DNA from: a virus
Reading direction: 5' to 3' (one strand)
Length of the DNA: 64,000 bases
Virus record (IMG/VR): IMGVR_UViG_3300023184_007611
Span: 1-64,000 of that record
Of this stretch, positions 1-64,000 are shown piece by piece. A program made the translations under genes and the position numbers. Position 1 is the stretch's first letter; each line of letters begins with the position of its first letter. Below the pieces are notes generated by a model that searched no databases, was not told the DNA's origin, and was given only the letters and a program-made list of their open reading frames with translations.

Positions 1-170
1 CAGTAGTGGAAGAACCAGTAGTGGAAGAACCAGTAGTGGAAGAACCAGTAGTGGAAGAACCAGTAGTGGAAGAACCAGTAGTGGAAGAACCAGTAGTGGA
101 AGAACCAGTAGTGGAAGAACCAGTAGTGGAAGAACCAGTAGTTACCACTACGCCTACACCAGAAGGATAA
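1..170 (+). CDS. C-terminal end of a PVVEE-repeat protein (partial)
   Basis: The window opens inside a gene. Reading from base 3, a perfect 15-bp unit encodes Pro-Val-Val-Glu-Glu about nine times, and the protein then ends in a short Thr/Pro tail (VVTTTPTPEG) and TAA at 168-170. The repeats are identical at DNA level, so they are recent or homogenised. A rigid acidic Pro-rich spacer like this usually works as a stalk or linker in a surface or fibre protein. The Thr/Pro ending recalls the other Thr-rich proteins of the window. The stop is one base from the ATG of the next RCC1 protein, so the two are probably co-transcribed. Function unknown. Confidence 0.7.
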   Translation, partial: VVEEPVVEEPVVEEPVVEEPVVEEPVVEEPVVEEPVVEEPVVEEPVVTTTPTPEG

Positions 171-171
171 T

Positions 172-1398
172 ATGGCAGTTACAGGAAGCATCACAACTAG
201 ATTCATAGATGAGAAAGGTGTCGATCTTGGAAAGACCTTGATCGAGAAGGACTACCTCATATCCGTATACCCAAATCTACTAAACCAATTCGATACTCCC
301 ATGCTGATGACTTGGGGAAGAAATGGTAGTGGTCAATTGGGCGATAATACCTTTACACAAAAAGATTCACCAGTACAGACAATTGCTTATGGTGCAAATT
401 GGAAACAGGTGTCTGGTGGATATGGATATATTGCAGCAATAAAAACTGATGGAACTCTTTGGTGCTGGGGGTCCAATTCATACGGACAATTAGGTGATAA
501 CACAGTAACTTCAAGATCATCTCCAGTCCAAACAGTAACTTTTGGCACAAATTGGAAAAGTGTTGCTTCTGGAAGGTTTCATACAGCAGCAATAAAAACT
601 GATGGCACTTTGTGGATGTGGGGTAGAAACTCAAATGGTAGATTAGGTGATAATACAGCAACAAATAGATCATCGCCAGTCCAAACAGTTGCTTTTGGAA
701 CAAACTGGAAACAAGTTGCTTGTGGACATTTTCATACAACATCTGTAAAAAATGACGGAACGCTTTGGCTTTGGGGAAATAATGGATATGGGCAATTAGG
801 AGACAACACAGTTACGGCAAGAAGTTCTCCAGTTCAAACAATAACTTTTGGAACTAATTGGAGTTCGGTTTCTGCTAATCATCAAACAGCAGCAGTCAAA
901 ATGGATGGAACTTTATGGCTTTGGGGTAGAAATTACCAAGGACAGCTTGGTGACAATACTGCAACAAATAAATCATCGCCAGTTCAAACGGTAGCCTTCG
1001 GCACAAATTGGAAGCAAGTTTCTTGTGGATCATCTTACACATCGTGTGTAAAAAATGATGGCACACTTTGGCTTTGGGGGTACAACAATAGTTGTCAACT
1101 AGGAGACAATACTGCGACAAATAGAAGCTCTCCAGTTCAAACAATTGCTTATGGAACAAATTGGAAACAAGTTTGTGCTACTCCTATGGGACTCTTTATA
1201 TCATTTGGATATCATACAGTAGCTACAAAGACAGATGGAACTCTTTGGACTTGGGGATATAATCCCGATGGGAGACTTGGCGACAACACAACAACAAACA
1301 GATCGTCACCAGTACAAACTATTTTATATGGACAAAACTGGAAAAGTATATCATGTGGATATGGATTTACAGCAGCAATAAAGGACGGTGACTTTTGA
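172..1398 (+). CDS. RCC1-type seven-bladed beta-propeller protein
   Basis: A 408-residue protein. Residues 1-45 form a short unique N-terminus, followed by seven repeats of about 51 residues with the pattern GTLWxWGxNxxGQLGDNT, SSPVQT, GTNWKQVSCG and TAAIK. This is the RCC1/BLIP-II repeat, and seven blades is the canonical closed propeller. There is no signal peptide or membrane segment. In phages such propellers are generally parts of tail fibres or adhesins; that role is inference here. It sits one base after the PVVEE gene and its stop overlaps the next start. Three more propellers with similar blades lie at 1.9, 27.3 and 37.4 kb. Confidence 0.85.
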   Translation: MAVTGSITTRFIDEKGVDLGKTLIEKDYLISVYPNLLNQFDTPMLMTWGRNGSGQLGDNTFTQKDSPVQTIAYGANWKQVSGGYGYIAAIKTDGTLWCWGSNSYGQLGDNTVTSRSSPVQTVTFGTNWKSVASGRFHTAAIKTDGTLWMWGRNSNGRLGDNTATNRSSPVQTVAFGTNWKQVACGHFHTTSVKNDGTLWLWGNNGYGQLGDNTVTARSSPVQTITFGTNWSSVSANHQTAAVKMDGTLWLWGRNYQGQLGDNTATNKSSPVQTVAFGTNWKQVSCGSSYTSCVKNDGTLWLWGYNNSCQLGDNTATNRSSPVQTIAYGTNWKQVCATPMGLFISFGYHTVATKTDGTLWTWGYNPDGRLGDNTTTNRSSPVQTILYGQNWKSISCGYGFTAAIKDGDF

Positions 1399-1898
1399 TC
1401 ATACAGATAGAAAATTTCTACAACACGCAAAATCTATATGAAGTGGTAAAAGACCTCCAGTTCAAGGAGAACACTTACGGAGAAGAAATCGTAGACTTCA
1501 ACCTAGTTCCAGAAAACCTGCACAAAGTCTTTGGCGAAATCCTCAATCAAGAAGTTGTCATCACGAAGGATTCTGGAGTGCTGAGGAAACCATTCGAGAA
1601 CATACACTTCGAAAGTTTCAACCAGAACAGCCTTTGGGTCTGCGTCATACCACTTGAGAAGACCACATTCAAACTGCACAGACACAAGGAAAAGAACTAC
1701 TCCAATGTAATGCAGGTGCAGGAAGAACTGCAAGGATTCATAAAGGAAAACTGCTTCGACAAGGAAAAATGGAATGACTCAGCCACATTTGAACTGAATG
1801 AAGGCGACATGGTGATGTTTAAGCCTTTTTTGTGGCACTCAATTTCCAAGAATCTTGTGAAGGTTTTCTATCTGGAGGCATATGGCAACACCATTTAG
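1395..1898 (+). CDS. 2-oxoglutarate/Fe(II) oxygenase-like or cupin-like protein
   Basis: A 167-residue protein starting at TTG, overlapping the stop of the RCC1 gene by 4 nt; no better ATG exists before residue 106. The middle has a beta-rich stretch with two close histidines (KLHRHKE, His95 and His97). A later segment EGDMVMFKPFLWHS (136-149) resembles the second metal-binding half of a double-stranded beta-helix dioxygenase. The position between two propeller genes suggests it hydroxylates or otherwise modifies a fibre protein, but that is inference. The HxD/E...H triad cannot be proven by eye, so a cupin-fold protein without oxygenase activity is equally possible. Confidence 0.5.
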   Translation: MIIQIENFYNTQNLYEVVKDLQFKENTYGEEIVDFNLVPENLHKVFGEILNQEVVITKDSGVLRKPFENIHFESFNQNSLWVCVIPLEKTTFKLHRHKEKNYSNVMQVQEELQGFIKENCFDKEKWNDSATFELNEGDMVMFKPFLWHSISKNLVKVFYLEAYGNTI

Positions 1899-3051
1899 AT
1901 TCAAGAATGCCGATAATACTACAGTAGATTTCGAAGACTATTATGTTCGTGCTGATTATTTCAGAAGCGGGAATCTGTGGATTTGGGGATATAATTTTTA
2001 CGGTCAGATTGGCGATAATACAACTGCAAGCAAATCATCTCCAGTACAGACAATTGCTTGGGGATCAAACTGGAAAGAAATTTCTTCTAGTCAGTATTTC
2101 ACAGTAGCGATAAAGACAGACGGTACTTTGTGGTGTTGGGGTATTAACAACAACGGAAATCTTGGTGACAACACAATTGTAAACAAACAATCACCAGTTC
2201 AAACATGTACCTTTGGTACAAACTGGAAGGAAGTTTCCTCTACTGATTCAGTAGCAGCAGCAATAAAGACAGATGGTACTTTGTGGTGTTGGGGATATAA
2301 TGGTGGAGCAATTGGCGACAATACAACAACACCTAGATCGTCACCAGTTCAAACATGTACCTTTGGTACAAACTGGAAACAAGTTGCTTGTGGAACTCAA
2401 CATGTAACAGCTATAAAGACAGATGGTACATTGTGGTGTTGGGGAACAAATTATCCTTACGGTCAATTGGGCGACAATACAAGTATACCAAGAAGTTCAC
2501 CTGTTCAAACAATTACTTTTGGCACAAATTGGAAGCAAGTTTCTTGTGGAGTTGGAAGCACAGCAGCAATAAAGACAGATGGTACATTGTGGTGTTGGGG
2601 AAGAGGAGATTATGGTCAATTAGGCGACAATACATCAGTAAATAGATCATCTCCAGTTCAAACAATTGCAGGTGGTACAAACTGGAAACAAGTTTCTGCT
2701 GGATATGAACACACAGCAGCAATAAAAAACGATGGTACACTATGGCTTTGGGGATATAATTACAAGGGTCAACTAGGAGATAATACTACATTATTCAGAA
2801 GTTCACCAGTTCAAACAATTGCCAGAGGCACAAATTGGAAACAAGTTTCTTGTGGTGGAGCAACCACAGCAATAAAGACAGACGGAACTTTGTGGGTTTG
2901 GGGAAGAAATGCTTATGGTCAATTGGGTGACAACACAAGAACAGATAGAAGCTCTCCAGTGCAAACTATAATGTATGGAACAAACTGGCAAAAAACTACT
3001 GGTAAAGTGTATAACACAGCAGCGATACAATACCAAGATGACTATCAATAG
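1882..3051 (+). CDS. RCC1-type seven-bladed beta-propeller protein
   Basis: A 389-residue protein with a start overlapping the upstream gene by 17 nt. After about 30 unique residues (MATPFRFKNADNTTVDFEDY) come seven RCC1 blades of 50-52 residues, counted from the NLWIWG / GTLWxWG starts. Blade sequences are very close to those of the 172-1398 protein at both protein and DNA level, while the N-termini differ. The pair therefore looks like one display propeller put on different bases. Its last codons overlap the ATG of the YkgJ-like gene. Probably a structural or adhesive virion component; no enzymatic motif is visible. Confidence 0.85.
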   Translation: MATPFRFKNADNTTVDFEDYYVRADYFRSGNLWIWGYNFYGQIGDNTTASKSSPVQTIAWGSNWKEISSSQYFTVAIKTDGTLWCWGINNNGNLGDNTIVNKQSPVQTCTFGTNWKEVSSTDSVAAAIKTDGTLWCWGYNGGAIGDNTTTPRSSPVQTCTFGTNWKQVACGTQHVTAIKTDGTLWCWGTNYPYGQLGDNTSIPRSSPVQTITFGTNWKQVSCGVGSTAAIKTDGTLWCWGRGDYGQLGDNTSVNRSSPVQTIAGGTNWKQVSAGYEHTAAIKNDGTLWLWGYNYKGQLGDNTTLFRSSPVQTIARGTNWKQVSCGGATTAIKTDGTLWVWGRNAYGQLGDNTRTDRSSPVQTIMYGTNWQKTTGKVYNTAAIQYQDDYQ

Positions 3052-3445
3052 GGAATGTGGAGATTGCAATGCCTGTTGCATCTGGCTAAAAGGCGAATCC
3101 TACAGCCACGAATTTGGTGGAGGAAAACCATGCCATTTCCTCAAAGGAAATTGCTCAATATACGAAACCAGACCAGAAGTCTGCAAAACCTACCAGTGTG
3201 CTTGGCTCCAAGGTCTTTTCTCCGAAAACCTCAAACCAGACAAGTCAAAAGTAATCATATCAGTCGAAAACTGGAGCAAAGGTCAATTCCTCAGAGCCAT
3301 GGAAATGGGCAAGAAAATGGATGATGATGTCCTGATAGAAATCCAAACATTCTGCCAAACACACAACTGCCCAGCAATAATCCAATATGACGGCAAAATC
3401 TTCATAAATGGACCAGATGAATTCATAAAAGAAAAAACCACATAA
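3038..3445 (+). CDS. YkgJ-like cysteine-cluster (Zn/Fe-binding) protein
   Basis: A 135-residue protein; the ATG at 3038 is preferred because the CxxCxxCC cluster then sits at the N-terminus as in the family, and it overlaps the RCC1 stop. Cysteines at 7, 10, 13, 14, 32, 39, 49 and 54 form the arrangement CGDCNACC ... PCHFL ... CSIY..RPEVCKTYQC typical of YkgJ/UPF0153 proteins, which bind a metal or Fe-S cluster. The biochemical function of the family is not settled; roles in protein or fibre modification have been proposed. It is the last gene of the 0-3.4 kb propeller operon, fitting an accessory modification role. Confidence 0.75.
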   Translation: MTINRECGDCNACCIWLKGESYSHEFGGGKPCHFLKGNCSIYETRPEVCKTYQCAWLQGLFSENLKPDKSKVIISVENWSKGQFLRAMEMGKKMDDDVLIEIQTFCQTHNCPAIIQYDGKIFINGPDEFIKEKTT

Positions 3446-3523
3446 TCCATATCTCAGTCTGCCTAACATATAGACGCAAATCCAATCCATATCTCAGTCT
3501 GGCGAACATATAGAAACAAATTT
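3444..3523 (+). repeat. Two tandem copies of a 40-bp unit
   Basis: Copies at 3444-3483 and 3484-3523 share AATCCATATCTCAGTCTG and then a diverging half (CCTAACATATAGACGCAAA against GGCGAACATATAGAAACAAA). It lies between the YkgJ-like gene and the methyltransferase at 3601. Two copies without spacers is not a CRISPR array; it may be a recombination scar or a binding site pair. Confidence 0.7.
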
Positions 3524-3600
3524 GCCAAAATCAACCCTCCTATCTTATAATAATAACAAGGACAATTACGAAAGAATTAGTCATTACAACAAGGACAAAT

Positions 3601-4143
3601 ATGAAGATCAATATTGGCGGTGGACTAAAAAGATTTGATGGATTCGTAAATGTAGACGCAGATCCAAACACCAAACCAGAATACCTCCACAACCTAGAAA
3701 CAGAAAAACTTCCATTCGAAGACAGCACAGTAGAGGAAGTCAAAGCACACCATATCCTAGAACATATTCATGATTTGGGTCATGTCATAAAAGAAATATA
3801 TCGAGTATGCAAAAATGGTGCAGTAGTAGACATAGCTTTCCCACACCACTTTGCAAGGAACTTCTTTGGGGATTATACCCACTGTCGTGCTTTGACTGTA
3901 GAAATGTTCAAACAATTTAGCAAGAAATACTGCCTTTGGCACCAAGAAACCTATGGAAGTTCAAGCGGACATGCCATCACTCACAATGTTGACTTTGAAG
4001 TTTTGGACTACAACTATTCAATCCATGCAGACTATGCCCAACTTGAAGCTGAAGGCAAATATGAGGAAATCGCAAGATATGCAGAACACCTTGTAAATGT
4101 TTATCAAGATGTTTTTATCAAATTAATAGTTATAAAGGAATAA
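3601..4143 (+). CDS. Class I SAM-dependent methyltransferase-like protein
   Basis: A 180-residue protein beginning with the compact motif NIGGGLKRFDGFVNVD (4-19). This matches small methyltransferases in which GGG is the SAM-binding glycine loop and the Asp after FVNV closes motif II. AHHILEHI (about 49-56) fits the family's post-motif helix and IAFPHHF the following strand. It lacks an obvious N-terminal extension. It is followed after 3 nt by a TPR-glycosyltransferase, suggesting a role in sugar or surface modification (inference). The substrate cannot be read from sequence. Confidence 0.75.
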   Translation: MKINIGGGLKRFDGFVNVDADPNTKPEYLHNLETEKLPFEDSTVEEVKAHHILEHIHDLGHVIKEIYRVCKNGAVVDIAFPHHFARNFFGDYTHCRALTVEMFKQFSKKYCLWHQETYGSSSGHAITHNVDFEVLDYNYSIHADYAQLEAEGKYEEIARYAEHLVNVYQDVFIKLIVIKE

Positions 4144-4146
4144 CAC

Positions 4147-5571
4147 ATGAAAAAAGAAGAAAATGTTGGTGTTAATGATCTTGAGCCATTCGTAATGACA
4201 CTCAAGAATTTAGGTGCAAAGAGTCTTGCCAAACAAGTGCTTGATGTGTTTGCTAAAAACGCTTTCTCGTTTGAGCAACAAGATAACATCAGTAAATGCT
4301 ATTTCAAACTGCAACATTACGAAGAAGCCATAAAGCATGGTGAAAAGGCACTTGTAAACGCACACAGCCCACAACTGATGTATGTGACTAGGTTCAATCT
4401 AATAAATCTTTATAATCACAACAACGAACCCGAAAAGGCATTGACCTACATCAATGCTAATGAAAAGCTGATTCCGATGGATTATGATTTGCAACTGGAA
4501 AAAGCATATGCTCTATTCCTTTCAAACAGGAAAACAGAAGCTGAAGAAATATTACACCATGTTCTTGCTAATTATAAAGAACTTCCAGAAGAAACCGCAC
4601 TCAAAATCAAATTCAATCTTGGCACATATTACCTTTACAGAGATAAATTCCAAGAAGGATTGAGGCACTTTATTCTTGATGGTGCAAAGATGAGATTGTG
4701 GAACTGCGAGACAATTTTCTCAAGGAACAAGAAGTTAAATCTTCCTTTCTGGGAAGGTTCTCCAGATGTTAAAAATTTGGTAATTTATGCAGAAGCGGGA
4801 AGTGGAGACGAGATCATTAACATAAGGTTCATGAAGCATCTCAAGGAAAGAGGAATTAATGCTTATTGGTATGCAGTTTGGCACAAGGAAGAATGGAAGA
4901 ATGAAAGAAAAGGACTTCTTGAGATATTTAAGAATAGTGGATTCCCTGTAATTACGAATTTGGAAGAATTGAAGGATATTCCAGACTTAAAGTGGACATA
5001 TTCAATGCATCTTCCTATCTATCTAAATCTTGAGTATAAAGACCTATGGGATAAGCCCTATATTTCGTCTTCTAAGGAATACGATGATAAGTGCAAGTTA
5101 GATGGAAAGTCGCCAAAAATAGGCATCAGGTGGGCTGGTTCACCTTTATATGATCATGATTTGCATCGTTCTTATCCTGTTAAAGAGTTATATGAAGTTT
5201 TGAAAGATGTGGATGGAACATTTTATAGCTTACAGAGGGATGATAATCTTGAGCAAATCAAGGATTTCCCCAATTTGATTGATTTATCTGAAAAAATGGA
5301 TTCTTTTCAAGAGACTTTGGGCTTTATTAAAAATCTTGATTTTGTTATAACAAGTTGCACTTCTATAGCACATTTGGCAGCAAGTTTTGGGAAGGAAGTA
5401 TTTATAATGGTTCCAATTTCTGCTTATTATGTTTGGAGTCATAGTGGTGACAAGTCTCCTTGGTATGGTGACAATGTCACACTTCTGAGGCAGGAAAAGC
5501 CAAGATGTTGGAAAGCACCATTGGAGAAATTAAGGAAGATATTGATTGAGAAAAAACTTTTAAAGCAGTAA
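4147..5571 (+). CDS. TPR-repeat protein fused to a GT9-like glycosyltransferase domain
   Basis: A 474-residue protein. Residues 1-190 are helical TPR-like repeats (for example KCYFKLQHYEEAIKHGEKAL). From about 205 a Rossmann-type half begins (NLVIYAEAGSGDEIINIRF). The C-terminal half carries IGIRWAGSP, the Arg-rich HRSYP stretch and the ITSCTSIAHLAASFGKEVF motif. The last two resemble the nucleotide-sugar site of heptosyltransferase-like (GT9/GT41) proteins that carry TPRs. Such proteins transfer sugars to proteins or flagellin-like targets in bacteria. The same kind of TPR module is fused to a methyltransferase at 12.4 kb. Donor and acceptor are unknown. Confidence 0.75.
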   Translation: MKKEENVGVNDLEPFVMTLKNLGAKSLAKQVLDVFAKNAFSFEQQDNISKCYFKLQHYEEAIKHGEKALVNAHSPQLMYVTRFNLINLYNHNNEPEKALTYINANEKLIPMDYDLQLEKAYALFLSNRKTEAEEILHHVLANYKELPEETALKIKFNLGTYYLYRDKFQEGLRHFILDGAKMRLWNCETIFSRNKKLNLPFWEGSPDVKNLVIYAEAGSGDEIINIRFMKHLKERGINAYWYAVWHKEEWKNERKGLLEIFKNSGFPVITNLEELKDIPDLKWTYSMHLPIYLNLEYKDLWDKPYISSSKEYDDKCKLDGKSPKIGIRWAGSPLYDHDLHRSYPVKELYEVLKDVDGTFYSLQRDDNLEQIKDFPNLIDLSEKMDSFQETLGFIKNLDFVITSCTSIAHLAASFGKEVFIMVPISAYYVWSHSGDKSPWYGDNVTLLRQEKPRCWKAPLEKLRKILIEKKLLKQ

Positions 5572-5599
5572 ATATGATATATTTACTGAAGGATTTATT

Positions 5600-7450
5600 A
5601 TGCTGATCCTAGAAAAGTTGGACAAACCATTTGAGAAAATTAAAGCTCGTGAATCAATTGTTTTCACTTGTGATTATTGTGGAGATGAGTCTAATAAAAA
5701 AAAATATAGTTATGTGAATTCTCGTAAAATAATTGAAAAAGATTGCTGTTCCAACAGAGTCTGTGTAGCAAAAAAAATTAAAGAATCTAATTTAAAAGTA
5801 CATGGTGTTGAATATAACTTTCAAAGAAAAGATATAATAAATAAAATCAAAGATACTTGCATGAAAAAATTTGGTGTTGAACATGCAAGTAAATTATCGG
5901 AAACACAAGAAAAAAAGAAACAAACAAATTTAAAAAAATATGGATACGAACATGTTTCTTCCTCACCAGAAATCAAAGAAAAAGTAAAACAAACATGCTT
6001 GGAAAGATTTGGTGTCGAATATTCTTTGCAATCACCAGAAGTTAAAGAAAAATCAAGACAAACTAATATTGAAAAATATGGACATGAACATGCCATGCAA
6101 TCCCCAGAAATATTAGAAAAAACTAGACAAACAAACATTGAAAAATATGGTGTTGAGTATCAAATAAGTTCTTTGGAAACAAGAGAAAAAATAAAGCAAA
6201 CTAATATTCAGAGATATGGTGTAGAAAATCCAAATCAACGACCAGAAATATTAGAAAAAACCAGAGAAACAAATATTGAAAGATATGGCGTTGAGTACAT
6301 TATGCAATCTTCGGAAATGAAAGAAAAAGCAAGACAAACGAGTCTTGAAAAATTCGGACACGATCATGCTTCTTCCTCACCAGAGATCCAAGAGAAAGTA
6401 AGACAAACGAACTTAGAAAGGTTTGGACATGAATACGCTTCTTCTTCACCAGAATTCAAAGAAAAAGTAAGACAGACATGTTTGGAAAGATTTGGATACG
6501 AAAACCCTTTCCTTTCGCCAGAGATTCAAGAAAAAGTAAGACAAACAAATATAGAACGCTATGGATCTGCATATCCAACACATAAATTTGGCAAGACTCA
6601 AAAAGAAATACAAGACTGGTTGAATTCTTTTGGTTTTAACTTTCAATCAGATCATACAGTTTTAGGTAGCAAAGAGATTGATTTATATGATTCTAAATTA
6701 AACTTTGCTATAGAATATTGTGGATTGCACTGGCATCATGAAAACTCACCTCAACCAAGACCAAGTAACTACCACATCAGTAAGTTTAATATTTGTAAAG
6801 AAAAAGGCATTCAACTTATAACGATTTTCGAAGATGAATGGCTGAACAATCAAGAAGTAATCAAAAGTGTAATCCTTAGTAAACTTGGAGTTTTTGAAAA
6901 AAGACTTTATGCAAGAAAGTGTATAGCAAAAGAAATAAGTAAAAAAGATTTTACTGATTTCTGTGATAAACATCATGTACAAGGTGGTAATTCTTTAGCG
7001 AAAGTATGTTTTGGTTTATATTACGAAGATGAATTAATTGGTGTAATGGATTTAGGTGTCCATCATCGCAAACAAACAAAAGGTGAAATGGTTTTAACTC
7101 GTTTATGTTTTAAGGCTGGTCATCAGATAGTTGGTGGTGCAAGTAAACTATTTTCACATTGTGTAAATTGGTGCAAGAATAATGGAATCAAGAAGATAAT
7201 AAGTTGGAGTGATAGTAGGTGGAGCAATGGTTCTATTTATAAAAATTTAAATTTTAAATTAGAAGAAGAATTAGGTTCTGATTATGCATATGTGAATATG
7301 AGCTATCCAAAAGAAAGAATAAGCAAACAGAGTCAAATGAAATGCAATACTGGCTGTCCTAAAGATATAAGTGAAAAAGAATGGGCATTACAAAATGGAT
7401 TGAGCAGGATATGGGATTGCGGTAAAGTCAGGTGGGCATTTAATGTTTGA
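5600..7450 (+). CDS. Repeat-rich homing-endonuclease-like protein
   Basis: A 616-residue protein in three parts. Residues 1-70 carry a zinc-finger-like CDYCG...CCSNRVC segment. Residues 70-335 are about eleven 23-residue repeats of the type ERFGVEY..SPEIKEKVRQTNI, which I read as a modular DNA-binding region seen in large phage endonucleases. Residues 335-400 (GKTQKEIQDWLNSFGF... KEIDLYDSKLNFAIEYCGLHWH) look like a PD-(D/E)XK/Vsr-like nuclease core, with D...E.Y spacing. The C-terminus (420-616) contains a GNAT-like stretch ending in a WDCGKVRW motif. This architecture resembles the Hef-type homing nucleases of T4-like phages. It stands alone, without an intron visible. Confidence 0.65.
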   Translation: MLILEKLDKPFEKIKARESIVFTCDYCGDESNKKKYSYVNSRKIIEKDCCSNRVCVAKKIKESNLKVHGVEYNFQRKDIINKIKDTCMKKFGVEHASKLSETQEKKKQTNLKKYGYEHVSSSPEIKEKVKQTCLERFGVEYSLQSPEVKEKSRQTNIEKYGHEHAMQSPEILEKTRQTNIEKYGVEYQISSLETREKIKQTNIQRYGVENPNQRPEILEKTRETNIERYGVEYIMQSSEMKEKARQTSLEKFGHDHASSSPEIQEKVRQTNLERFGHEYASSSPEFKEKVRQTCLERFGYENPFLSPEIQEKVRQTNIERYGSAYPTHKFGKTQKEIQDWLNSFGFNFQSDHTVLGSKEIDLYDSKLNFAIEYCGLHWHHENSPQPRPSNYHISKFNICKEKGIQLITIFEDEWLNNQEVIKSVILSKLGVFEKRLYARKCIAKEISKKDFTDFCDKHHVQGGNSLAKVCFGLYYEDELIGVMDLGVHHRKQTKGEMVLTRLCFKAGHQIVGGASKLFSHCVNWCKNNGIKKIISWSDSRWSNGSIYKNLNFKLEEELGSDYAYVNMSYPKERISKQSQMKCNTGCPKDISEKEWALQNGLSRIWDCGKVRWAFNV

Positions 7451-7465
7451 CAAGAAACTTTTAAA

Positions 7466-7669
7466 ATGATAAATTCTTATTACGACTATTCTGATTTTCA
7501 ATTTAGTTTTTTTTATTTTTTGTTTTGGCTTTCTGGTAAAATTGAAAAATTAATGAAAAACGAATATTACATTTTGTTCTTGGTGATAGCAATGATTTTC
7601 GTGTTGCAAATTGGTGTTCCTTTGATTGTAGATTATTTTATAATGGAAGATAAAAATGATGATAACTGA
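7466..7669 (+). CDS. Small membrane protein
   Basis: A 67-residue protein with one clear hydrophobic helix (YILFLVIAMIFVLQIGVPLI, about 34-53) followed by a short acidic tail; the first 25 residues are aromatic-rich. An internal ATG at 7553 could be the true start, giving a 38-residue single-pass protein. Its end overlaps the next gene by 14 nt, suggesting coupled translation. No recognised family. Confidence 0.45.
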   Translation: MINSYYDYSDFQFSFFYFLFWLSGKIEKLMKNEYYILFLVIAMIFVLQIGVPLIVDYFIMEDKNDDN

Positions 7670-8720
7670 AGAAGAGCCGATGTATGTCTCGGTAGAAATG
7701 AATCTTTATTCATTCGACATCTATAAGATTGTACTTTATGGACTTGAGCTACACCCTGCTGGTAAAGAAGGAACGATGTGCCTTACCAAAATAGAGTCTA
7801 TAGACAGTAGTAGGATTTCCGAAGAAATAATTGTTGTGAAGGCATGGTCTGAAAAGTTAGAACCTGCATCTTTAGTTTCAATAGAATTGCCGATGAAGCA
7901 TTTTGATAAAATTATTTTGATGGGTTTGCAAAGATATTTTGGTAAATCTGTCTATACGGCTAATCTTGTAGGTGTATTTCATCTTGTCAATTCAATTCTT
8001 TCTTCGTATGTTTTGAAAGTAATTCTTAGGGGCGAATTAGACAAAACAGACCAAGAAAAATCTGCCTCACAAATACTTGAGATGGCTTATCCTGAATTAT
8101 CTCAAAAAGATAGAAATAATAAACTGAATGCGGAATTGGATAAAATTAAGGGAGATGAGGCATCACAAAGCGAATTTAGGGATCATGATGCATTTATTGG
8201 TAAAGAATGGAATTCAGGATTAACAGGAGTAGTAGGACATCTTGGAAAAGAAGGGGAGGCTGGAAAAAGCCCACAGCAATATATAGCTGAACTCGAAAGG
8301 GCTATGCTTGATAATAGCGAATGCAATCTTGAGATTCAAAAACATCAAAAAGAATACATTGAAGAACTTAAAAAGATTATTGACACCACTAATAATTATA
8401 ATATTGAGCTTCAATCATATCATGGTTTACTGGAGATGCTAGTCGAGCGATACGAAAAAGCGATATTAGAGCATAAAAAAGAAACGACACAGCATTGGAA
8501 AAATCTTGGAATTGATGAAGTTCAGATACCAGATTTGGAAATGAACAAAAAGCTGTGGTCAGAAATTTATAATCCAGAAATTGCAAGGACAAAAACTGTG
8601 ACCAAAGATCTAGAAAAAGAAAACGCAGATTTAAAAGTCAAATTGAAAATGGCTTTAGGATTGCTTTCCGTTAGAGAAAAAATGTTGGTAAACTTAGAAG
8701 AAAGTAGTTCGCCACATTAA
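7656..8720 (+). CDS. Hypothetical protein with a long C-terminal coiled coil
   Basis: A 354-residue protein that I do not recognise. Residues 1-120 are a mixed alpha/beta region (YVSVEMNLYSFDIYKIVLYGLEL at the start). Residues about 205-350 are strongly heptad-like and charged, predicting an extended coiled coil. It carries many Glu/Lys and no cysteine clusters, signal peptide or membrane helix. It begins a co-directional run of small genes reaching to 12.4 kb. The role may be structural or scaffold-like; this is a guess from composition only. Confidence 0.6.
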   Translation: MMITEEEPMYVSVEMNLYSFDIYKIVLYGLELHPAGKEGTMCLTKIESIDSSRISEEIIVVKAWSEKLEPASLVSIELPMKHFDKIILMGLQRYFGKSVYTANLVGVFHLVNSILSSYVLKVILRGELDKTDQEKSASQILEMAYPELSQKDRNNKLNAELDKIKGDEASQSEFRDHDAFIGKEWNSGLTGVVGHLGKEGEAGKSPQQYIAELERAMLDNSECNLEIQKHQKEYIEELKKIIDTTNNYNIELQSYHGLLEMLVERYEKAILEHKKETTQHWKNLGIDEVQIPDLEMNKKLWSEIYNPEIARTKTVTKDLEKENADLKVKLKMALGLLSVREKMLVNLEESSSPH

Positions 8721-8733
8721 AAGGAGAACGATC

Positions 8734-9006
8734 ATGACAGTAAGTGATTTAAAAAAGAAGGTTTCCAAATTGGATATTTTGATTAATTGTGTTCAATATA
8801 CACACAATCCTGCTATGGCTAACAAATTGTATAATGATGAGGTTAAATTAATATTAGAAGAGCTTCAAGAAAATATGTCAACATTAGCTTGCGATTTAGT
8901 TTTAGAAATTGCAAAAGAAGACGATGCCGATGAAGGCATACTTTGGAACGCAAAAAATATTCGTGAAGAAAGAGCGAAAAAAGCAACAGGAGAAAAGCAT
9001 GAGTGA
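8734..9006 (+). CDS. Small hypothetical protein
   Basis: A 90-residue, highly charged, helical protein preceded by a strong Shine-Dalgarno sequence (AAAAGGAG, seven bases before ATG). No recognised domain. Its final codons overlap the next ATG by 8 nt, so the pair is translationally coupled. Confidence 0.6.
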   Translation: MTVSDLKKKVSKLDILINCVQYTHNPAMANKLYNDEVKLILEELQENMSTLACDLVLEIAKEDDADEGILWNAKNIREERAKKATGEKHE

Positions 9007-9190
9007 CTTGGAAATAAAAATAGACAGAGAAAAAGCATTGTTGGCACTGAGTGACGCACTGGAACTAGGTAAGGGCGACCCTGAGATAGCCCATGTAAAC
9101 GCTGATAAAGTTTTATGTGAATTGCTTACAAGTCTTGGTTTTTCAGATGTAGTTGAAGAGTTTAAAAAAGTGCCTAAGTGGTACGCATAA
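8999..9190 (+). CDS. Small hypothetical protein
   Basis: A 63-residue protein, start chosen at ATG 8999 because it overlaps the upstream stop in the style of the surrounding genes and begins a helical, well-folded-looking sequence (LALSDALELGKG, LLTSLGFSDVVEEF). The leucine spacing suggests a compact helical domain. A longer in-frame start upstream is unlikely because it would run inside the preceding gene. Function unknown. Confidence 0.55.
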   Translation: MSDLEIKIDREKALLALSDALELGKGDPEIAHVNADKVLCELLTSLGFSDVVEEFKKVPKWYA

Positions 9191-9220
9191 TTCAGTCGCC
9201 AAAGCAACATGAGGAAATAA

Positions 9221-9634
9221 ATGAGTGATATAGATCAAAGACCAGTAAAAGATGAATGGAAAATTGTGACCGATCCAAATGATCCAAGTATAATGAAGAT
9301 GTTTTTAAATGGTCAAGAGTTTGAGGTTAATTCTTTCGGTCTTGGGAAGCGTAACAAAAAAGGGAAATGCGTCATGAAATTAGAGGTGCTGATTGACCTC
9401 GATCAATTAACAACAACTCATGACACAAGAGAAGGACATAGTAAAGAATGGAGAGCAGTACAGGATAAATTCGTGAGCAAGATTGAAAGTAAAAGTGGTG
9501 AGTTTGATGCACATACATTGGTTGATGATCTGAGTGGTGCAATTATATTGCAAAAGGATATGACTGGTGCGGAAGTGCTTGATGCATATTTGAATGGTGT
9601 GCATGCGATTCCTATTGATCTGAACAAGGAATAA
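9221..9634 (+). CDS. Hypothetical protein
   Basis: A 137-residue soluble protein with a 30-nt gap to the upstream gene and GAGGAAAT before the ATG. Beta-rich first half (WKIVTDPNDPSIMKMFLNGQ) and an acidic helical second half. No motif I recognise; conserved Asp/His (THDTREGH) could bind metal but this is speculative. It belongs to the small-gene operon. Confidence 0.55.
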   Translation: MSDIDQRPVKDEWKIVTDPNDPSIMKMFLNGQEFEVNSFGLGKRNKKGKCVMKLEVLIDLDQLTTTHDTREGHSKEWRAVQDKFVSKIESKSGEFDAHTLVDDLSGAIILQKDMTGAEVLDAYLNGVHAIPIDLNKE

Positions 9635-9637
9635 AAA

Positions 9638-10111
9638 ATGATATACAGAGTAATTGAAAGAACGACAAATCTATATCGTAATCAATTCACTTATTGGGAT
9701 AATAAAGTTCTTTACTGTGGCATCAACAACACACAAGCCAGAGTGACATACCTTTCGAGTAAGCCATACGACTACAATAATGGATTTGGCGAAACCGCTT
9801 CTGAAACTGTTATAGAAGAGTTTGAAAGCTATTCTAAAGATGTTAGATCAGAAGAAGTTGTCTCTTCTGAAAAAAATGAAGTAGATGAAAAAGCAGTAAA
9901 AAAAACTATTTCTGAAATAGAAAAATTTACTTGTTCTGAGACTGTTGCAATATCGTATGTTAGGCTTTCAAAAAAAGATAACGATTTAAATGTCGAAATT
10001 AAAGTTGGCGATAATTGGATTAGCGTAATAAGAGATGAATATGAAAAAGACTTTATCCACATAGTCACAGTTTCAGACCTCTCAGAAATAAATAAGAAAT
10101 TCAGGATGTAA
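9638..10111 (+). CDS. Hypothetical protein
   Basis: A 157-residue protein. The N-terminus (MIYRVIERTTNLYRNQFTYW) is beta-like and reads like a small WYL/SH3-sized domain; the second half is acidic and then contains a KVGDNWISVIRDEYEKDF strand-helix unit. Not recognised. The stop is 2 nt from the next tiny ORF, so it is part of the same transcript. Confidence 0.5.
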   Translation: MIYRVIERTTNLYRNQFTYWDNKVLYCGINNTQARVTYLSSKPYDYNNGFGETASETVIEEFESYSKDVRSEEVVSSEKNEVDEKAVKKTISEIEKFTCSETVAISYVRLSKKDNDLNVEIKVGDNWISVIRDEYEKDFIHIVTVSDLSEINKKFRM

Positions 10112-10113
10112 AA

Positions 10114-10215
10114 ATGCACATGGCTTTAAATCATTTAATTTTGGCATTGCTATTTTTGGCGATATTGTTTCAAATATTAATATTACTTAGTTCAAACGAT
10201 GAGATTGAAGAATGA
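10114..10215 (+). CDS. 33-residue single-pass membrane peptide
   Basis: A short ORF with ATG at 10114 and TGA at 10213-10215. It encodes a leucine/isoleucine-rich helix (LILALLFLAILFQILILL) between a short N-terminus and an acidic tail. Its stop overlaps the ATG of the next gene (ATGA at 10212), the arrangement used throughout this operon, which supports it as a real gene. Possible small membrane peptide; function unknown. Confidence 0.5.
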   Translation: MHMALNHLILALLFLAILFQILILLSSNDEIEE

Positions 10216-10448
10216 ATTTACAAGAATTGCAGCAAGAGGTTTTAGACGCTTCTTTTTCCGTTCACAAATCAAAGTTAGCCTTGCGAAATGCAAGAATTGC
10301 TACTTTGGAATCCCACAAAAGATATAATATTGTTTCAAAGAAATATCAACTTGCGTTAAAAGAGCAAGATAAAATCGCATATGAAGCAGTAGTTAGTGGT
10401 TGTGCAACATTAGCTTGCTCTGCCAGATGTATTGTGAGATTAAGATGA
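10212..10448 (+). CDS. Small helical hypothetical protein
   Basis: A 78-residue protein, coiled-coil-like in residues 1-55 (LQQEVLDASFSVHKSKLAL), with a cysteine-containing tail (GCATLACSARC). It is coupled by ATGA overlaps at both ends. No known family; the tail could be membrane-seeking or metal-binding. Confidence 0.5.
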   Translation: MNLQELQQEVLDASFSVHKSKLALRNARIATLESHKRYNIVSKKYQLALKEQDKIAYEAVVSGCATLACSARCIVRLR

Positions 10449-10801
10449 AGGCAGAAGAGTTTGACGAGAAGTTCGACAATAGAGAAGATATATTAAGTTG
10501 TTTGAATATCGGGGAAAACATGACTTTACCACAGGAAAGAACTAGGTCGATTGCACAAACAAGAAAATTCTTAGTTGATCTTGCGTTTAATTTAAAAAGA
10601 ATTCCAAAAGAAGTACGAGAAATGGCTAAGGGATGCTTGCGACATTACCCCGATGTTTCACATATTCAAGAAATGTGCGAAAAATGTCCAGAAATAATGG
10701 ATATGAAAACTACCAATTCTATGATAGAATGTTTTCGTTGGACTGGTGTTGATGATGCTGTTAAATTGAGCAAGAAAATTAAGAAAGAAAGAAAGAAGTA
10801 A
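10445..10801 (+). CDS. BPSL0761-like small protein
   Basis: A 118-residue protein; the ATG at 10445 overlaps the upstream stop (ATGA). The segment TLPQERTRSIAQTRKFLVDL plus PKEVREMAKGCLRHYP strongly resembles the BPSL0761 family, whose members have 'MPDERTRAVxQTRxFL ... LLRHYP'. The KAEEFDEKFD start resembles the N-terminal fold of small bacterial antitoxin-like proteins. The family function is unknown; regulation or phage-host interplay is possible. The C-terminal extension after residue 75 is unique. Confidence 0.55.
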   Translation: MKAEEFDEKFDNREDILSCLNIGENMTLPQERTRSIAQTRKFLVDLAFNLKRIPKEVREMAKGCLRHYPDVSHIQEMCEKCPEIMDMKTTNSMIECFRWTGVDDAVKLSKKIKKERKK

Positions 10802-10802
10802 T

Positions 10803-11360
10803 ATGCCTAGGAACTCCAAACCTAAAGAATTGAACTGGGATTTTTTGAGCCAATACTTTGAAGTAGATCCTTCAAGTGTTACTGGATTGACATGGAAAGA
10901 GAGAGAAGAAAGTGTTGGTCGTTGGAATGAACAATATGCTGGAGGACAGGCTGGAACCGTATTTACAGATGAAGACGGAAGAAAATATTGCAGTGTAATG
11001 TTGACTGTAGATGGAGTTGAAAGAAGGGTTTCAACTTGGAGGGCTGTTTACATGATTTCCAAAAAAACAAATATAAAAAAGGGCTTGACCATTGGGCATA
11101 TTGATGGAAATAATTTAAACAATGACATATCCAATTTGAAAGTTTGCCCTCATGTTGAAAATCTAGTCAATTCAAAGATTCACTGTAAAAATACATCTGG
11201 AGTGAAGGGCGTTCATTGGGATCATCGCAAGCAGAGATGGATTGCACAGATAACAGTAAAATCTAAAAAAATAAAGCTTGGAGCATTTTTGACAAAACAA
11301 GAAGCAATTGATGCTAGGGCAGAGGCCGAGAAAAAATATCGAAGTCAATACGCAAGATAA
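10803..11360 (+). CDS. HNH homing endonuclease with AP2 DNA-binding domain
   Basis: A 185-residue protein. Residues about 75-120 hold an HNH/NHN-type nuclease core (GHIDGNNLNNDISNLKV at 98-114). Residues 131-180 form an AP2-type beta-sheet domain (SGVKGVHWDHRKQRWIAQI ... LGAFLTKQEAIDARAEAE), the usual DNA-recognition part of such free-standing phage nucleases. It is inserted in the small-gene operon with a 1-nt gap upstream. It is likely a selfish element that cuts related genomes lacking it. No intron or split gene is seen next to it. Confidence 0.85.
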   Translation: MPRNSKPKELNWDFLSQYFEVDPSSVTGLTWKEREESVGRWNEQYAGGQAGTVFTDEDGRKYCSVMLTVDGVERRVSTWRAVYMISKKTNIKKGLTIGHIDGNNLNNDISNLKVCPHVENLVNSKIHCKNTSGVKGVHWDHRKQRWIAQITVKSKKIKLGAFLTKQEAIDARAEAEKKYRSQYAR

Positions 11361-11381
11361 CATACTTTTTTTGAGGTAGAA

Positions 11382-11759
11382 ATGAAACTTAATTCTCCAG
11401 TTATTGCGATATACATTCTTCTTGCATTGATTCCTATTTCATACTGCATCTATTTAGATACAGAGATGAAAAATAGAATTCAAGATTATGAATATTTGCA
11501 AAGCAAGGCTTTTGTTTTAGAAGACAAGGTAAACTATGAGGGGCTAACGAATTACAACACTGGGTTCAGCGATGGATACGAAAGTGCGAAAAATCAAGAA
11601 AAGTTGATTGGTTGGCAGTCTTCAATTTTGACTAAAGGATATGAAAGTGGAGTTATAAAATGTTACTATGTTTCGAGTGATGGAAAGCAGATAGAGTTTC
11701 CGCTTACGAAATGGATGAGTGTTGAATTTCCTTTAAACAAATGGATACCAAAAAAATGA
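11382..11759 (+). CDS. Membrane-anchored hypothetical protein
   Basis: A 125-residue protein with one N-terminal hydrophobic helix (residues 6-24: VIAIYILLALIPISYCIYL), probably a signal anchor, then a short coiled-coil-like segment and a beta-like C-terminus with the repeated pattern PLTKWMSVEFPLNKW. It overlaps the next gene by 4 nt (ATGA). Not recognised. Confidence 0.55.
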   Translation: MKLNSPVIAIYILLALIPISYCIYLDTEMKNRIQDYEYLQSKAFVLEDKVNYEGLTNYNTGFSDGYESAKNQEKLIGWQSSILTKGYESGVIKCYYVSSDGKQIEFPLTKWMSVEFPLNKWIPKK

Positions 11760-12184
11760 TAACGCTTAAGGCTTTGAAAGATATTTTATTGGAAAACGAA
11801 TATGTCCATATGCAGATAATGTTGCCAGATGGTACTTTTGTACCGCCTCATTTTCATGTAACTGAAATCGGCAAAGTTAAAAAAGATTTTGTAGATTGCG
11901 GTGGAACTCTTAGAGAGGTCACTTCTTGTTTGCTTCAGATATTAGTTGCAGATGATGTTGATCATAGACTTACTAGTACAAAATTAAAAACCATATTTGA
12001 CCATGCTAATAAACTTTTTTGTTCTGAAGATATTTTTGTGGAAATGGAATATGAACAAGAGTTTATTTCGCAGTTCCCAATAGCAGAAATAGAAATAACA
12101 CCATCTGGTTTATTGTATGTTTTAGGTAAAAAGCATACTGCTTGTCTCGCTCCAGATAAGTGTGGAATTGGAAAGTGTTGTTAA
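11756..12184 (+). CDS. DUF6428-like protein
   Basis: A 142-residue protein; start ATG 11756 is preferred for its ATGA overlap, an in-frame ATG at 11741 is an alternative. It carries the hallmarks of DUF6428: LPDGTFVPPHFHVTEIG, DCGGTLRE and a VADDVDHRL segment, with conserved histidines in PPHFHV and DHRL suggesting metal binding. The C-terminus adds a Cys cluster (TACLAPDKCGIGKCC) that looks like an extra metal site. The biochemical role of the family is unknown. Confidence 0.7.
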   Translation: MITLKALKDILLENEYVHMQIMLPDGTFVPPHFHVTEIGKVKKDFVDCGGTLREVTSCLLQILVADDVDHRLTSTKLKTIFDHANKLFCSEDIFVEMEYEQEFISQFPIAEIEITPSGLLYVLGKKHTACLAPDKCGIGKCC

Positions 12185-12412
12185 ATGATTGTATTTTTTA
12201 TATTAATGCCGATAACTATTATTGGCATTTTATTATATTTATCATATTTAACATTTAAATTATTGGTAGAAGTTGTTAAATTGAAAAAACTTCGTAAAAA
12301 TGTTGAATCTGAAAAAAGATTTCCGAAGATAAAGCTAAAAATAAATAAGGCGGTTTTAAGAAAAAAAATCAAAAAAGGAAGATTCACAAGTTTGATAAAT
12401 TCAAAAGGTTAA
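12185..12412 (+). CDS. Small single-pass membrane protein
   Basis: A 75-residue protein with ATG directly after the upstream stop. Residues 2-30 are one long hydrophobic helix, followed by a strongly basic tail (about 20 Lys/Arg in 45 residues), giving an N-out/C-in topology by the positive-inside rule. Could be a holin-like or anchor protein, but nothing decides it. Confidence 0.5.
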   Translation: MIVFFILMPITIIGILLYLSYLTFKLLVEVVKLKKLRKNVESEKRFPKIKLKINKAVLRKKIKKGRFTSLINSKG

Positions 12413-12414
12413 AA

Positions 12415-13317
12415 ATGACATTAGAAAATGTAGTTGGATTTTTAGCAAATACAGGAAAAACAAAACTTGCAATTGAAGTTGTTGATCACTTTTCAGAACA
12501 TTCAAAAGATTTAAACAATTACATTGAATTATCAAAAGCATATTTTTCAATTCATGAATATGATAAAGCAATAGATGTTTGTAAAAAAACACTTTCGATG
12601 ACATTTGATTATAATGTAAAAAATGAAATTTTAAATAACATGGTCAGAATTTATTTTTTTGCCAATATGAACGAAGAAGCATTGAAAATTTTAAATAATT
12701 TGCCTACCACTCCAGATGTTTTAGTCATGAAAGCCGACATATTAAACGCAATGGAACATAAAAAAGAAGTTTCTATGACTGGTTATTGGAGTTTAAAATT
12801 AGCAGAAACACATATTTTTTGTGAAGAGTTAGCAGAATGGATAAGTAATTATCTTGATAACAATAAAACACTTTATGATTTTGGATGTGGAATTGGCAGT
12901 TATTTAAAATATTTAAAAAACAAAGGATTCGTTGATTTGACTGGTTACGAAGGCGAAGTACCAAATAAAGAATTTTCAAATATATTAAAACAAGATTTAT
13001 CAGAAAGTTTTAAAGTAAATAAAAAAGGAAATGTGATTTGTTTAGAAGTTGGTGAACATATTCCAAAACAATATAAAGATGTGTTTTTAGATAATATTTG
13101 TAATGCTTGTGATAACAAGTTAATATTGTCTTGGGCTATAAGAGGTCAATATAGTTCTTCTCATATTAATTGTTTGAACAATGATGAAGTAATATCAGAG
13201 ATTGAAAAAAGAGGATTTCTTTATTTGAAAGAAGATTCTACAAAAGCAAGAAATATTATAAAGCCAGATGGGTGTAATTGGTTTTGTAATACTATTTTAA
13301 TATATGAAAAACTATAA
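12415..13317 (+). CDS. TPR-like protein fused to a SAM-dependent methyltransferase
   Basis: A 300-residue protein. Residues 1-115 are TPR-like helices (LSKAYFSIHEYDKAIDVCKKTL), similar in arrangement to those of the protein at 4147. From about 120 begins a class I methyltransferase: TLYDFGCGIGSYLKYL is motif I, CLEVGEHIPKQY is motif IV. The region before motif I (TGYWSLKLAETHIFCEELAEW) resembles Methyltransf_23-type proteins of phage surface-modification loci. It sits ahead of two GT25-type genes, so methylation of a glycan or glycoprotein is a fair guess. Confidence 0.75.
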   Translation: MTLENVVGFLANTGKTKLAIEVVDHFSEHSKDLNNYIELSKAYFSIHEYDKAIDVCKKTLSMTFDYNVKNEILNNMVRIYFFANMNEEALKILNNLPTTPDVLVMKADILNAMEHKKEVSMTGYWSLKLAETHIFCEELAEWISNYLDNNKTLYDFGCGIGSYLKYLKNKGFVDLTGYEGEVPNKEFSNILKQDLSESFKVNKKGNVICLEVGEHIPKQYKDVFLDNICNACDNKLILSWAIRGQYSSSHINCLNNDEVISEIEKRGFLYLKEDSTKARNIIKPDGCNWFCNTILIYEKL

Positions 13318-13495
13318 AAAAGAATTTGAAGAATTAAAAGAAATTTCAATAAAACTTGCTGCAATTGCAAGAAATAATGCAGTTTACAAAAGTTCAACTA
13401 CAGACCTTTATAACAATTGTATAAAGAAGATGTTTGATCTTGGATGTTTTCCAAAAGAATTTGATCAAGAAATTCTTATAGATGATTTAAGGTAA
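13304..13495 (+). CDS. Small hypothetical protein
   Basis: A 63-residue helical protein overlapping the upstream gene by 14 nt and one base from the next. No known domain; lysine-rich N-terminus and acidic end (FDQEILIDDLR). Its tight packing between a methyltransferase and a glycosyltransferase suggests a shared transcript. Confidence 0.45.
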   Translation: MKNYKKEFEELKEISIKLAAIARNNAVYKSSTTDLYNNCIKKMFDLGCFPKEFDQEILIDDLR

Positions 13496-13496
13496 A

Positions 13497-14174
13497 ATGG
13501 AAATATTAGAACCAACACTTAACTGGAACTATAACACAGAAGTAAGTAATTCTTATATTATCACTATCAAAGATCATAAGAATTCAGAGCTTATGGGGCA
13601 ACGATGTCTTGAGTCTTGTGGTAGGGTTGGTCAAAAAGCAGTTATATGGGATGCCTTTGATGGTACTGGTGAAAAAATTAAAGTCCCAGAACATGCTAGA
13701 AATACTAATTGGTTAAAGTGGTTAAAATTAACAAATTACAGTTTAACTAAACCAGAAATTTGTTGTTGGCTTTCTCATTTTTCTCTTTGGTGTAAGTGCA
13801 TAGAAGAAGACATGCCTTTGGTAGCACTAGAACATGATGCTATTATGCTTCAACCTTTTACGCATCACAATGTTTTCAATTCAATTGTTTATTTGGGCAG
13901 CAGCGAACAGGTTAAAAGTAATTATTGGAATCCCATACCACCACACGCACAAATGGGTCATAATTATCGTTATATTCTCAGAACACACGCTTACTCAATT
14001 GATCCATTAATCGCTAAAAATTTGGTATCTCATGCGATTGAAAGAGGAATCTACACTGCAGTTGATGTAATGATGAAGATGCAAGAGTTTTCAATAGTAT
14101 CATTTGGTATTTTTGCAGCAGACATGGCAGGAGAAACTACCATATATGAACATGATGTTCCCTTTAAGGCTTAA
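13497..14174 (+). CDS. GT25-like glycosyltransferase
   Basis: A 225-residue protein. The start SYIITIKDH, the following LESCGRVG and the LVALEHDAIML segment (about 114-124), with its donor-binding EHDA acidic motif, match family GT25 LPS-type glycosyltransferases. The C-terminal segment RTHAYSIDPLIAKNLV is also typical of the family. The neighbouring gene at 14177 is a clear paralogue (same length, identical motif order), so this is a tandem duplication that has diverged. GT25 enzymes transfer hexoses to lipooligosaccharide or to protein hydroxylysine; the acceptor here is unknown. Confidence 0.75.
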   Translation: MEILEPTLNWNYNTEVSNSYIITIKDHKNSELMGQRCLESCGRVGQKAVIWDAFDGTGEKIKVPEHARNTNWLKWLKLTNYSLTKPEICCWLSHFSLWCKCIEEDMPLVALEHDAIMLQPFTHHNVFNSIVYLGSSEQVKSNYWNPIPPHAQMGHNYRYILRTHAYSIDPLIAKNLVSHAIERGIYTAVDVMMKMQEFSIVSFGIFAADMAGETTIYEHDVPFKA

Positions 14175-14176
14175 CA

Positions 14177-14890
14177 ATGGAAAAACTAAAAGAAACATTA
14201 AATTTCAATTATAATACAGAAATAGAATCTGCATATATCATTACGATAAAGGATCATGAGCTTTCGGAGTCGATGTCTAGAAGATGTGCGGAAAGCTGTG
14301 AGAAAGTTGGAATGCCATATAAAGTATCAGAAGCATTCAATGGAACTACTGGAGAAATAATAGTTCCAGAAAATTTGAAAAATCAAAATTGGTTAAAGTG
14401 GGTTAAAGTTGTAAATGAAGCTTTAGCATTTACTGAAATTTGTAATGTTTTAAGTCATGTTGCACTTTGGGCACATTGTGTTGAAATAGATAGACCAATT
14501 ATTGCTTTAGAGCATGATGCAATTGTTTTGCAAAACTTCACACATCATCCAGCATTTAATGCGATTATATATTTGGGAAGCATTGAGCAGCTTCAAAATA
14601 ATTATTGGGGTAGTATTCCAATTCATGGTCAGTTGAATTGCAATTATAGATTTTGTTTAAGAACACATTCTTATTCTATTGATCCAGTGATGGCAAAACG
14701 GCTTTTATCTAGTATTGTGAAAAATGGTATTACGACATCAATTGATGTAATGCTTAGAAGTGATATTTATACAATATTACAATTTGGAATATTTGCTTAT
14801 GATCAGGCAGATGGAGTTAGCACATCACCAGAAAAAGATGACAAGAAAAAAGATCCTAGACTTATGAGGATTAATAATAAGATTTTGTAA
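14177..14890 (+). CDS. GT25-like glycosyltransferase, tandem paralogue
   Basis: A 237-residue paralogue of the preceding gene, 2 nt downstream: AYIITIKDHELSES, IIALEHDAIVLQ, NYRFCLRTHSYSIDPVMAKR align directly with the first copy. It has an extra Lys/Asp-rich tail of about 25 residues. Protein identity appears to be around half, so the duplication is not recent. The two may add successive sugars or recognise different acceptors. Confidence 0.75.
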   Translation: MEKLKETLNFNYNTEIESAYIITIKDHELSESMSRRCAESCEKVGMPYKVSEAFNGTTGEIIVPENLKNQNWLKWVKVVNEALAFTEICNVLSHVALWAHCVEIDRPIIALEHDAIVLQNFTHHPAFNAIIYLGSIEQLQNNYWGSIPIHGQLNCNYRFCLRTHSYSIDPVMAKRLLSSIVKNGITTSIDVMLRSDIYTILQFGIFAYDQADGVSTSPEKDDKKKDPRLMRINNKIL

Positions 14891-14896
14891 AATTAA

Positions 14897-15247
14897 TTAT
14901 CTGAAAGCGTTGTCAGATTGATTTTTACCAGTTGCAAATCTTTCTGCATCTGACATATTTTCTTTCTTTATTAAATTTTTTATTTTTATTTCAAGACCAA
15001 ATGCAAAGTCTGTATCGGAAGCTTTTATAATTTCATTTTTAACTGTATTATATTGTAATTTTTTAAAGCTTAGGTTTTTTCCAAAAGGATTTTCCATGAC
15101 TTTTATTGATTTGTAAAAAGAAATCAAAAGATCATCTGTTATTTTAGATGGAAGTGGTAACTTTTTTAAGTCATTAATGGTATCAGGATCAACTGTCATC
15201 CAGTTTTCAAATATATCTCTGTTTTCAACATAAATTTTAAATTTCAT
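14897..15247 (-). CDS. Hypothetical protein
   Basis: A 116-residue protein on the minus strand, converging with the GT25 pair with a 6-nt gap. It starts MKFKIYVENRDIFENW, weakly like the FK-type N-terminal peptide of other proteins in the window but lacking the usual W at position 6-8. The rest is helical and lysine-rich. Not recognised. Confidence 0.5.
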   Translation of the reverse strand: MKFKIYVENRDIFENWMTVDPDTINDLKKLPLPSKITDDLLISFYKSIKVMENPFGKNLSFKKLQYNTVKNEIIKASDTDFAFGLEIKIKNLIKKENMSDAERFATGKNQSDNAFR

Positions 15248-15285
15248 AATATTATTTATTGTTTATATTCAAAATAATATTAAGA

Positions 15286-15347
15286 TTCCCTTAATTAAAG
15301 AATATCCTTAGTTAAGGGAAAGCGGTTTGTGTGAACTAAGGAATGTT
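15286..15347. repeat. AT-rich inverted repeats between convergent or tandem genes
   Basis: TTCCCTTAA (15286-15294) pairs with TTAAGGGAA (15312-15320). Within it lies CCTTAGTTAAGG, and downstream ACTAAG-loop-CTTAGT. Together they make a small structured block upstream of the minus-strand gene at 14897 and after the one at 15375. Could act as a terminator or protein-binding site; no U-tract is present. Confidence 0.4.
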
Positions 15348-15374
15348 CTTAGTACAGTAAAGTGTAGTAAGGAA

Positions 15375-15803
15375 TTATATTTCTTTGTCCAATATCTCTA
15401 AAGGACTATGTTCACTTAAGATTTTTCCTTGTTCATGCCTTGCTTCTTCATCTATTGGTTCTGCTTTACATATAAATTGTTTGTCTCCAACCCAAACAAG
15501 GAATTCATCATTAGAACCTTCTCTCTTTTTAATGGCTAATTGTAATTCAAGTTTTCCTTGTTTTGTATCTATATGAAGAAAATCAGAGCCTTCTTCGTAT
15601 AGAGATGAGCTATTCCAAACTTTTGCATTCCAGTTTGACCTGAAGTTCCAAGTTTCTTCTTTTAAAATTTTATTTCCATGATCTACATCTGCAAAAAATC
15701 TCTCTGAACAACAGAGTGGGCAAAAAGCGTTTTTTGGTAATTCTCCTTTAAAGTACCTATTATCTGTAAATGTAACTCCACAATCTTCGCAATCTCTTTC
15801 CAT
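15375..15803 (-). CDS. Zinc-ribbon-like hypothetical protein
   Basis: A 142-residue protein with a good Shine-Dalgarno sequence (AAAGGAG). Its N-terminus CEDCGVTF ... FCPLCC has two CxxC knuckles (residues 5-8 and about 28-31), a classic zinc ribbon. The remainder is beta-rich and ends in an acidic helix. Candidates are DNA- or RNA-binding regulators or a transcription accessory factor, but no specific family is recognised. Confidence 0.55.
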   Translation of the reverse strand: MERDCEDCGVTFTDNRYFKGELPKNAFCPLCCSERFFADVDHGNKILKEETWNFRSNWNAKVWNSSSLYEEGSDFLHIDTKQGKLELQLAIKKREGSNDEFLVWVGDKQFICKAEPIDEEARHEQGKILSEHSPLEILDKEI

Positions 15804-15815
15804 TGTAGTTCTCCT

Positions 15816-16250
15816 TTAGCTAGCTGTTAGTTGTTTGTATTCTTCTCGAATTTTTTCAAGATTTTCAATTACTTCTATACCATTCAGACCTAATTCCTTT
15901 ATTCTTTTTAAAACATATTCATCTTTTGTTGGTTCTCCTTTCATAAGAAACCTATGGGCAGTCGATTTAACCGCCCTAATTTCGATTATTATTTCATTGT
16001 TGCCATCTGCATCAAGTTTGTATTTCTTGACAATTTTGACTGGTTCTGCTTCGATTTCGCCAGTTTCGAGATTAACGAAATCACCACCTGCTTCAAGTAC
16101 TTTGTTAGTGACATCTATATCTCTTTCATCCATTCCAAATTCGTCTAAAGTCAATGGTATTCCCATTAAATCAGCCATTTTATCCATGGGTATGATGTAA
16201 TACCTGCTGCAATTGCAATTTAAAATGTTTTCTTCATCTTCTCGAATCAT
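15816..16250 (-). CDS. Hypothetical protein
   Basis: A 144-residue acidic protein preceded by AAAGGAG six bases before ATG. It contains a CNCS segment near the start, a beta region (VKIVKKYKLDADGNNEIIIE) and a C-terminal helical stretch. It is transcribed in the same direction as the zinc-ribbon gene 12 nt downstream, likely an operon. No recognised family. Confidence 0.5.
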   Translation of the reverse strand: MIREDEENILNCNCSRYYIIPMDKMADLMGIPLTLDEFGMDERDIDVTNKVLEAGGDFVNLETGEIEAEPVKIVKKYKLDADGNNEIIIEIRAVKSTAHRFLMKGEPTKDEYVLKRIKELGLNGIEVIENLEKIREEYKQLTAS

Positions 16251-16424
16251 TTTGATTCTCCTTTGGTTAAAGTTTTTCTTGCTATCATGTTATTCGTTTT
16301 AAATAGGAAAAGTTTCAATTAAAAATGAATATTTTCCCAAAATAAATTTTTATCTACTTATACGGGACAGGATATTGCCTATTTGTAGTGGAAAAATAAT
16401 TATTTTTTGATTATAATAATTTTT
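16251..16424. other. Intergenic region upstream of the tRNA
   Basis: Between the minus-strand gene ending its promoter side at 16250 and the tRNA. It is AT-rich and holds the Shine-Dalgarno sequence of the minus gene. No ORF, strong hairpin or -35/-10 pair that I would trust. It probably contains divergent promoters for the minus-strand operon and the tRNA. Confidence 0.4.
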
Positions 16425-16497
16425 GCCCCTATAGCTCAGGAGATAGAGCAATAAATTTCTAATTTATTGGTCGCAGGTGCGAATCCTGCTAGGGGTA
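16425..16497 (+). tRNA. tRNA-Arg (anticodon TCT)
   Basis: A full cloverleaf: acceptor GCCCCTA pairs with TAGGGGT (the outermost pair is G-U), D-stem GCTC/GAGC, anticodon stem ATAAA/TTTAT with loop TTTCTAA giving anticodon TCT, T-stem GCAGG/CCTGC with loop TGCGAAT, discriminator A. The T-loop has G instead of T at the usual TTC position, a small oddity. TCT decodes AGA, the dominant arginine codon of this AT-rich genome, so the tRNA likely offsets a codon-usage mismatch with the host. CCA is not encoded. Confidence 0.9.
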
Positions 16498-16500
16498 CTT

Positions 16501-16557
16501 GCCCCGATCATATGGCGAAATGGTCGAATTCCGTTGTTTTTCAGATATGATCGGGGT
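16501..16557 (+). ncRNA. tRNA-like relic or 12-bp hairpin next to the tRNA
   Basis: Four bases after the tRNA, CCCCGATCATAT (16502-16513) is the exact reverse complement of ATATGATCGGGG (16545-16556), enclosing 31 nt. Read as a tRNA, GCCCCGA/TCGGGGT would be a 7-bp acceptor with the same terminal G-U pair as the real tRNA, and ATGGCGAAATGGTCG resembles a D-arm. There is no T-arm or normal anticodon arm. It may be a decayed tRNA or a processing/termination hairpin. Confidence 0.45.
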
Positions 16558-16568
16558 AATTCACAGCA

Positions 16569-16597
16569 AACTACTAATTTTTTGCAAATTAGTAGTT
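16569..16597 (+). other. 12-bp hairpin in the leader of the 16622 gene
   Basis: AACTACTAATTT (16569-16580), loop TTTGC, AAATTAGTAGTT (16586-16597): a perfect 12-bp stem located 25 nt before the methyltransferase start. No U-tract follows, so it is more likely an mRNA leader or tRNA-processing structure than a terminator. Confidence 0.5.
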
Positions 16598-16621
16598 CGT
16601 CATAATTCATAGGAAAAAATA

Positions 16622-17203
16622 GTGGATTTAGAAAAAACATATCAAGAAAAGTTTGGGAAAGAGACTGGTGTTAGGTCATTAGGATGGAGTAATGAACACA
16701 CTCAGAAAATAAGATTTAAGATATTGATGGAAATATCTGGATTGGAGATCACGGATAGTGTTTTGGATGTTGGTTGTGGTCATGGTGATTTGAGCTATCA
16801 TTTTGATGATTATCTTGGAATTGATTTGCGAAATTCTGCCATCATTACCGCTAAGCAAAAGTATGAGGATAAATGGAAGGGCTTGTTTCAAGGGAATTTC
16901 TTAAATCAATCTGTGTTTGAAACTGAAGGCGAATTTGATTGGTGTTTTGCATCTGGAATTTTTGCGTTTAAAGATAATTGGGAAGAAATAACACAAAATA
17001 CAATTCAGAAAATGTTTAGCTTATGCAAAAAAGGAATTGCTTTCAATTTGCTTTCTGATTCTTGTGAGAACAAAGATGTTGATATGAAACATTGTACAAC
17101 AGATGATGTTTCATTTTTGATGAAATTAATTACTGAAAAGTATGTAATAAGGAATGATTACTTACCAAATGATCTTACTGTTTACGCCTATAAGATTAAT
17201 TAA
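16622..17203 (+). CDS. SAM-dependent methyltransferase
   Basis: A 193-residue protein with a GTG start and AGGAAA ahead of it. Motif I is VLDVGCGHGDLSYHF (about 47-61), followed by DYLGIDLRNSAI as the acidic end of strand 2, and FDWCFASGIFAF as motif IV. This is a compact Methyltransf_25/31-like enzyme. It converges with a GT2-like gene, overlapping by 4 nt at the 3' ends. The substrate is unknown; the surrounding loci favour sugar or small-molecule methylation. Confidence 0.8.
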   Translation: MDLEKTYQEKFGKETGVRSLGWSNEHTQKIRFKILMEISGLEITDSVLDVGCGHGDLSYHFDDYLGIDLRNSAIITAKQKYEDKWKGLFQGNFLNQSVFETEGEFDWCFASGIFAFKDNWEEITQNTIQKMFSLCKKGIAFNLLSDSCENKDVDMKHCTTDDVSFLMKLITEKYVIRNDYLPNDLTVYAYKIN

Positions 17204-17961
17204 ATTAAAACATTTAATTTAATCAACCTTTCAATTGTTTTATTAATATTAACTGTATTTAATTTATTTACATTATTAAAATTAAACCATAAAGCATTTT
17301 TTGGATCAGTAAAATCATTTGTCATATATGGTTTTTGACCAATGTAACAATTTATTCCATTTGCTATACGCATAAAGTTAAACCAAATATCATCACCAGT
17401 TTCACAACATTCTGTGTAAATTTTTCTTTTAAAAATAATATCTTTTGTTTTATTAAAAAATTTAGGATGATACAAGACACCTGCTTTTCCAACATGGAAA
17501 TTAAATAGACTATTATTTGTTAAACTTGCTCTTATATCATAATCTATTTTATTTTCATTATTTTCCATCATTGTAAATCCTCTATAAGATATACAACAAT
17601 TTTTTTCTTTGTAATCATTAACATAATTTTCTATTAATGAAGGGTGATATTCAGTATCGTCATCTATTGTTATAATTAAACAATCTTCTTCTAATTTTTT
17701 TTTCAACAAAGGCAATAGTTTTCTATATGGACCTATGTTTTTACACCATTTGATTTTAAAAAGTTCATTTTTTTTTAAAAAAACACTTAAGTCCGCTTTG
17801 ATTATTTTGTTTTTAAAGCCTTCGTCTAAAAGATAAGGTTCTTCAGATAAATAAATTATGCATTGGCTTGGCTTTAATGTTTGTTTTTTTATGCTTTTTA
17901 ATGTTTTCAAAAGAATATTTTGATTTTGAAATATACTAGTTAAAGATATGTATATTTTCAT
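17200..17961 (-). CDS. GT2-like glycosyltransferase
   Basis: A 253-residue GT-A fold protein. The N-terminal ISLTSIFQNQNILLKTLKSI is the nucleotide-binding start, and LIITIDDDTEYHP (DDD at 100-102) is the metal-binding DxD motif. ETGDDIWFNFMRIA at about 200 fits the acceptor/catalytic ED region. It overlaps the methyltransferase upstream by 4 nt (ATGA), so a transferase and methylase act from one transcript. The acceptor is unknown. Confidence 0.75.
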   Translation of the reverse strand: MKIYISLTSIFQNQNILLKTLKSIKKQTLKPSQCIIYLSEEPYLLDEGFKNKIIKADLSVFLKKNELFKIKWCKNIGPYRKLLPLLKKKLEEDCLIITIDDDTEYHPSLIENYVNDYKEKNCCISYRGFTMMENNENKIDYDIRASLTNNSLFNFHVGKAGVLYHPKFFNKTKDIIFKRKIYTECCETGDDIWFNFMRIANGINCYIGQKPYMTNDFTDPKNALWFNFNNVNKLNTVNINKTIERLIKLNVLI

Positions 17962-18569
17962 AATACCTCTAAAAATCTATGTTTATATTTTTCACATTCT
18001 ACTTTAGAGAAAACATATTCTTTCACAGCTTTTTCATGTATGTAAAATTCACACAAATTATTTATATCTTGCAAATTTGTATCATCCATAATGATTACGC
18101 TTTTTGAATTGCATAAGCTTAAGCAAAAATTCAAATCTTTTTCTGCTTGTTTTACATTGTGATCTCCATCTATATGGATTATATCGAATTTTAATTTCAT
18201 TTCAATTAATTCTGGCAATGCTATTGTTGAGTTTTTTAATATAAGTTTTATATTTTTGTAATCCTTGCATATTTGCTTGTAACATGGTATTACATAAGAG
18301 TGACTATTTATGTCTATACAAGTCATGTTTATTTCTGGATCAATTATTTTCATTAGCAATGTCGAGAAACCAGCATTGAATCCTATTTCTAATATATTTT
18401 TAGGTTTAAGTAATTCTATAAGATTTACAATGTTTTTTTGCTTGTAAAACATTGCAGGTTCTTTTGTTTTTTTTAAATGACTAGAGTAAAAATTACCTTC
18501 AAGAGGATCATTAATTAAATTAAGTAAGTTTTTTTCTATGTATTCTTGCCAAGTATTTATAAAATTCAT
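17958..18569 (-). CDS. Class I SAM methyltransferase (Methyltransf_24-like)
   Basis: A 203-residue protein. ILEIGFNAGFSTLLMK (about 58-73) is motif I, CIDINSHSYVIP motif II, and FDIIHIDGDHNVKQAEKDL (129-147) the characteristic HIDGDH of cephalosporin hydroxylase/Methyltransf_24 relatives, ending with VIIMDDT. These enzymes methylate sugars or small metabolites, often metal-dependently. It is coupled to the GT2 gene downstream. Upstream sequence has TATAAG eight bases from ATG rather than a clear Shine-Dalgarno. Confidence 0.8.
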   Translation of the reverse strand: MNFINTWQEYIEKNLLNLINDPLEGNFYSSHLKKTKEPAMFYKQKNIVNLIELLKPKNILEIGFNAGFSTLLMKIIDPEINMTCIDINSHSYVIPCYKQICKDYKNIKLILKNSTIALPELIEMKLKFDIIHIDGDHNVKQAEKDLNFCLSLCNSKSVIIMDDTNLQDINNLCEFYIHEKAVKEYVFSKVECEKYKHRFLEVL

Positions 18570-18584
18570 ATAATTTTCTTATAA

Positions 18585-18923
18585 TTAGCAGCGACATTTC
18601 CAAACCCTTAAAGCTGCATTAATTTTGCTATTTGGGTCATTAGCAGTTTCTGCTGATGTATTTTTCTTTTTGTGACCGCACATTCTGGCACAGAATGATT
18701 TTCTTCTTGCTTTTGTTTTTTTTGACATTTTATCAACGCCACCTTTTTTTTCGGCTTCACGCTTAGTTTCTATTCCTGCGTGGATACCTAATTTTTTGGC
18801 GTAGGATGGTTTGAGTCCACCTTCTGGATGGTTTTTTTCTTTGTTGAAATTTTTGAATGGTTTTTTAGTTTCATCCAACATTTCAGGATCACGATTTTGC
18901 AGCCATTCTTTAAAGTTTTGCAT
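18585..18923 (-). CDS. DUF6321-like protein with FKxWL N-terminal peptide
   Basis: A 112-residue, very basic protein. The C-terminal part (KKTKARRKSFCARMCGHKKK ... INAALRVWKCRC) matches a phage family I know as DUF6321, with conserved CARMCG and the final W-x-C. The N-terminus MQNFKEWLQNRDPE is the FKxWL-type peptide shared by several unrelated proteins in this window. Lysine/arginine content suggests nucleic-acid contact. A TATAAATA box lies 2 nt before the ATG. Likely a virion-packaged DNA-associated protein (inference). Confidence 0.65.
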   Translation of the reverse strand: MQNFKEWLQNRDPEMLDETKKPFKNFNKEKNHPEGGLKPSYAKKLGIHAGIETKREAEKKGGVDKMSKKTKARRKSFCARMCGHKKKNTSAETANDPNSKINAALRVWKCRC

Positions 18924-18925
18924 AA

Positions 18926-18933
18926 TATTTATA
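18926..18933 (-). promoter_or_regulatory. TATAAATA box directly before the ATG
   Basis: Read on the minus strand TATAAATA ends 2 nt from the start codon at 18923. It equals the T4 late-promoter consensus, and no Shine-Dalgarno sequence is present. See the finding on leaderless-type starts. Confidence 0.4.
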
Positions 18934-18974
18934 TATATTAAAACAATGTAATTTTAATACAAATAAGGTTTGAA

Positions 18975-19715
18975 ATGTTAATTTCTTATTGTACAACATG
19001 TTGCAACAGATTATGGCAATTAGCTTTATCTTTACCAGATAATTTTAAAAGATTAAATAAAAACGAAGAATTAATATTAGTAAATTATGGAAGTACAGAT
19101 AATTTAACTCGTTACATAGAATCAAGTTATGTATGTAGAAAATTAATGGATAAAAATATATTTAAATACATAGATGTTTTAGATGTAAGTAAATATCATT
19201 GTTCAAAAGCAAAAAACATAGCACATAGATTTGCAAGTGGTAAATTTTTAATTAATCTTGATGCTGACAATACTAATTATCTAATTAATAAAAGCATTTT
19301 AAGTACTAAAAATAGAAATAAAGCATTGGTTCATTTATGTTCAAATGTTTATCCAAATGGAACTTATGGAAAGATATGCATACCTAAACATATTTTTTAT
19401 AAATTAGGAGGATACGATGAGTCTCTTCTTCCAACTGCGTACCAAGATGGAGATATCATGGAAAGAGCAAGAGCTATGAATTTTGAAATTATTAGCAAGC
19501 CAATATTAGTAGATGCAATACCAAATACAATGGAAGAAAAAGTTAATCAAACAGGATTAAAAGATTGGGGTGAATGCTGGCATGCTAATAAAGCTAAATC
19601 AGATTTTAATATTTCAAAAAATAATCTAATTGCAAATAAAGATACTGGATGGGGATATGCAAAAGCAAGAATAAATTTTGGAGAATTGCAAGAATTCAAA
19701 GAAATATTTCCATAA
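18975..19715 (+). CDS. GT2-like glycosyltransferase
   Basis: A 246-residue GT-A protein. ISYCTTCCNRLWQLALSLP at the start resembles the nucleotide-sugar-binding strand of GT2 enzymes with the CNR/NR motif; INLDADNTNYL (about 92-102) is the DxD motif. GGYDESLLPTAYQDGDIMERAR is the galactosyltransferase-like C-terminal motif (GGYDE ... DxD). Similar to N-terminal galactosyltransferase-type GT2/GT7 C-domains. Divergent from the DUF6321 gene across a 51-bp spacer. Confidence 0.75.
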   Translation: MLISYCTTCCNRLWQLALSLPDNFKRLNKNEELILVNYGSTDNLTRYIESSYVCRKLMDKNIFKYIDVLDVSKYHCSKAKNIAHRFASGKFLINLDADNTNYLINKSILSTKNRNKALVHLCSNVYPNGTYGKICIPKHIFYKLGGYDESLLPTAYQDGDIMERARAMNFEIISKPILVDAIPNTMEEKVNQTGLKDWGECWHANKAKSDFNISKNNLIANKDTGWGYAKARINFGELQEFKEIFP

Positions 19716-19747
19716 TATTACAAGTTTTAAATAAGTATAATTTATGT

Positions 19748-19755
19748 TATAATAA
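19748..19755 (+). promoter_or_regulatory. TATAATAA box of the GNAT remnant
   Basis: TATAATAA with four bases to the remnant's ATG, the same spacing as at the intact GNAT gene (20984-20991). The box was copied together with the gene start. Confidence 0.4.
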
Positions 19756-19759
19756 AAAT

Positions 19760-19828
19760 ATGATTAGACATGCAAAATCAGAAGATTTTGATTACCATGG
19801 TTTGAATGCGGTTTATATGGTGAAATAA
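19760..19828 (+). pseudogene. Internally deleted copy of the GNAT gene at 20996
   Basis: A 22-codon in-frame ORF: its first 11 codons (MIRHAKSEDFD) match the start of the acetyltransferase at 20996 (MIRYAKPEDFD) and its last codons (YHGLNAVYMVK) match the end of that protein (YYGLNAVYMVKT). About 127 internal codons are missing. The upstream TATA box and the downstream ATGAAAAAGTCT, which equals the start of the sulfotransferase gene following the intact copy, are also retained. It is a collapsed duplicate of the GNAT-sulfotransferase locus. Confidence 0.85.
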
Positions 19829-19831
19829 TGA

Positions 19832-19867
19832 AAAAGTCTTGAATGCTAATAGACATTCAAGACTTTT
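19832..19867. terminator. Bidirectional rho-independent terminator
   Basis: AAAAGTCTTGAATG (19832-19845), an 8-nt loop, then CATTCAAGACTTTT (19854-19867): a perfect 14-bp stem with A/T ends on both sides. It separates the plus-strand remnant from the minus-strand small gene at 19877. Part of the stem reuses the relic of the sulfotransferase start. Confidence 0.8.
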
Positions 19868-19876
19868 GATAATTGA

Positions 19877-20053
19877 CTAAGAAAGTTTTTTCAGTTCTTC
19901 AATAGCCTTATCAAGCAAGGCTTGTTTCTTGAAGCTGAGTTTTGTGATAGATCCGTCTTCGTTTTTGCCAGATACCCTGTAACTGACATTGATATCGTTT
20001 AAAATAACATCAAATTGATCAACCTTGCTGGTTGGTACATCTAGTATAAACAT
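19877..20053 (-). CDS. 58-residue hypothetical protein
   Basis: ATG at 20053, preceded by AAGGAG, stop TAG at 19877-19879. It encodes a beta-strand-rich first half (MFILDVPTSKVDQFDVILN) and a C-terminal helix (KKQALLDKAIEELKKL). Size and composition suggest a small structural or binding protein. It is the downstream partner of the gene at 20069 (15-nt gap). No recognised family. Confidence 0.6.
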   Translation of the reverse strand: MFILDVPTSKVDQFDVILNDINVSYRVSGKNEDGSITKLSFKKQALLDKAIEELKKLS

Positions 20054-20068
20054 TGTTTTCTCCTTGAA

Positions 20069-20929
20069 TTAAGAATTTAAAATAGATCTTAGAAGGTGAT
20101 TCCAACCACCATCATCACCGCCAAGAGGCAGTGCGTTATACCAATCCCAACCAAGAACATAAACAAAGCCATCACCATATGGCATCTTGGCTACAACTGT
20201 TTGATTGGCTCCATCTCCAGTATAGATGCTTACAGAATTAACTGGAAGGGTAGTTGTGTCGAGTGAATCAGTTGCACTCAAATCAGGAAGGTTAGCACTT
20301 TCATCTGGGAAAAGAATAGCTCCAGCCTCAGTAATATCAATAGGCTCAGATACTCCATTTGTTTCAAGTGACCACCCGAACAGTTCATTCAAGACATCTA
20401 TTACATCGCCATTATCTGGCTCAAACATGATGAGAGTTCCGCCACCATCGACAAAATTGGTGATTGCATTTCTAGCATCAGAGGTTAACGATGGAAGGAG
20501 ATCGTTTTCTTCAAGTTCTGGAATAATGAGCTTATCCATGTTGTCAAGATATGAAAATGTTTTGCCATCAATATCCGTGAATTTTTTATATACAATTCCA
20601 GATTCATCAAACATGGCAATTAAATTGCTTGCTTCGTGAGAACTAAAGGTTGTTTCTTCAACATAGTCAACAAAGTTGTCATTGACGAATATGTAGTTAT
20701 CACCAATGGTCTTGGTAATTCCCAGAACATCACCAAGTCTTTGTGGTTTTGAGTTGAAGGTGGTTCCATCTATAAGTTTTAGAGTTTTGGTATTTCCATA
20801 TCCGTCTACAGTTGTAATGTAACCAGTTCTCTGAATTGAGTTACTATTTAGCAAAGAAGTGTCGAGTGATCCTTCTCCGCCCTCGTTTGGTGTATTTGTT
20901 GGACTTAATTCTAATTTGTAGTTTAGCAT
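20069..20929 (-). CDS. Hypothetical protein with a ThuA/GATase-like core
   Basis: A 286-residue protein; the ATG at 20929 is chosen for its AAGGAAG ribosome site, longer readings have no start signal. Residues 1-100 form a beta-rich N-terminal domain. Residues 150-286 look like a Rossmann-type class I amidotransferase/ThuA-like fold: TNFVDGGGTLIMFEPDN and GDGFVYVLGWDWYNALP, ending in WNHLLRSIL. No catalytic Cys is visible, so it may be a structural relative. Acidic composition (many Asp/Glu) differs from neighbours. Possibly a virion protein; function unknown. Confidence 0.5.
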   Translation of the reverse strand: MLNYKLELSPTNTPNEGGEGSLDTSLLNSNSIQRTGYITTVDGYGNTKTLKLIDGTTFNSKPQRLGDVLGITKTIGDNYIFVNDNFVDYVEETTFSSHEASNLIAMFDESGIVYKKFTDIDGKTFSYLDNMDKLIIPELEENDLLPSLTSDARNAITNFVDGGGTLIMFEPDNGDVIDVLNELFGWSLETNGVSEPIDITEAGAILFPDESANLPDLSATDSLDTTTLPVNSVSIYTGDGANQTVVAKMPYGDGFVYVLGWDWYNALPLGGDDGGWNHLLRSILNS

Positions 20930-20983
20930 AGTTCTTCCTTTACATAATTTAAAGTTTCTGCATATCAATATATATAAACAAGC

Positions 20984-20991
20984 TATAATAA
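20984..20991 (+). promoter_or_regulatory. TATAATAA box before the GNAT gene
   Basis: TATAATAA with four bases to ATG 20996; TATAAT to ATG is six bases, the usual -10 to start-site distance. No Shine-Dalgarno sequence lies between, so the transcript would be leaderless. Confidence 0.5.
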
Positions 20992-20995
20992 ATTT

Positions 20996-21448
20996 ATGAT
21001 TAGATATGCAAAACCAGAAGATTTTGATTTTATAGATCACATTGGAACAAGTAGTTATCCCGATAATTACTATGAGGGAAGTGAATCTTTTCGTTCTAAG
21101 ATATTGGGATATCCAGAAGGTTGTTTCGTTTGTGAGATCAACAAGGAAATAGTAGGATATATTATTTCTTTTCCTTATACTTTATGGGAATATTACCCAA
21201 TAAACGAGAATTATAAAAAAGTCGAAGATCCTGATTGTCATTACATTCATGATCTTTGTGTAGAAAAGACACATCGAGGAAAGGGATATGGAATTGCTTT
21301 GGTTGATCAAGTTTTAAGAATAAAATCAAATCCAAAAGTTCTTATGTCTGTTCTTGAATCTGAAAACTTTTGGAATAAGTTTGGATTTAAAAATCAAAAA
21401 ACGATTGATTATTATGGTTTAAATGCAGTTTACATGGTGAAAACATGA
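20996..21448 (+). CDS. GNAT-family N-acetyltransferase
   Basis: A 150-residue GNAT protein. IHDLCVEKTHRGKGYGIALVDQVL (here split) carries the acetyl-CoA pyrophosphate loop R-G-K-G-Y-G, preceded by the beta4 strand VGYIISFPYT and followed by VLESENFWNKFGFK typical of motif B. It overlaps the sulfotransferase by 4 nt (ATGA), hinting that acetylation and sulfation act on the same glycan or metabolite. A collapsed copy of this pair lies 1.2 kb upstream. Confidence 0.85.
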   Translation: MIRYAKPEDFDFIDHIGTSSYPDNYYEGSESFRSKILGYPEGCFVCEINKEIVGYIISFPYTLWEYYPINENYKKVEDPDCHYIHDLCVEKTHRGKGYGIALVDQVLRIKSNPKVLMSVLESENFWNKFGFKNQKTIDYYGLNAVYMVKT

Positions 21449-22239
21449 AAAAATCTATATTTTTCCTTAGTGGGTTGCCAAGAAGTGGATCAACGCTACT
21501 TGGTTCTATTTTAGGTCAAAATTCAAAAATAACAGTTACACCAACAAGTCCTTTGCTGGACTTATTATGCTTGAATAACGAGGCTTTTTCTAAATTGAAC
21601 TCTAATTACACTTTTGATGTAGAAAGCGTATCTAATGGTGTTTATGGAGCTATAATTGATTCCTATTATAATCAATTTAAAACGGATATAGTATTTGATA
21701 AGCATAGAGGCTGGCCAAGAAACATAATTCCAGCAAAAATGTTTGTAAGTTCCAATCCAAAGATAATTTGTACTATCAGACCAATTAGCGAAGTTATAAC
21801 ATCGTATATAAAATTGATTATAAACAACAAGCAAGAAGATAATTTCGTTGATAACACATTGAGAAGTAAAAGATTACATATTAGCACAGAAAATAGAGCA
21901 AAGGTATTATGGGAAGAATATATTTCCGATCCATATCAAAGCACCATTCATGGAATAAAAAATCATCCAGAATGTTTGCATTTGGTTAAATATGACGATT
22001 TGGTAAAAAGCCCAATTGAAACAATGGAAAAGATATATGATTTCATTGGTTTAGATGAATATAAAAATTACAACTTCAATAATATTGATAATGTTTGTGC
22101 AGAAACTAAAGATAAAGCATGGGGCTTAGATAATCTTCATAATATCAGAAGTAAATTAGAAAAAACTAGTACAAATCCCAAAGAAATTTTGGGAGAATAT
22201 TTAACAAATTATTATAATAAATTTAACATTAACATTTAA
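21445..22239 (+). CDS. Sulfotransferase
   Basis: A 264-residue protein. FLSGLPRSGSTLLGSILG (7-24) is the 5'-phosphosulfate-binding loop of PAPS-dependent sulfotransferases. The second PAPS contact is in ICTIRPISEVITSY, and the C-terminal HLVKYDDLVKSPIETMEKI matches the family's late conserved region (YEDLV). Sulfotransferases of this type sulfate glycans or tyrosines. A second, frameshifted Sulfotransfer_2-type gene lies at 60.7 kb. Confidence 0.85.
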   Translation: MKKSIFFLSGLPRSGSTLLGSILGQNSKITVTPTSPLLDLLCLNNEAFSKLNSNYTFDVESVSNGVYGAIIDSYYNQFKTDIVFDKHRGWPRNIIPAKMFVSSNPKIICTIRPISEVITSYIKLIINNKQEDNFVDNTLRSKRLHISTENRAKVLWEEYISDPYQSTIHGIKNHPECLHLVKYDDLVKSPIETMEKIYDFIGLDEYKNYNFNNIDNVCAETKDKAWGLDNLHNIRSKLEKTSTNPKEILGEYLTNYYNKFNINI

Positions 22240-22249
22240 AGGTTTAAAA

Positions 22250-22642
22250 ATGAGTATTATAGAAAACTTCCAATTATATTTGATTAGAAATAAAAAATTA
22301 ACAGAGCTTGACAATCAATGGAAAAATCTATTGAATTCTGGATGGAATTCTGGCCAAGGTTTTAGTATTGGCATATCTGCAAATGATATTGCATTATTAT
22401 CTGGAGCTTATGCATTGGCAAAGGAAGCTTATAATTTAGGATTACCTTTGCCAAAAATAATTGCAATTGATGATTCTATAATAACTTTTAATTCTCTGCA
22501 AGAAATGACAGCATTGATGTTGAATTATGGGAATGCAAGATCAATACTAGCAAGTTCATTTGCCACTAAAAGAAAAGCAATTCAAAATGCTGTAGTGTTA
22601 GAAGAATTAATAGCAATTGATACAAACTTGTCTATTGTTTAA
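22250..22642 (+). CDS. DUF4376-like / tail-fibre-assembly-like protein
   Basis: A 130-residue helical protein. The segment ISANDIALLSGAYALAKEA plus SLQEMTALMLNYGNARSILA and the closing FATKRKAIQNAVVLEEL resembles the DUF4376 domain found in phage tail-fibre and assembly proteins. In that domain a helix pair is followed by a Y-G-x-A-R turn. The match is by pattern only. It overlaps the 3' end of the minus-strand gene by 11 nt. Confidence 0.4.
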   Translation: MSIIENFQLYLIRNKKLTELDNQWKNLLNSGWNSGQGFSIGISANDIALLSGAYALAKEAYNLGLPLPKIIAIDDSIITFNSLQEMTALMLNYGNARSILASSFATKRKAIQNAVVLEELIAIDTNLSIV

Positions 22643-24977
22643 GTTTATCTTTTAAATAACCAAGGTTCTTTAAAATTCTATCTTTTTGATTTTCTGGTAT
22701 TTTAGTTAATAATTTTTCAGTTATTTCGTATCCTTCTTTATAATGTCCAGTCCAATAACTTGAAATACTATATTCATCATCTCTGCCATAATCCCATATC
22801 CAATTTTCTGAAAATAATCCAATTTTATTTACAGGCATTGACAATGCATATGTTGCTAACATGAACGCTTGATTGTTTCTATTATTTTTTCTGCAAAAAC
22901 TAATTGCACCATGAAGTGCTTCAATTCTTTCTGGACAAATTTCATGTGCTCTTAAATAACTTTGAACAATATCATCTTCTGGATATTCAAGTTGTTCTTT
23001 TAATTTTGCAACTTGATATAAAGAAATATAAACTTCTTGATTCCAAAGTCCTAATTTAGATCTTTGATTATACCAATAAATTGCTTTTTCTTTTTCAAGC
23101 GAATCACGATAAGATTGAGCAAGATAAAATGTATATCTAGAAATCATAAATGGATCAATTTCAGTTTTTAAAGCTTCTTCAAGTAATGCACTATCATGTT
23201 GATATTTTTCTATGTTTTGATTTCTTGCAGAATCTTGTAAAGGAATATTACAAACTCTTTTTATAGTATCTCTTGTTTTAATTGGCTCATTACATTCTAA
23301 AAACTCATGTACAACACCTTTGTAATAATAAGGCATATCATTCTTTGTAATTGATGTTCTTGCGTATTCTATATTTCCAAGTTTGCAATTTATATTGTAA
23401 AGATCACAAGTTAAGTTTTCTTTTGTTTTATTAAAGTCAATGTTTTCATCATATATAAGAATTTCATCTGCATCAATCATTAATGCATAGTCAACATCTT
23501 TTATTTTTCTAATAGTTTCTAATGCTAAGCTTCTGTTGTAAGCAAAATTAATCCAAGGCTCACATGTCACCTTACCAGAAATGTTATTGTTTTTACACCA
23601 ATCATTAATAATTTGAATTGTATTATCTGTTGATCCAGTATCTGTAATACAAACATAATCAATTAATGGTTTTACGCTATTTAAGCATCTTTCAATTATT
23701 TTGCTTTCGTTTTTAACGATCATGCATAAGCCAATTTTTTTATTTTTTGAAACTTCAAAATTTAATTCTTTTGTGCCATTAGCTGTTTTTTTTGTTAAAA
23801 CACATTGTTCATCATATTCTTTTAAAGTAAAAGAATGATTATCATTTACGAATTCTTTAATTGCTTTTTCGACACCTTCGCAGTTTTTCCATTTATAATC
23901 ATCGAATAACATTTTTCCATTATCGACCATAATTGGAGCAAAATAATCTAATGTGGCTTTTGTGCCAGCATAAGTATCAGTGTCACTATGAACAAATGAA
24001 AATTTTTCATTTCCTTCGTTAAATGTATTGGGAAAAGTTCCAACTTTATAAACAATGTTATTTTCACCTAATAAATCTTTAACATCATTCAAACCACATG
24101 AGAATTCTCCATTTTTATGAAAATCTATATTAGAATCTGAAAGATCTATTCCTTTAAATGTATCGTAGCAATAATGAGTTTTATGTTTACATAATTCATG
24201 TATTAGCTTAGATGTATGACCTTTATACACTCCAATTTCTGCCGTGTGTCCTTCTAGTTCGAAAGTATCAAGTAACTCTTCGTAGACTATTTTTGTTTTA
24301 TCTAAACCATTGAAGCTATGGTGGCTCATTGAATCCCATATTTCATGAAATGTTTTTTTGTTTTTATCATTCGGTTTTTCTAACATAAACCAATCGTCTG
24401 CTTTAACTTGTTTAATGTAAGTGTATCCTTTGCTTTTTAGTAGATCCTTAATATGTGTTCGCCTTGGCTCTTCATAATTGTGTTCTAAAGAAATGCATCC
24501 AAATTTATACCTATCAAAAGGAAAAGTTCTTAATACTTCTAGTTCTACTCCTTCGATATCAATATTTAAATATTCAATAAAACTAGGTGCATTATTTGCA
24601 TCTAATATTTCATGCAGTAATTGTGTTTTAACCTTGATTATTTTGTCTACATATGGCTCCCATCCAGTATAAGCTGCCGTTCCTTTCTTTCCAAGATAGT
24701 CAGTTATGCCACTGATTTCTGGAGCTTTTGATATTGTAAAATCTAATTCTAAATCTTTTATTCCATGCAATGCAGCTTCAACAACTTTAGAGTTTGGTCT
24801 TCTGTCGAAATTTTTAGGAAATACATCTATACATATGCCATTCCATCCTAATTTTTCAAGTTTGTAAGTATTGCTTATGTGTTCACCATCGCAACATCCA
24901 GCATCGACAAAATATCCTTTTTCATAATGACTTAAAACCCAGTCATCTGCTCCTAATTGACTTATTGTTTCATTCAT
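22632..24977 (-). CDS. Three-domain FkbM methyltransferase / TylF-like methyltransferase / GT2 glycosyltransferase
   Basis: A 781-residue fusion. Residues 1-200: FkbM-type methyltransferase (YFVDAGCCDGEHI near 21, YLNIDIEGVELEVLR near 137). Residues 205-400: TylF/macrocin O-methyltransferase-like domain (AEIGVYKGHTSKLI, HYCYDTFKGID, FVHSDTDTYAGTKATLDYF, MLFDDYKWKNCEGV). Residues 410-560: GT2 glycosyltransferase (GLCMIVKNESKIIERCL, ITDTGSTDNT, ALMIDADEIL with its DxD). The C-terminus to 781 is TPR-like, as in WcaA-type transferases. It overlaps the GT9-like gene upstream by 4 nt. It could elongate a glycan and methylate it in one polypeptide. Confidence 0.85.
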   Translation of the reverse strand: MNETISQLGADDWVLSHYEKGYFVDAGCCDGEHISNTYKLEKLGWNGICIDVFPKNFDRRPNSKVVEAALHGIKDLELDFTISKAPEISGITDYLGKKGTAAYTGWEPYVDKIIKVKTQLLHEILDANNAPSFIEYLNIDIEGVELEVLRTFPFDRYKFGCISLEHNYEEPRRTHIKDLLKSKGYTYIKQVKADDWFMLEKPNDKNKKTFHEIWDSMSHHSFNGLDKTKIVYEELLDTFELEGHTAEIGVYKGHTSKLIHELCKHKTHYCYDTFKGIDLSDSNIDFHKNGEFSCGLNDVKDLLGENNIVYKVGTFPNTFNEGNEKFSFVHSDTDTYAGTKATLDYFAPIMVDNGKMLFDDYKWKNCEGVEKAIKEFVNDNHSFTLKEYDEQCVLTKKTANGTKELNFEVSKNKKIGLCMIVKNESKIIERCLNSVKPLIDYVCITDTGSTDNTIQIINDWCKNNNISGKVTCEPWINFAYNRSLALETIRKIKDVDYALMIDADEILIYDENIDFNKTKENLTCDLYNINCKLGNIEYARTSITKNDMPYYYKGVVHEFLECNEPIKTRDTIKRVCNIPLQDSARNQNIEKYQHDSALLEEALKTEIDPFMISRYTFYLAQSYRDSLEKEKAIYWYNQRSKLGLWNQEVYISLYQVAKLKEQLEYPEDDIVQSYLRAHEICPERIEALHGAISFCRKNNRNNQAFMLATYALSMPVNKIGLFSENWIWDYGRDDEYSISSYWTGHYKEGYEITEKLLTKIPENQKDRILKNLGYLKDKLKQ

Positions 24978-25855
24978 AATTTAATTTTATCAAACACCAT
25001 TTCTGGTGTTATACCTTTCATACATGCATGTTGTGGGTTTTCGTAGGTTTGATTTTGCGGATTGTCACATAATCCCAATGAAACTCTACTCATTTTAGGA
25101 TTTTCTTTAAAGCATGGTTGACAGGTTAGTCCTAATGATATATTTTCATTGTGTAGATATCCGCTTGCTTCTGCTTGTGTAGAGCCGAAAAGTATAATAC
25201 TTTTTGTTTTGCCTTTATTACGCCAATTTATATTAGTTGTATGATTGAAAACTGAATCTAATCCAATATGTAATTTAGCCCAAGCTTGAGCAGAAACATT
25301 ATCTTCAAAAGAATCTCCGCAAAAACTTCCATCTATATTTTTTATTTGCGGATCATTTGGTCCACCAATTTGGTAAATTTCAATGTCTGGTCTTTTATAT
25401 TTTATTAAATCAATTAATTCTTGCCATCCCCACCATTCTTTGTAAAAAGACCAACCAGTTTTATTTTGAAAAGTAATATATCTTGGACTATTTCTATTTT
25501 TAATTTTTTTTGGGAAATGTGGTAAATCTAAAACAAAACTATCAAAGTCAAAATTTGTTCCCATTTCATTTGAGAAATATTGAAGTAAATGTTTTTCCAT
25601 TTTTTTATGTGGATAACCTTCATTAATTGGATACCCAATTAAATTTATAGTTTCATCAAATTGTTCTTTTTTATAATCTTCAAGAATGTGAAAGTTAACA
25701 ATTTTATTTATTTTTATAAAGTTATTTAAAATATTAAAACTATTACGGTGACAAAAATAATAAACTTCATTACTTTCTTTTAACTTTTCAATGAAGTTAA
25801 AAGTCATCATAATATCACCTAATGCACCTGGTCTAATTAAAGCTATTTTCTTCAT
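24974..25855 (-). CDS. GT9-like heptosyltransferase-type glycosyltransferase
   Basis: A 293-residue protein opening with ALIRPGALGDIMMTFNFIE, the N-terminal signature of ADP-heptose:LPS heptosyltransferase-like GT9 enzymes. FITFQNKTGW, the Trp-rich GWQELIDLI region and AWAKLHIGLDSVFNHTTN give the donor-binding half. The cysteine-rich tail CQPCFKENPK ... CDNPQ ... CMKGITPEMVF is typical of GT9 (C-x-x-C end). It is translated just before the fused transferase (ATGA overlap). The upstream box TATAATAA lies 5 nt before ATG. Confidence 0.8.
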   Translation of the reverse strand: MKKIALIRPGALGDIMMTFNFIEKLKESNEVYYFCHRNSFNILNNFIKINKIVNFHILEDYKKEQFDETINLIGYPINEGYPHKKMEKHLLQYFSNEMGTNFDFDSFVLDLPHFPKKIKNRNSPRYITFQNKTGWSFYKEWWGWQELIDLIKYKRPDIEIYQIGGPNDPQIKNIDGSFCGDSFEDNVSAQAWAKLHIGLDSVFNHTTNINWRNKGKTKSIILFGSTQAEASGYLHNENISLGLTCQPCFKENPKMSRVSLGLCDNPQNQTYENPQHACMKGITPEMVFDKIKL

Positions 25856-25860
25856 TTAAT

Positions 25861-25868
25861 TTATTATA
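25861..25868 (-). promoter_or_regulatory. TATAATAA box before the GT9 gene
   Basis: On the minus strand TATAATAA lies five bases from the ATG at 25855, without a Shine-Dalgarno sequence. The divergent gene at 25906 has TATATAAAAT at the same close distance. Confidence 0.45.
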
Positions 25869-25905
25869 GTCAAAATTAAAATTTAATTAATTGATATATA
25901 AAATC

Positions 25906-27234
25906 ATGGAATTTAAATTATGGTTAGAATATAAAGAATCTTACGCAGAAACAGAAATTGATGTTTTCATCAAAAAAATAAAAAATATTGTTATGTCTTC
26001 TATGAATATAAAAGAAAATTATGCATCATTTTCCTTTCCTAAAAATTATGAAATTCTAATTGGATCTTTTCCAAGTAAAATGCGTCAACCTTTGTTAGCT
26101 GCCCATACTCAATATAATGGTGCCGTTATAAAAGAAGGAGAAAGAGAACCAAAAGGCAAGGGGGCGTATGAAGCTGGAGTCGAACAAGGATTAATTGTTC
26201 CTTTTGATTCACCAAAAGATGTTGATGTATTTCAAAAAGTTATTACTGATAATATTAGATTCGTAGCCAGAGACATGGGATATTTATTTGAAATAGATAC
26301 ATTCTTATATCTCCTTCAAAAGAACTTAAAAAATATATCATCTAATACTGAAGATATTAAGTTTAAAAAACAAAAATATTCTAAAAACATAGAAGGAAGA
26401 ATAAAAAACAAAATAGTTTACAATAAATTAATAGAACTAATATCTGGACATGCAGAAGATTTAGCAAGTCAAATTTACAACAGAGCAACATCAGCAGAAA
26501 TATGCAATGGTAAAATAGATCAAGTTGAATTCCTTGGTGGCGGTAGTTACGGTAGTGGAGCAAATCATGATATAGCAGATATTAAAATTGGTTGTGGCTT
26601 AGATAAAATGGGATTCTCAGTCAAATTTACTTCTGAGGCTAAAGTACCATATAGACATTTAAGTTTAATGACAACATATAAAATGCTTGGTGGTAATGAT
26701 CCTGATCAATTCGAATTCGAAGTCAAAAAAGCAGGGAAAGAAGCAGAAATTGTTATACTTCAAAATTTATATGATTTAGTAAAAAATTATAATGTAGAAG
26801 ATTTTATAAATTTATTAAACAATATATTAACATCTAACAGCTATACTTTCCCAGCAGTTAGAAATTATTTTAGAGGGGCTGGCGGTGCTCAATGGTCTGT
26901 TGGTATGCAGAGGGATTTTAATACTTCTGATACTCCTAAAACTCCTTTATCTGCCAAAGAAGGTGCTACAATTAATGTTATTGTAAACAAAACTTATGTT
27001 AAGCTTTTATATAAATTAAAAGGCGGATCTAAAAATGGCACATATATAACTTTTCATCCATATACTAGTTATAATAGTGAATCTGAAGAGCCTTTAGGTG
27101 ATAATTGGGATGTAGATCCTTGGGATGTAGATGCAAAGGCTTCAAGTAATTCATTGTCAAATTTTTCTATTGAAGTGCATGTAAATAATATAGCAACTGA
27201 TAGATTTTACAGATTTGATAAACTTAAAAAATAA
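25906..27234 (+). CDS. Hypothetical protein with FKxWL N-terminal peptide
   Basis: A 442-residue protein; ATG 25906 is preferred over the TTG at 25891 because the peptide MEFKLWLEYKESYAE then leads the protein, as in several other genes here. The middle (GGGSYGSGANHDIADIKI ... MGFSVKFTSEAK) contains D-x-K and S-V-K strands in the order of a PD-(D/E)XK core, but I cannot assign catalytic residues with certainty. The C-terminal region is beta-rich. Possibly a co-packaged or structural protein. Confidence 0.6.
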   Translation: MEFKLWLEYKESYAETEIDVFIKKIKNIVMSSMNIKENYASFSFPKNYEILIGSFPSKMRQPLLAAHTQYNGAVIKEGEREPKGKGAYEAGVEQGLIVPFDSPKDVDVFQKVITDNIRFVARDMGYLFEIDTFLYLLQKNLKNISSNTEDIKFKKQKYSKNIEGRIKNKIVYNKLIELISGHAEDLASQIYNRATSAEICNGKIDQVEFLGGGSYGSGANHDIADIKIGCGLDKMGFSVKFTSEAKVPYRHLSLMTTYKMLGGNDPDQFEFEVKKAGKEAEIVILQNLYDLVKNYNVEDFINLLNNILTSNSYTFPAVRNYFRGAGGAQWSVGMQRDFNTSDTPKTPLSAKEGATINVIVNKTYVKLLYKLKGGSKNGTYITFHPYTSYNSESEEPLGDNWDVDPWDVDAKASSNSLSNFSIEVHVNNIATDRFYRFDKLKK

Positions 27235-27300
27235 AATATAAACAAATAATTATTAATTTTAATAAATAATATTATAAACTATTTCTATTAAAGGAAAAAT

Positions 27301-28680
27301 ATGCAACTACAACCAAAAATCACATTCAAAGTAAAAACAATTAATTATGAGGAGCTTTACAGTACATTTTCTCCTGATGAAAACTTTAATAATATTTTGA
27401 ATAATTTAAGAAATCAAACTGTTTGGATTGAAGGTGTTGATTATTCTTTAAAGGATGGAGATGAATTCACATTATATGGTAAAGAAGCTATGTATGTTTA
27501 CAACCTTTATGTAGCTAATCAAGTGCAACCAAATATAACTTTAGAAATAATATATTTTGGACCTCCTACACCTTCTGTAATTCCTGTCACACCAATTATT
27601 GGAACAGTATGGGGCGTTGGGAACAATGGTAACGGAGAACTTGGTGACGATACAACAGATGACAGATCATCTCCAGTACAGACAATTTGCGGTGGCAGCA
27701 ATTGGGTTGAAATCAATTGTGGCTACTACAATATCGCTGGTTTGAAAGATGATGGAACGCTTTGGACTTGGGGTCAGAATGGCGATGGTGGTTTGGGAGA
27801 TAACACAACTGATGATAAATCATCACCAGTACAAACCATTTGTGGCGGAACTGATTGGAAAACAATGGTGGTCGGAACTTACTATGAACATTGTGCTGCC
27901 ATAAAGAATGATGGTACATTATGGCTTTGGGGTTATAATGAACATGGTGAAATAGGTGACGAAACAACTGATGATAGATCATCACCAGTTCAAACAGTAT
28001 GCGGTGGAACTGATTGGAAACAGATTGCTTCTGGTGGCAATCACACGGCAGCAATAAAGAACAATGGAACTCTTTGGATTTGGGGTAGGAATGGTGATGG
28101 TCAATTAGGTGATGATACAGACGAAGACAAATCATCACCTATTCAAACAGTTTGTGGCGGAACTGATTGGAAATCCGTTTCTTGTGGAGAAAAATTTACC
28201 GCAGCAATAAAAAACAATGGAACTCTTTGGACTTGGGGCGAGAACAATAATGGTCAATTGGGCGATGAAACATCTGACAACAAATCTTCTCCAATTCAAA
28301 CAATCGCTGGCGGAACTGATTGGAAGCAAATTTCTTGTGGTGACAATCACATGATTGCGATCAAGAACGATGGAACATGCTGGACTTGGGGCGAGAATAA
28401 TAATGGTCAATTAGGTGACGAAACAACAGACGATAAATCTTCACCAGTTCAAACGGTTGCATATGGAACTGATTGGAAGCAAGTTGACGGTGGACAGGAT
28501 CATTCCGCTGCAATAAAGAATGATGGAACATGTTGGGTTTGGGGCGACAATGGCAGTGGTCGATTGGGAGTAGATGATAACGACAATAGATCATCACCAG
28601 TTCAAACCATTATGGCAGACACCAACTGGTTATATGTTTCCGCTGGATATGAAACCACCTTTGGAATCAGGAAGGCTTAA
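27301..28680 (+). CDS. RCC1-type seven-bladed propeller with an extra N-terminal domain
   Basis: A 459-residue protein. Residues 1-95 form a domain (PKITFKVKTINYEELYSTF ... LKDGDEFTLYGKEAMY) that also exists as a stand-alone protein at 34431-34730 on the other strand. A Pro-rich hinge (GPPTPSVIPVTPI) leads to seven RCC1 blades (GTVWGVGNN to GTCWVWGDN). Blade consensus here uses GDDTTDDRSSPVQT, a more acidic version than in the 0-3 kb propellers. AAAGGAAAA precedes the ATG. Likely a receptor-binding or fibre protein (inference). Confidence 0.85.
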   Translation: MQLQPKITFKVKTINYEELYSTFSPDENFNNILNNLRNQTVWIEGVDYSLKDGDEFTLYGKEAMYVYNLYVANQVQPNITLEIIYFGPPTPSVIPVTPIIGTVWGVGNNGNGELGDDTTDDRSSPVQTICGGSNWVEINCGYYNIAGLKDDGTLWTWGQNGDGGLGDNTTDDKSSPVQTICGGTDWKTMVVGTYYEHCAAIKNDGTLWLWGYNEHGEIGDETTDDRSSPVQTVCGGTDWKQIASGGNHTAAIKNNGTLWIWGRNGDGQLGDDTDEDKSSPIQTVCGGTDWKSVSCGEKFTAAIKNNGTLWTWGENNNGQLGDETSDNKSSPIQTIAGGTDWKQISCGDNHMIAIKNDGTCWTWGENNNGQLGDETTDDKSSPVQTVAYGTDWKQVDGGQDHSAAIKNDGTCWVWGDNGSGRLGVDDNDNRSSPVQTIMADTNWLYVSAGYETTFGIRKA

Positions 28681-29558
28681 TTTGGTTCTATATCTGGGAT
28701 ATCAGTAAGACTAGAGAACTTTTCTAATAAATCTGAATAAACGGCTAGGGCTTGGTTCCTAGCCGTATTTATTACTGGTTCTGGTTGTGTCTTAGAAAAG
28801 AAATTAATTACTGCTTGTGGATTTTTACCTGTTTCATAAAAAGCAATTAAATAATTATAAATTTTATCTTCTAAAGTACATGTATAAGTAATAGGTTTAC
28901 TTCTTAAAAATCTGTGTATCCATCCTAAAGCTGAATGACAATATACTTTACCGCCATTGTTTCTTACTTTTTCATGGATATAACCTTCTTCACCAGCAAA
29001 TCCGCTAAAGTTATTACTAAACTTTGGCCAATATTCTTTTTTCATTAAAAACATTGCAGTGCCATGCATTGGAATTTCAAAAACTTTTTGTAAAGGATTT
29101 TTAATTCTCCAAACACCAAAGAAATCTCCACGCCACTTTGCTTCCATATGAGTTGCAATAACATCTTTATTTTCATTTAAAAGTGGGCCACACCACATAT
29201 CTTTTTTAATTGTATTATTGTTAATTCCTTTTGAAATATAATCTATAGCACCATTTTGAAGAATAACATGGCTATCTAACAATAAGACATATTCACCATC
29301 TGCATGTTCAAAAACAGAGTTTTTAGCATGTGCTGGTCCTTTTCCTTTAGGCTGATGAACATATTTGCCTCCAACAATATTAACTAAATTATTTAAACCT
29401 TCTGTTTTTTTTGGATAATCATCTATTACTAGTATTTGAACATCGCTTCTGATTCTTGAATTTCCTAAATGATAAAGTCTTAGGGCACTAGCAGTCCAAA
29501 AGCTACCTTCTGCATCATCATGACAAGCCCAACCAATAGTTAATTTTATTTTTGACAT
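28677..29558 (-). CDS. GT2-like glycosyltransferase (GalNAc-transferase-like)
   Basis: A 293-residue protein starting LTIGWACHDDAEGSFWTASAL, then VQILVIDDYPKK, GKGPAHAKNSVFEHADGEY and LLLDSHVILQNG, the order of GT2/GT27-type transferases where DSH is the metal-binding motif. EIPMHGTAMFLMKKEYWPKF and FAGEEGYIHEK (GGxGEExE-like) provide the acceptor/catalytic part, and a late segment CHSALGWIHRF matches the R-x-x-x-H region of polypeptide GalNAc-transferase-like enzymes. A protein O-glycosylation role is therefore tempting, given the Thr-rich proteins, but unproven. Confidence 0.75.
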   Translation of the reverse strand: MSKIKLTIGWACHDDAEGSFWTASALRLYHLGNSRIRSDVQILVIDDYPKKTEGLNNLVNIVGGKYVHQPKGKGPAHAKNSVFEHADGEYVLLLDSHVILQNGAIDYISKGINNNTIKKDMWCGPLLNENKDVIATHMEAKWRGDFFGVWRIKNPLQKVFEIPMHGTAMFLMKKEYWPKFSNNFSGFAGEEGYIHEKVRNNGGKVYCHSALGWIHRFLRSKPITYTCTLEDKIYNYLIAFYETGKNPQAVINFFSKTQPEPVINTARNQALAVYSDLLEKFSSLTDIPDIEPN

Positions 29559-29673
29559 AATTCCTTCTTAATAAGTTTATAATTATATTTTATCATTTTT
29601 AAAGATAAAATTCAAATATGTTGTAGATTCCTACTTTGTCAAATGTTATTTAAATTAATTTATTTGTATTTAA

Positions 29674-29684
29674 TATAATATAAT
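29674..29684 (+). promoter_or_regulatory. Overlapping TATAAT elements before the pseudopilin gene
   Basis: TATAATATAAT at 29674-29684, followed by G, gives two overlapping -10 sequences about 35-45 nt upstream of the ATG at 29720. No convincing -35 is present. The gap from the divergent GT2 gene is AT-rich. Confidence 0.35.
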
Positions 29685-29719
29685 GTAAACAATCAAACAA
29701 ATGAAAGGTATTTTAAATT

Positions 29720-30676
29720 ATGTTTATTAAAAAAACCCATAAAGGATTTACATTAATAGAACTTTTAGTTGTAATTGCAATAATCGCAATTTTAATTGGA
29801 TTATTACTACCAGCAGTACAAAAAGTCCGTGAGGCTGCTGCCAAAATGCAATGTGCAAATAATTTAAAACAAATTGGACTTGCTATTCATTCTTATGTTT
29901 CAGCAAACAATGAAACTTTTCCAACTAGTACAAGGCCAGGCGGAGTTACAACATCACCAAGAATAAGCTGGGCAGTTGCAGTTTTACCATTTTTAGAACA
30001 AGACAATTTAGTTAAAACTTATGATTTTAAAACAAATTGGAGTTCTGCAACTAATTTACCAATTACAAAACAAGCAATTAAAATATTTCAATGCCCTGTA
30101 GCTCCTGATTCATCAAGGCTTGATGGTGATCCTCAAAATGGAACATGGGATATTGTTGCTACAACAGATTATGCAGCAATTACAGGAGTAAGTCCAATTG
30201 CTACAAATGTAAATACTTCAGGATTTGCAATACCTGGAATTATGGAAAAGAACAAAACAGTAAAAATATCATCTGTAATGGATGGTCTATCTAACACATT
30301 AGCTATTGTAGAATCTTCTGGTCGCCCTTTTTTATATAGAAAAGGTGTTAAAATTGGATCTGTTCCAGCAGTCAAAGTAAATGGTGGAGGTTGGTGTAGA
30401 CCTGCATCAGATTTAGACTTCATATCTTCTGATGCTACTGGAGCAACTTATCCTGGCAGTTGTGCTGTTAATTGTACAAATGGTTTTGATTATACATCTT
30501 ATAATATGGTTCCATTCGGAACTGAAGGTACTGGTCAACCTTATTCATTTCATACTAATGCTATAAATGCATTAATGGGAGATGGATCTGCAAGGACAAT
30601 TAATAGCAATATATTAATTAATATATTTGCTGCATTAGTTACAAGGGCAAATGGCGAAGTTATTGGTGATTTTTAA
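29720..30676 (+). CDS. DUF1559 pseudopilin-like protein (planctomycete type)
   Basis: A 318-residue protein with a classic type IV prepilin N-terminus: KGFTLIELLVVIAIIAILIG, Gly-Phe cleavage/methylation site, then the hydrophobic spine and PAVQKVREAAAKMQC. This exact continuation plus the C-terminal H-x9-DG feature (SFHTNAINALMGDGSART) defines the DUF1559 family, which is expanded by the hundred in planctomycetes and is rare elsewhere. It is codon-adapted to this AT-rich genome. The exact role of the family is unknown; the prepilin peptidase of the host would be needed. Strong hint to the host or source of the gene. Confidence 0.9.
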   Translation: MFIKKTHKGFTLIELLVVIAIIAILIGLLLPAVQKVREAAAKMQCANNLKQIGLAIHSYVSANNETFPTSTRPGGVTTSPRISWAVAVLPFLEQDNLVKTYDFKTNWSSATNLPITKQAIKIFQCPVAPDSSRLDGDPQNGTWDIVATTDYAAITGVSPIATNVNTSGFAIPGIMEKNKTVKISSVMDGLSNTLAIVESSGRPFLYRKGVKIGSVPAVKVNGGGWCRPASDLDFISSDATGATYPGSCAVNCTNGFDYTSYNMVPFGTEGTGQPYSFHTNAINALMGDGSARTINSNILINIFAALVTRANGEVIGDF

Positions 30677-30716
30677 GATTTAATTTCATAAAATTCAAAT
30701 AAAATATGATTTACTA

Positions 30717-30744
30717 TTGTTAAATAAAATTTTTATGATATAAA
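30717..30744 (+). promoter_or_regulatory. Sigma70-type promoter before the CxxCH gene
   Basis: TTGTTA (30717-30722), 16 bases, TATAAA (30739-30744), followed by AAAGGAG ten bases before the ATG at 30786. Confidence 0.45.
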
Positions 30745-30785
30745 AGGTTTAGTGTTTATTATCTTAGTATAAAGGAGAATATGCT

Positions 30786-31865
30786 ATGCAAGCTATGTTT
30801 ATGTTTTTAAGTCTAATAATTGGAACGGATACATTTTTAGATGAGGAACAAAAGAATGAAATTATTTCAATTCTTCCAAAGATTCAAGATTCAATTATAA
30901 ACTCTAGAATTAAGTCTGATTCTGTTTATTTTTATTCTGATAAAACTATGCCAAAAGCATATCAAGATTTTGAAGGAGCTTTGCGAGGCATTCATAGCCC
31001 TTCTTATAATATTTCAGCTAATTACAGTGAACCTTTTGGCAATGGAAATGTTGAATTTCCTTGGGGTAAACCTGCTGGAATGCATAGAGTAAAAAGCTTT
31101 TCAGAATTAAAATTTATTAATTTGCCTAATAATAAAAAAATTGAATATGAAAAAAATAATGATGGAAGTTATAACTGGGAATTTCCAGAAGACACTTTAA
31201 TTGGAGAGATTTTATTTGTTAAGCTTAAGGATGAACCAATTGTATTTGAAATTAGAACTAGAAGAAAGTTAGATGGAAAATGGAGGCCAAATGTTTTCAG
31301 GCCATTTCCAACTGTAGATGACTTGATTGATACTATTAAAAATCGTTGGCCTAATTATTCTGAGCTTGAAGATTTGAAAAAATTAATTGATCATCTTAAA
31401 AATAATGATTCTACAGTTACTCTTAAGCTAGAAGATGATCAACCTAATAAAGTATTTTCTTCAACAGCAGATATAGATTACTTGCCTAAAATTAACGATG
31501 AAAATGTATTTTTCTTACTTAAAAATACAACTTTTAAATCTTGCGTAGATAAATTTTGGAGAAATACTAAAAATCCTTCTGCTGCTCCTAGCACAAAGGA
31601 AGATTTTCATATAGTTCCTAAGAATTATGATGGTGCATTTATTAATGTAGATTCAAAAAGTTGTATGAAATGTCACGAAAATACAAATGATCATGTTAAT
31701 AAATTTGATTCTGGCAGGGATTGGTATGGTAGAATTCGTGGCAATGATGGAATATTTAGCTTTCATATTTTCGATAAAGATTGCATAAGCTATCAAGGAA
31801 CAGGAAGAGGAGTCAAGATAAATCAAAAGTTAATTGACTTAGATTTAATTAATCTGAAGCGATAG
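30786..31865 (+). CDS. Secreted hypothetical protein with a CxxCH heme-type motif
   Basis: A 359-residue protein with a strong Shine-Dalgarno sequence (AAAGGAG). Residues 1-14 (MQAMFMFLSLIIGT) look like a short export signal. The C-terminal part contains SCMKCHENTNDHV (Cys293, Cys296, His297), followed by FDSGRDWYGRIRGNDGIFSFH. CxxCH covalently binds heme c after export, and I recognise this tail as one used in planctomycete proteins. It is downstream of the DUF1559 gene and upstream of a strong terminator, so the pair looks like a host-derived cassette. A metal-site use of the motif cannot be excluded. Confidence 0.7.
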   Translation: MQAMFMFLSLIIGTDTFLDEEQKNEIISILPKIQDSIINSRIKSDSVYFYSDKTMPKAYQDFEGALRGIHSPSYNISANYSEPFGNGNVEFPWGKPAGMHRVKSFSELKFINLPNNKKIEYEKNNDGSYNWEFPEDTLIGEILFVKLKDEPIVFEIRTRRKLDGKWRPNVFRPFPTVDDLIDTIKNRWPNYSELEDLKKLIDHLKNNDSTVTLKLEDDQPNKVFSSTADIDYLPKINDENVFFLLKNTTFKSCVDKFWRNTKNPSAAPSTKEDFHIVPKNYDGAFINVDSKSCMKCHENTNDHVNKFDSGRDWYGRIRGNDGIFSFHIFDKDCISYQGTGRGVKINQKLIDLDLINLKR

Positions 31866-31874
31866 TACAAATAG

Positions 31875-31903
31875 AAAAAGGCCTCTAAATAAGAGGCCTT
31901 TTT
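31875..31903. terminator. Rho-independent terminator
   Basis: AAAAAGGCCTC, loop TAAATAA, GAGGCCTTTTT: an 11-bp stem with A/T ends, usable from both directions. It closes the CxxCH gene and the minus-strand gene at 31919. Confidence 0.9.
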
Positions 31904-31918
31904 CAAATATTCAACAAT

Positions 31919-32146
31919 TTAATCGTCAATAATGCCAGCAACATTTAACAATGTTTCTGGTGTATCAGTAAAAGATCCACCATCAGCTACTGCTACATGC
32001 ATTACACTAACACCGCCACTATTAACAGTATTGACAACATTAACAGTGCGTTGTTTGGAAAGTCCATTAGAAACAGAAGTATCTAAGTAACTTTCGGTTC
32101 CGATATTGATTTCATCTGGAACAAGCTTTACTATAAAACTAGCCAT
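31919..32146 (-). CDS. Small hypothetical protein
   Basis: A 75-residue beta-rich, Val/Ser/Thr-rich protein (NVVNTVNSGGVSVMHVAVAD) with a good AAAGGAG site before the ATG. Composition resembles a small structural or fibre-associated protein. It is not recognised. Downstream is the 31.9-kb terminator. Confidence 0.55.
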   Translation of the reverse strand: MASFIVKLVPDEINIGTESYLDTSVSNGLSKQRTVNVVNTVNSGGVSVMHVAVADGGSFTDTPETLLNVAGIIDD

Positions 32147-32263
32147 AATTTCTCCTTTGTTTATAAACAGTTTAATTTAACCTTTGTTAACCAAGGTTAA
32201 GATTTATCTATTTAAAATAAATCTTACAATTATATATATTAATATAAATTTAAAAATATGATA

Positions 32264-32692
32264 TTATTTTAGCTTATCATTCCATATTTTTGAGTCTTCA
32301 ATAACATTAGGATTAAATTTATTCCAGTTTAATAAATGTCCGAATATAAAATGACAGTTCATTGTTTTATTTTGACATAATGGTATAAGATTATTTGGAT
32401 CTAGTTCTTTATTTTTATCTATATGAAAAGGAATTATATGATGGGCAGTTAAATTTTCTTTGCTTCCACATACTTTACAACATGGATTTCCTTCTAAAAA
32501 ATTATTTCTAACTGAACGCCATTTACCACTCCTCATAGAAAGAATAGTCTTTGCTTCAGCAATGTTAAATTTTATCATTTTTTTAGATGATAATAAATTC
32601 CATATTTCTGTAATTAAAGCATTAAAAAAGTTTGAAATTTTTAATATTATATAGATTAAAATAGCTTTTGTAAAATTAATTATTTTTTTCAT
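32264..32692 (-). CDS. HNH endonuclease
   Basis: A 142-residue protein. The first 25 residues are hydrophobic (KAILIYIILKISNFFNAL), unusual for this family and perhaps an anchor or a misassigned start. Residues 73-120 form a zinc-bound HNH core: CKVCGSKENLTAHHIIPFH ... NLIPLCQNK, with both CxxC/CxxxxxxC ligands and the HH pair. Such free-standing HNH genes are common mobile elements in large phages. A neighbouring intron is not seen. Confidence 0.8.
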   Translation of the reverse strand: MKKIINFTKAILIYIILKISNFFNALITEIWNLLSSKKMIKFNIAEAKTILSMRSGKWRSVRNNFLEGNPCCKVCGSKENLTAHHIIPFHIDKNKELDPNNLIPLCQNKTMNCHFIFGHLLNWNKFNPNVIEDSKIWNDKLK

Positions 32693-32700
32693 GGTTCCTT

Positions 32701-32708
32701 TATAAATA
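32701..32708 (+). promoter_or_regulatory. TATAAATA late-promoter-like element
   Basis: TATAAATA, identical to the T4 late consensus, 36 bases upstream of the small gene at 32745. Confidence 0.4.
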
Positions 32709-32744
32709 TATATTAGTTAATATTTTTAAAAAGGTTGAAATTAA

Positions 32745-32993
32745 ATGGATAATATAAATTTCAAGGATTGGTTGATAATGAAAGAAAATAAAAGAAAATT
32801 AATAAATTTAGATAAGACACCTAAAGCTCCAAAAGGTAAAAATGTAATTATTAAATTGGGAAAAGTTCAACCTGATACATTATTTAGTGATAGGGGACAT
32901 ATACATATAAAAAACGGTGGGGCACATGAAAAAACCCATACTAGAGGCGAAGAAAAGATAAAATGGAATAAAGATCAAGACTATTTAAAGTAA
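32745..32993 (+). CDS. Small basic protein with FKxWL N-terminal peptide
   Basis: An 82-residue protein starting MDNINFKDWLIMKENKRK, then Lys/Pro-rich and containing two His-rich segments (RGHIHIKNGGAHEKTHTRGEE) that could bind metal or nucleic acid. Part of the group of proteins with the common N-terminal peptide. The body is not recognised. It overlaps the 3' end of the minus-strand methyltransferase by 13 nt. Confidence 0.55.
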   Translation: MDNINFKDWLIMKENKRKLINLDKTPKAPKGKNVIIKLGKVQPDTLFSDRGHIHIKNGGAHEKTHTRGEEKIKWNKDQDYLK

Positions 32994-33601
32994 TAAATTT
33001 TTGCATCGCTTACAGACCAACTGCAAGGAACTTTGATTTCTTTAGTTCTTTTTACTTTTGAAAAATCGCAATTTTCAGGAAAACTAGTAAGAACAATAAT
33101 TGCATTTAAGTTTCTATTATTTGATATTTTATCCCATATTTTCACCATTGTTTTTTCATCAAAACAAGTTGATGCACTGTAAAAAATTGTACCATGCGAC
33201 ATGTCTAGATTTTTATTTAAAAAATTAAATCTGTAAAAATTTAATCTATTAGCTGTTACTTCATTTTTTTTAATTTTTTCTTTTATTTTTTCTGCTTGTG
33301 AAAATCTTGTTGTTGAAAATTCAACTCCATTAGATGATTTTACACATGTTTGATAATAAAATTGAGTTACTACTTTTCCACAACCACAGCCTAAATCAAA
33401 AAAAACATCATTTTTATCTATGAAAATATTATTAATAATATTAGAAACTCCTACTGGAAGAATTTCTCCATAAGTTGAAACAACATCATTTTTGTTTTTA
33501 AATTTATGTAAATTATTGTATGGATCATCAGCATCTAAAGAATAAGAGTTAATTCCTCTATATATAGATTTTATTTTTTTAATTGCTTGTTCTTTGTTCA
33601 T
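32981..33601 (-). CDS. DOT1-like class I methyltransferase
   Basis: A 206-residue protein. The order STYGEILPVGVSNIINNIF (43-61), then DVFFDLGCGCGKVVTQFYY (65-83) and NGVEFSTTRFSQA (91-103), reproduces the DOT1 pattern YGE...DLGSGxGxxVxQ...GxE. DOT1 enzymes methylate lysine, in eukaryotes histone H3K79; bacterial and viral relatives act on unknown proteins or small molecules. A phage DOT1-like enzyme could target host translation or a virion protein, but that is inference. Downstream overlaps the small gene at 32745. Confidence 0.65.
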   Translation of the reverse strand: MNKEQAIKKIKSIYRGINSYSLDADDPYNNLHKFKNKNDVVSTYGEILPVGVSNIINNIFIDKNDVFFDLGCGCGKVVTQFYYQTCVKSSNGVEFSTTRFSQAEKIKEKIKKNEVTANRLNFYRFNFLNKNLDMSHGTIFYSASTCFDEKTMVKIWDKISNNRNLNAIIVLTSFPENCDFSKVKRTKEIKVPCSWSVSDAKIYYFK

Positions 33602-33612
33602 ATGTTCCTAAT

Positions 33613-34287
33613 TTAAATATTATAATTTTGAATGTTAGTATAACCACAATGGTTTTTTTGAATACAGATATCATCTATAGTTCCAAATATTTTTACTTCT
33701 TTTATATTTTTTGACATAAAATGATCTAATTGAATTTCTATTTTTTTGTGTATTTCTAAAAGCTTATTTGCTCCAAAGTTACTTAACAAATAAGCATGAG
33801 ATAATTGATGCGATGTTGGTATTAACAGGTCTTCATTAAAAGTTAAATAATTAGAAGTTGCTTGCCATCCAAGTAGAATTACTCCCCATTCAGCATTTAT
33901 TTTTTTTACGATATTAGCTGTGGTTTCAAGTAAGTTTTTTGGCACTGATGAATCATCTTCTAAAATAAGACAATAATCATCTTTTGATTTGGACTCTCTT
34001 AAAAATCTTTTCCAACATTTTAAGTGACTTAAATAGCAACCAATAGCACCTTCTGTAAGATCTTCGTGGAATTTTCTTTTTTTGTTCTTTATTGTTTCTT
34101 TTAATTCTTTAATTGTTTTTTTAGAAAGATGCTGTTTGTAATTTTTCCACAAATGCAATCTAGTATCAATCGCTTTTACAATAATAATTTTATCATCAAT
34201 ATTATTCCATTCTTTCAGAAATTCTTTTTTTCTGTCTGTGTTTTCTTCAAGATTAATTACATAAGCACCAGTATAATTAGCAATCAT
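33613..34287 (-). CDS. GT25-like glycosyltransferase
   Basis: A 224-residue protein with AYVINLEENTDRKKEFL (8-24), GAIGCYLSHLKCWKRFL and CLILEDDSSVPK, the full set of GT25 motifs (nucleotide-binding strand, HxxxW region, DxD-like EDD). The C-terminal IQLDHFMSKN and FGTIDDICIQKN suit the acceptor side. It differs from the tandem pair at 13.5 kb, which lack the EDD form, so it is a third, distant GT25. The promoter region has TATATTATAAT right before ATG. Confidence 0.8.
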   Translation of the reverse strand: MIANYTGAYVINLEENTDRKKEFLKEWNNIDDKIIIVKAIDTRLHLWKNYKQHLSKKTIKELKETIKNKKRKFHEDLTEGAIGCYLSHLKCWKRFLRESKSKDDYCLILEDDSSVPKNLLETTANIVKKINAEWGVILLGWQATSNYLTFNEDLLIPTSHQLSHAYLLSNFGANKLLEIHKKIEIQLDHFMSKNIKEVKIFGTIDDICIQKNHCGYTNIQNYNI

Positions 34288-34430
34288 ATTATAATATATG
34301 CAGCATAATTACTTTTTTAGAATATAAAATAATTTAAATTTTAATGATTTTTTAGTATAAAAAAATTATTAATTGCAAGTAACTGCTAAACCTGATAAAT
34401 TTAACATAAGCGAAATTTAATTAAAAAATT

Positions 34431-34730
34431 TCATATATCATTTACACTTTCAATTTTAACAATTTCTAGTGTTTTAGGATTTTTACCAATATACATTTTT
34501 TTAATTTTTTCTGCTTCGATGCCAATTAAAATAAATTCATCCCCATGCTTTAAAGCTTGTTTAACATAAGGTATATGAATAGTTTTTTCTTTTAATTGTT
34601 TTTCTATATTATTAAAGTTTGAATCTGGAAGCATATTAGAATATATTTCAGTGTAATCAATAGTATTTACTCTGAAAGTTATTTTAGGTGTTGAGTTATA
34701 AATTAATCTTTTCAAAAATGCATCATTCAT
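34431..34730 (-). CDS. Stand-alone copy of the N-terminal domain of the 27.3-kb propeller
   Basis: A 99-residue protein: PKITFRVNTIDYTEIYSNML ... LKHGDEFILIGIEAEKI lines up with the first 80 residues of the RCC1 protein at 27301 (PKITFKVKTINYEELYSTF ... LKDGDEFTLYGKEA). It likely represents a base or adaptor domain used alone and as a fusion. The fold is unknown. It overlaps the upstream gene by 1 nt. Confidence 0.7.
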   Translation of the reverse strand: MNDAFLKRLIYNSTPKITFRVNTIDYTEIYSNMLPDSNFNNIEKQLKEKTIHIPYVKQALKHGDEFILIGIEAEKIKKMYIGKNPKTLEIVKIESVNDI

Positions 34731-35374
34731 TATATTTTCTCATTTGAAATTGTTATAATTGATTCATCTATGTTATTTAACATTGAGTCTTTAAAAATTA
34801 TAGTGTGTTTTACAGGCCATTTAAAATTATTATAATCGGGGAAATTAATTTCTTGGAAGTCTGGGTTATCATGATTTTTATTTATTGTATTTATGAAATA
34901 AATCCAGTTATTTTTTTCATCTTTTATTTGACCGTCTATACTTAAAATTAATTTATTTTTCTTTTTATAATAATAAAGAAAAACATTTAAATAAAAATTT
35001 GGAATTAATTTAACTAGCATAAAATTATTACTTTTAAATCCAATTTCAAAATCTTTATAATGGCAGCTATAACAATAGTGATATCCATATGTCTTTCTCA
35101 TGTTTATAGGGACTACTATGTTTCTGTAATTAAATTTAACATACAGTTTTGGATATGTAAAAAAAGAATCGTAGTGCAGTTTATTTTTTAAATATATGCA
35201 CTTGTTGTTAATGACATCTACATACTTTTCTATCGCAACTATACTATCAATTTTTTCTAATATTATATCTGTTTTTTCTTTTTTTATTTTTTCATTTTCT
35301 TTTTCTAAGATATTTATTTTATCTTGTAAATCTTTATTTGTTAAAATTTCTTTTTTTTTATTATTATCTTGCAT
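34730..35374 (-). CDS. Hypothetical protein with N-terminal coiled coil
   Basis: A 214-residue protein. Residues 10-55 are coiled coil (LQDKINILEKENEKIKKEKT), then an aromatic beta-rich domain with a YHYCYSCHYKDFE segment whose CxxCH reading (C-Y-S-C-H) is probably accidental in a non-exported protein. It forms a three-gene minus-strand operon with the flanking ORFs (1-nt and 9-nt spacing). Not recognised. Confidence 0.5.
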   Translation of the reverse strand: MQDNNKKKEILTNKDLQDKINILEKENEKIKKEKTDIILEKIDSIVAIEKYVDVINNKCIYLKNKLHYDSFFTYPKLYVKFNYRNIVVPINMRKTYGYHYCYSCHYKDFEIGFKSNNFMLVKLIPNFYLNVFLYYYKKKNKLILSIDGQIKDEKNNWIYFINTINKNHDNPDFQEINFPDYNNFKWPVKHTIIFKDSMLNNIDESIITISNEKI

Positions 35375-35383
35375 TTTAAATCC

Positions 35384-35800
35384 TTAATTAAATATTATTT
35401 TTACGCTGGCATTTCCTTTTTTTTCGGCAATCTCATAAAAACAACAATTTATAACAAGTGAATTTTTTTCTTTTAAGCTTTTAATTAAATAATATTTAAC
35501 TTTTAAGTTTGTATTTTCTTCTACTGTGGTTTCTAAGCTAAAATCTTTATTCTTTTTTTCGTGGTTAGCGAAAAAACAAATCCCAACTTTTTTCTCATTT
35601 ATTACAAAAAAACTCAATCCTATTGCTATTTTTTTAATTGGAATGTTGAGTATTTTGAATTTTTCTAAATTTTCAAATTCGGAATAATAATAAAAAGAAT
35701 TTATTTTATGATTTAATTTACTTTTTACCAATCTAAATTTAAAATCATTAATTTCTATATCAAAAAAATTTTTTATAAATTTCTTAATCATACTTAGCAT
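35384..35800 (-). CDS. Hypothetical protein
   Basis: A 138-residue lysine/phenylalanine-rich, beta-strand-like protein (KIAIGLSFFVINEKKVGICF). Two methionines (1 and 4) could start it. No recognised motifs. First gene of the minus-strand operon preceding the domain copy at 34431. Confidence 0.45.
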   Translation of the reverse strand: MLSMIKKFIKNFFDIEINDFKFRLVKSKLNHKINSFYYYSEFENLEKFKILNIPIKKIAIGLSFFVINEKKVGICFFANHEKKNKDFSLETTVEENTNLKVKYYLIKSLKEKNSLVINCCFYEIAEKKGNASVKIIFN

Positions 35801-36030
35801 TGCTTTCTTAATATTTCTCTTTTGGTTATTTATTTAAAATTCTTAAATTTTACTAATAATTAATAAAATCTATGTAATAAATTAGCTATTCTAATTAAAT
35901 TATAAATTAATCGTTAAAACATTTAAATTACATTTTAATAAAAATTTTTTAAATTAAGTAAATTGCTTCGATAATTAAGTTGCATTATTTTTATTTTTTT
36001 ATATTTTGATAAGCAACAAGGAGTTTAATT

Positions 36031-36891
36031 ATGAATGATGCAGGAAATAGTTCGGAAATTAAATATTTAGAAATGCTTAAAAAAATCATGGAAGAGGGAG
36101 TGTTGTGTCATAATAGAACTGGCATAGATACGCTTGCAATACCTCATGTTTTATTCCAACATGATATGAGTCAGGGATTTCCATTATTTACAACAAAGAA
36201 AATGCATTTTAATTCAGTGAAAGTAGAGTTAGAGTTTTTTATAAAAGGAATGCATGATAAACAATGGTTACAAGATCGCAAATGCAATATTTGGAATGAA
36301 TGGTGTTCACCAAAATTAATTCCACAAGGATTAAATGAAGAGCAAAGAAAAGAATATCAATTAAAAGAAAGAGAGTTAGGACCAATTTATGGTGTTCAAT
36401 GGCGTAATTTTAATAATGAAGGATATGATCAACTAAAGAAAATAGTCGATACTTTAAAAAACAATCCAGATGACCGAAGAATGATTTGTTCAGCTTGGAA
36501 TCCCTTGCAAATTGATTCAATGGCATTACCACCATGTCATTTTGTTTGGGTTCTAACCAAAATAGGTAAAAAAATTAATTTATCCTTTCATATGCGTAGC
36601 GTAGATACATTTCTTGGCTTGCCATTCAATATTGCTTCTTATGCTTTATTGTTACATTTATTGGCTAAAGAAAGCGGTTTAGAAGAAGGAATTGTTTCTG
36701 GATACTTAGACAATGTTCATTTGTATACTAACCATTTGGAAGCAGTTAAAAAACAGGTTTCTAGAATTCCATATAAATATCCAAAAATTGAAACTAGTAA
36801 TTTTAAATCAATTTTTGATTGGTCATATGAAGATACATTTTTAAACGATTACATCCACCATGATCCTATTAGAGCACAGGTTGCCATATGA
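36031..36891 (+). CDS. thyA: Thymidylate synthase
   Basis: A 286-residue ThyA: it converts dUMP plus methylene-THF to dTMP for DNA replication. Seen: CHNRTGIDTLAIPH with the phosphate-binding Arg29, LELEFFIKGMHDKQWL, the catalytic Cys169 in ALPPCHFVW, RSVDTFLGLPFNIASYALLLHLLA and the closing HHDPIRAQVAI. Length is normal for a phage-type ThyA. A strong ACAAGGAG site precedes the ATG. It is coupled to folA by an ATGA overlap, so dTMP synthesis and folate recycling are made together, as in many large phages. Confidence 0.97.
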   Translation: MNDAGNSSEIKYLEMLKKIMEEGVLCHNRTGIDTLAIPHVLFQHDMSQGFPLFTTKKMHFNSVKVELEFFIKGMHDKQWLQDRKCNIWNEWCSPKLIPQGLNEEQRKEYQLKERELGPIYGVQWRNFNNEGYDQLKKIVDTLKNNPDDRRMICSAWNPLQIDSMALPPCHFVWVLTKIGKKINLSFHMRSVDTFLGLPFNIASYALLLHLLAKESGLEEGIVSGYLDNVHLYTNHLEAVKKQVSRIPYKYPKIETSNFKSIFDWSYEDTFLNDYIHHDPIRAQVAI

Positions 36892-37349
36892 ATAAATTAT
36901 TTAATATTATTGCTGCGATGGATTTTAATCATGGCATTGGATATAAAGGAAAATTACCTTGGGATATTAAAGGTGATTTAAAGTTTTTCAAGGAAATAAC
37001 TAAAACCAACCCTTTGATAATGGGAAGAAAAACTTGGGAATCTCTACCAGTAAAACCTTTGCCAAATAGAGAAAATATAGTTATTTCAAAAAGTTACAAA
37101 ATAAATTCTCTTCAAAAGGCTCTGGATTATTGTTGGGATAAAAACCAAATTCCTTTTATTATTGGTGGTTCATCAATTTACCAAGAAGCAATAAATCATC
37201 CAAGTTTAGATGGTTTGTTTTTAACTTTAATTCATGGATGTCACAAAGCAGATGTATTTTTTCCAGTAATACCAGAGAATTTAAAAATAATGTCTGGAGA
37301 ACATTATTTTAGGTATTCTATATTTACTTTTGTTAACAAAATCAATTAA
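36888..37349 (+). CDS. folA: Dihydrofolate reductase
   Basis: A 153-residue DHFR, reducing dihydrofolate made by ThyA back to tetrahydrofolate with NADPH. Seen: IIAAMDFNHGIGYKGKLPWD (folate/NADPH site), FFKEITKTNPLIMGRKTWES, PLPNRENIVISKS and FIIGGSSIYQEAI, covering all usual motifs. Start is inside the thyA stop (ATGA). The 3' end converges with the RCC1 gene at 37359 across 9 nt. Confidence 0.95.
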   Translation: MNKLFNIIAAMDFNHGIGYKGKLPWDIKGDLKFFKEITKTNPLIMGRKTWESLPVKPLPNRENIVISKSYKINSLQKALDYCWDKNQIPFIIGGSSIYQEAINHPSLDGLFLTLIHGCHKADVFFPVIPENLKIMSGEHYFRYSIFTFVNKIN

Positions 37350-37358
37350 ATTTTTTAA

Positions 37359-39089
37359 TTAAGTTTTTATAGCAAAAGTCGTATAACCTTCAAAAGATGC
37401 AGTACATTGAACCCAATTAGAACCGCTTGCTATTAATTGAACAGGAGAAGAACATTTATACCCAGAATAACTTCCATTTTGATTTTGCCCTAATTCACCG
37501 AAAAGATTTCTTCCCCAACTCCATAATGTTCCATCTTTTTTTATTCCAATTGTATAAGTAGCACCACATGAAACTTGCAACCAATTATTTCCAATTGCCT
37601 TTACAGGTGAGTAATTAAATTCTTGATTACTTGTTTGATTGTTTCCAAATTGTCCAAAGCCATTAGTGCCCCAACACCAAAGTGTTCCATTTTTTTTAAT
37701 CGCTGCTGTATGAGTTTTACCTAAAGATATTTGGTCCCAGCCTGTTCCAATTTGGCGAATTTTAGGATTGCCATCATCTTCGCCTTTTTGATAGTTTAAA
37801 CCCCAAGTCCAAAGTGTTCCATTTTTTTTAATCGCTGCTATTTTGTTGTAACCACAGAAAACCTTATCCCAATCATTTCCACCAATTTTTGTTTGAAATG
37901 GTGCTCCTAATGATTGTATTCCTGAATTAGTCCACAAGAATCCTGATAAATTAGATCCCCATACCCAAAGTGTACCATTTGTTTTAACTGCTGTTGTTAT
38001 GTAATGGCCACAAGATACTTGCTTCCAGTTATTACCAAATGCTACAGTTTGAGTTGGAGATGATCTTCCAGTCCTATAATCATTCCAACCATTTCCTAAT
38101 TCCCCATATAAATTTAACCCCCAAGTCCAAAGTGTTCCATTTTTTTTAATGCCTGCTGTGTGGTAGCTTCCACAAGAAATTTGCTCCCAGTTAAAATCTT
38201 TGTCGCAAGTTTGAACTGGCTCTTTTACAAAATTATCTTTATCTGGCTTATTTATATCAACACTTTTATTATCTCCAAGTTGATTGTATAAAAATGACCC
38301 CCAACACCACAATGTTCCGTTTGTTTTAATTCCTGCTGTATGTTGAACTCCACATGATACTTCTTTCCATTTATCTGTTCCAATTATAGTTTGAATAGGA
38401 GAACTTTTATCAATTGAATTACCGTTTCCTAATTGATATGAATCGTTTCTTCCGAATCCCCATAATGTACCATAAGAAGTTGGAGTTGGTGCTTCTGGAG
38501 GCAAAGGACGACTTATTATTTGTGATTTTTCGGCAATTACATATCCTGGCTTTTTCCAAGTGCAATAATTATCTTCTGGACTATAAATATATATTTTACA
38601 AGTCCTTATAAATTCAAATTTTTTAAGTCTTCTATTGTAATAATAAAAGTTTATATCTCTTTTTATTGGAAATTTAATGTCTTTACATTTTGAAATTCCG
38701 TAATATGATGAATTTTTTAAATCTTTTGAATAAAAATAACTTTCTGGCACTGGATCTTTAGTTTCTATGGTTATTTTAATTGAATACTTAATCCAAGGAA
38801 GTCCAATTTTGCATTTAGAATTATTGCATTTTCCTAAACTTACTGTTACTCCAACATTATAGTCTGTATAGTCACTTTTAATAGGCAATCGTAATCCTTG
38901 GATTATATAATTTTTATAATCTCTATGCATAATAAATCCGTCCCAATTACTAAGCTCATTAGTCTCTGGTTTTAATGAAAAAATATGATTTCCAAACTTT
39001 GGGTTCTCAATTAGAACATTTAAAAGTTTTCCTTTTTTTAAATTATCTCCTCTAAGACAATCAAACCAAGGTGTATTCTTAGATGCCAT
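37359..39089 (-). CDS. RCC1-type seven-bladed propeller with a large N-terminal domain
   Basis: A 576-residue protein. Residues 1-190 form a unique domain (FDCLRGDNLKKGKLLNVLI ... KNYIIQGLRLPIKSDYTDYN ... YYGISKCKDIKFPIKRDINF), with a Pro-rich hinge (RPLPPEAPTPTSYGTLW) before seven RCC1 blades (GTLWGFGRN to GTLWSWGRN). Two blades carry insertions, one with extra KPDKDN residues. Fourth propeller of the window and the largest base domain. Its 3' end meets folA, and the start faces the Thr-repeat protein. Probable fibre or adhesin part (inference). Confidence 0.8.
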   Translation of the reverse strand: MASKNTPWFDCLRGDNLKKGKLLNVLIENPKFGNHIFSLKPETNELSNWDGFIMHRDYKNYIIQGLRLPIKSDYTDYNVGVTVSLGKCNNSKCKIGLPWIKYSIKITIETKDPVPESYFYSKDLKNSSYYGISKCKDIKFPIKRDINFYYYNRRLKKFEFIRTCKIYIYSPEDNYCTWKKPGYVIAEKSQIISRPLPPEAPTPTSYGTLWGFGRNDSYQLGNGNSIDKSSPIQTIIGTDKWKEVSCGVQHTAGIKTNGTLWCWGSFLYNQLGDNKSVDINKPDKDNFVKEPVQTCDKDFNWEQISCGSYHTAGIKKNGTLWTWGLNLYGELGNGWNDYRTGRSSPTQTVAFGNNWKQVSCGHYITTAVKTNGTLWVWGSNLSGFLWTNSGIQSLGAPFQTKIGGNDWDKVFCGYNKIAAIKKNGTLWTWGLNYQKGEDDGNPKIRQIGTGWDQISLGKTHTAAIKKNGTLWCWGTNGFGQFGNNQTSNQEFNYSPVKAIGNNWLQVSCGATYTIGIKKDGTLWSWGRNLFGELGQNQNGSYSGYKCSSPVQLIASGSNWVQCTASFEGYTTFAIKT

Positions 39090-39228
39090 TTATTTCCTTT
39101 TATTTTTTAAAAAATTATAAATACTCTTAGATAAACAAATATTACTTTAATTATTTATTAAACTTACAAATTTTTAAAAAATAATAATACATATGCAATA
39201 CAAGCAATTAATTATTACGGAGCATAAA

Positions 39229-42102
<2,874 letters not shown>

Positions 42103-42124
42103 AATAAATGTTATATTTTAAATA

Positions 42125-42159
42125 AAAAAAGCCATCTTAATTAAAAAGATGGCTTTTTT
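42125..42159. terminator. Bidirectional rho-independent terminator
   Basis: AAAAAAGCCATCTT, loop AATTAAA, AAGATGGCTTTTTT: a 14-bp stem between the convergent Thr-repeat gene and the Fe-S carrier gene. Confidence 0.9.
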
Positions 42160-42183
42160 ATTTACTTTTATTTGGTTTAATAT

Positions 42184-42528
42184 TTATAAATTAAAGCTGC
42201 TTCCGCAACCACAAGTTGATTTTGCACTTGGATTAACTACTTTAAATCCTCTTTCGTTCATATCATCAAGATAATCAATAGTCGCACCATTAATGTACAT
42301 CACGCTTCTCTTATCTATAATTACACCAACTTCATTTATTTCATAAGATTCATCTAACTTATCGTTTATTTCTTCATCAATTGTGAGTTTGTATTGAAAT
42401 CCAGAGCATCCACCTCCAACAACACGAACTCTTAGGTATTGTTTTTTATCATTATTATTATCATTTTTTTGTTCTTCAACAATACGCTTTATTTCACTTT
42501 TCGCTCTTTCGGTAATTAATATTGACAT
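42184..42528 (-). CDS. A-type iron-sulfur carrier protein (ErpA/IscA-like)
   Basis: A 114-residue HesB-type protein. VVGGGCSGFQYKLTID carries Cys41 and the C-terminal STCGCGSSF carries Cys106 and Cys108, the three cysteines that hold the cluster in IscA/ErpA/SufA. It delivers Fe-S clusters to apo-enzymes. Phage and cyanophage copies are known and are thought to help mature host or viral Fe-S enzymes. An insertion of Asn/Asp-rich residues (KNDNNNDKK) follows the first helix. AAAGGAT is before ATG; a UV endonuclease precedes it in the operon. Confidence 0.9.
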   Translation of the reverse strand: MSILITERAKSEIKRIVEEQKNDNNNDKKQYLRVRVVGGGCSGFQYKLTIDEEINDKLDESYEINEVGVIIDKRSVMYINGATIDYLDDMNERGFKVVNPSAKSTCGCGSSFNL

Positions 42529-42556
42529 AGTTAATCCTTTCTTTTGATTAATTAAT

Positions 42557-43462
42557 TTAGTTACTATGTTTGATTCTTTTAATTAAATCTAGTATGGCTA
42601 AGTCTTTGCCTTTTAATTCTACATCAAACATAATATTTTTACCATGAGAATTTGGTATTTCTTTTGCCATTTCTGCATGTGCTTTAGTGCCGTCTTTTGA
42701 TTCACTATAATGAAAAAGAGGTTGGCAATTCCAAGTTTTGTATGCCAGATCAAAGGCTTCTTTTTCTGATAAATTATCAGCAAGAAATTTATGATGTAAG
42801 CAATCAAAAGTAATAGGAATGTTATATCTTTGGTAAAATATTTCAACTAATTTTTTAGTACTCCAAACACCTTTAACATTATCATTGTTTTCTAGCACCA
42901 ATCTTTTTCTTACGCCATCAGATAATTTTTGAAAATTTTTCATGAATTCCTTAGACAATTCTTCTTCATTGCCATCTTTTCTAATATGGATATTTAGAGG
43001 TGACAGGTAATTCAAAGGTAATTCAAGTCTGTTAAATATATCGGCATGTAATTCAAGGTCATTAATTGAATTAGAAATTGTACTTGGGTTTTCAGAAGTA
43101 AGACTTATGTACTCACTTGGATGAGCAGAAATTCTTATTCCATTTGATTTAATGAAGTATTTAATTTGATTTAACAAAAAATTTATATCTTTTACATTTG
43201 GTAAATCATCAATTTTCATACATATATCAGGATGATTAAGCAAAGGAAATAAATCGCTACTAATTCTATAACCAGAAATGCCAATATTTACACATTGTTT
43301 TATTGTTTTAAAACAAACTTCTAGATTATGCAAAGAAATAAGTCCTATTTTATTAATTGCTTCATTTTTACTTATACTAGAAAAGCTTTTATAAGTAATT
43401 CTTCTGAATCTAGTGCCTTCTTTGGCTAAGATATTAGAAATACAACAAAGTGATAAATTCAT
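42557..43462 (-). CDS. UV damage endonuclease (UvdE/UVDE)
   Basis: About 301 residues; the ATG at 43462 gives the usual start (LSLCCISNILAKEGTRFRRI). The TIM-barrel signature is visible: GYRISSDLFPLL, ISAHPSEYISLTSENP, RLVLENND, TFDCLHHKF and KAHAEMAKE, with the His/Glu/Asp residues that bind the metal cluster. UvdE nicks 5' of UV dimers and starts alternative excision repair. A viral copy probably repairs virion DNA. It is followed by the Fe-S carrier with a 28-nt gap. Confidence 0.9.
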   Translation of the reverse strand: MNLSLCCISNILAKEGTRFRRITYKSFSSISKNEAINKIGLISLHNLEVCFKTIKQCVNIGISGYRISSDLFPLLNHPDICMKIDDLPNVKDINFLLNQIKYFIKSNGIRISAHPSEYISLTSENPSTISNSINDLELHADIFNRLELPLNYLSPLNIHIRKDGNEEELSKEFMKNFQKLSDGVRKRLVLENNDNVKGVWSTKKLVEIFYQRYNIPITFDCLHHKFLADNLSEKEAFDLAYKTWNCQPLFHYSESKDGTKAHAEMAKEIPNSHGKNIMFDVELKGKDLAILDLIKRIKHSN

Positions 43463-43613
43463 AATAATTTCTATTTTGTTAGATATACAAAAAACAACTT
43501 TCCACAAGGTAAATATAATTAATTTTTTAAATAAGTCAATAATAATTCATGTTAATAAATAAAATGTTAGTATGTTAATGTAATATAAAGATGCAATTTT
43601 TAACAAGGATACA

Positions 43614-44228
43614 ATGCTTTTAGATTTAATAGGATTAATTAAAAAATACAACATGAAAATAAAAGGTGTTATTCATATTGGATCACATCATGGTCAAGAA
43701 AATAATTTATACAACTTAATTGGTATTAATAATAGAATTTTTTTTGAACCTCTAGCTTCTAATTTTTCAGTATTAGAAAAAAACATAGGATCTGAATATA
43801 CATTAGTTAAAAAAGCTTTGGGCAATGAAAATAAAAAAGTCAGCATGTATGTAGAAAAAGCAAATTCAGGACAATCAAGTTCAATATTAAAACCAATGCT
43901 TCATTTGAAGCAATATCCAAATATAGTTTTTAACGATACTGAAATTGTTGATATGATAAGACTAGATTCTTTTGAAGAAGACTTAACAAACTATAATTTT
44001 ATAGTTATTGATGTTCAAGGGTACGAATTAGAAGTTTTTAAAGGGGCAAAAAATACTCTTGAGAACATTGATTATATAATATCTGAGATAAATAGAGATG
44101 AATTATATGAAAACTGTGCTAAAATAGAACAACTAATTGAATTTTTGAGTAATTATGGATTTGAATTTATTGAACATAATTGGGTTGGGGGAACATGGGG
44201 AGACGGACTTTTTATAAAAAGTAAATAA
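43614..44228 (+). CDS. FkbM-family methyltransferase
   Basis: A 204-residue protein. GVIHIGSHHGQENNLY (18-33) is an FkbM motif I variant, IFFEPLASNF motif II, and NFIVIDVQGYELEVFKGAK near 125 the signature D-x-Q/E-G-x-E-L-x-V. FkbM enzymes methylate hydroxyl groups on sugars or polyketides. It is followed by GT11-like and GME genes at 4 nt and overlapping spacing, so it probably methylates the same sugar product (inference). Confidence 0.85.
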   Translation: MLLDLIGLIKKYNMKIKGVIHIGSHHGQENNLYNLIGINNRIFFEPLASNFSVLEKNIGSEYTLVKKALGNENKKVSMYVEKANSGQSSSILKPMLHLKQYPNIVFNDTEIVDMIRLDSFEEDLTNYNFIVIDVQGYELEVFKGAKNTLENIDYIISEINRDELYENCAKIEQLIEFLSNYGFEFIEHNWVGGTWGDGLFIKSK

Positions 44229-44231
44229 CTT

Positions 44232-45035
44232 ATGATAAGCATATTAAATTTTGGAAACATGGTAAGACTAGGAAATCAAATTTTTCAATTTGCTTTAATG
44301 TTTGCAATTAATAAAGATAAGAAATATTCTATATCTCTTCCTAAAGGGAAAAACAATAAGGGAGAAGATATTCAATTTTGGAAATGTTTTGATATTCAAA
44401 ATATAAAAATACATAATTTTAAAGAAGATGATTTTGATTATTACATTCAAGAAGATAATGGATGTTATAATTTTGATAAAGATATTTTGCAGCAAGAAGA
44501 TGATTTAATTTTTGATGGTTGTTTTCAATCGTATCTTTATTTTGATAAATATAAAAAAGAATTAATAAAATGTTTAAAATTTAAAAATAATATTATTAAA
44601 AAAGGCAATGATAAGTTATCAAAATATAAAACTCCACTTACCAGTATTCATGTTAGAAGAACAGATTATTTAAATCATCCTTGCTGGGGAGATTTAATCA
44701 AAGAAGGATATTATGAAAAAGCGATTGAAAACATAAAAGACAATGAAGAAGTTTTAGTATTTTCAGATGATGTTAATTTTGTTAAAGATTATTTTAAAAA
44801 TAAGAAAAATTTTAATATTATTGACGAAGACGAATATATTTCTTTGTACATGATGACAAAATGTGAAAAGCATATAATTGCCAATAGTAGTTTTTCATGG
44901 ATGGGTGCATATTTAAGTGGAAAAGAAAATATCACTTGTCCCAATCCTTGGTTTCCTTCTTTTTTCCCAAAGCCAAATAACATTCAAAAAGATATAACTA
45001 AACCAAATTGGAGAAAAATAAATGTCTTTAAATAA
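44232..45035 (+). CDS. GT11-like alpha-1,2-fucosyltransferase family protein
   Basis: A 267-residue protein. NMVRLGNQIFQFALMFAI near the start, TSIHVRRTDYLNHP (HVRR-DY donor motif) and HIIANSSFSWMGAYLSGKENITCPNPW (here in pieces) form the three GT11 motifs. GT11 enzymes transfer L-fucose from GDP-fucose to galactose. The next gene, overlapping by 14 nt, makes GDP-L-galactose, which is chemically 6-hydroxy-GDP-L-fucose; so this enzyme may transfer L-galactose. No GDP-fucose biosynthesis gene is in the window. Confidence 0.85.
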   Translation: MISILNFGNMVRLGNQIFQFALMFAINKDKKYSISLPKGKNNKGEDIQFWKCFDIQNIKIHNFKEDDFDYYIQEDNGCYNFDKDILQQEDDLIFDGCFQSYLYFDKYKKELIKCLKFKNNIIKKGNDKLSKYKTPLTSIHVRRTDYLNHPCWGDLIKEGYYEKAIENIKDNEEVLVFSDDVNFVKDYFKNKKNFNIIDEDEYISLYMMTKCEKHIIANSSFSWMGAYLSGKENITCPNPWFPSFFPKPNNIQKDITKPNWRKINVFK

Positions 45036-46005
45036 AAAAGCATTAGTTTTAGGAGCAGGGGGATTCATTGGATCTCATTTGGTAAAAAATCTAAAAATAA
45101 AAGGCTATTATGTAAAAGGCGTTGACATAAAACATCCTGAATTTTCAAGTAGTTTGGCTGATGAATTTATGATTGGTGATTTAAAACAACAATGGTTTTG
45201 TGATAAGGTATTTAATGAAAGATTCAATGAAGTATATCAACTTGCAGCAGACATGGGAGGTGCTGGTTATATTTTTACTGGCGATAATGATGCTAATATT
45301 ATGACTAACTCAGCATTAATTAATTTAAATGTTATAGAAAGATGTGTTAGCACACAAGTTGGAAAAGTTTTCTATTCTTCTTCTGCGTGTATTTATCCTG
45401 CTTATAATCAAGTAGATCCAGAAAATCCAAAATGCTCAGAAGATTCAGCTTATCCAGCTGAACCAGACAGTGAATATGGATGGGAAAAACTATTCAGTGA
45501 AAGGCTTTATCTTTCTTATCATAAAAATTATAACTTAAATGTAAGAATAGCAAGGCTTCATAACATTTTTGGCCCTGAAGGAAGTTGGAATAATGGAAAA
45601 GAAAAAGCCCCAGCAGCATTATGTAGAAAAATAGCAGAAGCAGATTCTATTGTTGATGTTTGGGGCGATGGCAAACAAACTCGGTCTTTTCTTTATATTG
45701 ATGAATGTTTAGAAGCTATCGAAAGATTTATTGAATCTGATTTTACTGGTCCTGTTAACATTGGTTCAGAAGAAATGATTTCAATAAATGATTTAACTAA
45801 TATGATTATTAGCATATCAGGTAAAAATTTAACTATAAATAATATAAAAGGTCCTACTGGAGTTAGAGGAAGAAATTCAGACAATAAATTATATTTTAAA
45901 AATATTGGTTGGAAACCAGATTGCAAATTAAAAGATGGAATAGAAAAAACATTTAATTGGATTAGTAACCAGCTAAAAAAATCTATTAATCAGAAAATAT
46001 CTTAG
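45022..46005 (+). CDS. GDP-mannose 3,5-epimerase-like enzyme
   Basis: A 327-residue extended SDR. GAGGFIGSHLV (11-21) binds NAD. The catalytic set of plant GME is present: Cys123 in SSSACIYPAYNQ, the YxxxK pair (Tyr152, Lys156) in EYGWEKL, and Lys in GKEKAPAALCRK. QTRSFLYIDECLEAIERF and GPTGVRGRNSDN also match GME. The product would be GDP-L-galactose or GDP-L-gulose. Overlaps GT11 by 14 nt and follows it in one operon. Bacterial or phage GME is unusual. Confidence 0.85.
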   Translation: MSLNKKALVLGAGGFIGSHLVKNLKIKGYYVKGVDIKHPEFSSSLADEFMIGDLKQQWFCDKVFNERFNEVYQLAADMGGAGYIFTGDNDANIMTNSALINLNVIERCVSTQVGKVFYSSSACIYPAYNQVDPENPKCSEDSAYPAEPDSEYGWEKLFSERLYLSYHKNYNLNVRIARLHNIFGPEGSWNNGKEKAPAALCRKIAEADSIVDVWGDGKQTRSFLYIDECLEAIERFIESDFTGPVNIGSEEMISINDLTNMIISISGKNLTINNIKGPTGVRGRNSDNKLYFKNIGWKPDCKLKDGIEKTFNWISNQLKKSINQKIS

Positions 46006-46414
46006 AATTTTTTTTTAAAATAAGAACAATTGCTTCAAGCATTACATAATAACAAACTGTGTTTACTTCTTTTTTTACTTTTCTTGTTTTTACAATTGGC
46101 ATTTTTTCTATTATGTCTTTCATTTTCTTGTTATTTTTAAATTTTTCTTTTACAAACTCAAGTAAATCCTTGTCTTCAAATTTTTTAAACATAGAAAGTA
46201 GTTCTTTTGATAAAGAAACTTGTCCTTCGTACATAGCTGGATTGTTATTTTTTAAAGTAACATAGTTTTCAACACCTGTGTAATTATAAAGTAGGCCATT
46301 GTAGCATTTTACATATTTATCTGCGTCAAAATTATCCCCAAAAGCTTCATTTATAACACTTAACATTCTATCTCTAAATAGCTTGTAAAATTTATTTATT
46401 TTATCTATATTCAT
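45986..46414 (-). CDS. Hypothetical protein
   Basis: A 142-residue, helical, lysine-rich protein (DKINKFYKLFRDRMLSVINE ... YVMLEAIVLILKKN). Its end overlaps the GME 3' end by 20 nt in opposite orientation. Not recognised. Confidence 0.5.
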   Translation of the reverse strand: MNIDKINKFYKLFRDRMLSVINEAFGDNFDADKYVKCYNGLLYNYTGVENYVTLKNNNPAMYEGQVSLSKELLSMFKKFEDKDLLEFVKEKFKNNKKMKDIIEKMPIVKTRKVKKEVNTVCYYVMLEAIVLILKKNSKIFSD

Positions 46415-46516
46415 AAAGTTCCTTAATTTTATTGTTAATTTATTTAGTTTTTTTTAAACAATATAGATATTTTATTTTGTATTAAATTAAAATATTATTT
46501 TCAAAGGTGTGTTGTT

Positions 46517-47071
46517 ATGAATATCATTAAAAAAATCATCGAATCAGTTAGTGGCTTTAAAAAGAATAATATAATTAATAAAATAGAGCCTAAAAAACAA
46601 AACTATTCTCATTTAGAAAAATTTATTAATAACAGCAAGGAAGCTTTTAATTCTATGAATTTTTCTTTATCAAAATTAAATGATGCTTCTAAAATACCAA
46701 ATGGATGTCCTAAAAAAAACAATGAAGCAATTGCTAATCAAATAAAAGCATTAAAAAACATCACTTTGATATTTAAAAAAATTATGATTAACATTAGCGA
46801 AACAAAAAATTTCTTAAATATTAATGAACCAATAAAAGAAATTGAAATATTAAATAATGATTTTATTATTATTGAAAAAATTAATTTGTTTTTAGGAAGT
46901 GTAAAAGACGATGAATCTTTAATAGGAAAACTACTTTATGCAAAACAAGAAAAAGACATAAAAAGAAAAAAATATGTTTTGAGAAATCAAATAAATAGAC
47001 TTAAAAATAAATTAAACAATTTAAATGAAATAATTAAAAGAATAGAAAAAATTTACATTGATAAAATTTGA
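46517..47071 (+). CDS. Coiled-coil hypothetical protein
   Basis: A 184-residue protein with long amphipathic helices (GNPK-containing linker at 60-70; RLKNKLNNLNEIIKRIEKIY at the end). AAAGGTG precedes the ATG. Asn/Lys/Ile-rich. It converges with the Thr-rich coiled-coil gene at 47074. No known family. Confidence 0.5.
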   Translation: MNIIKKIIESVSGFKKNNIINKIEPKKQNYSHLEKFINNSKEAFNSMNFSLSKLNDASKIPNGCPKKNNEAIANQIKALKNITLIFKKIMINISETKNFLNINEPIKEIEILNNDFIIIEKINLFLGSVKDDESLIGKLLYAKQEKDIKRKKYVLRNQINRLKNKLNNLNEIIKRIEKIYIDKI

Positions 47072-47073
47072 TG

Positions 47074-47715
47074 TTAAGGACATGGAAATTTTTTCTTACC
47101 ACAAGATGCTTCTATTGCTGCAATTCTAGCAACAAGAGCATCAATTGCTTCTTGACATTTCTCAAGATCTTTTATATCTTTGTTTTTTATATTTTTAGCA
47201 CTTTTTAAATTAGCTTCTGCGTTTGACAGTGTTCCCTCTAGAGTTAAATTGGTTTTTTTTATTGATTCTATTTCAGAAATTCTTTTCAATATTTGTTGAT
47301 TAATTTTATTTTGACATCTTTCTATTGCTCCTGGTCCAGCTTGTGAAGCACTTTGAACACATAAATTTCTTTCTTCTTCAAGAGTTTTTATGCTGTTGTT
47401 TTTTTCTTTAATTGTTGCTTTATTACTTTCAATACTAGCATTTATTCCATCTAACACTTTCTGAGCATTGTCTATAGCTTTATCATATTTATTTGCTGTA
47501 ATCCTCGATTGAATATTATTTTTTGTTGTTTCTTTGCTTGCTTTTTGTGAAAGCAAATGAGGAATACTGCAGAATGTATCTTTTGTGCATTCTGGAGTAG
47601 TAGTAGGTTTCTTAGTAGTTGTAGGCTTAACAGTAGTGCTAGGTTCTGTTGTTGTGGAAGATGCAAAATTTAAGCCTATGATTTTTCTATTAATATTTTT
47701 ATGTATTTTTTTCAT
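47074..47715 (-). CDS. Threonine-rich / coiled-coil protein, family A
   Basis: A 213-residue protein. Residues 18-40 are a short Thr/Pro repeat (STTTEPSTTVKPTTTKKP), then a Cys pair (PECTKDTFC) and a long coiled coil with a central CxxxxCQNK segment, ending CGKKKFPCP. The protein at 61518 has the same layout, so they are paralogues. A basic, hydrophobic N-terminus (MKKIHKNINRKIIGLNFASS) might be an export or anchoring signal. The cysteines suggest a disulfide-linked dimer outside the cytosol. Possible fibre or surface spike. Confidence 0.6.
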   Translation of the reverse strand: MKKIHKNINRKIIGLNFASSTTTEPSTTVKPTTTKKPTTTPECTKDTFCSIPHLLSQKASKETTKNNIQSRITANKYDKAIDNAQKVLDGINASIESNKATIKEKNNSIKTLEEERNLCVQSASQAGPGAIERCQNKINQQILKRISEIESIKKTNLTLEGTLSNAEANLKSAKNIKNKDIKDLEKCQEAIDALVARIAAIEASCGKKKFPCP

Positions 47716-47794
47716 TTTATCCTAATTTTAAATTTTATAATTAAATTATATATTATTGAATAAATAAATTTATCATTTTTAAAATATATAAGAT

Positions 47795-48307
47795 ATGATA
47801 AATATTGCATTTTTAATTATGATTAAGTATAATATTTATTTGCAAGAAATTAAATACAAAAAAGAAATTGAAGAAATTCACATTAATTGTCAACTAAGAT
47901 TCCCAAATGATAAAGATAAATGTTCTATCGAAAGTCTTATAAGTGAATACTTAGAATCTAAAATAAATAATTATCCAGTTATGAGTCATGCTTATCATTT
48001 TGGTTATATAGGAAGATGCTGCACTAGAGAAATATTAGTATTCAATCAAAGTTATCAATCATATTGTAAATATAAAATAGAAACTGGCAATCAATATGAA
48101 ATAAATTTTTACTCAAATGCTTTAAGAGAAGCACAAGAACTTTATAAATGCTACGATTTATTAGATGATTCTTTTTGTGATGGGTTTTCTATGATAAGAA
48201 GAAGAAGATCTCTTAATGATTTAAAAAAATTAATTGGGGAAGAAAGTTTTTATAAAGGAATACTTCCTCCATCAATTCCAATTTGGCGTTTTAAAATAGT
48301 TGAATAA
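47795..48307 (+). CDS. Hypothetical protein
   Basis: A 170-residue protein with an in-frame alternative start at 47819 that removes a short hydrophobic leader. Contains several cysteines (CCTREILVF, CKYKIETG, CYDLLDDSFC) but no clear metal motif. A TATATA box lies four bases before the first ATG. Not recognised. Confidence 0.4.
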   Translation: MINIAFLIMIKYNIYLQEIKYKKEIEEIHINCQLRFPNDKDKCSIESLISEYLESKINNYPVMSHAYHFGYIGRCCTREILVFNQSYQSYCKYKIETGNQYEINFYSNALREAQELYKCYDLLDDSFCDGFSMIRRRRSLNDLKKLIGEESFYKGILPPSIPIWRFKIVE

Positions 48308-48315
48308 ACTAATCT

Positions 48316-48966
48316 TTAAACATTTTGTGGAGTTAGCCTATAATCAATTATTTTCATTAATAAATTAAATTCTCTCGTGCCATATAAGTAGAAATCACCA
48401 CACTTGTTACTACCATGAAAACTTACTGGTAACTCTATGTAATTTATATCTTCAAATCTCAAGTGTCTTTTTAATTTACTATTTCTAAATTCATTAGATT
48501 TTTTTGTATTAGTATAAAGATTAACGCCAAATAATTTTTCTTGCTGTTTAATCAAAATATCAATTCCATGTACAGTATCTAATTTCATGTCATATATAAC
48601 ATTTTGATATAGACCACTTTCCTTTAACATTAAAGAAAAATGCAAATCTCTTACCAAAGAAGGATAAGTTCTAAATATCCTTGCTTTAAGTCCTGAGATA
48701 ATATCATTTGAAAGCTTTTGTTGCTTAAGCCATTCTAAGTTTAACTTAACATAAGCATTTGCGAAATCATTTTGATCTAAAACTTTTTGGTTAATCAAAA
48801 TGTTTTCATAAAAACAATTTAAAAACATTGGAAACTGAATTTTATGTTCTACATCATGATTCCTGCACTGCATAAAACTTAATTTATAATTTTTAATTGT
48901 CTCTTCAATATCATTTGATGTTAAGTAAATCTTATCTAATAAGTTGTCAAATTCATTGATATCCAT
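48316..48966 (-). CDS. Hypothetical protein, restriction-endonuclease-like core possible
   Basis: A 216-residue protein. Helical N-terminal 110 residues, then LDTVHGIDILIKQQEKLFG and VNLYTNTKKSNEFRNSKLK, a D-x-hhh...strand-K arrangement similar to the TaqI/PD-(D/E)XK type core (GxD ... strand with basic residues), ending with a GDFYLYGTREFN beta segment. This is a pattern impression only. Transcribed from a clear promoter (TTGCAA-17-TATAAT) divergent to the gene at 49113; TAGGAG before ATG. Confidence 0.4.
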   Translation of the reverse strand: MDINEFDNLLDKIYLTSNDIEETIKNYKLSFMQCRNHDVEHKIQFPMFLNCFYENILINQKVLDQNDFANAYVKLNLEWLKQQKLSNDIISGLKARIFRTYPSLVRDLHFSLMLKESGLYQNVIYDMKLDTVHGIDILIKQQEKLFGVNLYTNTKKSNEFRNSKLKRHLRFEDINYIELPVSFHGSNKCGDFYLYGTREFNLLMKIIDYRLTPQNV

Positions 48967-48989
48967 AGAATCTCCTAGTTAATGGAATT

Positions 48990-49018
48990 ATTATAATATT
49001 TAATTTTGGTAATTGCAA
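48990..49018 (-). promoter_or_regulatory. Sigma70-type promoter (minus strand)
   Basis: On the minus strand TTGCAA (49013-49018), 17 bases, TATAAT (48990-48995). It drives the gene at 48316-48966. Confidence 0.6.
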
Positions 49019-49045
49019 GATAATATTATAAATCACTTTATTTTA

Positions 49046-49074
49046 TTGACATTAGATTGATTGTGTTTTATAAA
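49046..49074 (+). promoter_or_regulatory. Sigma70-type promoter (plus strand)
   Basis: TTGACA (49046-49051), 17 bases, TATAAA (49069-49074), followed by AAAAAGGAA before the ATG at 49113. Together with the minus promoter it makes a divergent control region and shows that host-type promoters are used. Confidence 0.75.
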
Positions 49075-49112
49075 ACAATTGAATAAAAATTAAGTTTAAA
49101 AAAGGAATAACA

Positions 49113-49937
49113 ATGATTATTGTACATGATGGAAGAGCACACGAAGATGATTTCCTAGCTACTTGTGTTTTGATTTATAAAACAAATCAAAGGGCTTTAA
49201 GAACTAAATTTACTTCAGAACACTTGGAAAATTCAGAATATTGGGTTGTTGATCAAGGATTATCTTTTAATACACAATTACATAATTTTGATCATCATCA
49301 CATAAAGGAAGAAATTTGTGGGTTTACTATGGTTCTAGATTATTTTTATGGGAAAACCTATAGAGAAGATTTTCCCCAGCTTAGATTTGTTGAGATATAT
49401 GATAGCTATGGTTCAAAATCAGCAGCAAAATTTGCCAAAGTATCAGAAGAAAGTTTAAGTGTAATTCATAGTCCTATTCGTAATTCTATTATCTCAGTGT
49501 TCTCTAAAATAAATGGGGAAATTAATGATCCAATGTATTCAGTAATGAAGGAAATTGGAAAATCTATTTGCGAAGAAATTGAGAATTGTAAGAAATTAAT
49601 GCAAATGATTGAAAATGGCGTACAATATTATTCTTTTGAAAACATTAAGATATTGGATGTTACTAATTGCAAATTAGATGAAGGTTTTAAAATTGAGAAC
49701 TTACCTACTAGAAAATATTGCAAGGATAAAAAAATTGAAGTCGATGTCGTTCTCACCATAGATAGCAGAAATTCAAACGGTGGATATAGAATGGTTAGTA
49801 ACAATATTGATGTAATTAAATTTCTTCCTAATGAAAAATCTTATTTCTGTCATAATAGCGGGTTTTTAATAGCATTTAATAATCTTGATGATTACAAGGA
49901 AATAATCATGAATTATATTGAGAAATCGAAAAACTGA
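49113..49937 (+). CDS. MYG1-like metal-dependent phosphohydrolase/exonuclease
   Basis: A 274-residue protein. VHDGRAHEDDFLATCVLIYK (4-23) matches the HxGxxHxDD start of MYG1/UPF0160 proteins, and QLHNFDHHHIKEEI (55-68) is the DHH-like motif; further Asp/Glu follow (LRFVEIYDSYGSKSA). MYG1 proteins are 3'-5' RNA exonucleases in eukaryotes. The phage copy may trim or degrade RNA. Preceded by its own TTGACA/TATAAA promoter. Confidence 0.75.
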   Translation: MIIVHDGRAHEDDFLATCVLIYKTNQRALRTKFTSEHLENSEYWVVDQGLSFNTQLHNFDHHHIKEEICGFTMVLDYFYGKTYREDFPQLRFVEIYDSYGSKSAAKFAKVSEESLSVIHSPIRNSIISVFSKINGEINDPMYSVMKEIGKSICEEIENCKKLMQMIENGVQYYSFENIKILDVTNCKLDEGFKIENLPTRKYCKDKKIEVDVVLTIDSRNSNGGYRMVSNNIDVIKFLPNEKSYFCHNSGFLIAFNNLDDYKEIIMNYIEKSKN

Positions 49938-49998
49938 TGATTTATGTAAATATTTTAAATGGTAGGTAATAATTATATATTTATATAATACATAATTC

Positions 49999-50364
49999 AT
50001 GTACACAGCAATAGTTTTAGACGAAGAATCTAAAAATAAACTTAAAGATAAATTTCATTCTTTTTTCAATGACGATTGGAAAATAATTTGCCATCACATG
50101 ACTATCAACATGGGTAAAGCTTCTGAAGACATTAAAAACATGATAGGACAAAGGGTTAAATTAGAAGCAGTCACGCTTGCTTTTGACGATCAAGTAGTAG
50201 CTGTTGGAGTAATTACAGATGTCCCTTCAGATAATAAAGTAAAACATATTACTGTAGCAGTTAATTACAATAATGGTGGCAAACCATATCTTAGTAATAA
50301 ATTAACAAATTGGGAGACAATACCAAATATTAAATTGTCTGGGACAATTGAAGAAGTTGGTTAA
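49999..50364 (+). CDS. 2H-phosphoesterase-like protein
   Basis: A 121-residue protein with two HxT motifs: HHMTINMG (His33-Met-Thr35) and KHITVAVNY (His83-Ile-Thr85), the definition of the 2H superfamily that hydrolyses 2',3'-cyclic or 2'-5' phosphodiester bonds. The N-terminus YTAIVLDEESKNKL is that of a family common in phages. Roles considered: RNA repair, and cleavage of cyclic-nucleotide alarm signals as Acb1 does. The second possibility is inference only. Confidence 0.75.
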   Translation: MYTAIVLDEESKNKLKDKFHSFFNDDWKIICHHMTINMGKASEDIKNMIGQRVKLEAVTLAFDDQVVAVGVITDVPSDNKVKHITVAVNYNNGGKPYLSNKLTNWETIPNIKLSGTIEEVG

Positions 50365-50371
50365 ATAAACT

Positions 50372-51232
50372 ATGAGAAAAATAATTGTAATTTTTTTGTT
50401 TTTCATAATTGCTTCTACTTCTCAAGCTCAAAAATATAGAAGTATTTTACCGCCAAGCCCTCCATTTCCTCCTCCGTTAAACAATACAGTTCAAGCCCAA
50501 ATTGCCAATCAAAACATTAATTTTAATACTGGAAGTAGTTCTAGTGGTATTGGTGGTTTTGGCGGTGGATTCCAACAAAATATAGGCGGTATTCAAGGTA
50601 CTGCTCAATACACACAAAATAATACTCCAGGCATGCAAATTTCGCAACTTTATCAAATTCCACTTTCTACAGGTGGTGGTGGATTTGGTCAAGGTGGTGG
50701 TGGATTCGGTCAAGGCGGTGGTGGATTCGGTCAAGGCGGTGGTGTCAATACAACTTTTGGTGGCGGATTTGGACAAGGTGGCGGATTTGGACAAGGTGGC
50801 GGATTTGGACAAAGCGGTGGTGGATTCGGTCAAGGTAGTGGTGTCAATACAACTTTTGGTGGCGGATTTGGACAAGGTGGCGGATTTGGACAAAGCGGTG
50901 GTGGATTCGGTCAAGGTAGTGGTGTCAATACAACTTTTGGTGGCGGATTTGGACAAGGTGGCGGATTTGGACAAAGCGGTGGAGTTCAAGCAATTGGTGT
51001 GAATAATCTTTTTTATTCTATGGCAATGCAAGGTATTATGTCTGGTGTTGGTGGTTCAGCATTTCAGAGTGGCGGTGGTGGCAATATGGGCGGTCAAAAT
51101 ATGCGTGGCGGTCAATTTGGTGGTGGTAACATGGGTGGTCAAAATATAGGTGTTTTTGGTGGTGGCAATATGGGTGGTGGTGGATTTGGTCAATTTGGAG
51201 GTGGATTTAACAATGGTGATAATGGTCTATAG
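50372..51232 (+). CDS. Secreted glycine/glutamine-rich repeat protein
   Basis: A 286-residue protein. Residues 1-20 form a signal peptide (IIVIFLFFIIASTSQA, then QK), so it is exported. Pro-rich stretch (PPSPPFPPPLNN) follows, then a GGGFGQ/GGGFGQGSGVNTTF repeat block. DNA copies at 50741, 50840 and 50921 are separated by 99 and 81 bp, so 27-residue units were duplicated. The end is again Gly-rich (GGGNMGGQN). Such low-complexity proteins form loose structural or cell-surface layers. Function unknown; it is 7 nt after the 2H gene. Confidence 0.7.
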   Translation: MRKIIVIFLFFIIASTSQAQKYRSILPPSPPFPPPLNNTVQAQIANQNINFNTGSSSSGIGGFGGGFQQNIGGIQGTAQYTQNNTPGMQISQLYQIPLSTGGGGFGQGGGGFGQGGGGFGQGGGVNTTFGGGFGQGGGFGQGGGFGQSGGGFGQGSGVNTTFGGGFGQGGGFGQSGGGFGQGSGVNTTFGGGFGQGGGFGQSGGVQAIGVNNLFYSMAMQGIMSGVGGSAFQSGGGGNMGGQNMRGGQFGGGNMGGQNIGVFGGGNMGGGGFGQFGGGFNNGDNGL

Positions 51233-51259
51233 ACATATATTGCCAAGAAAGATATTTCA

Positions 51260-51538
51260 ATGAAATCATTTAATTCATGGATGCATAAAAAAGAAAAAAA
51301 ATACAACTTTGATGATGTACTCAGATTGGCTAAATTAGCTAATGTAGATAAAAAAGAACTAAATAAATATGAAGAAAAACAATTAATTGATGGTATTAAT
51401 TCAGAAAAAGAACATGCAATCGGTAAATTTAATGTAATTGGTAAAAACGAAGAAAAAATACTTAAAATTGCTTTAGCTCACCTTGAAGAAGATAAAGAAT
51501 ATTATTCTAAGCTTAAAAATTGCGTAGAAAAGAAATGA
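51260..51538 (+). CDS. DUF5661-like protein with MKSFxSW N-terminal peptide
   Basis: A 92-residue protein. KIALAHLEEDKEYYSKLK at the end matches the DUF5661 signature (KIAxAHLxExPxYYxxL), and INSEKEHA fits the family's EHxx turn. The N-terminus MKSFNSWMHKKEKK is again the recurrent peptide of the window. The family is often found in phages and adjacent to virion genes; function unknown. Confidence 0.65.
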   Translation: MKSFNSWMHKKEKKYNFDDVLRLAKLANVDKKELNKYEEKQLIDGINSEKEHAIGKFNVIGKNEEKILKIALAHLEEDKEYYSKLKNCVEKK

Positions 51539-51550
51539 AATTTAATAGAC

Positions 51551-51703
51551 ATGCAAGAAAACATAGACTTTTATTACGATGACAATGGATTAATGGTGCT
51601 TACTAAGGAATTTTTATTAAAAAGAGGAAAATGTTGTAAAAGTGGCTGTAAAAATTGTCCTTATGACTTACATGAAGAAAATATAAATTTAAACAAAAGT
51701 TAA
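51551..51703 (+). CDS. DUF5522-like small cysteine-rich protein
   Basis: A 50-residue ORF: NIDFYYDDNGLMVLTKEFLL, then KRGKCCKSGCKNCPYDL, the tail of DUF5522 proteins (YY.ENG..VFTxxYHLKRGxCCGxGCRHCPY). The CC...C..C set probably holds one metal ion. 12 nt after the DUF5661 gene. Confidence 0.75.
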   Translation: MQENIDFYYDDNGLMVLTKEFLLKRGKCCKSGCKNCPYDLHEENINLNKS

Positions 51704-51760
51704 TAATTTATTTGCTCAATAATGAATAAATAAAGTATAATTCTTCACATGAGGTGTAAT

Positions 51761-52264
51761 ATGGCAACAAGATGGATTGCTCAAAAAAACAAATCATCAT
51801 GTGGTCCAGTTGCTATATTAAATATATTGAAATGGCTAGAAGTAGAAATTAATTATAATAAAGATTATTGCAAATATAAAAGAAAATGTAAATGTACAAA
51901 AGAAGGAACACATCAGCCATATTTTGAAAAAAGCCTAAATAGTATTGTTGGAATTGATGTAAAAAGCAAAAATTTGCCAACTATAAAAGAAATAGAAGAT
52001 GCTTTAAATTCAAATTATATAATAATAATGAAATCAACATTTATGTTTGATTTTAAGAAAATAGAAGGACATTTTTTTATAATAAGTGAAATGACAGAAG
52101 AAAGTTTATTTTGCATAAATGACATTTATGGTCAACATACATGGTACAACAAACATATATTTGCACAGTATTATTTACAATATCACAAAGGATATTGTGA
52201 GGAATGTGGTACTTCTAAATTATGCGGAATATCGCCATATGCTTGGTTTGTTAAAAAAAAATAG
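51761..52264 (+). CDS. C39-like cysteine peptidase
   Basis: A 167-residue protein from ATG 51761 (GAGGTG site upstream; ATG 51749 is an alternative). KNKSSCGPVAILNILKWL (here as a short motif with Cys14) is the catalytic helix of papain/C39 folds, and GHFFIISE with CINDIYG supplies the His and Asp/Asn of the triad. Four additional cysteines (CKYKRKCKC, YCEECGTSKLC) suggest zinc sites. C39 enzymes cleave double-glycine leaders or act as toxins; no ABC transporter or GG-peptide is near. Confidence 0.6.
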   Translation: MATRWIAQKNKSSCGPVAILNILKWLEVEINYNKDYCKYKRKCKCTKEGTHQPYFEKSLNSIVGIDVKSKNLPTIKEIEDALNSNYIIIMKSTFMFDFKKIEGHFFIISEMTEESLFCINDIYGQHTWYNKHIFAQYYLQYHKGYCEECGTSKLCGISPYAWFVKKK

Positions 52265-52283
52265 TTTAATTTAAAGCATGGTT

Positions 52284-52841
52284 TTAAACCTCTTTTTTTT
52301 TAAATAATTCATAAAGCTGTTCATAGTTCAAGGAATGGCAAAAATAATTCTTCAAGTGATATTCTATGTTTTTATTGTTAATATGAAACTGACCTTCACC
52401 TACACCACCTTTTTGTTGTTTATCACAATATGAAATACCACATCCTATATCATTTGATTTCATATTAAATATTAATATTTGATCTTCAAAAAATAACCCA
52501 TAATAAATTCTATCAAACTCTGCTGGTTTAACATGATTCATACTGCAATCAAAATTGTTGTTTGCATGATCTTTGAAAGCAATTATTTTATTGCCATCAA
52601 AAGAATTCTCAATGCATTCTATAACATTATCTTCTTTCAATAATGTTTTCCACTTTTCTCTTACAATTGAAAACTTTATTTCTATTCGATGACTAGAATT
52701 GCTATCAAATAAATCATGGTAATTGTTAATTGGAGAAGAATAGCTAAATAGTTTATTGATCATAATTTGACATAAAGTGCCAAATCTTTTATGAGGTAAT
52801 TGAAATATTCCTTTTTTAAAATCTTCTAAATTCATTTTCAA
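52284..52841 (-). CDS. PD-(D/E)XK nuclease-like protein
   Basis: A 185-residue protein. LFDSNSSHRIEIKFSIV near residue 44-60 gives Asp43/Asp46 followed by Glu54-Ile-Lys56, the D...ExK core of PD-(D/E)XK nucleases. KTLLKEDNVIECIEN and IIAFKDHANN follow. It resembles small restriction endonucleases encoded by large viruses, but no methyltransferase partner with DNA motif is next to it. Not recognised further. Confidence 0.5.
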   Translation of the reverse strand: MKMNLEDFKKGIFQLPHKRFGTLCQIMINKLFSYSSPINNYHDLFDSNSSHRIEIKFSIVREKWKTLLKEDNVIECIENSFDGNKIIAFKDHANNNFDCSMNHVKPAEFDRIYYGLFFEDQILIFNMKSNDIGCGISYCDKQQKGGVGEGQFHINNKNIEYHLKNYFCHSLNYEQLYELFKKKEV

Positions 52842-52915
52842 TTATATATTAAAAGTTATTTTTAAATTTTTAAAATTATGATATATATAAAATATATTAA
52901 CAAAAGGAACATATT

Positions 52916-53596
52916 ATGAAAAGTTTTGAAATTTATTTAATTGAACAAGATTTAATTCAAACCATCGGCATCTCAAGAAAACAATTGTATTGTGAAAGTT
53001 TATTAAAAGAAAATTTTCAAGTAAATGAATTTCTAAGTTTATTGCCATCTATGCTTGGTTTACTCGGATCAAGCAAACCTAAAGATGTTGAAAGTGAAGT
53101 AAAACAAAAAGATAAAAAATCATTTGTTATAGAATTTTTAAAAAGTGCTGTTAAAAAATTGGGATTGTTAGTTGTTATTGGTGCATTACTTTACTTAGGT
53201 GTAAAAACTGGAATAATAGCACAGTTATTAGGCTGGGCTGGGACTATAATTAAAAATATAGTTATGTGGATACTTTCTTTTGCTGGGGATAAAATTAAAG
53301 CAATGCTAGAAAAAGCTTATGTAGAATTCAATGGTTTTGTAGTTGATACTGCATCACAAATTAATGATAAAACTGGAGAAGCTGGAGAATATCTAAAAGA
53401 TCTATTCAAAAAAGGCACTGGAACATTTGGAAATCCAGATGTTGGTAATGCTTGGAAGAATCCACAAGAAACAGATTTTCTAGGAAGAGGCAGAACTATT
53501 TTAACTCCAAAAGAAGATCCCAAGCCAATAGATTGGGATGGAATAAATGATTTCTTTAGAGATAAAAAATTAATTGATCCAGGTTTGTTAAAATAA
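52916..53596 (+). CDS. Membrane-embedded protein with MKSFEIYLIE N-terminal peptide
   Basis: A 226-residue protein. It starts MKSFEIYLIEQDLIQ, which fits a cleavable [LI]-x-E peptide, and has a hydrophobic stretch about 76-125 (LGLLVVIGALLYLGVKTGII, LGWAGTIIKNIVMWILSFAG) of two or three helices. A soluble, Pro/Asp-rich tail follows. Clear paralogue of the protein at 58133 (FIQSAMKKIGTLAVAGALLFL against FLKSAVKKLGLLVVIGALLYL). AAAAGGAAC precedes the ATG. A membrane-active internal virion protein is plausible. Confidence 0.6.
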   Translation: MKSFEIYLIEQDLIQTIGISRKQLYCESLLKENFQVNEFLSLLPSMLGLLGSSKPKDVESEVKQKDKKSFVIEFLKSAVKKLGLLVVIGALLYLGVKTGIIAQLLGWAGTIIKNIVMWILSFAGDKIKAMLEKAYVEFNGFVVDTASQINDKTGEAGEYLKDLFKKGTGTFGNPDVGNAWKNPQETDFLGRGRTILTPKEDPKPIDWDGINDFFRDKKLIDPGLLK

Positions 53597-53733
53597 TGAA
53601 TTTAAAATCATTTGTATCTTCAAAAGGATTTAAGAAAATAATATTAATATTATTTTCTATGTTTGTGCTATATTTTACATTGAAGTTTTTATTAGCAGAC
53701 TTAATAAATAATTGTAATTGTCTAGAGCATTAA
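53596..53733 (+). CDS. Small single-pass membrane protein
   Basis: A 45-residue ORF with its ATG overlapping the previous stop (TAATG). It encodes a basic N-terminus (MNLKSFVSSKGFKK), one hydrophobic helix (ILILFSMFVLYFTLKFLLA) and a CNC tail. The 3-nt distance to the next gene suggests a shared transcript. Function unknown. Confidence 0.5.
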   Translation: MNLKSFVSSKGFKKIILILFSMFVLYFTLKFLLADLINNCNCLEH

Positions 53734-53736
53734 ATT

Positions 53737-54123
53737 ATGAAATTTAAACTTTGGTTTGAAGCTGTCAATCAAAATGTATATGATTTTATAAATTATTTTA
53801 ATAGACTTGGAAATCCCAATCCTTTAAGCGATGAAGCACATTATATAATAGACAATAGAACTTTAATAAAATACACATTAACTACATCTATAGAACCAAA
53901 TACAGTTTACTTTGATTCTCTTATTGTAATACCACAGAAAACAGGTGCTGGTACTAATTTCATGAATAAGATAATACAAAAGGCAGATGAGTTAAAAGTT
54001 AATATTTCTTTACATGCAATACCATTGCCAACAAAAGATGAATTAAGTAAAGCAAATTTGTATAAATTCTACAGAAAATTTGGTTTCAAAGGAACTGAAT
54101 ATATGACTAGAAAACACAATTAA
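53737..54123 (+). CDS. GNAT-like acetyltransferase with FKxWF N-terminal peptide
   Basis: A 128-residue protein. MKFKLWFEAVNQNVYDF is the recurrent peptide. The GNAT core: VYFDSLIVIPQKTGAGTNFM carries a Q-x-T-G-x-G-T acetyl-CoA loop, and NLYKFYRKFGFKGTEYMTRK is motif B. That it carries this peptide suggests it may be delivered with the genome. Another GNAT of ordinary build is at 20996. Confidence 0.65.
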   Translation: MKFKLWFEAVNQNVYDFINYFNRLGNPNPLSDEAHYIIDNRTLIKYTLTTSIEPNTVYFDSLIVIPQKTGAGTNFMNKIIQKADELKVNISLHAIPLPTKDELSKANLYKFYRKFGFKGTEYMTRKHN

Positions 54124-54410
54124 ATTTTATCATTTTGCTCATCTGTATCTAAAAAATAAAACATTATAAATGTAAGACCGTAAACTCCTGAAATATACGA
54201 AAAAATATAAGAGTTAAAAATTAATATTTCTAATGCACTTATAATATTAACAAAAGGAAAAGTAACGAATAAAAACAATGATATAAAATGAAGAATTTTA
54301 TCATATATTTTTAAATTTAATAATTCATGTTTGGATGTTAATATCCCAATCATGAATTTAAATGAATATATTCCAAGTAAAAAACTAGAAGCAGCAATGA
54401 TGTAGTTCAT
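54120..54410 (-). CDS. Three-helix membrane protein
   Basis: A 96-residue protein from ATG 54410 (AAAGGAAT site; a TTG upstream at 54428 is less likely). Three hydrophobic segments: IIAASSFLLGIYSFKFMIGI, FISLFLFVTFPFVNIISALE and SYISGVYGLTFIMFYFL, then an acidic tail. No recognised family; holin-like proteins have this build but no lysis genes are near. Confidence 0.5.
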   Translation of the reverse strand: MNYIIAASSFLLGIYSFKFMIGILTSKHELLNLKIYDKILHFISLFLFVTFPFVNIISALEILIFNSYIFSYISGVYGLTFIMFYFLDTDEQNDKI

Positions 54411-54450
54411 AAAAATAATTCCTTTCAATTTTTACTATTCTCATATACTA

Positions 54451-54900
54451 ATGAAAATAATTATGTTGTGCAACAACAATTTTAAAAATAAATTTAAAAT
54501 GATAGATATTATTATGAGTTATTCACCTACTAATAATCAATCTTGGCTAGACCCTTCTGGAAATTTTCATCCTATTGATAGGAAAGATTCTGGAGATGGT
54601 TTTTTAACGCACGAACAATGGGCTAAAAATAAGGGATATAAATTAAAAGGATTATATAAAAAGGGATGGCTTAGAATTAAAAAATATGGTGATACATTGT
54701 GGGCGAGTAACGCTGAGAAAGTACCACCTAATTACAAACAAGAAAGAGAATTACAGAACTGGGCTAGTGAAAATCCAGTTTTTAAAAAAATTTCTTTTGA
54801 TAATGGAGAAAAAGAAATAATTATTTGGTCTAGATTATCAGAATATTACGAAGTAAATTTCAAAGAATGGTTTGATTCTAAAGAAAAAATAATTAATTAA
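54451..54900 (+). CDS. Hypothetical phage protein
   Basis: A 149-residue protein; the real start may be ATG 54514, giving MSYSPTNNQSWLDPSGNFHP. The core pattern W-L-D-P-x-G-x-F-H-P ... THEQWA ... GWLRIKKYGDTLWA ... PPNYKQERELQNWASENPVF ... IIWSRLSEYYE reads like a protein family I have seen in large phages, with alternating short beta and helical parts. Function unknown. Confidence 0.5.
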   Translation: MKIIMLCNNNFKNKFKMIDIIMSYSPTNNQSWLDPSGNFHPIDRKDSGDGFLTHEQWAKNKGYKLKGLYKKGWLRIKKYGDTLWASNAEKVPPNYKQERELQNWASENPVFKKISFDNGEKEIIIWSRLSEYYEVNFKEWFDSKEKIIN

Positions 54901-57245
54901 ATCTTATAATCCCTTGCTTCTCTTGTAGAATCTCCTCTGTATGCTTTATCAATCTGTTCTGGAGATGCTTGTTGCTGTTGCTGTTGTTCTGGGAATATAG
55001 ATTTATAACCTTCTTCTCCAACTTTATCTTTTATTAAATCTCTTGTAGTTCTTGGTATCTTTTCGTTTCCAATTGTATCTACAATAAATTTGATAGTTGA
55101 AATTGCATCATTATCTATTTTTTCAAAAGACCACTTTAATATTTTTGCAAATAAATTTATACTAGTATTTTCATGATTTTGACTTATATCAGAATGATGA
55201 GTATCTTTTTCATAACGATCAATATCTCTGGCATCGTCTAATTTTGAAGCAAAATTCTGAAAGAATCTTCTGAACATAACAATGTATTTAGAACTACCAC
55301 CAAGATAGCCTCTCATCTTTTGAATTAGATCTGGTATGCTATTAATTGGCATTTTATTTGAATAGCTGCTTAAAACATGCAATAAATTTATAATTTTAAC
55401 TTTGTCATCGTGAAATTGATAAAATTTGCTCTTCATACTATCATGGTTACTTAATATATCATCTATTAAAACTTGACATTTTGAACTTGATCTTAAAAAA
55501 TCAGTCAAAAATTTAACATTGTTTTTGTTTTTCTGTTTTAAAATTTCAGATATAAAATCAGAATTTTTACAAGTAATTAAATTTTTTATTTCATCCGTAA
55601 ATTCTAAGCTTGGATTTTCTTCATATTTTCTAAAAAAACTATAAGAAGTTGATATGACATCTTTAAAATAACCTTTAAATAATGTTTTGAATTCTGCTTT
55701 CTTATCTTCTGGAAGATTAAGATAATCATCTAACTTTATATAATTATATTTATCGTGATTACTATTATTTGGTGATATAAATCTAGTACCATCACCTTTA
55801 AACAAGGTTTTAATTTCTGTTTTTTTATCTTCTGGGAAATTTAAATAATCTTCAAGTTTTATTGAATTGCTTAACATTAAATTTGAAACATCATTTTTAA
55901 ACAAGGTTTTAATTTCTGTTTTTTTATCTTCTGGAAGATTTAAATAATCTTCAATTTTCATATTGCCATGTGATATATAATCTTTAATTTTATCGCCATA
56001 TTTTTCTGCCAACTCTTGTTTGTATTTTGGTGGCATGGCTAAATATTCTTGTGCTCCTAGCTGTTTATTTGGTAGGCCATTCATTCTTGCGTTAAGATAA
56101 TTTAATTTTAAATCTTTAAAATAAGGATTGTTAAGAACAAGGTTCAATTGCTTACCATGCAAAATTATACCAAGTGATACATGTATTTTTAAAAGTGGCT
56201 CAGATCTAGTTGTAACTAGAAAATTGAATTGTTCATCTGAAAGGGCGTGTCCTCTACTAAGATAATTCTTTCTTTCTTCATATGTTAAAGATTTGAACCA
56301 TTCTAAGTCAAGATTGCTGTTACCTAATTTTTCATGTTCTGATTCTTCTTTTGGTGTTTTTGGTTCATTTTTAAAGACAGTGGTATCAACGCCTTTTTCT
56401 TTTAAATATTTAAAATATAAATCTGGGTCTGATGTTATTCTTTTTGGTGTAGTTTCATATGGATCTTGCATGAAACCATTTGTTTGATTTTGTCCATCAG
56501 TAATTTCAATACCGTTTCTCGTAGCATCAACTACAACGACTTTAAGATCATCCCCAAGATTTCTTGTATTATCATAAACAAAGTAGAAAGTTGAATCTTT
56601 GGTATTCCTGTAACCATGAAATTGTGAATTGCCAGGTTGAGATATGCAAAACCTTTGGCCTCTACCAAGAATAATACACTTGTCAACTGCGTTAGCTTTA
56701 TAAACCTTTATCTTTTCATCTGGTGATTTTGCAATTAATTCTTGATCGCTTACATCCCCTGTGGTTTTTTGTAAGGTTTGGTGGAATTTCTTTTTTTCTT
56801 CATCTTCATTTTCGCTATTTTTAGAATGTACAGCAGATGCCCAATCAATATAATTTGAATATGGATTTCCTGTATCTTTGGGTTTCCCTATAATATAGTT
56901 CCCAGTTACAACTCCATTATCATCAAATGATAAAATAGGAAGTTGGTTTGCTATTACAAATTTATAATAGTCTTTTAAATCTTGAGAGAATTCTCCTTCG
57001 CCAACTGATGGGTTTGTTTTGTACACATAAGCTGCTGTTGGATAAATGTTTTTTTGTTGTGCTTCAGGAATGCCAGAAGCGGTAAATATCTTATTGAATT
57101 CATTTGTTGTTTTTATAATATTAGGATCAGTACTAAGAACAGGCTTGCCAGCATTATCAACTGTATTACCAAGTATTTTAAAAGCCAAAGCCTTTGGTTT
57201 TAATTCTTCTAATATTAATAGCCATTCTTGAAAATTAAAGTTCAT
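54897..57245 (-). CDS. Large repeat-containing protein with N-terminal peptide
   Basis: A 782-residue protein starting MNFNFQEWLLILEELK, the recurrent peptide with an I-x-E site. Around residue 190-245 DKCIILGRGQRFCIS plus FHGYRNTKDSTFYFVYDNTRN resembles a family of large phage proteins. Residues about 395-560 carry four or so repeats YLxLPEDKKTEIKTLFKGD. The C-terminal helical part ends in QQQQQ. No enzymatic motif recognised. Likely packaged or structural (inference). Its end overlaps the 3' end of the gene at 54451. Confidence 0.6.
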   Translation of the reverse strand: MNFNFQEWLLILEELKPKALAFKILGNTVDNAGKPVLSTDPNIIKTTNEFNKIFTASGIPEAQQKNIYPTAAYVYKTNPSVGEGEFSQDLKDYYKFVIANQLPILSFDDNGVVTGNYIIGKPKDTGNPYSNYIDWASAVHSKNSENEDEEKKKFHQTLQKTTGDVSDQELIAKSPDEKIKVYKANAVDKCIILGRGQRFCISQPGNSQFHGYRNTKDSTFYFVYDNTRNLGDDLKVVVVDATRNGIEITDGQNQTNGFMQDPYETTPKRITSDPDLYFKYLKEKGVDTTVFKNEPKTPKEESEHEKLGNSNLDLEWFKSLTYEERKNYLSRGHALSDEQFNFLVTTRSEPLLKIHVSLGIILHGKQLNLVLNNPYFKDLKLNYLNARMNGLPNKQLGAQEYLAMPPKYKQELAEKYGDKIKDYISHGNMKIEDYLNLPEDKKTEIKTLFKNDVSNLMLSNSIKLEDYLNFPEDKKTEIKTLFKGDGTRFISPNNSNHDKYNYIKLDDYLNLPEDKKAEFKTLFKGYFKDVISTSYSFFRKYEENPSLEFTDEIKNLITCKNSDFISEILKQKNKNNVKFLTDFLRSSSKCQVLIDDILSNHDSMKSKFYQFHDDKVKIINLLHVLSSYSNKMPINSIPDLIQKMRGYLGGSSKYIVMFRRFFQNFASKLDDARDIDRYEKDTHHSDISQNHENTSINLFAKILKWSFEKIDNDAISTIKFIVDTIGNEKIPRTTRDLIKDKVGEEGYKSIFPEQQQQQQASPEQIDKAYRGDSTREARDYKI

Positions 57246-57949
57246 AAATTATATAGTGTTTTATAATAAAATGTATCTTCAAAAACAGGCAAATTAATAT
57301 ATTCGATTGCGGTTTTATAAAATTTATTATAAATTTCCATGTATAGAATAAATCTATCTTTTAAAGATTTCAAATGCCACTTATAATATTCATTATTTAA
57401 ATAAATTAATTCTACTTGGTCAAGGCAGTAATTTAAATTTTTATTGTTTGTTAATATTATTAATTTAAACCAATTGTTAGTTTTTTCTTTTATTAAATTA
57501 ATCATTTCTAATACTTTTATATCAACATTAGTGAATGTAATGAATATAATTTTGTTTTTTAATTCCAAACATTCTTTAAAATTTTTTATTTTAGTGTTGA
57601 AGCTATCAACTATAAATTCATAATTTATAATTTTATAGTCTTGCAAAGCATAGTCATGGTTAAATTTAAAATTATACTTTTTATTAACTAAATTTTCTTC
57701 GTCAGGCAAATAATTATATTCTTTTAGATAACTATGAAATTCAATTATTTTAATGCCATTGAAAAATAAATTTGATTTACTGTATATTTCTTCATAGTTT
57801 GATTCTTTTAAATATTCTAGTATATCATTAAAATTAAAAACCCCAAGTTGAAATAATTGCTTGTCTTTAATATTAAGAATATCATTGATTATGATGCCAG
57901 ATGCACAATCATTTCCAAAATGAACTAATCTTGTTTTTTTATCAATCAT
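57242..57949 (-). CDS. DUF1796-like hypothetical protein
   Basis: A 235-residue protein overlapping the previous gene by 4 nt. The start RLVHFGNDCASGIIINDIL, then VFNFNDILEYL and a His in IEFHSYLKEY, resembles DUF1796, a putative cysteine-peptidase-like domain (a Cys followed by a small Trp/Phe-Asp turn). The remainder is Asn/Lys-rich and helical. The resemblance is weak; other alpha/beta folds are possible. Confidence 0.4.
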   Translation of the reverse strand: MIDKKTRLVHFGNDCASGIIINDILNIKDKQLFQLGVFNFNDILEYLKESNYEEIYSKSNLFFNGIKIIEFHSYLKEYNYLPDEENLVNKKYNFKFNHDYALQDYKIINYEFIVDSFNTKIKNFKECLELKNKIIFITFTNVDIKVLEMINLIKEKTNNWFKLIILTNNKNLNYCLDQVELIYLNNEYYKWHLKSLKDRFILYMEIYNKFYKTAIEYINLPVFEDTFYYKTLYNL

Positions 57950-57966
57950 AATAAATATATATAATT

Positions 57967-58146
57967 ATGGAAGAAATGATTGATTGTTATGAGTGTTCAT
58001 TTTGTAAATTAAAATTCAATTGTAATAGTTATTGGAAAGGCCAAGGAAATCCAAATAAATGCCCTGAATGTAACTGTGAACAATTAATTTATAAATATTG
58101 TGCAATAATATATTTAAATTCTAGGACTCCTAATGAAAACATTTGA
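57967..58146 (+). CDS. Small zinc-finger protein
   Basis: A 59-residue ORF (ATG 57967, TGA 58144-58146) overlapping the next gene by 14 nt. CYECSFCKLKFNC and CPECNCEQL give two CxxC-type pairs, a zinc ribbon. TATATA precedes the ATG. Probably a small regulator or nucleic-acid-binding protein. Confidence 0.55.
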   Translation: MEEMIDCYECSFCKLKFNCNSYWKGQGNPNKCPECNCEQLIYKYCAIIYLNSRTPNENI

Positions 58147-58600
58147 AATTTACATGATTGAAGAAGATTTTTTAAGAACATATAATTTAAAAAGAAATGA
58201 ACTTTTTTTAGAAATTTTTGGGTTTTTTGATATAGCACCATCACAAGGACCAGCATATTCAAGAGAATTCGCAAGCAGGAAAAATACAAACCCAAGGAAG
58301 GTATTCATTTCTGATGATGATACCTTGTTTGATAAATTTATTCAAAGTGCAATGAAAAAAATAGGAACACTTGCGGTTGCTGGTGCTTTGCTTTTTCTTA
58401 AGTTTTCATATAAATCAATTTATCACATTCTTAGATTTGCTGGAAAAATATTGATAAAAATATTAAAATATTTAGGTGCAATAAGTGCAAATGTATTAAA
58501 CAATTTATATATTTCACTTAAAGATTATCTTAAAAAAAGCAACGATTTTACAGTTGAAGAAAAACAAAAAATAGAAGAAAAATTAAATAAAAATAAATAA
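58133..58600 (+). CDS. Membrane-associated protein with MKTFEIYMIE N-terminal peptide
   Basis: A 155-residue paralogue of the gene at 52916: same N-terminal peptide (MKTFEIYMIEEDFLR), same hydrophobic region (FIQSAMKKIGTLAVAGALLFL, IYHILRFAGKILIKILKYLG). It lacks the long C-terminal tail. The N-terminal peptide resembles T4 internal-protein targeting peptides. Possible membrane-inserting ejection protein (inference). Confidence 0.6.
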   Translation: MKTFEIYMIEEDFLRTYNLKRNELFLEIFGFFDIAPSQGPAYSREFASRKNTNPRKVFISDDDTLFDKFIQSAMKKIGTLAVAGALLFLKFSYKSIYHILRFAGKILIKILKYLGAISANVLNNLYISLKDYLKKSNDFTVEEKQKIEEKLNKNK

Positions 58601-58616
58601 CTTAAAAGATATTAAT

Positions 58617-59273
58617 ATGACTCAATGTAGACCTGATGAAATTCAAGAAGATTCTTTGTATTTTGACATAGGAGCAAATGTAGGCAATTGGTCTTTGGCA
58701 AACATTGAAAGATGTGAAAAAATAATTGCTGTAGAACCATCAATAAAAAATTACGAAATATTGAGTAAAAAATGCGAAAATACAAATATTACATGTTTAA
58801 ACTATGCAGTAAGCAATGAAGATAAAAAAGAAGTTGATTTTTATGAATGCAAAAGCGATTATTGTCTATCAACAATAAATAAAGATTGGCTGTGCTCTGA
58901 AAATTCTAGATTCTACGGCAAAGAATACACTAAGATAACTTGCCAAACAATAAGCTTAGACAAACTAATAGAACAATATGGAGTGCCAGACTTAATTAAA
59001 ATAGATGTAGAAGGGGCAGAGCATTTGGTGATTTCATCTTTAACACAAAAAGTAAAAACCTTGTGTTTTGAATGGGCACAAGAATTTTATTTTGTAACAA
59101 AACATAGCATTAATCATTTAACAAAAATTGGATTCACTAAATTTCATGTTCAATTTTACGACAATTATATTTATATACCAAAAGAAGAAGAATACACAGA
59201 AGATTTAAAAATTATAGAAGAGAAACTAAACAAAGAAACAAATAATAATTGGGGCATGGTTTGGGCTATGTAA
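58617..59273 (+). CDS. FkbM-family methyltransferase
   Basis: A 218-residue protein: YFDIGANVGNWSLANIE (17-33) motif I, IIAVEPSIKNYEIL motif II, and IKIDVEGAEHLVISSL (about 124-139), the classic FkbM D-V-E-G-x-E motif. Full length without extension. O-methylation of a sugar is the likely reaction. It stands with the membrane protein at 58133, 16 nt upstream. Confidence 0.85.
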   Translation: MTQCRPDEIQEDSLYFDIGANVGNWSLANIERCEKIIAVEPSIKNYEILSKKCENTNITCLNYAVSNEDKKEVDFYECKSDYCLSTINKDWLCSENSRFYGKEYTKITCQTISLDKLIEQYGVPDLIKIDVEGAEHLVISSLTQKVKTLCFEWAQEFYFVTKHSINHLTKIGFTKFHVQFYDNYIYIPKEEEYTEDLKIIEEKLNKETNNNWGMVWAM

Positions 59274-59279
59274 ATTTAA

Positions 59280-60485
59280 TTACATAGCAATTATTTCTTT
59301 TCTGAAAGTTGAAAAAGTAGGAAATTGTATCCATTCCCCTTTGAAAAACTGCTCTTTTCCTAATAAATGATACATTATGACTATTGTTGAAAAATCATTA
59401 TTAAATAAGTAAGAATTATTTTCGTACTTATCATAAAATGATCTTAATATATTTTTAAAGTTTTTCCAAGAATCATCGCTGCAAATATCTTTAAATTCTA
59501 TTCTATCACTTAATATCTTATTCTTTAATGAAAACTCTGGTGTGCCTTGAAACCCAGCTAATAATGAACTCTTGCATATTATCTTTTTTCCAACTACCTC
59601 AAATGGAAAATAAAAATATCTCATTAATATTTTATCATACCTCTGATTTTTTAAAAGAGGAAATTCAAAAGACTTTAAAGCATTGCTTTTAATCTTATTA
59701 TCTATTTCATATGTTAATGGCATGTAACAACATAAAAGATGTTGATTACCACTAAATCCACAAAAATCAAAATGTGTATGCGAAAAAAATTCAGATAATG
59801 CATCCATCTTTATGTGATCTAACTCAGCATTTAGAAAACTTAAATTAAAACTCTTTATTTCCTTTTCTGAAAATATCCTTTCTGAAATCCTATCTAAAGA
59901 ATGTTTTGTTAAATAAATCTCATATTTATCTCCTTCTGCATTTATCTCTTTTAAATGCTTAAACAAAGTTCCATTTTCCGTTTTTAAAGATTCAATCTTT
60001 AAAAACTTAATATAAACTTGGTTGTTTAAAAAGCCTAATGTAAAAAAATAATAAGGAAAAAAATTCTTAAAGTTGCTATTCTTCAGCAAGTAACTAGTAA
60101 TACATGATGTTGTTAATTGCAACATAGCAAACAAGAATTTCCTAGTGTCAAATTTATAATCAGCTTTAAATTCTATTAATAATTTTTGAATAACTTGTTT
60201 CTCTAAGATTTTAATTGTTGTGTGACTACTAGGGCCGAAATTAGGATCAAAGTTACTTAATCTTATGATTTTTAAAAATTCATAAACTACCTTCTCATGG
60301 CTAGTTTTATCCTTTTTTTCACTTAACTCAACGAGCATTTTTCTATATGTTTTTTTAAAAACAACAGCTATGTTTAGGGGTGCTTTATCTTCTGAAAATA
60401 ATTCTAAAGAACAAAATTTATTGAAAAAATCCTTCTCCAATAAATCTTTTTTTAATTTCTGTTTCCTTTTCATCTCTTTTGACAT
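59280..60485 (-). CDS. Hypothetical protein
   Basis: A 401-residue protein; ATG 60485 chosen because AAAGGAG lies seven bases upstream (longer readings lack a site). The start is basic (MSKEMKRKQKLKKDLL), the rest mixed alpha/beta with repeated Phe/Tyr (KNFFPYYFFTLGFLNNQVY), and a YLTKHSLDRISERIFSEKEI segment that has the HxxxR-x-x-x-R look of HigB-like RelE toxins (HALDRLxER). I do not assign it further. Confidence 0.5.
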   Translation of the reverse strand: MSKEMKRKQKLKKDLLEKDFFNKFCSLELFSEDKAPLNIAVVFKKTYRKMLVELSEKKDKTSHEKVVYEFLKIIRLSNFDPNFGPSSHTTIKILEKQVIQKLLIEFKADYKFDTRKFLFAMLQLTTSCITSYLLKNSNFKNFFPYYFFTLGFLNNQVYIKFLKIESLKTENGTLFKHLKEINAEGDKYEIYLTKHSLDRISERIFSEKEIKSFNLSFLNAELDHIKMDALSEFFSHTHFDFCGFSGNQHLLCCYMPLTYEIDNKIKSNALKSFEFPLLKNQRYDKILMRYFYFPFEVVGKKIICKSSLLAGFQGTPEFSLKNKILSDRIEFKDICSDDSWKNFKNILRSFYDKYENNSYLFNNDFSTIVIMYHLLGKEQFFKGEWIQFPTFSTFRKEIIAM

Positions 60486-60692
60486 GGCAAACTCCTTTAC
60501 CAAAGTAATATTTATTATTATTATGATTGTGCATGACAAAGACAAGATTTAAATTTTTTTTTTAAGTATATAATTTAAATATTAACTTAATCCAAGGGAT
60601 ATATTTAAAATTAATCTTCAATTAATTTTACTTAATATTTAATTGAAACATAAAATTTAAAAATTAGATATATTTTTTATTTTTTCTAAATT

Positions 60693-61401
60693 CTAAAATT
60701 TTTCTAAATCTGCATATTGATAGTTTTCAAAACTAAAATTAAAAAGTTCTATGTCTTTTGCATGTATTTTCTCTACTAATTCTATTGTTTTGTCATCATA
60801 GTAAGTTTTGAAAAATTCATGCTTTTCTTCGTGTATATTTTTTTGATCTTTTTCTTTTACTTTGTTTAAATCTTCTGTTCTGTTACTTATTTTTTTTATT
60901 AATTCAAAATCATTGTTTAAATTGTGTAAATTGATTATATAATCAACTCCAATTTTATCATTTAGATTTATATAATTATAATAGCTATTATTTTTAATTA
61001 ATTTTTCTAGATCACTTTCCTCATATAGATGCAAAATCCAATCTTTAAAAGTATATTTCTTTTCTATAATTCCAATCCAATACTTAATTCCTTCTGGATT
61101 TATTGGGTTTTTCATAGTTAAGATCTGTTTTCTTGTTCTATAATTAAATTCTGAAAGAATTCTCTCCCAAGGATTTCTAAATATTACAAACTTAAAATAA
61201 TCCTCAAAAGGAATAGATTGATATATCTTTTTCTTATCATAAAATTCTCTTTTTATATCTGCTAACATGCGATGGCCAGTTTTTTTACCTGTGATCAGGA
61301 ATATCTGAATAACCAAAATAGGTTTTTACTGTTCCTCCACCTGTCTTTGGTATATGTACAAATAACAATGGTGTTTTATTTTTTCTTGGATTTTGTATCA
61401 T
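60693..61401 (-). pseudogene. Frameshifted Sulfotransfer_2-type sulfotransferase
   Basis: Reading from ATG 61401, 38 codons give PLLFVHIPKTGGGTVKTYFG, the PAPS-binding start of Sulfotransfer_2 enzymes, and end at TAA (61285-61287). A +1 shift then opens the rest: GKKTGHRMLADIKREF, YFKFVIFRNPWERILSEFNY (second PAPS motif), to a stop at 60693. The break lies beside a run of seven A (61280s). Either a real frameshift, a sequencing error in the run, or a rescued shift. Together the two parts make a normal-length enzyme. Confidence 0.75.
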
Positions 61402-61517
61402 TAAAAAATTTCCTTTTTATTAACACATAAATTTTTTGTTAACATGTAATTTATATACAGTCAATAAATAAAAAATTTTACTACAGTAATACATAATAAA
61501 AAAGGAGATTTGCTAAC

Positions 61518-62342
61518 ATGAGGAAAATATTTAAAAATCTATCTGGTGAAGGTTCATCTACGCCACCGCCTGCGACAACATCAGAGCCAACTACAACTGC
61601 TTCACCTACGACAACATTAGAGCCAACTACAACTGCTTCACCTACGACAACATTAGAGCCTACTACAACACCACCTACTACAACACCACCTACTACAACT
61701 GCTTCACCTACGACAAAACCTCCTACTACTACTAAAAAACCTACAACAACTACAACAACTACTACTCCAAATTGTGTTGCTGACCTTAAAACATATAAGT
61801 CGTATTGTTCGCAAGAAACTACAGACTTAGCAAGTAAAAAAGATAAAATAGCTTCACGCAAAACTAAATTATCAGATAAAAAAACTAAAGAAGGCGAATT
61901 GAAAACAGCACAACAAAATTATAAAGAAAATGTAAGTGCCTACAAAAAAGCTTTAGCAGCCAGAAACAAAGATATTGAAAACATTGCTGCACAAAAAAAA
62001 ATAATTGCAGCAAAAACTAAAATAATTAATGATCCAAACTCAACTAAAAAAGCTAAAAATGATGCAATAATAGCAAAGAAAAATGCTATTGCTGCAAATG
62101 TAAAAAACCAAGCAAGTTATGATAAACATACAGCAACATATGAAAAAGCATTTAAAGATGCAAGTTTTTATGATAAATTGAAAAATTCTTTGGAAAGTTC
62201 AATTGCAAGTCTAACAAAACAAATTAATGCTTTAGATAAACAAATACAAGCCCTAACTGATAGCTTATCAGCACTTAATCAATCTAAGTCAGATTTAAGA
62301 AATACTATGGTTGATAGAGGATGCAATGAGCCTTCTTGCTAA
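61518..62342 (+). CDS. Threonine-rich / coiled-coil protein, family A
   Basis: A 274-residue protein, paralogue of the gene at 47074. Residues 12-85: Thr/Pro repeats (EPTTTASPTTT, PPTTTPPTTTASPTTK), then a Cys (PNCVADLKTYKSYC), a long coiled coil of Lys/Ala/Asn heptads and a CxxxxC-like end (DRGCNEPSC). It starts basic (MRKIFKNLSGEG). AAAAAGGAG is before ATG. Presumably an extended oligomer displayed on the virion or the cell, with a glycosylatable head region. Confidence 0.65.
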   Translation: MRKIFKNLSGEGSSTPPPATTSEPTTTASPTTTLEPTTTASPTTTLEPTTTPPTTTPPTTTASPTTKPPTTTKKPTTTTTTTTPNCVADLKTYKSYCSQETTDLASKKDKIASRKTKLSDKKTKEGELKTAQQNYKENVSAYKKALAARNKDIENIAAQKKIIAAKTKIINDPNSTKKAKNDAIIAKKNAIAANVKNQASYDKHTATYEKAFKDASFYDKLKNSLESSIASLTKQINALDKQIQALTDSLSALNQSKSDLRNTMVDRGCNEPSC

Positions 62343-62369
62343 TAAATGATCATCATAAGCAATAAAATA

Positions 62370-62377
62370 TATAAATA
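62370..62377 (+). promoter_or_regulatory. TATAAATA box before the 62383 gene
   Basis: TATAAATA, the T4 late consensus, five bases from ATG 62383, without a Shine-Dalgarno sequence. Confidence 0.45.
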
Positions 62378-62382
62378 AATCT

Positions 62383-64000
62383 ATGGACTTTAAAAAATGG
62401 TTATTATTAATTGAAACAGATGTTAAGAACTGGGAAAATGAAATAAAATCTTCTTCTTACAGTAGATCTTTTGCATTTGAAAATTGGTTTCCTACAGAAG
62501 GCAGAGTTTATATTCCATTTGAATCAGAAGAATCAGAAGATTCAAAAATTGATAAAGATATAGAAAACTATTTTAAAGACCATGAAAAGTATGAAATATT
62601 AGATTATCCTAAAGGATTAGCTGCTGATAAAATTTCAAAAAGACCAATGAAAATTGGAAAAATATTAGAAATGGAAGCTAAAAAAGAAGAAAATAAAATA
62701 AAATCATCTTATGAAAACAAACAAATTTCAGATATTAAATATCAAGACGAATTAAAATGGCATAAAGAATACTACAAAGGCCTTTTATCTACATTCACTT
62801 CGTCTAAGTATAGAGTTGGAGTTAAATCTACATCACCATATATGATAGTCTTCAGTAGCATTCCTGAAGATATTGCTGCAATGTCTACTAATCGTAATTG
62901 GACATCATGTATGAATCTTCAAGGTGGAGCAAACAGAGAAAGCGTATTTTGTGAAATAAAAAATGGTGGATTTATAGCTTATCTTTGTCTTAAAGATGAT
63001 AAAAATATTGAAAAACCATTAGCAAGAGTGCTTATCCGTAGATTTGATAATAAAGCAGGTAAATCAATAGCAGTATTAGAAGAAAGTGTTTATGGAAATT
63101 CTTTAGATGGATTCGAACAACAAGTTCAAAAATGGATTGATTCAAAACAAGGTAAAATAAAACCAGCTAAATATATTCGCAAAGGTGGCTGGCATTCAGA
63201 TACATTTGGAACTGCTGACCCTGATGATAGTGTTCAACGACAACGCAGAGATATGACAAAAATATTTTATCCCAAAACAGCTGATGGTCTGTTTAAAATG
63301 CTAGAGAAAAAAAGAGAACCAGAAGTCACAAGAGACATATTACAAAAGTTACTTGATCCAAATTTAGTACTTGATGAAGAAAACAAAACTAAACTTATTA
63401 ATTTAATAAACTCTGAATGGACTATCAATACTTTTGTATACAATCTTTACGCTGCTGATTTCAAAAGAAAATTATTTTTAAAATATCCTGAACTTTTAAA
63501 TAACCAAGAATTTTCTAATTTAAGAACTTATGATCGAGAAAAATTAGCTAGAAATAATCCAAAATTTAAAGAACTTCAAAAAGATTTAGCAATTAATGCA
63601 ATATTATCTTTTGACCCAAGCAATCCATCTTTAAAAATACACAATCCTGAATATGGTAGACCAGAAGCTTACAGTCAAATTACTGATATTGTTTTAGATT
63701 TTTCTGGTACAGGCAAATTAACAGAACCTTTAATTCGTAAATTAGTTGAAATTTCAGAATACTTTTTAAAAATATATGAAGCTGAAAAAGATAAAAGTTG
63801 GGGAGGGCCATTTGGAATCATCAAACATATCCTTGGTTTTTTAAGCAATGGAGATGCAGATACACCTACTGTCATAAAATTTTACAGTCGTTTATTACCA
63901 TATTTTAACGATGATTTATTTATGGATGGATTAGGAACTGCATTGGCTCGATTAGGAGAAAATGGCAGACAATTTTTGCCATTTTTACAACAAAAATTAC
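62383..64000 (+). CDS. Large hypothetical protein with N-terminal peptide (partial)
   Basis: At least 539 codons, still open at the window end. Starts MDFKKWLLLIETDVKNW with a perfect L-x-x-I-E-type peptide. Around residue 160-185 YMIVFSSIPEDIAAMSTNRN and WTSCMNLQGG resemble a conserved segment of uncharacterised large phage proteins (and PcfJ-like proteins), while the C-terminal part is helical, HEAT-like (LIRKLVEISEYFLKIYEAEK). Similar in plan to the protein at 54897. Function unknown; probably virion-associated. Confidence 0.55.
   Translation, partial: MDFKKWLLLIETDVKNWENEIKSSSYSRSFAFENWFPTEGRVYIPFESEESEDSKIDKDIENYFKDHEKYEILDYPKGLAADKISKRPMKIGKILEMEAKKEENKIKSSYENKQISDIKYQDELKWHKEYYKGLLSTFTSSKYRVGVKSTSPYMIVFSSIPEDIAAMSTNRNWTSCMNLQGGANRESVFCEIKNGGFIAYLCLKDDKNIEKPLARVLIRRFDNKAGKSIAVLEESVYGNSLDGFEQQVQKWIDSKQGKIKPAKYIRKGGWHSDTFGTADPDDSVQRQRRDMTKIFYPKTADGLFKMLEKKREPEVTRDILQKLLDPNLVLDEENKTKLINLINSEWTINTFVYNLYAADFKRKLFLKYPELLNNQEFSNLRTYDREKLARNNPKFKELQKDLAINAILSFDPSNPSLKIHNPEYGRPEAYSQITDIVLDFSGTGKLTEPLIRKLVEISEYFLKIYEAEKDKSWGGPFGIIKHILGFLSNGDADTPTVIKFYSRLLPYFNDDLFMDGLGTALARLGENGRQFLPFLQQKL

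What the first reader, a model, noticed from the sequence alone, without database searches (positions are those of the whole stretch)
18585..64000. A common N-terminal peptide on at least nine unrelated proteins, resembling T4 capsid-targeting sequences
Seen: proteins at 18585(-), 25906, 32745, 51260, 52916, 53737, 54897(-), 58133 and 62383 all begin M-x(0-4)-F-x-x-[WY]-[LMF], for example MEFKLWLEYKE, MKSFEIYLIEQ, MKFKLWFEAVN, MDFKKWLLLIET. Several then have [LI]-x-E within the next residues. Their bodies are unrelated (GNAT, DUF6321, DUF5661, membrane proteins, giant repeat proteins). Known: T4 internal proteins carry an N-terminal targeting peptide (about 10 residues) that the prohead protease gp21 cleaves after (L/I)-x-E. 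Inference: this phage packs a suite of effector proteins into its capsid with a zip-code peptide, and the list of tagged proteins would define the set injected into the host.
Basis: partly seen in the sequence, partly recalled or inferred. Interest (0 to 1): 0.8.

Follow-up and report, generated by a model that had tools for sequence, protein, structure and literature searches.

The report
Capsid-loading tags on huge-phage proteins
A family of uncultivated huge bacterial viruses puts the same short N-terminal address label, matching the one phage T4 uses to load proteins into its head, on dozens of otherwise unrelated proteins, so the set of proteins they probably inject into bacteria can be read from DNA sequence alone.

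Summary
The window is part of a 101-kb virus record with about 16 tagged ORFs: nine listed in the window (seven well supported, two weaker variants) and seven beyond it. Relatives reach 30-40 tagged proteins per genome, including a 595-kb phage record (LR756511). An unsupervised motif search on two of them finds [NTSK]-F-K-[EDQN]-[WFY]-[LI]-x-[NE] as the top N-terminal motif. Run on T4, that profile places the three known internal proteins in the top 10 of 231.

The motif keeps the residues shown in T4 to control capsid targeting (aromatics at 4 and 7) and cleavage ([LI]-x-E). The hydrophobic P3 residue moves with the Glu. Relatives with head genes encode a gp21-type protease with its catalytic His and Ser, a scaffold-like protein and gp23 with a matching [LIMF]-N-E site. 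DUF6321 occurs tagged and untagged, and the tag often ends in L-[ND]-E at the shared core's border.

Best reading: a T4-type capsid targeting sequence, greatly expanded. Packaging, cleavage and injection are inferred. No head genes lie in the window's own record; the link is through relatives.

The parts
18585..18923 (-). Tagged protein MQNFKEWLQNRDPEMLDE|TKKPFK..., DUF6321 body; predicted cleavage after L-D-E (L-N-E in relatives)
   Evidence: Profile score 17.9; DUF6321 E 1.1e-5; tagged and untagged homologues found
25906..27234 (+). Tagged protein MEFKLWLEYKE, 442 aa, body unknown
   Evidence: Profile score 9.8; no body homologue found
32745..32993 (+). Tagged protein MDNINFKDWLIMKE, 82 aa
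   Evidence: Profile score 18.0; tagged homologue in G016
51260..51538 (+). Tagged protein MKSFNSWMHKKE, DUF5661 body
   Evidence: DUF5661 E 4e-9; profile score 7.0, but body homologues in G006 and LR756511 are tagged with different residues
52916..53596 (+). Variant tag MKSFEIYLIEQ on a putative membrane protein; weaker case
   Evidence: Fits regular expression and T4 spacing; profile score -0.1; homologue MKSFNLYLVEK in G008
53737..54123 (+). Tagged protein MKFKLWFEAVN, weak GNAT similarity
   Evidence: Profile score 12.0; GNAT E 0.019, below cut-off
54897..57245 (-). Tagged protein MNFNFQEWLLILEE, 782 aa, conserved N-terminal domain plus repeats
   Evidence: Profile score 16.0; tagged homologues in G016 and G006; one relative in G005 scores 0.9
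58133..58600 (+). Variant tag MKTFEIYMIEE on a putative membrane protein; weaker case
   Evidence: Fits regular expression and T4 spacing; profile score -1.6
62383..64000 (+). Tagged protein MDFKKWLLLIE, 572 aa, continues to 64101 of the record
   Evidence: Profile score 11.2; homologue in G016 97% identical and tagged
14897..15247 (-).
   Evidence: Profile score 6.2; G016 homologue MKFKDYVEKRDLLE scores 11.6
22250..22642 (+).
   Evidence: Profile score 9.4, homologue 4.5; uncertain

Best explanation
The shared N-terminus is a capsid targeting sequence of the T4 kind. A short peptide with two aromatic residues three apart, then an aliphatic residue, docks the protein on the assembling prohead core. 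After assembly the phage's gp21-type (S77) protease cuts after a Glu whose P3 residue is L/I/M, freeing the mature protein inside the head, from where it is ejected with the DNA to act early in infection. The phages are uncultivated relatives of the 595-kb phage LR756511 with T4-type heads; one such genome tags 30-40 different proteins. Shown: the motif, its statistics, its protein-level conservation, its fit to mapped T4 residues, the P3-Glu coupling, its attachment to and absence from the same body, and co-occurrence with the protease, scaffold-like gene and MCP in relatives. Inferred: docking, cleavage, encapsidation and injection.
For: Motif excess over shuffles in G000 and relatives G004, G006, G016, LR756511, and none in SCTP-2, AR9, the part of phage G examined, or SPO1. 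Unsupervised recovery in G004+G006 (LLR 328 vs 131 shuffled) and independently in LR756511 (234 vs 120). Profile ranks T4 IPIII and IPII joint 3rd, IPI 10th of 231 T4 ORFs. P3 hydrophobic tracks Glu: L/I/M at +2 when Glu is at +4, 34/51 vs 57/269, p=5e-10; at +3 when Glu is at +5, 42/99 vs 21/221, p=5e-11; it holds after collapsing similar tags (p=3e-7 and 5e-6), is absent at P2 and absent or marginal at P4 (p 0.75, 0.048). Of 34 tag-bearing records 9 have S77 and 11 have gp23; the rest are mostly fragments. Catalytic His and Ser invariant with T4 gp21; MCPs carry [LIMF]-N-E before the shell domain in 8 of 8; scaffold-like proteins have 13-19 [LIM]xE sites vs about 8 expected. Tag rate near close S77 relatives 6/99 vs 0.18 expected, against 1/1151 (0.44) near HK97-type proteases. 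DUF6321: tagged in T4-headed contigs G036 and G046, untagged in G040, which has no tagged protein at all. Synonymous codons in the tag broadly follow genome usage. The window's lineage links to LR756511 through G008: 46 genes shared with each, partly collinear.
Against: No virion proteomics. No head genes in the window's own record or in its nearest relatives G008 and G005, so its protease is inferred. An exact [LIM]xE within 7 residues of the second aromatic is found in only 86 of 263 anchor matches (57 after shuffling), so cleavage would often lie further on, use V/F at P3, or not occur. Distant marine S77 phages near their head genes and the S77 phages SCTP-2 and immuto lack this motif. T4 Alt, which is packaged, lacks it. 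Staphylococcus phage K, without S77, has 4 strict matches against 0.25 expected.
Confidence: 0.84

Rival explanations
1. The tag is an address for another place, such as a phage replication compartment, the membrane or the tail, not the capsid core.
For: Localisation tags in general look like this; two weaker members sit on putative membrane proteins; some payloads are nucleic-acid enzymes.
Against: Match to T4 IPs and to mapped CTS residues; Glu-P3 coupling fits a protease site; excess near close S77 relatives. Predicted tag helix is short, not a signal sequence (low confidence).
Confidence: 0.08
2. The N-termini are similar because the genes descend from one another by duplication.
For: Some tagged genes are paralogues: 68897 and 70320; 54897 and 73232; a group in G005 starting M-x-F-x-E-W-L-R-I-D-E.
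Against: 99 tagged proteins share only MxxFxxWLxxxE; 33 different Pfam families match; DUF6321 cores about 70-90% identical occur with and without the tag.
Confidence: 0.02
3. The conserved feature is DNA-level: a promoter, ribosome-binding or recombination element overlapping the start codon.
For: A TATAAATA-like octamer is enriched upstream of tagged genes in five genomes (p 1e-3 to 1e-5); the MNFKxWL genes of the record share upstream sequence.
Against: Phe, Lys and Leu codons in the tag broadly follow genome-wide synonymous usage; tags range from MKTFNEWL to MLNFKEWL to MSFQQWL with preserved residue classes; P3-Glu coupling is a protein property.
Confidence: 0.01
4. Encapsidated, but as structural core or DNA-condensing proteins, not effectors injected into the host.
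For: T4 IPIII affects head assembly (PMC9026906); two tagged genes of G004 lie within 3 kb of the protease gene.
Against: Payloads include tRNA nucleotidyltransferase, polynucleotide kinase, NUDIX, C39-like peptidase and SNF2 helicase, enzymes suited to acting in the cell.
Confidence: 0.1

Closest known systems
Phage T4 capsid targeting sequence of internal proteins IPI, IPII, IPIII with prohead protease gp21
   Same: N-terminal position; aromatics at 4 and 7; aliphatic then Glu; unrelated bodies; S77 protease, scaffold-like gene and gp23 neighbours in relatives; P3 hydrophobic at the Glu
   Different: Second aromatic mostly Trp; Glu mostly at +2 to +5 from it, not fixed at +3; about 30-40 tagged proteins per genome in the larger relatives, against three known IPs in T4; bodies unrelated to the IPs
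phiKZ / SPN3US inner-body and ejection proteins with S/A-x-E cleavage
   Same: Many head proteins processed by a gp21-related protease and ejected (PMC9026906)
   Different: No short shared tag described for them in the passages read; cleavage motif differs; AR9, a phiKZ-like phage, shows no tag here
Phage P1 DarB N-terminal capsid packaging signal
   Same: N-terminus (30 residues) sufficient to load a reporter (PMC9024508)
   Different: No shared consensus among Dar proteins reported
Polyvalent and MuF-fused head-packaged effectors (PMC9503650)
   Same: Phage proteins predicted to be loaded in heads and injected
   Different: Loading through large fused domains, not a 10-20 residue removable peptide

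Membership tests
T4-type capsid targeting sequence (CTS) | Lies at the extreme N-terminus of otherwise unrelated proteins | tested here: met
   15 N-termini vs 0.49 expected; 1 of 344 internal Mets; consensus of 99 proteins is only the tag
T4-type capsid targeting sequence (CTS) | Aromatic residues three apart near positions 4 and 7, the mapped targeting residues | tested here: met
   Unsupervised motif F-x-x-[WFY]; profile places T4 IPs in top 10 of 231
T4-type capsid targeting sequence (CTS) | [LI]-x-E protease site closing the tag | tested here: inconclusive
   P3 hydrophobic tracks Glu (p down to 5e-11) but exact [LIM]xE within +7 in only 86/263, 57 after shuffling
T4-type capsid targeting sequence (CTS) | Phage encodes gp21-type S77 protease, scaffold and gp23 | tested here: met
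   Met in relatives G003, G004, G006, G036, G046, LR756511 and others; not present in the window's own partial record
T4-type capsid targeting sequence (CTS) | MCP carries the same cleavage motif | tested here: met
   [LIMF]-N-E before the shell domain in 8 of 8 MCPs
T4-type capsid targeting sequence (CTS) | Tag is removable: body exists without it | tested here: met
   DUF6321 homologues with and without the tag
T4-type capsid targeting sequence (CTS) | Tagged proteins are found cleaved inside virions | not testable with these tools
   No virions or mass spectra available
T4-type capsid targeting sequence (CTS) | Tag alone carries a foreign protein into the head | not testable with these tools
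   Needs a fusion experiment
phiKZ-type processed head proteins | Cleavage at S/A-x-E | tested here: not met
   P3 preference here is L/I/M; MCP site [LIMF]-N-E

The most novel reading that the evidence does not exclude
In this clade the tag works as a general export code: a removable 10-20 residue address that turns an acquired gene into an injected effector, giving each phage a repertoire of dozens of RNA-repair enzymes, hydrolases, ankyrin and DUF proteins, about ten times the known T4 set, readable from sequence. DUF6321 would be a caught example of a body gaining or losing the tag.
Probability: 0.6. Interest if true: 0.86.

Novelty: new variant of a known kind. Interest (0 to 1): 0.73.

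Why it matters
Which proteins a phage injects is normally known only for cultured phages by proteomics. If this tag is a targeting sequence, the injected protein set of huge uncultivated phages can be listed from sequence, including many small unknown proteins that are candidates for counter-defence. It also gives a testable prediction in T4: gene 61.1, next to known anti-toxin genes, begins with the best-scoring tag of that genome.

Tried and rejected
Chance and composition: rejected by shuffles, internal-Met and control genomes. DNA-level element: rejected by synonymous codon use. Simple paralogy: rejected for the set. Unsupervised search on the window alone: no signal above shuffles, too few proteins; same for the record's own N-termini. 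Finding head genes in the window's own lineage: S77, gp23, portal and terminase searches of near relatives gave only a terminase, in the 381-kb record G002. Scans for homologues of 25906 and of the protein at 98004 in IMG/VR found none. Structure prediction of DUF6321 (pLDDT 70) and of the 54897 protein (pLDDT 69) gave no significant fold match; the tag region of DUF6321 is predicted as a short low-confidence helix set apart from the core. TATAAATA upstream as T4-type late promoter: enriched, but no gp55 homologue was detected by phmmer in G004, G006 or LR756511, so left open. The HK97-protease control loci are near-identical to each other, so that control is weaker than its numbers.
Full report
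What the record is. The window is bases 1-64000 of a 101,045-base IMG/VR virus record classed as linear, probably a fragment. None of 34 T4 genes searched, head, tail or replication, gives a phmmer match in it at E 1e-4, although it has a thymidylate synthase of the kind T4 also carries. Its near relative G016 (87 kb) has homologues of 79 of its 132 ORFs.

The observation. The nine N-termini exist as written. Seven more tagged ORFs follow the window, six of them MNFKxWL.... A DNA pattern for MNFKxW(L/F)(L/F) finds 75 stretches in IMG/VR; most true ORF starts continue to a Glu within about 9-12 residues of the Met, while spurious in-frame hits mostly do not.

Unsupervised support. An EM motif search on the N-termini of 614 proteins of two large relatives (G004, 251 kb; G006, 181 kb) gives [NTSK]-F-K-[EDQN]-[WFY]-[LI]-x-[NE] as its best motif in 13-16% of proteins, log-likelihood ratio 328 against 131 for shuffled N-termini. 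The 595-kb LR756511 record gives the same kind of motif independently, 234 against 120. The T4 IPIII N-terminus, TYQEFIAE after MK, lines up with it. Using that profile unchanged on T4 ORFs, IPIII and IPII share rank 3, IPI is rank 10 of 231, and gene 61.1 (MKTFKEFIKED) is first. Census at score 9 or more against shuffles: G000 14 vs 0.65, G016 14 vs 0.68, G004 32 vs 1.5, G006 40 vs 0.85, LR756511 30 vs 1.8, P-SSM2 6 vs 0.57; AR9, SPO1 and the first 140 kb of phage G 0; SCTP-2 and immuto at or near chance. G008 has 20 vs 1.0. G004 and G006 are the training set; the other genomes are not. On the window's own N-termini alone the unsupervised search shows nothing.

Why a capsid targeting sequence. 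In T4 IPIII, targeting depends mainly on residues 4 and 7 and processing on residues 8 and 10 (PMC9026906). The tag conserves the same classes: F, then W/Y/F three on, an aliphatic, and Glu, though the Glu is mostly +2 to +5 from the second aromatic where T4 has +3. If the Glu is a gp21-type site, its P3 residue should be L/I/M wherever the Glu falls. It is enriched there: L/I/M at +2 when Glu is at +4, 34/51 vs 57/269 (p=5e-10); L/I/M at +3 when Glu is at +5, 42/99 vs 21/221 (p=5e-11). In a set drawn only from longer fetched records with similar tags collapsed, p is 3e-7 and 5e-6. P2 shows no such effect; P4 is null at one spacing and marginal (p=0.048) at the other. Only 86 of 263 anchor matches hold an exact [LIM]xE within 7 residues (57 after shuffling), so the site is not always that close.

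Machinery. Of 34 tag-bearing IMG/VR records, nine have a Peptidase_S77 match (E 1e-19 to 1e-31) and eleven a gp23 match; the rest are mostly fragments. The protease, a scaffold-like gene of about 300 aa and the MCP are neighbours in most. The proteases keep T4's catalytic His and Ser. All eight MCPs of the clade aligned have [LIMF]-N-E just before the shell domain, in the region where T4 gp23 is cut, and several proteases have [LM]-N-E near their own N-termini. Scaffold-like proteins hold 13-19 [LIM]xE sites against about 8 expected. Around close S77 relatives 6 of 99 proteins are tagged (0.18 expected); around distant S77 phages 2 of 998 (0.67); around HK97-type proteases 1 of 1151 (0.44). 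So the tag belongs to one branch of S77 phages, not to all of them.

Modularity. DUF6321, the body of the window's 18585 protein, occurs in two forms among 22 homologous loci. About half begin with F-x-x-W-[LV] near the Met and many continue ...RDPEMLNE or ...ILDE; in most of the others the shared core KKPFKGFN starts a few residues after Met (alignment). The predicted cut would leave a protein starting about where the untagged ones start. G036 and G046 carry the tagged form with S77 and gp23 on the same contig; G040 carries the untagged form and has no tagged protein at all. Searching bodies without the first 16 residues, most homologues of the record's tagged proteins are themselves tagged, sometimes with quite different tag residues, as for DUF5661; exceptions are a G005 relative of 54897 and a G006 relative of 68897.

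Linking the window to the T4-type head. G008 (165 kb) shares 46 genes with G000 and 46 with LR756511, many of the latter between 326 and 359 kb of LR756511, at up to 67% identity. LR756511 has the protease, MCP, portal and terminase at 523-537 kb, and its detected T4 homologues all lie between 365 and 565 kb. A 101-165 kb fragment from elsewhere in such a genome would lack them. G000 also shares a gene pair followed by a tagged gene with G004: 67397-68897 here, 131530-133030 there. This is inference by relatedness, not a direct observation.

Payloads. Among 99 tagged proteins of relatives Pfam finds 33 families, among them ankyrin repeats, DUF5661, DUF4379, poly(A) polymerase/tRNA nucleotidyltransferase, polynucleotide-kinase-like AAA, NUDIX, HAD RNA-repair, tRNA-ligase phosphodiesterase, C39-like peptidase and SNF2 helicase. 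RNA repair and nucleotide hydrolases are plausible counter-defence enzymes; that is inference. In the window, only DUF5661 and (just under cut-off) DUF6321 are named; GNAT at 53737 is weak.

What is known. The 15 open-access papers that use the term 'capsid targeting sequence' mostly concern T4, T4-based vectors, P1 or SPN3US. One T4 review proposes that the CTS may let T4-like phages load varied proteins (PMC9026906). Other searches returned no paper, judged by title, abstract and the passages read, that describes a genome-wide tag in huge phages; subscription journals and preprints are mostly not covered, so novelty is provisional. The tag itself is a variant of a known device; the scale, the Trp-based form and the tagged/untagged pair are what is new.

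Noticed in passing
L132:8966-9130 (T4 record 18966-19130): T4 gene 61.1, 54 aa, MKTFKEFIKED, is the best-scoring CTS-like N-terminus of T4 under a profile trained only on other phages; it sits beside anti-toxin genes dmd, tifA and 61.2/adfA.
   Followed up: partly
L134:2173-4380 and three other SCTP-2 proteins: Salicola phage SCTP-2 has a different shared N-terminus, such as MRINDLFE, MRLNNLFE, MKIKQLFE, on four proteins, absent from 12 other genomes; one is a body homologue of the tagged protein at 71506.
   Followed up: partly
Flavobacterium phage immuto (W04) 1803, 103762, 118588: At least three proteins begin MEN(T)FDLKKFLVEN[KR]LT, possibly that lineage's own tag.
   Followed up: no
Staphylococcus phage K (W10): Four N-termini match the strict pattern against 0.25 expected (for example MDFNQFINNE, MENYKNFIIEE) though no S77 protease was found; unexplained.
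   Followed up: no
upstream of tagged genes, e.g. L001:4882-4896: A TATAAATA-like octamer starting about -12 is enriched at tagged genes in five genomes (p 1e-3 to 1e-5); MCP genes do not show it clearly and gp55 was not found.
   Followed up: partly
L464, G005:162680-171185: Five paralogues start M-[RK]-F-x-E-W-L-R-I-D-E-[LI]-[ST]-x-[ML]-S-Q in a run.
   Followed up: no
29720-30676: Pilin-like protein with N-methylation motif and DUF1559 (E 2e-40), a family I know mainly from Planctomycetes; hints at the host.
   Followed up: partly
172-1398, 1882-3051, 27301-28680, 37359-39089: Several RCC1-repeat (beta-propeller) proteins in one phage fragment, possibly surface or fibre proteins.
   Followed up: no
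39193-42102: 969-aa protein with a lactonase-like propeller followed by several hundred residues of TTTKKP-type repeats.
   Followed up: no
L002:3090-6123 (record 85590-88623): Cluster of related HNH/AP2 proteins in tandem with related small genes; homologues in AR9.
   Followed up: no
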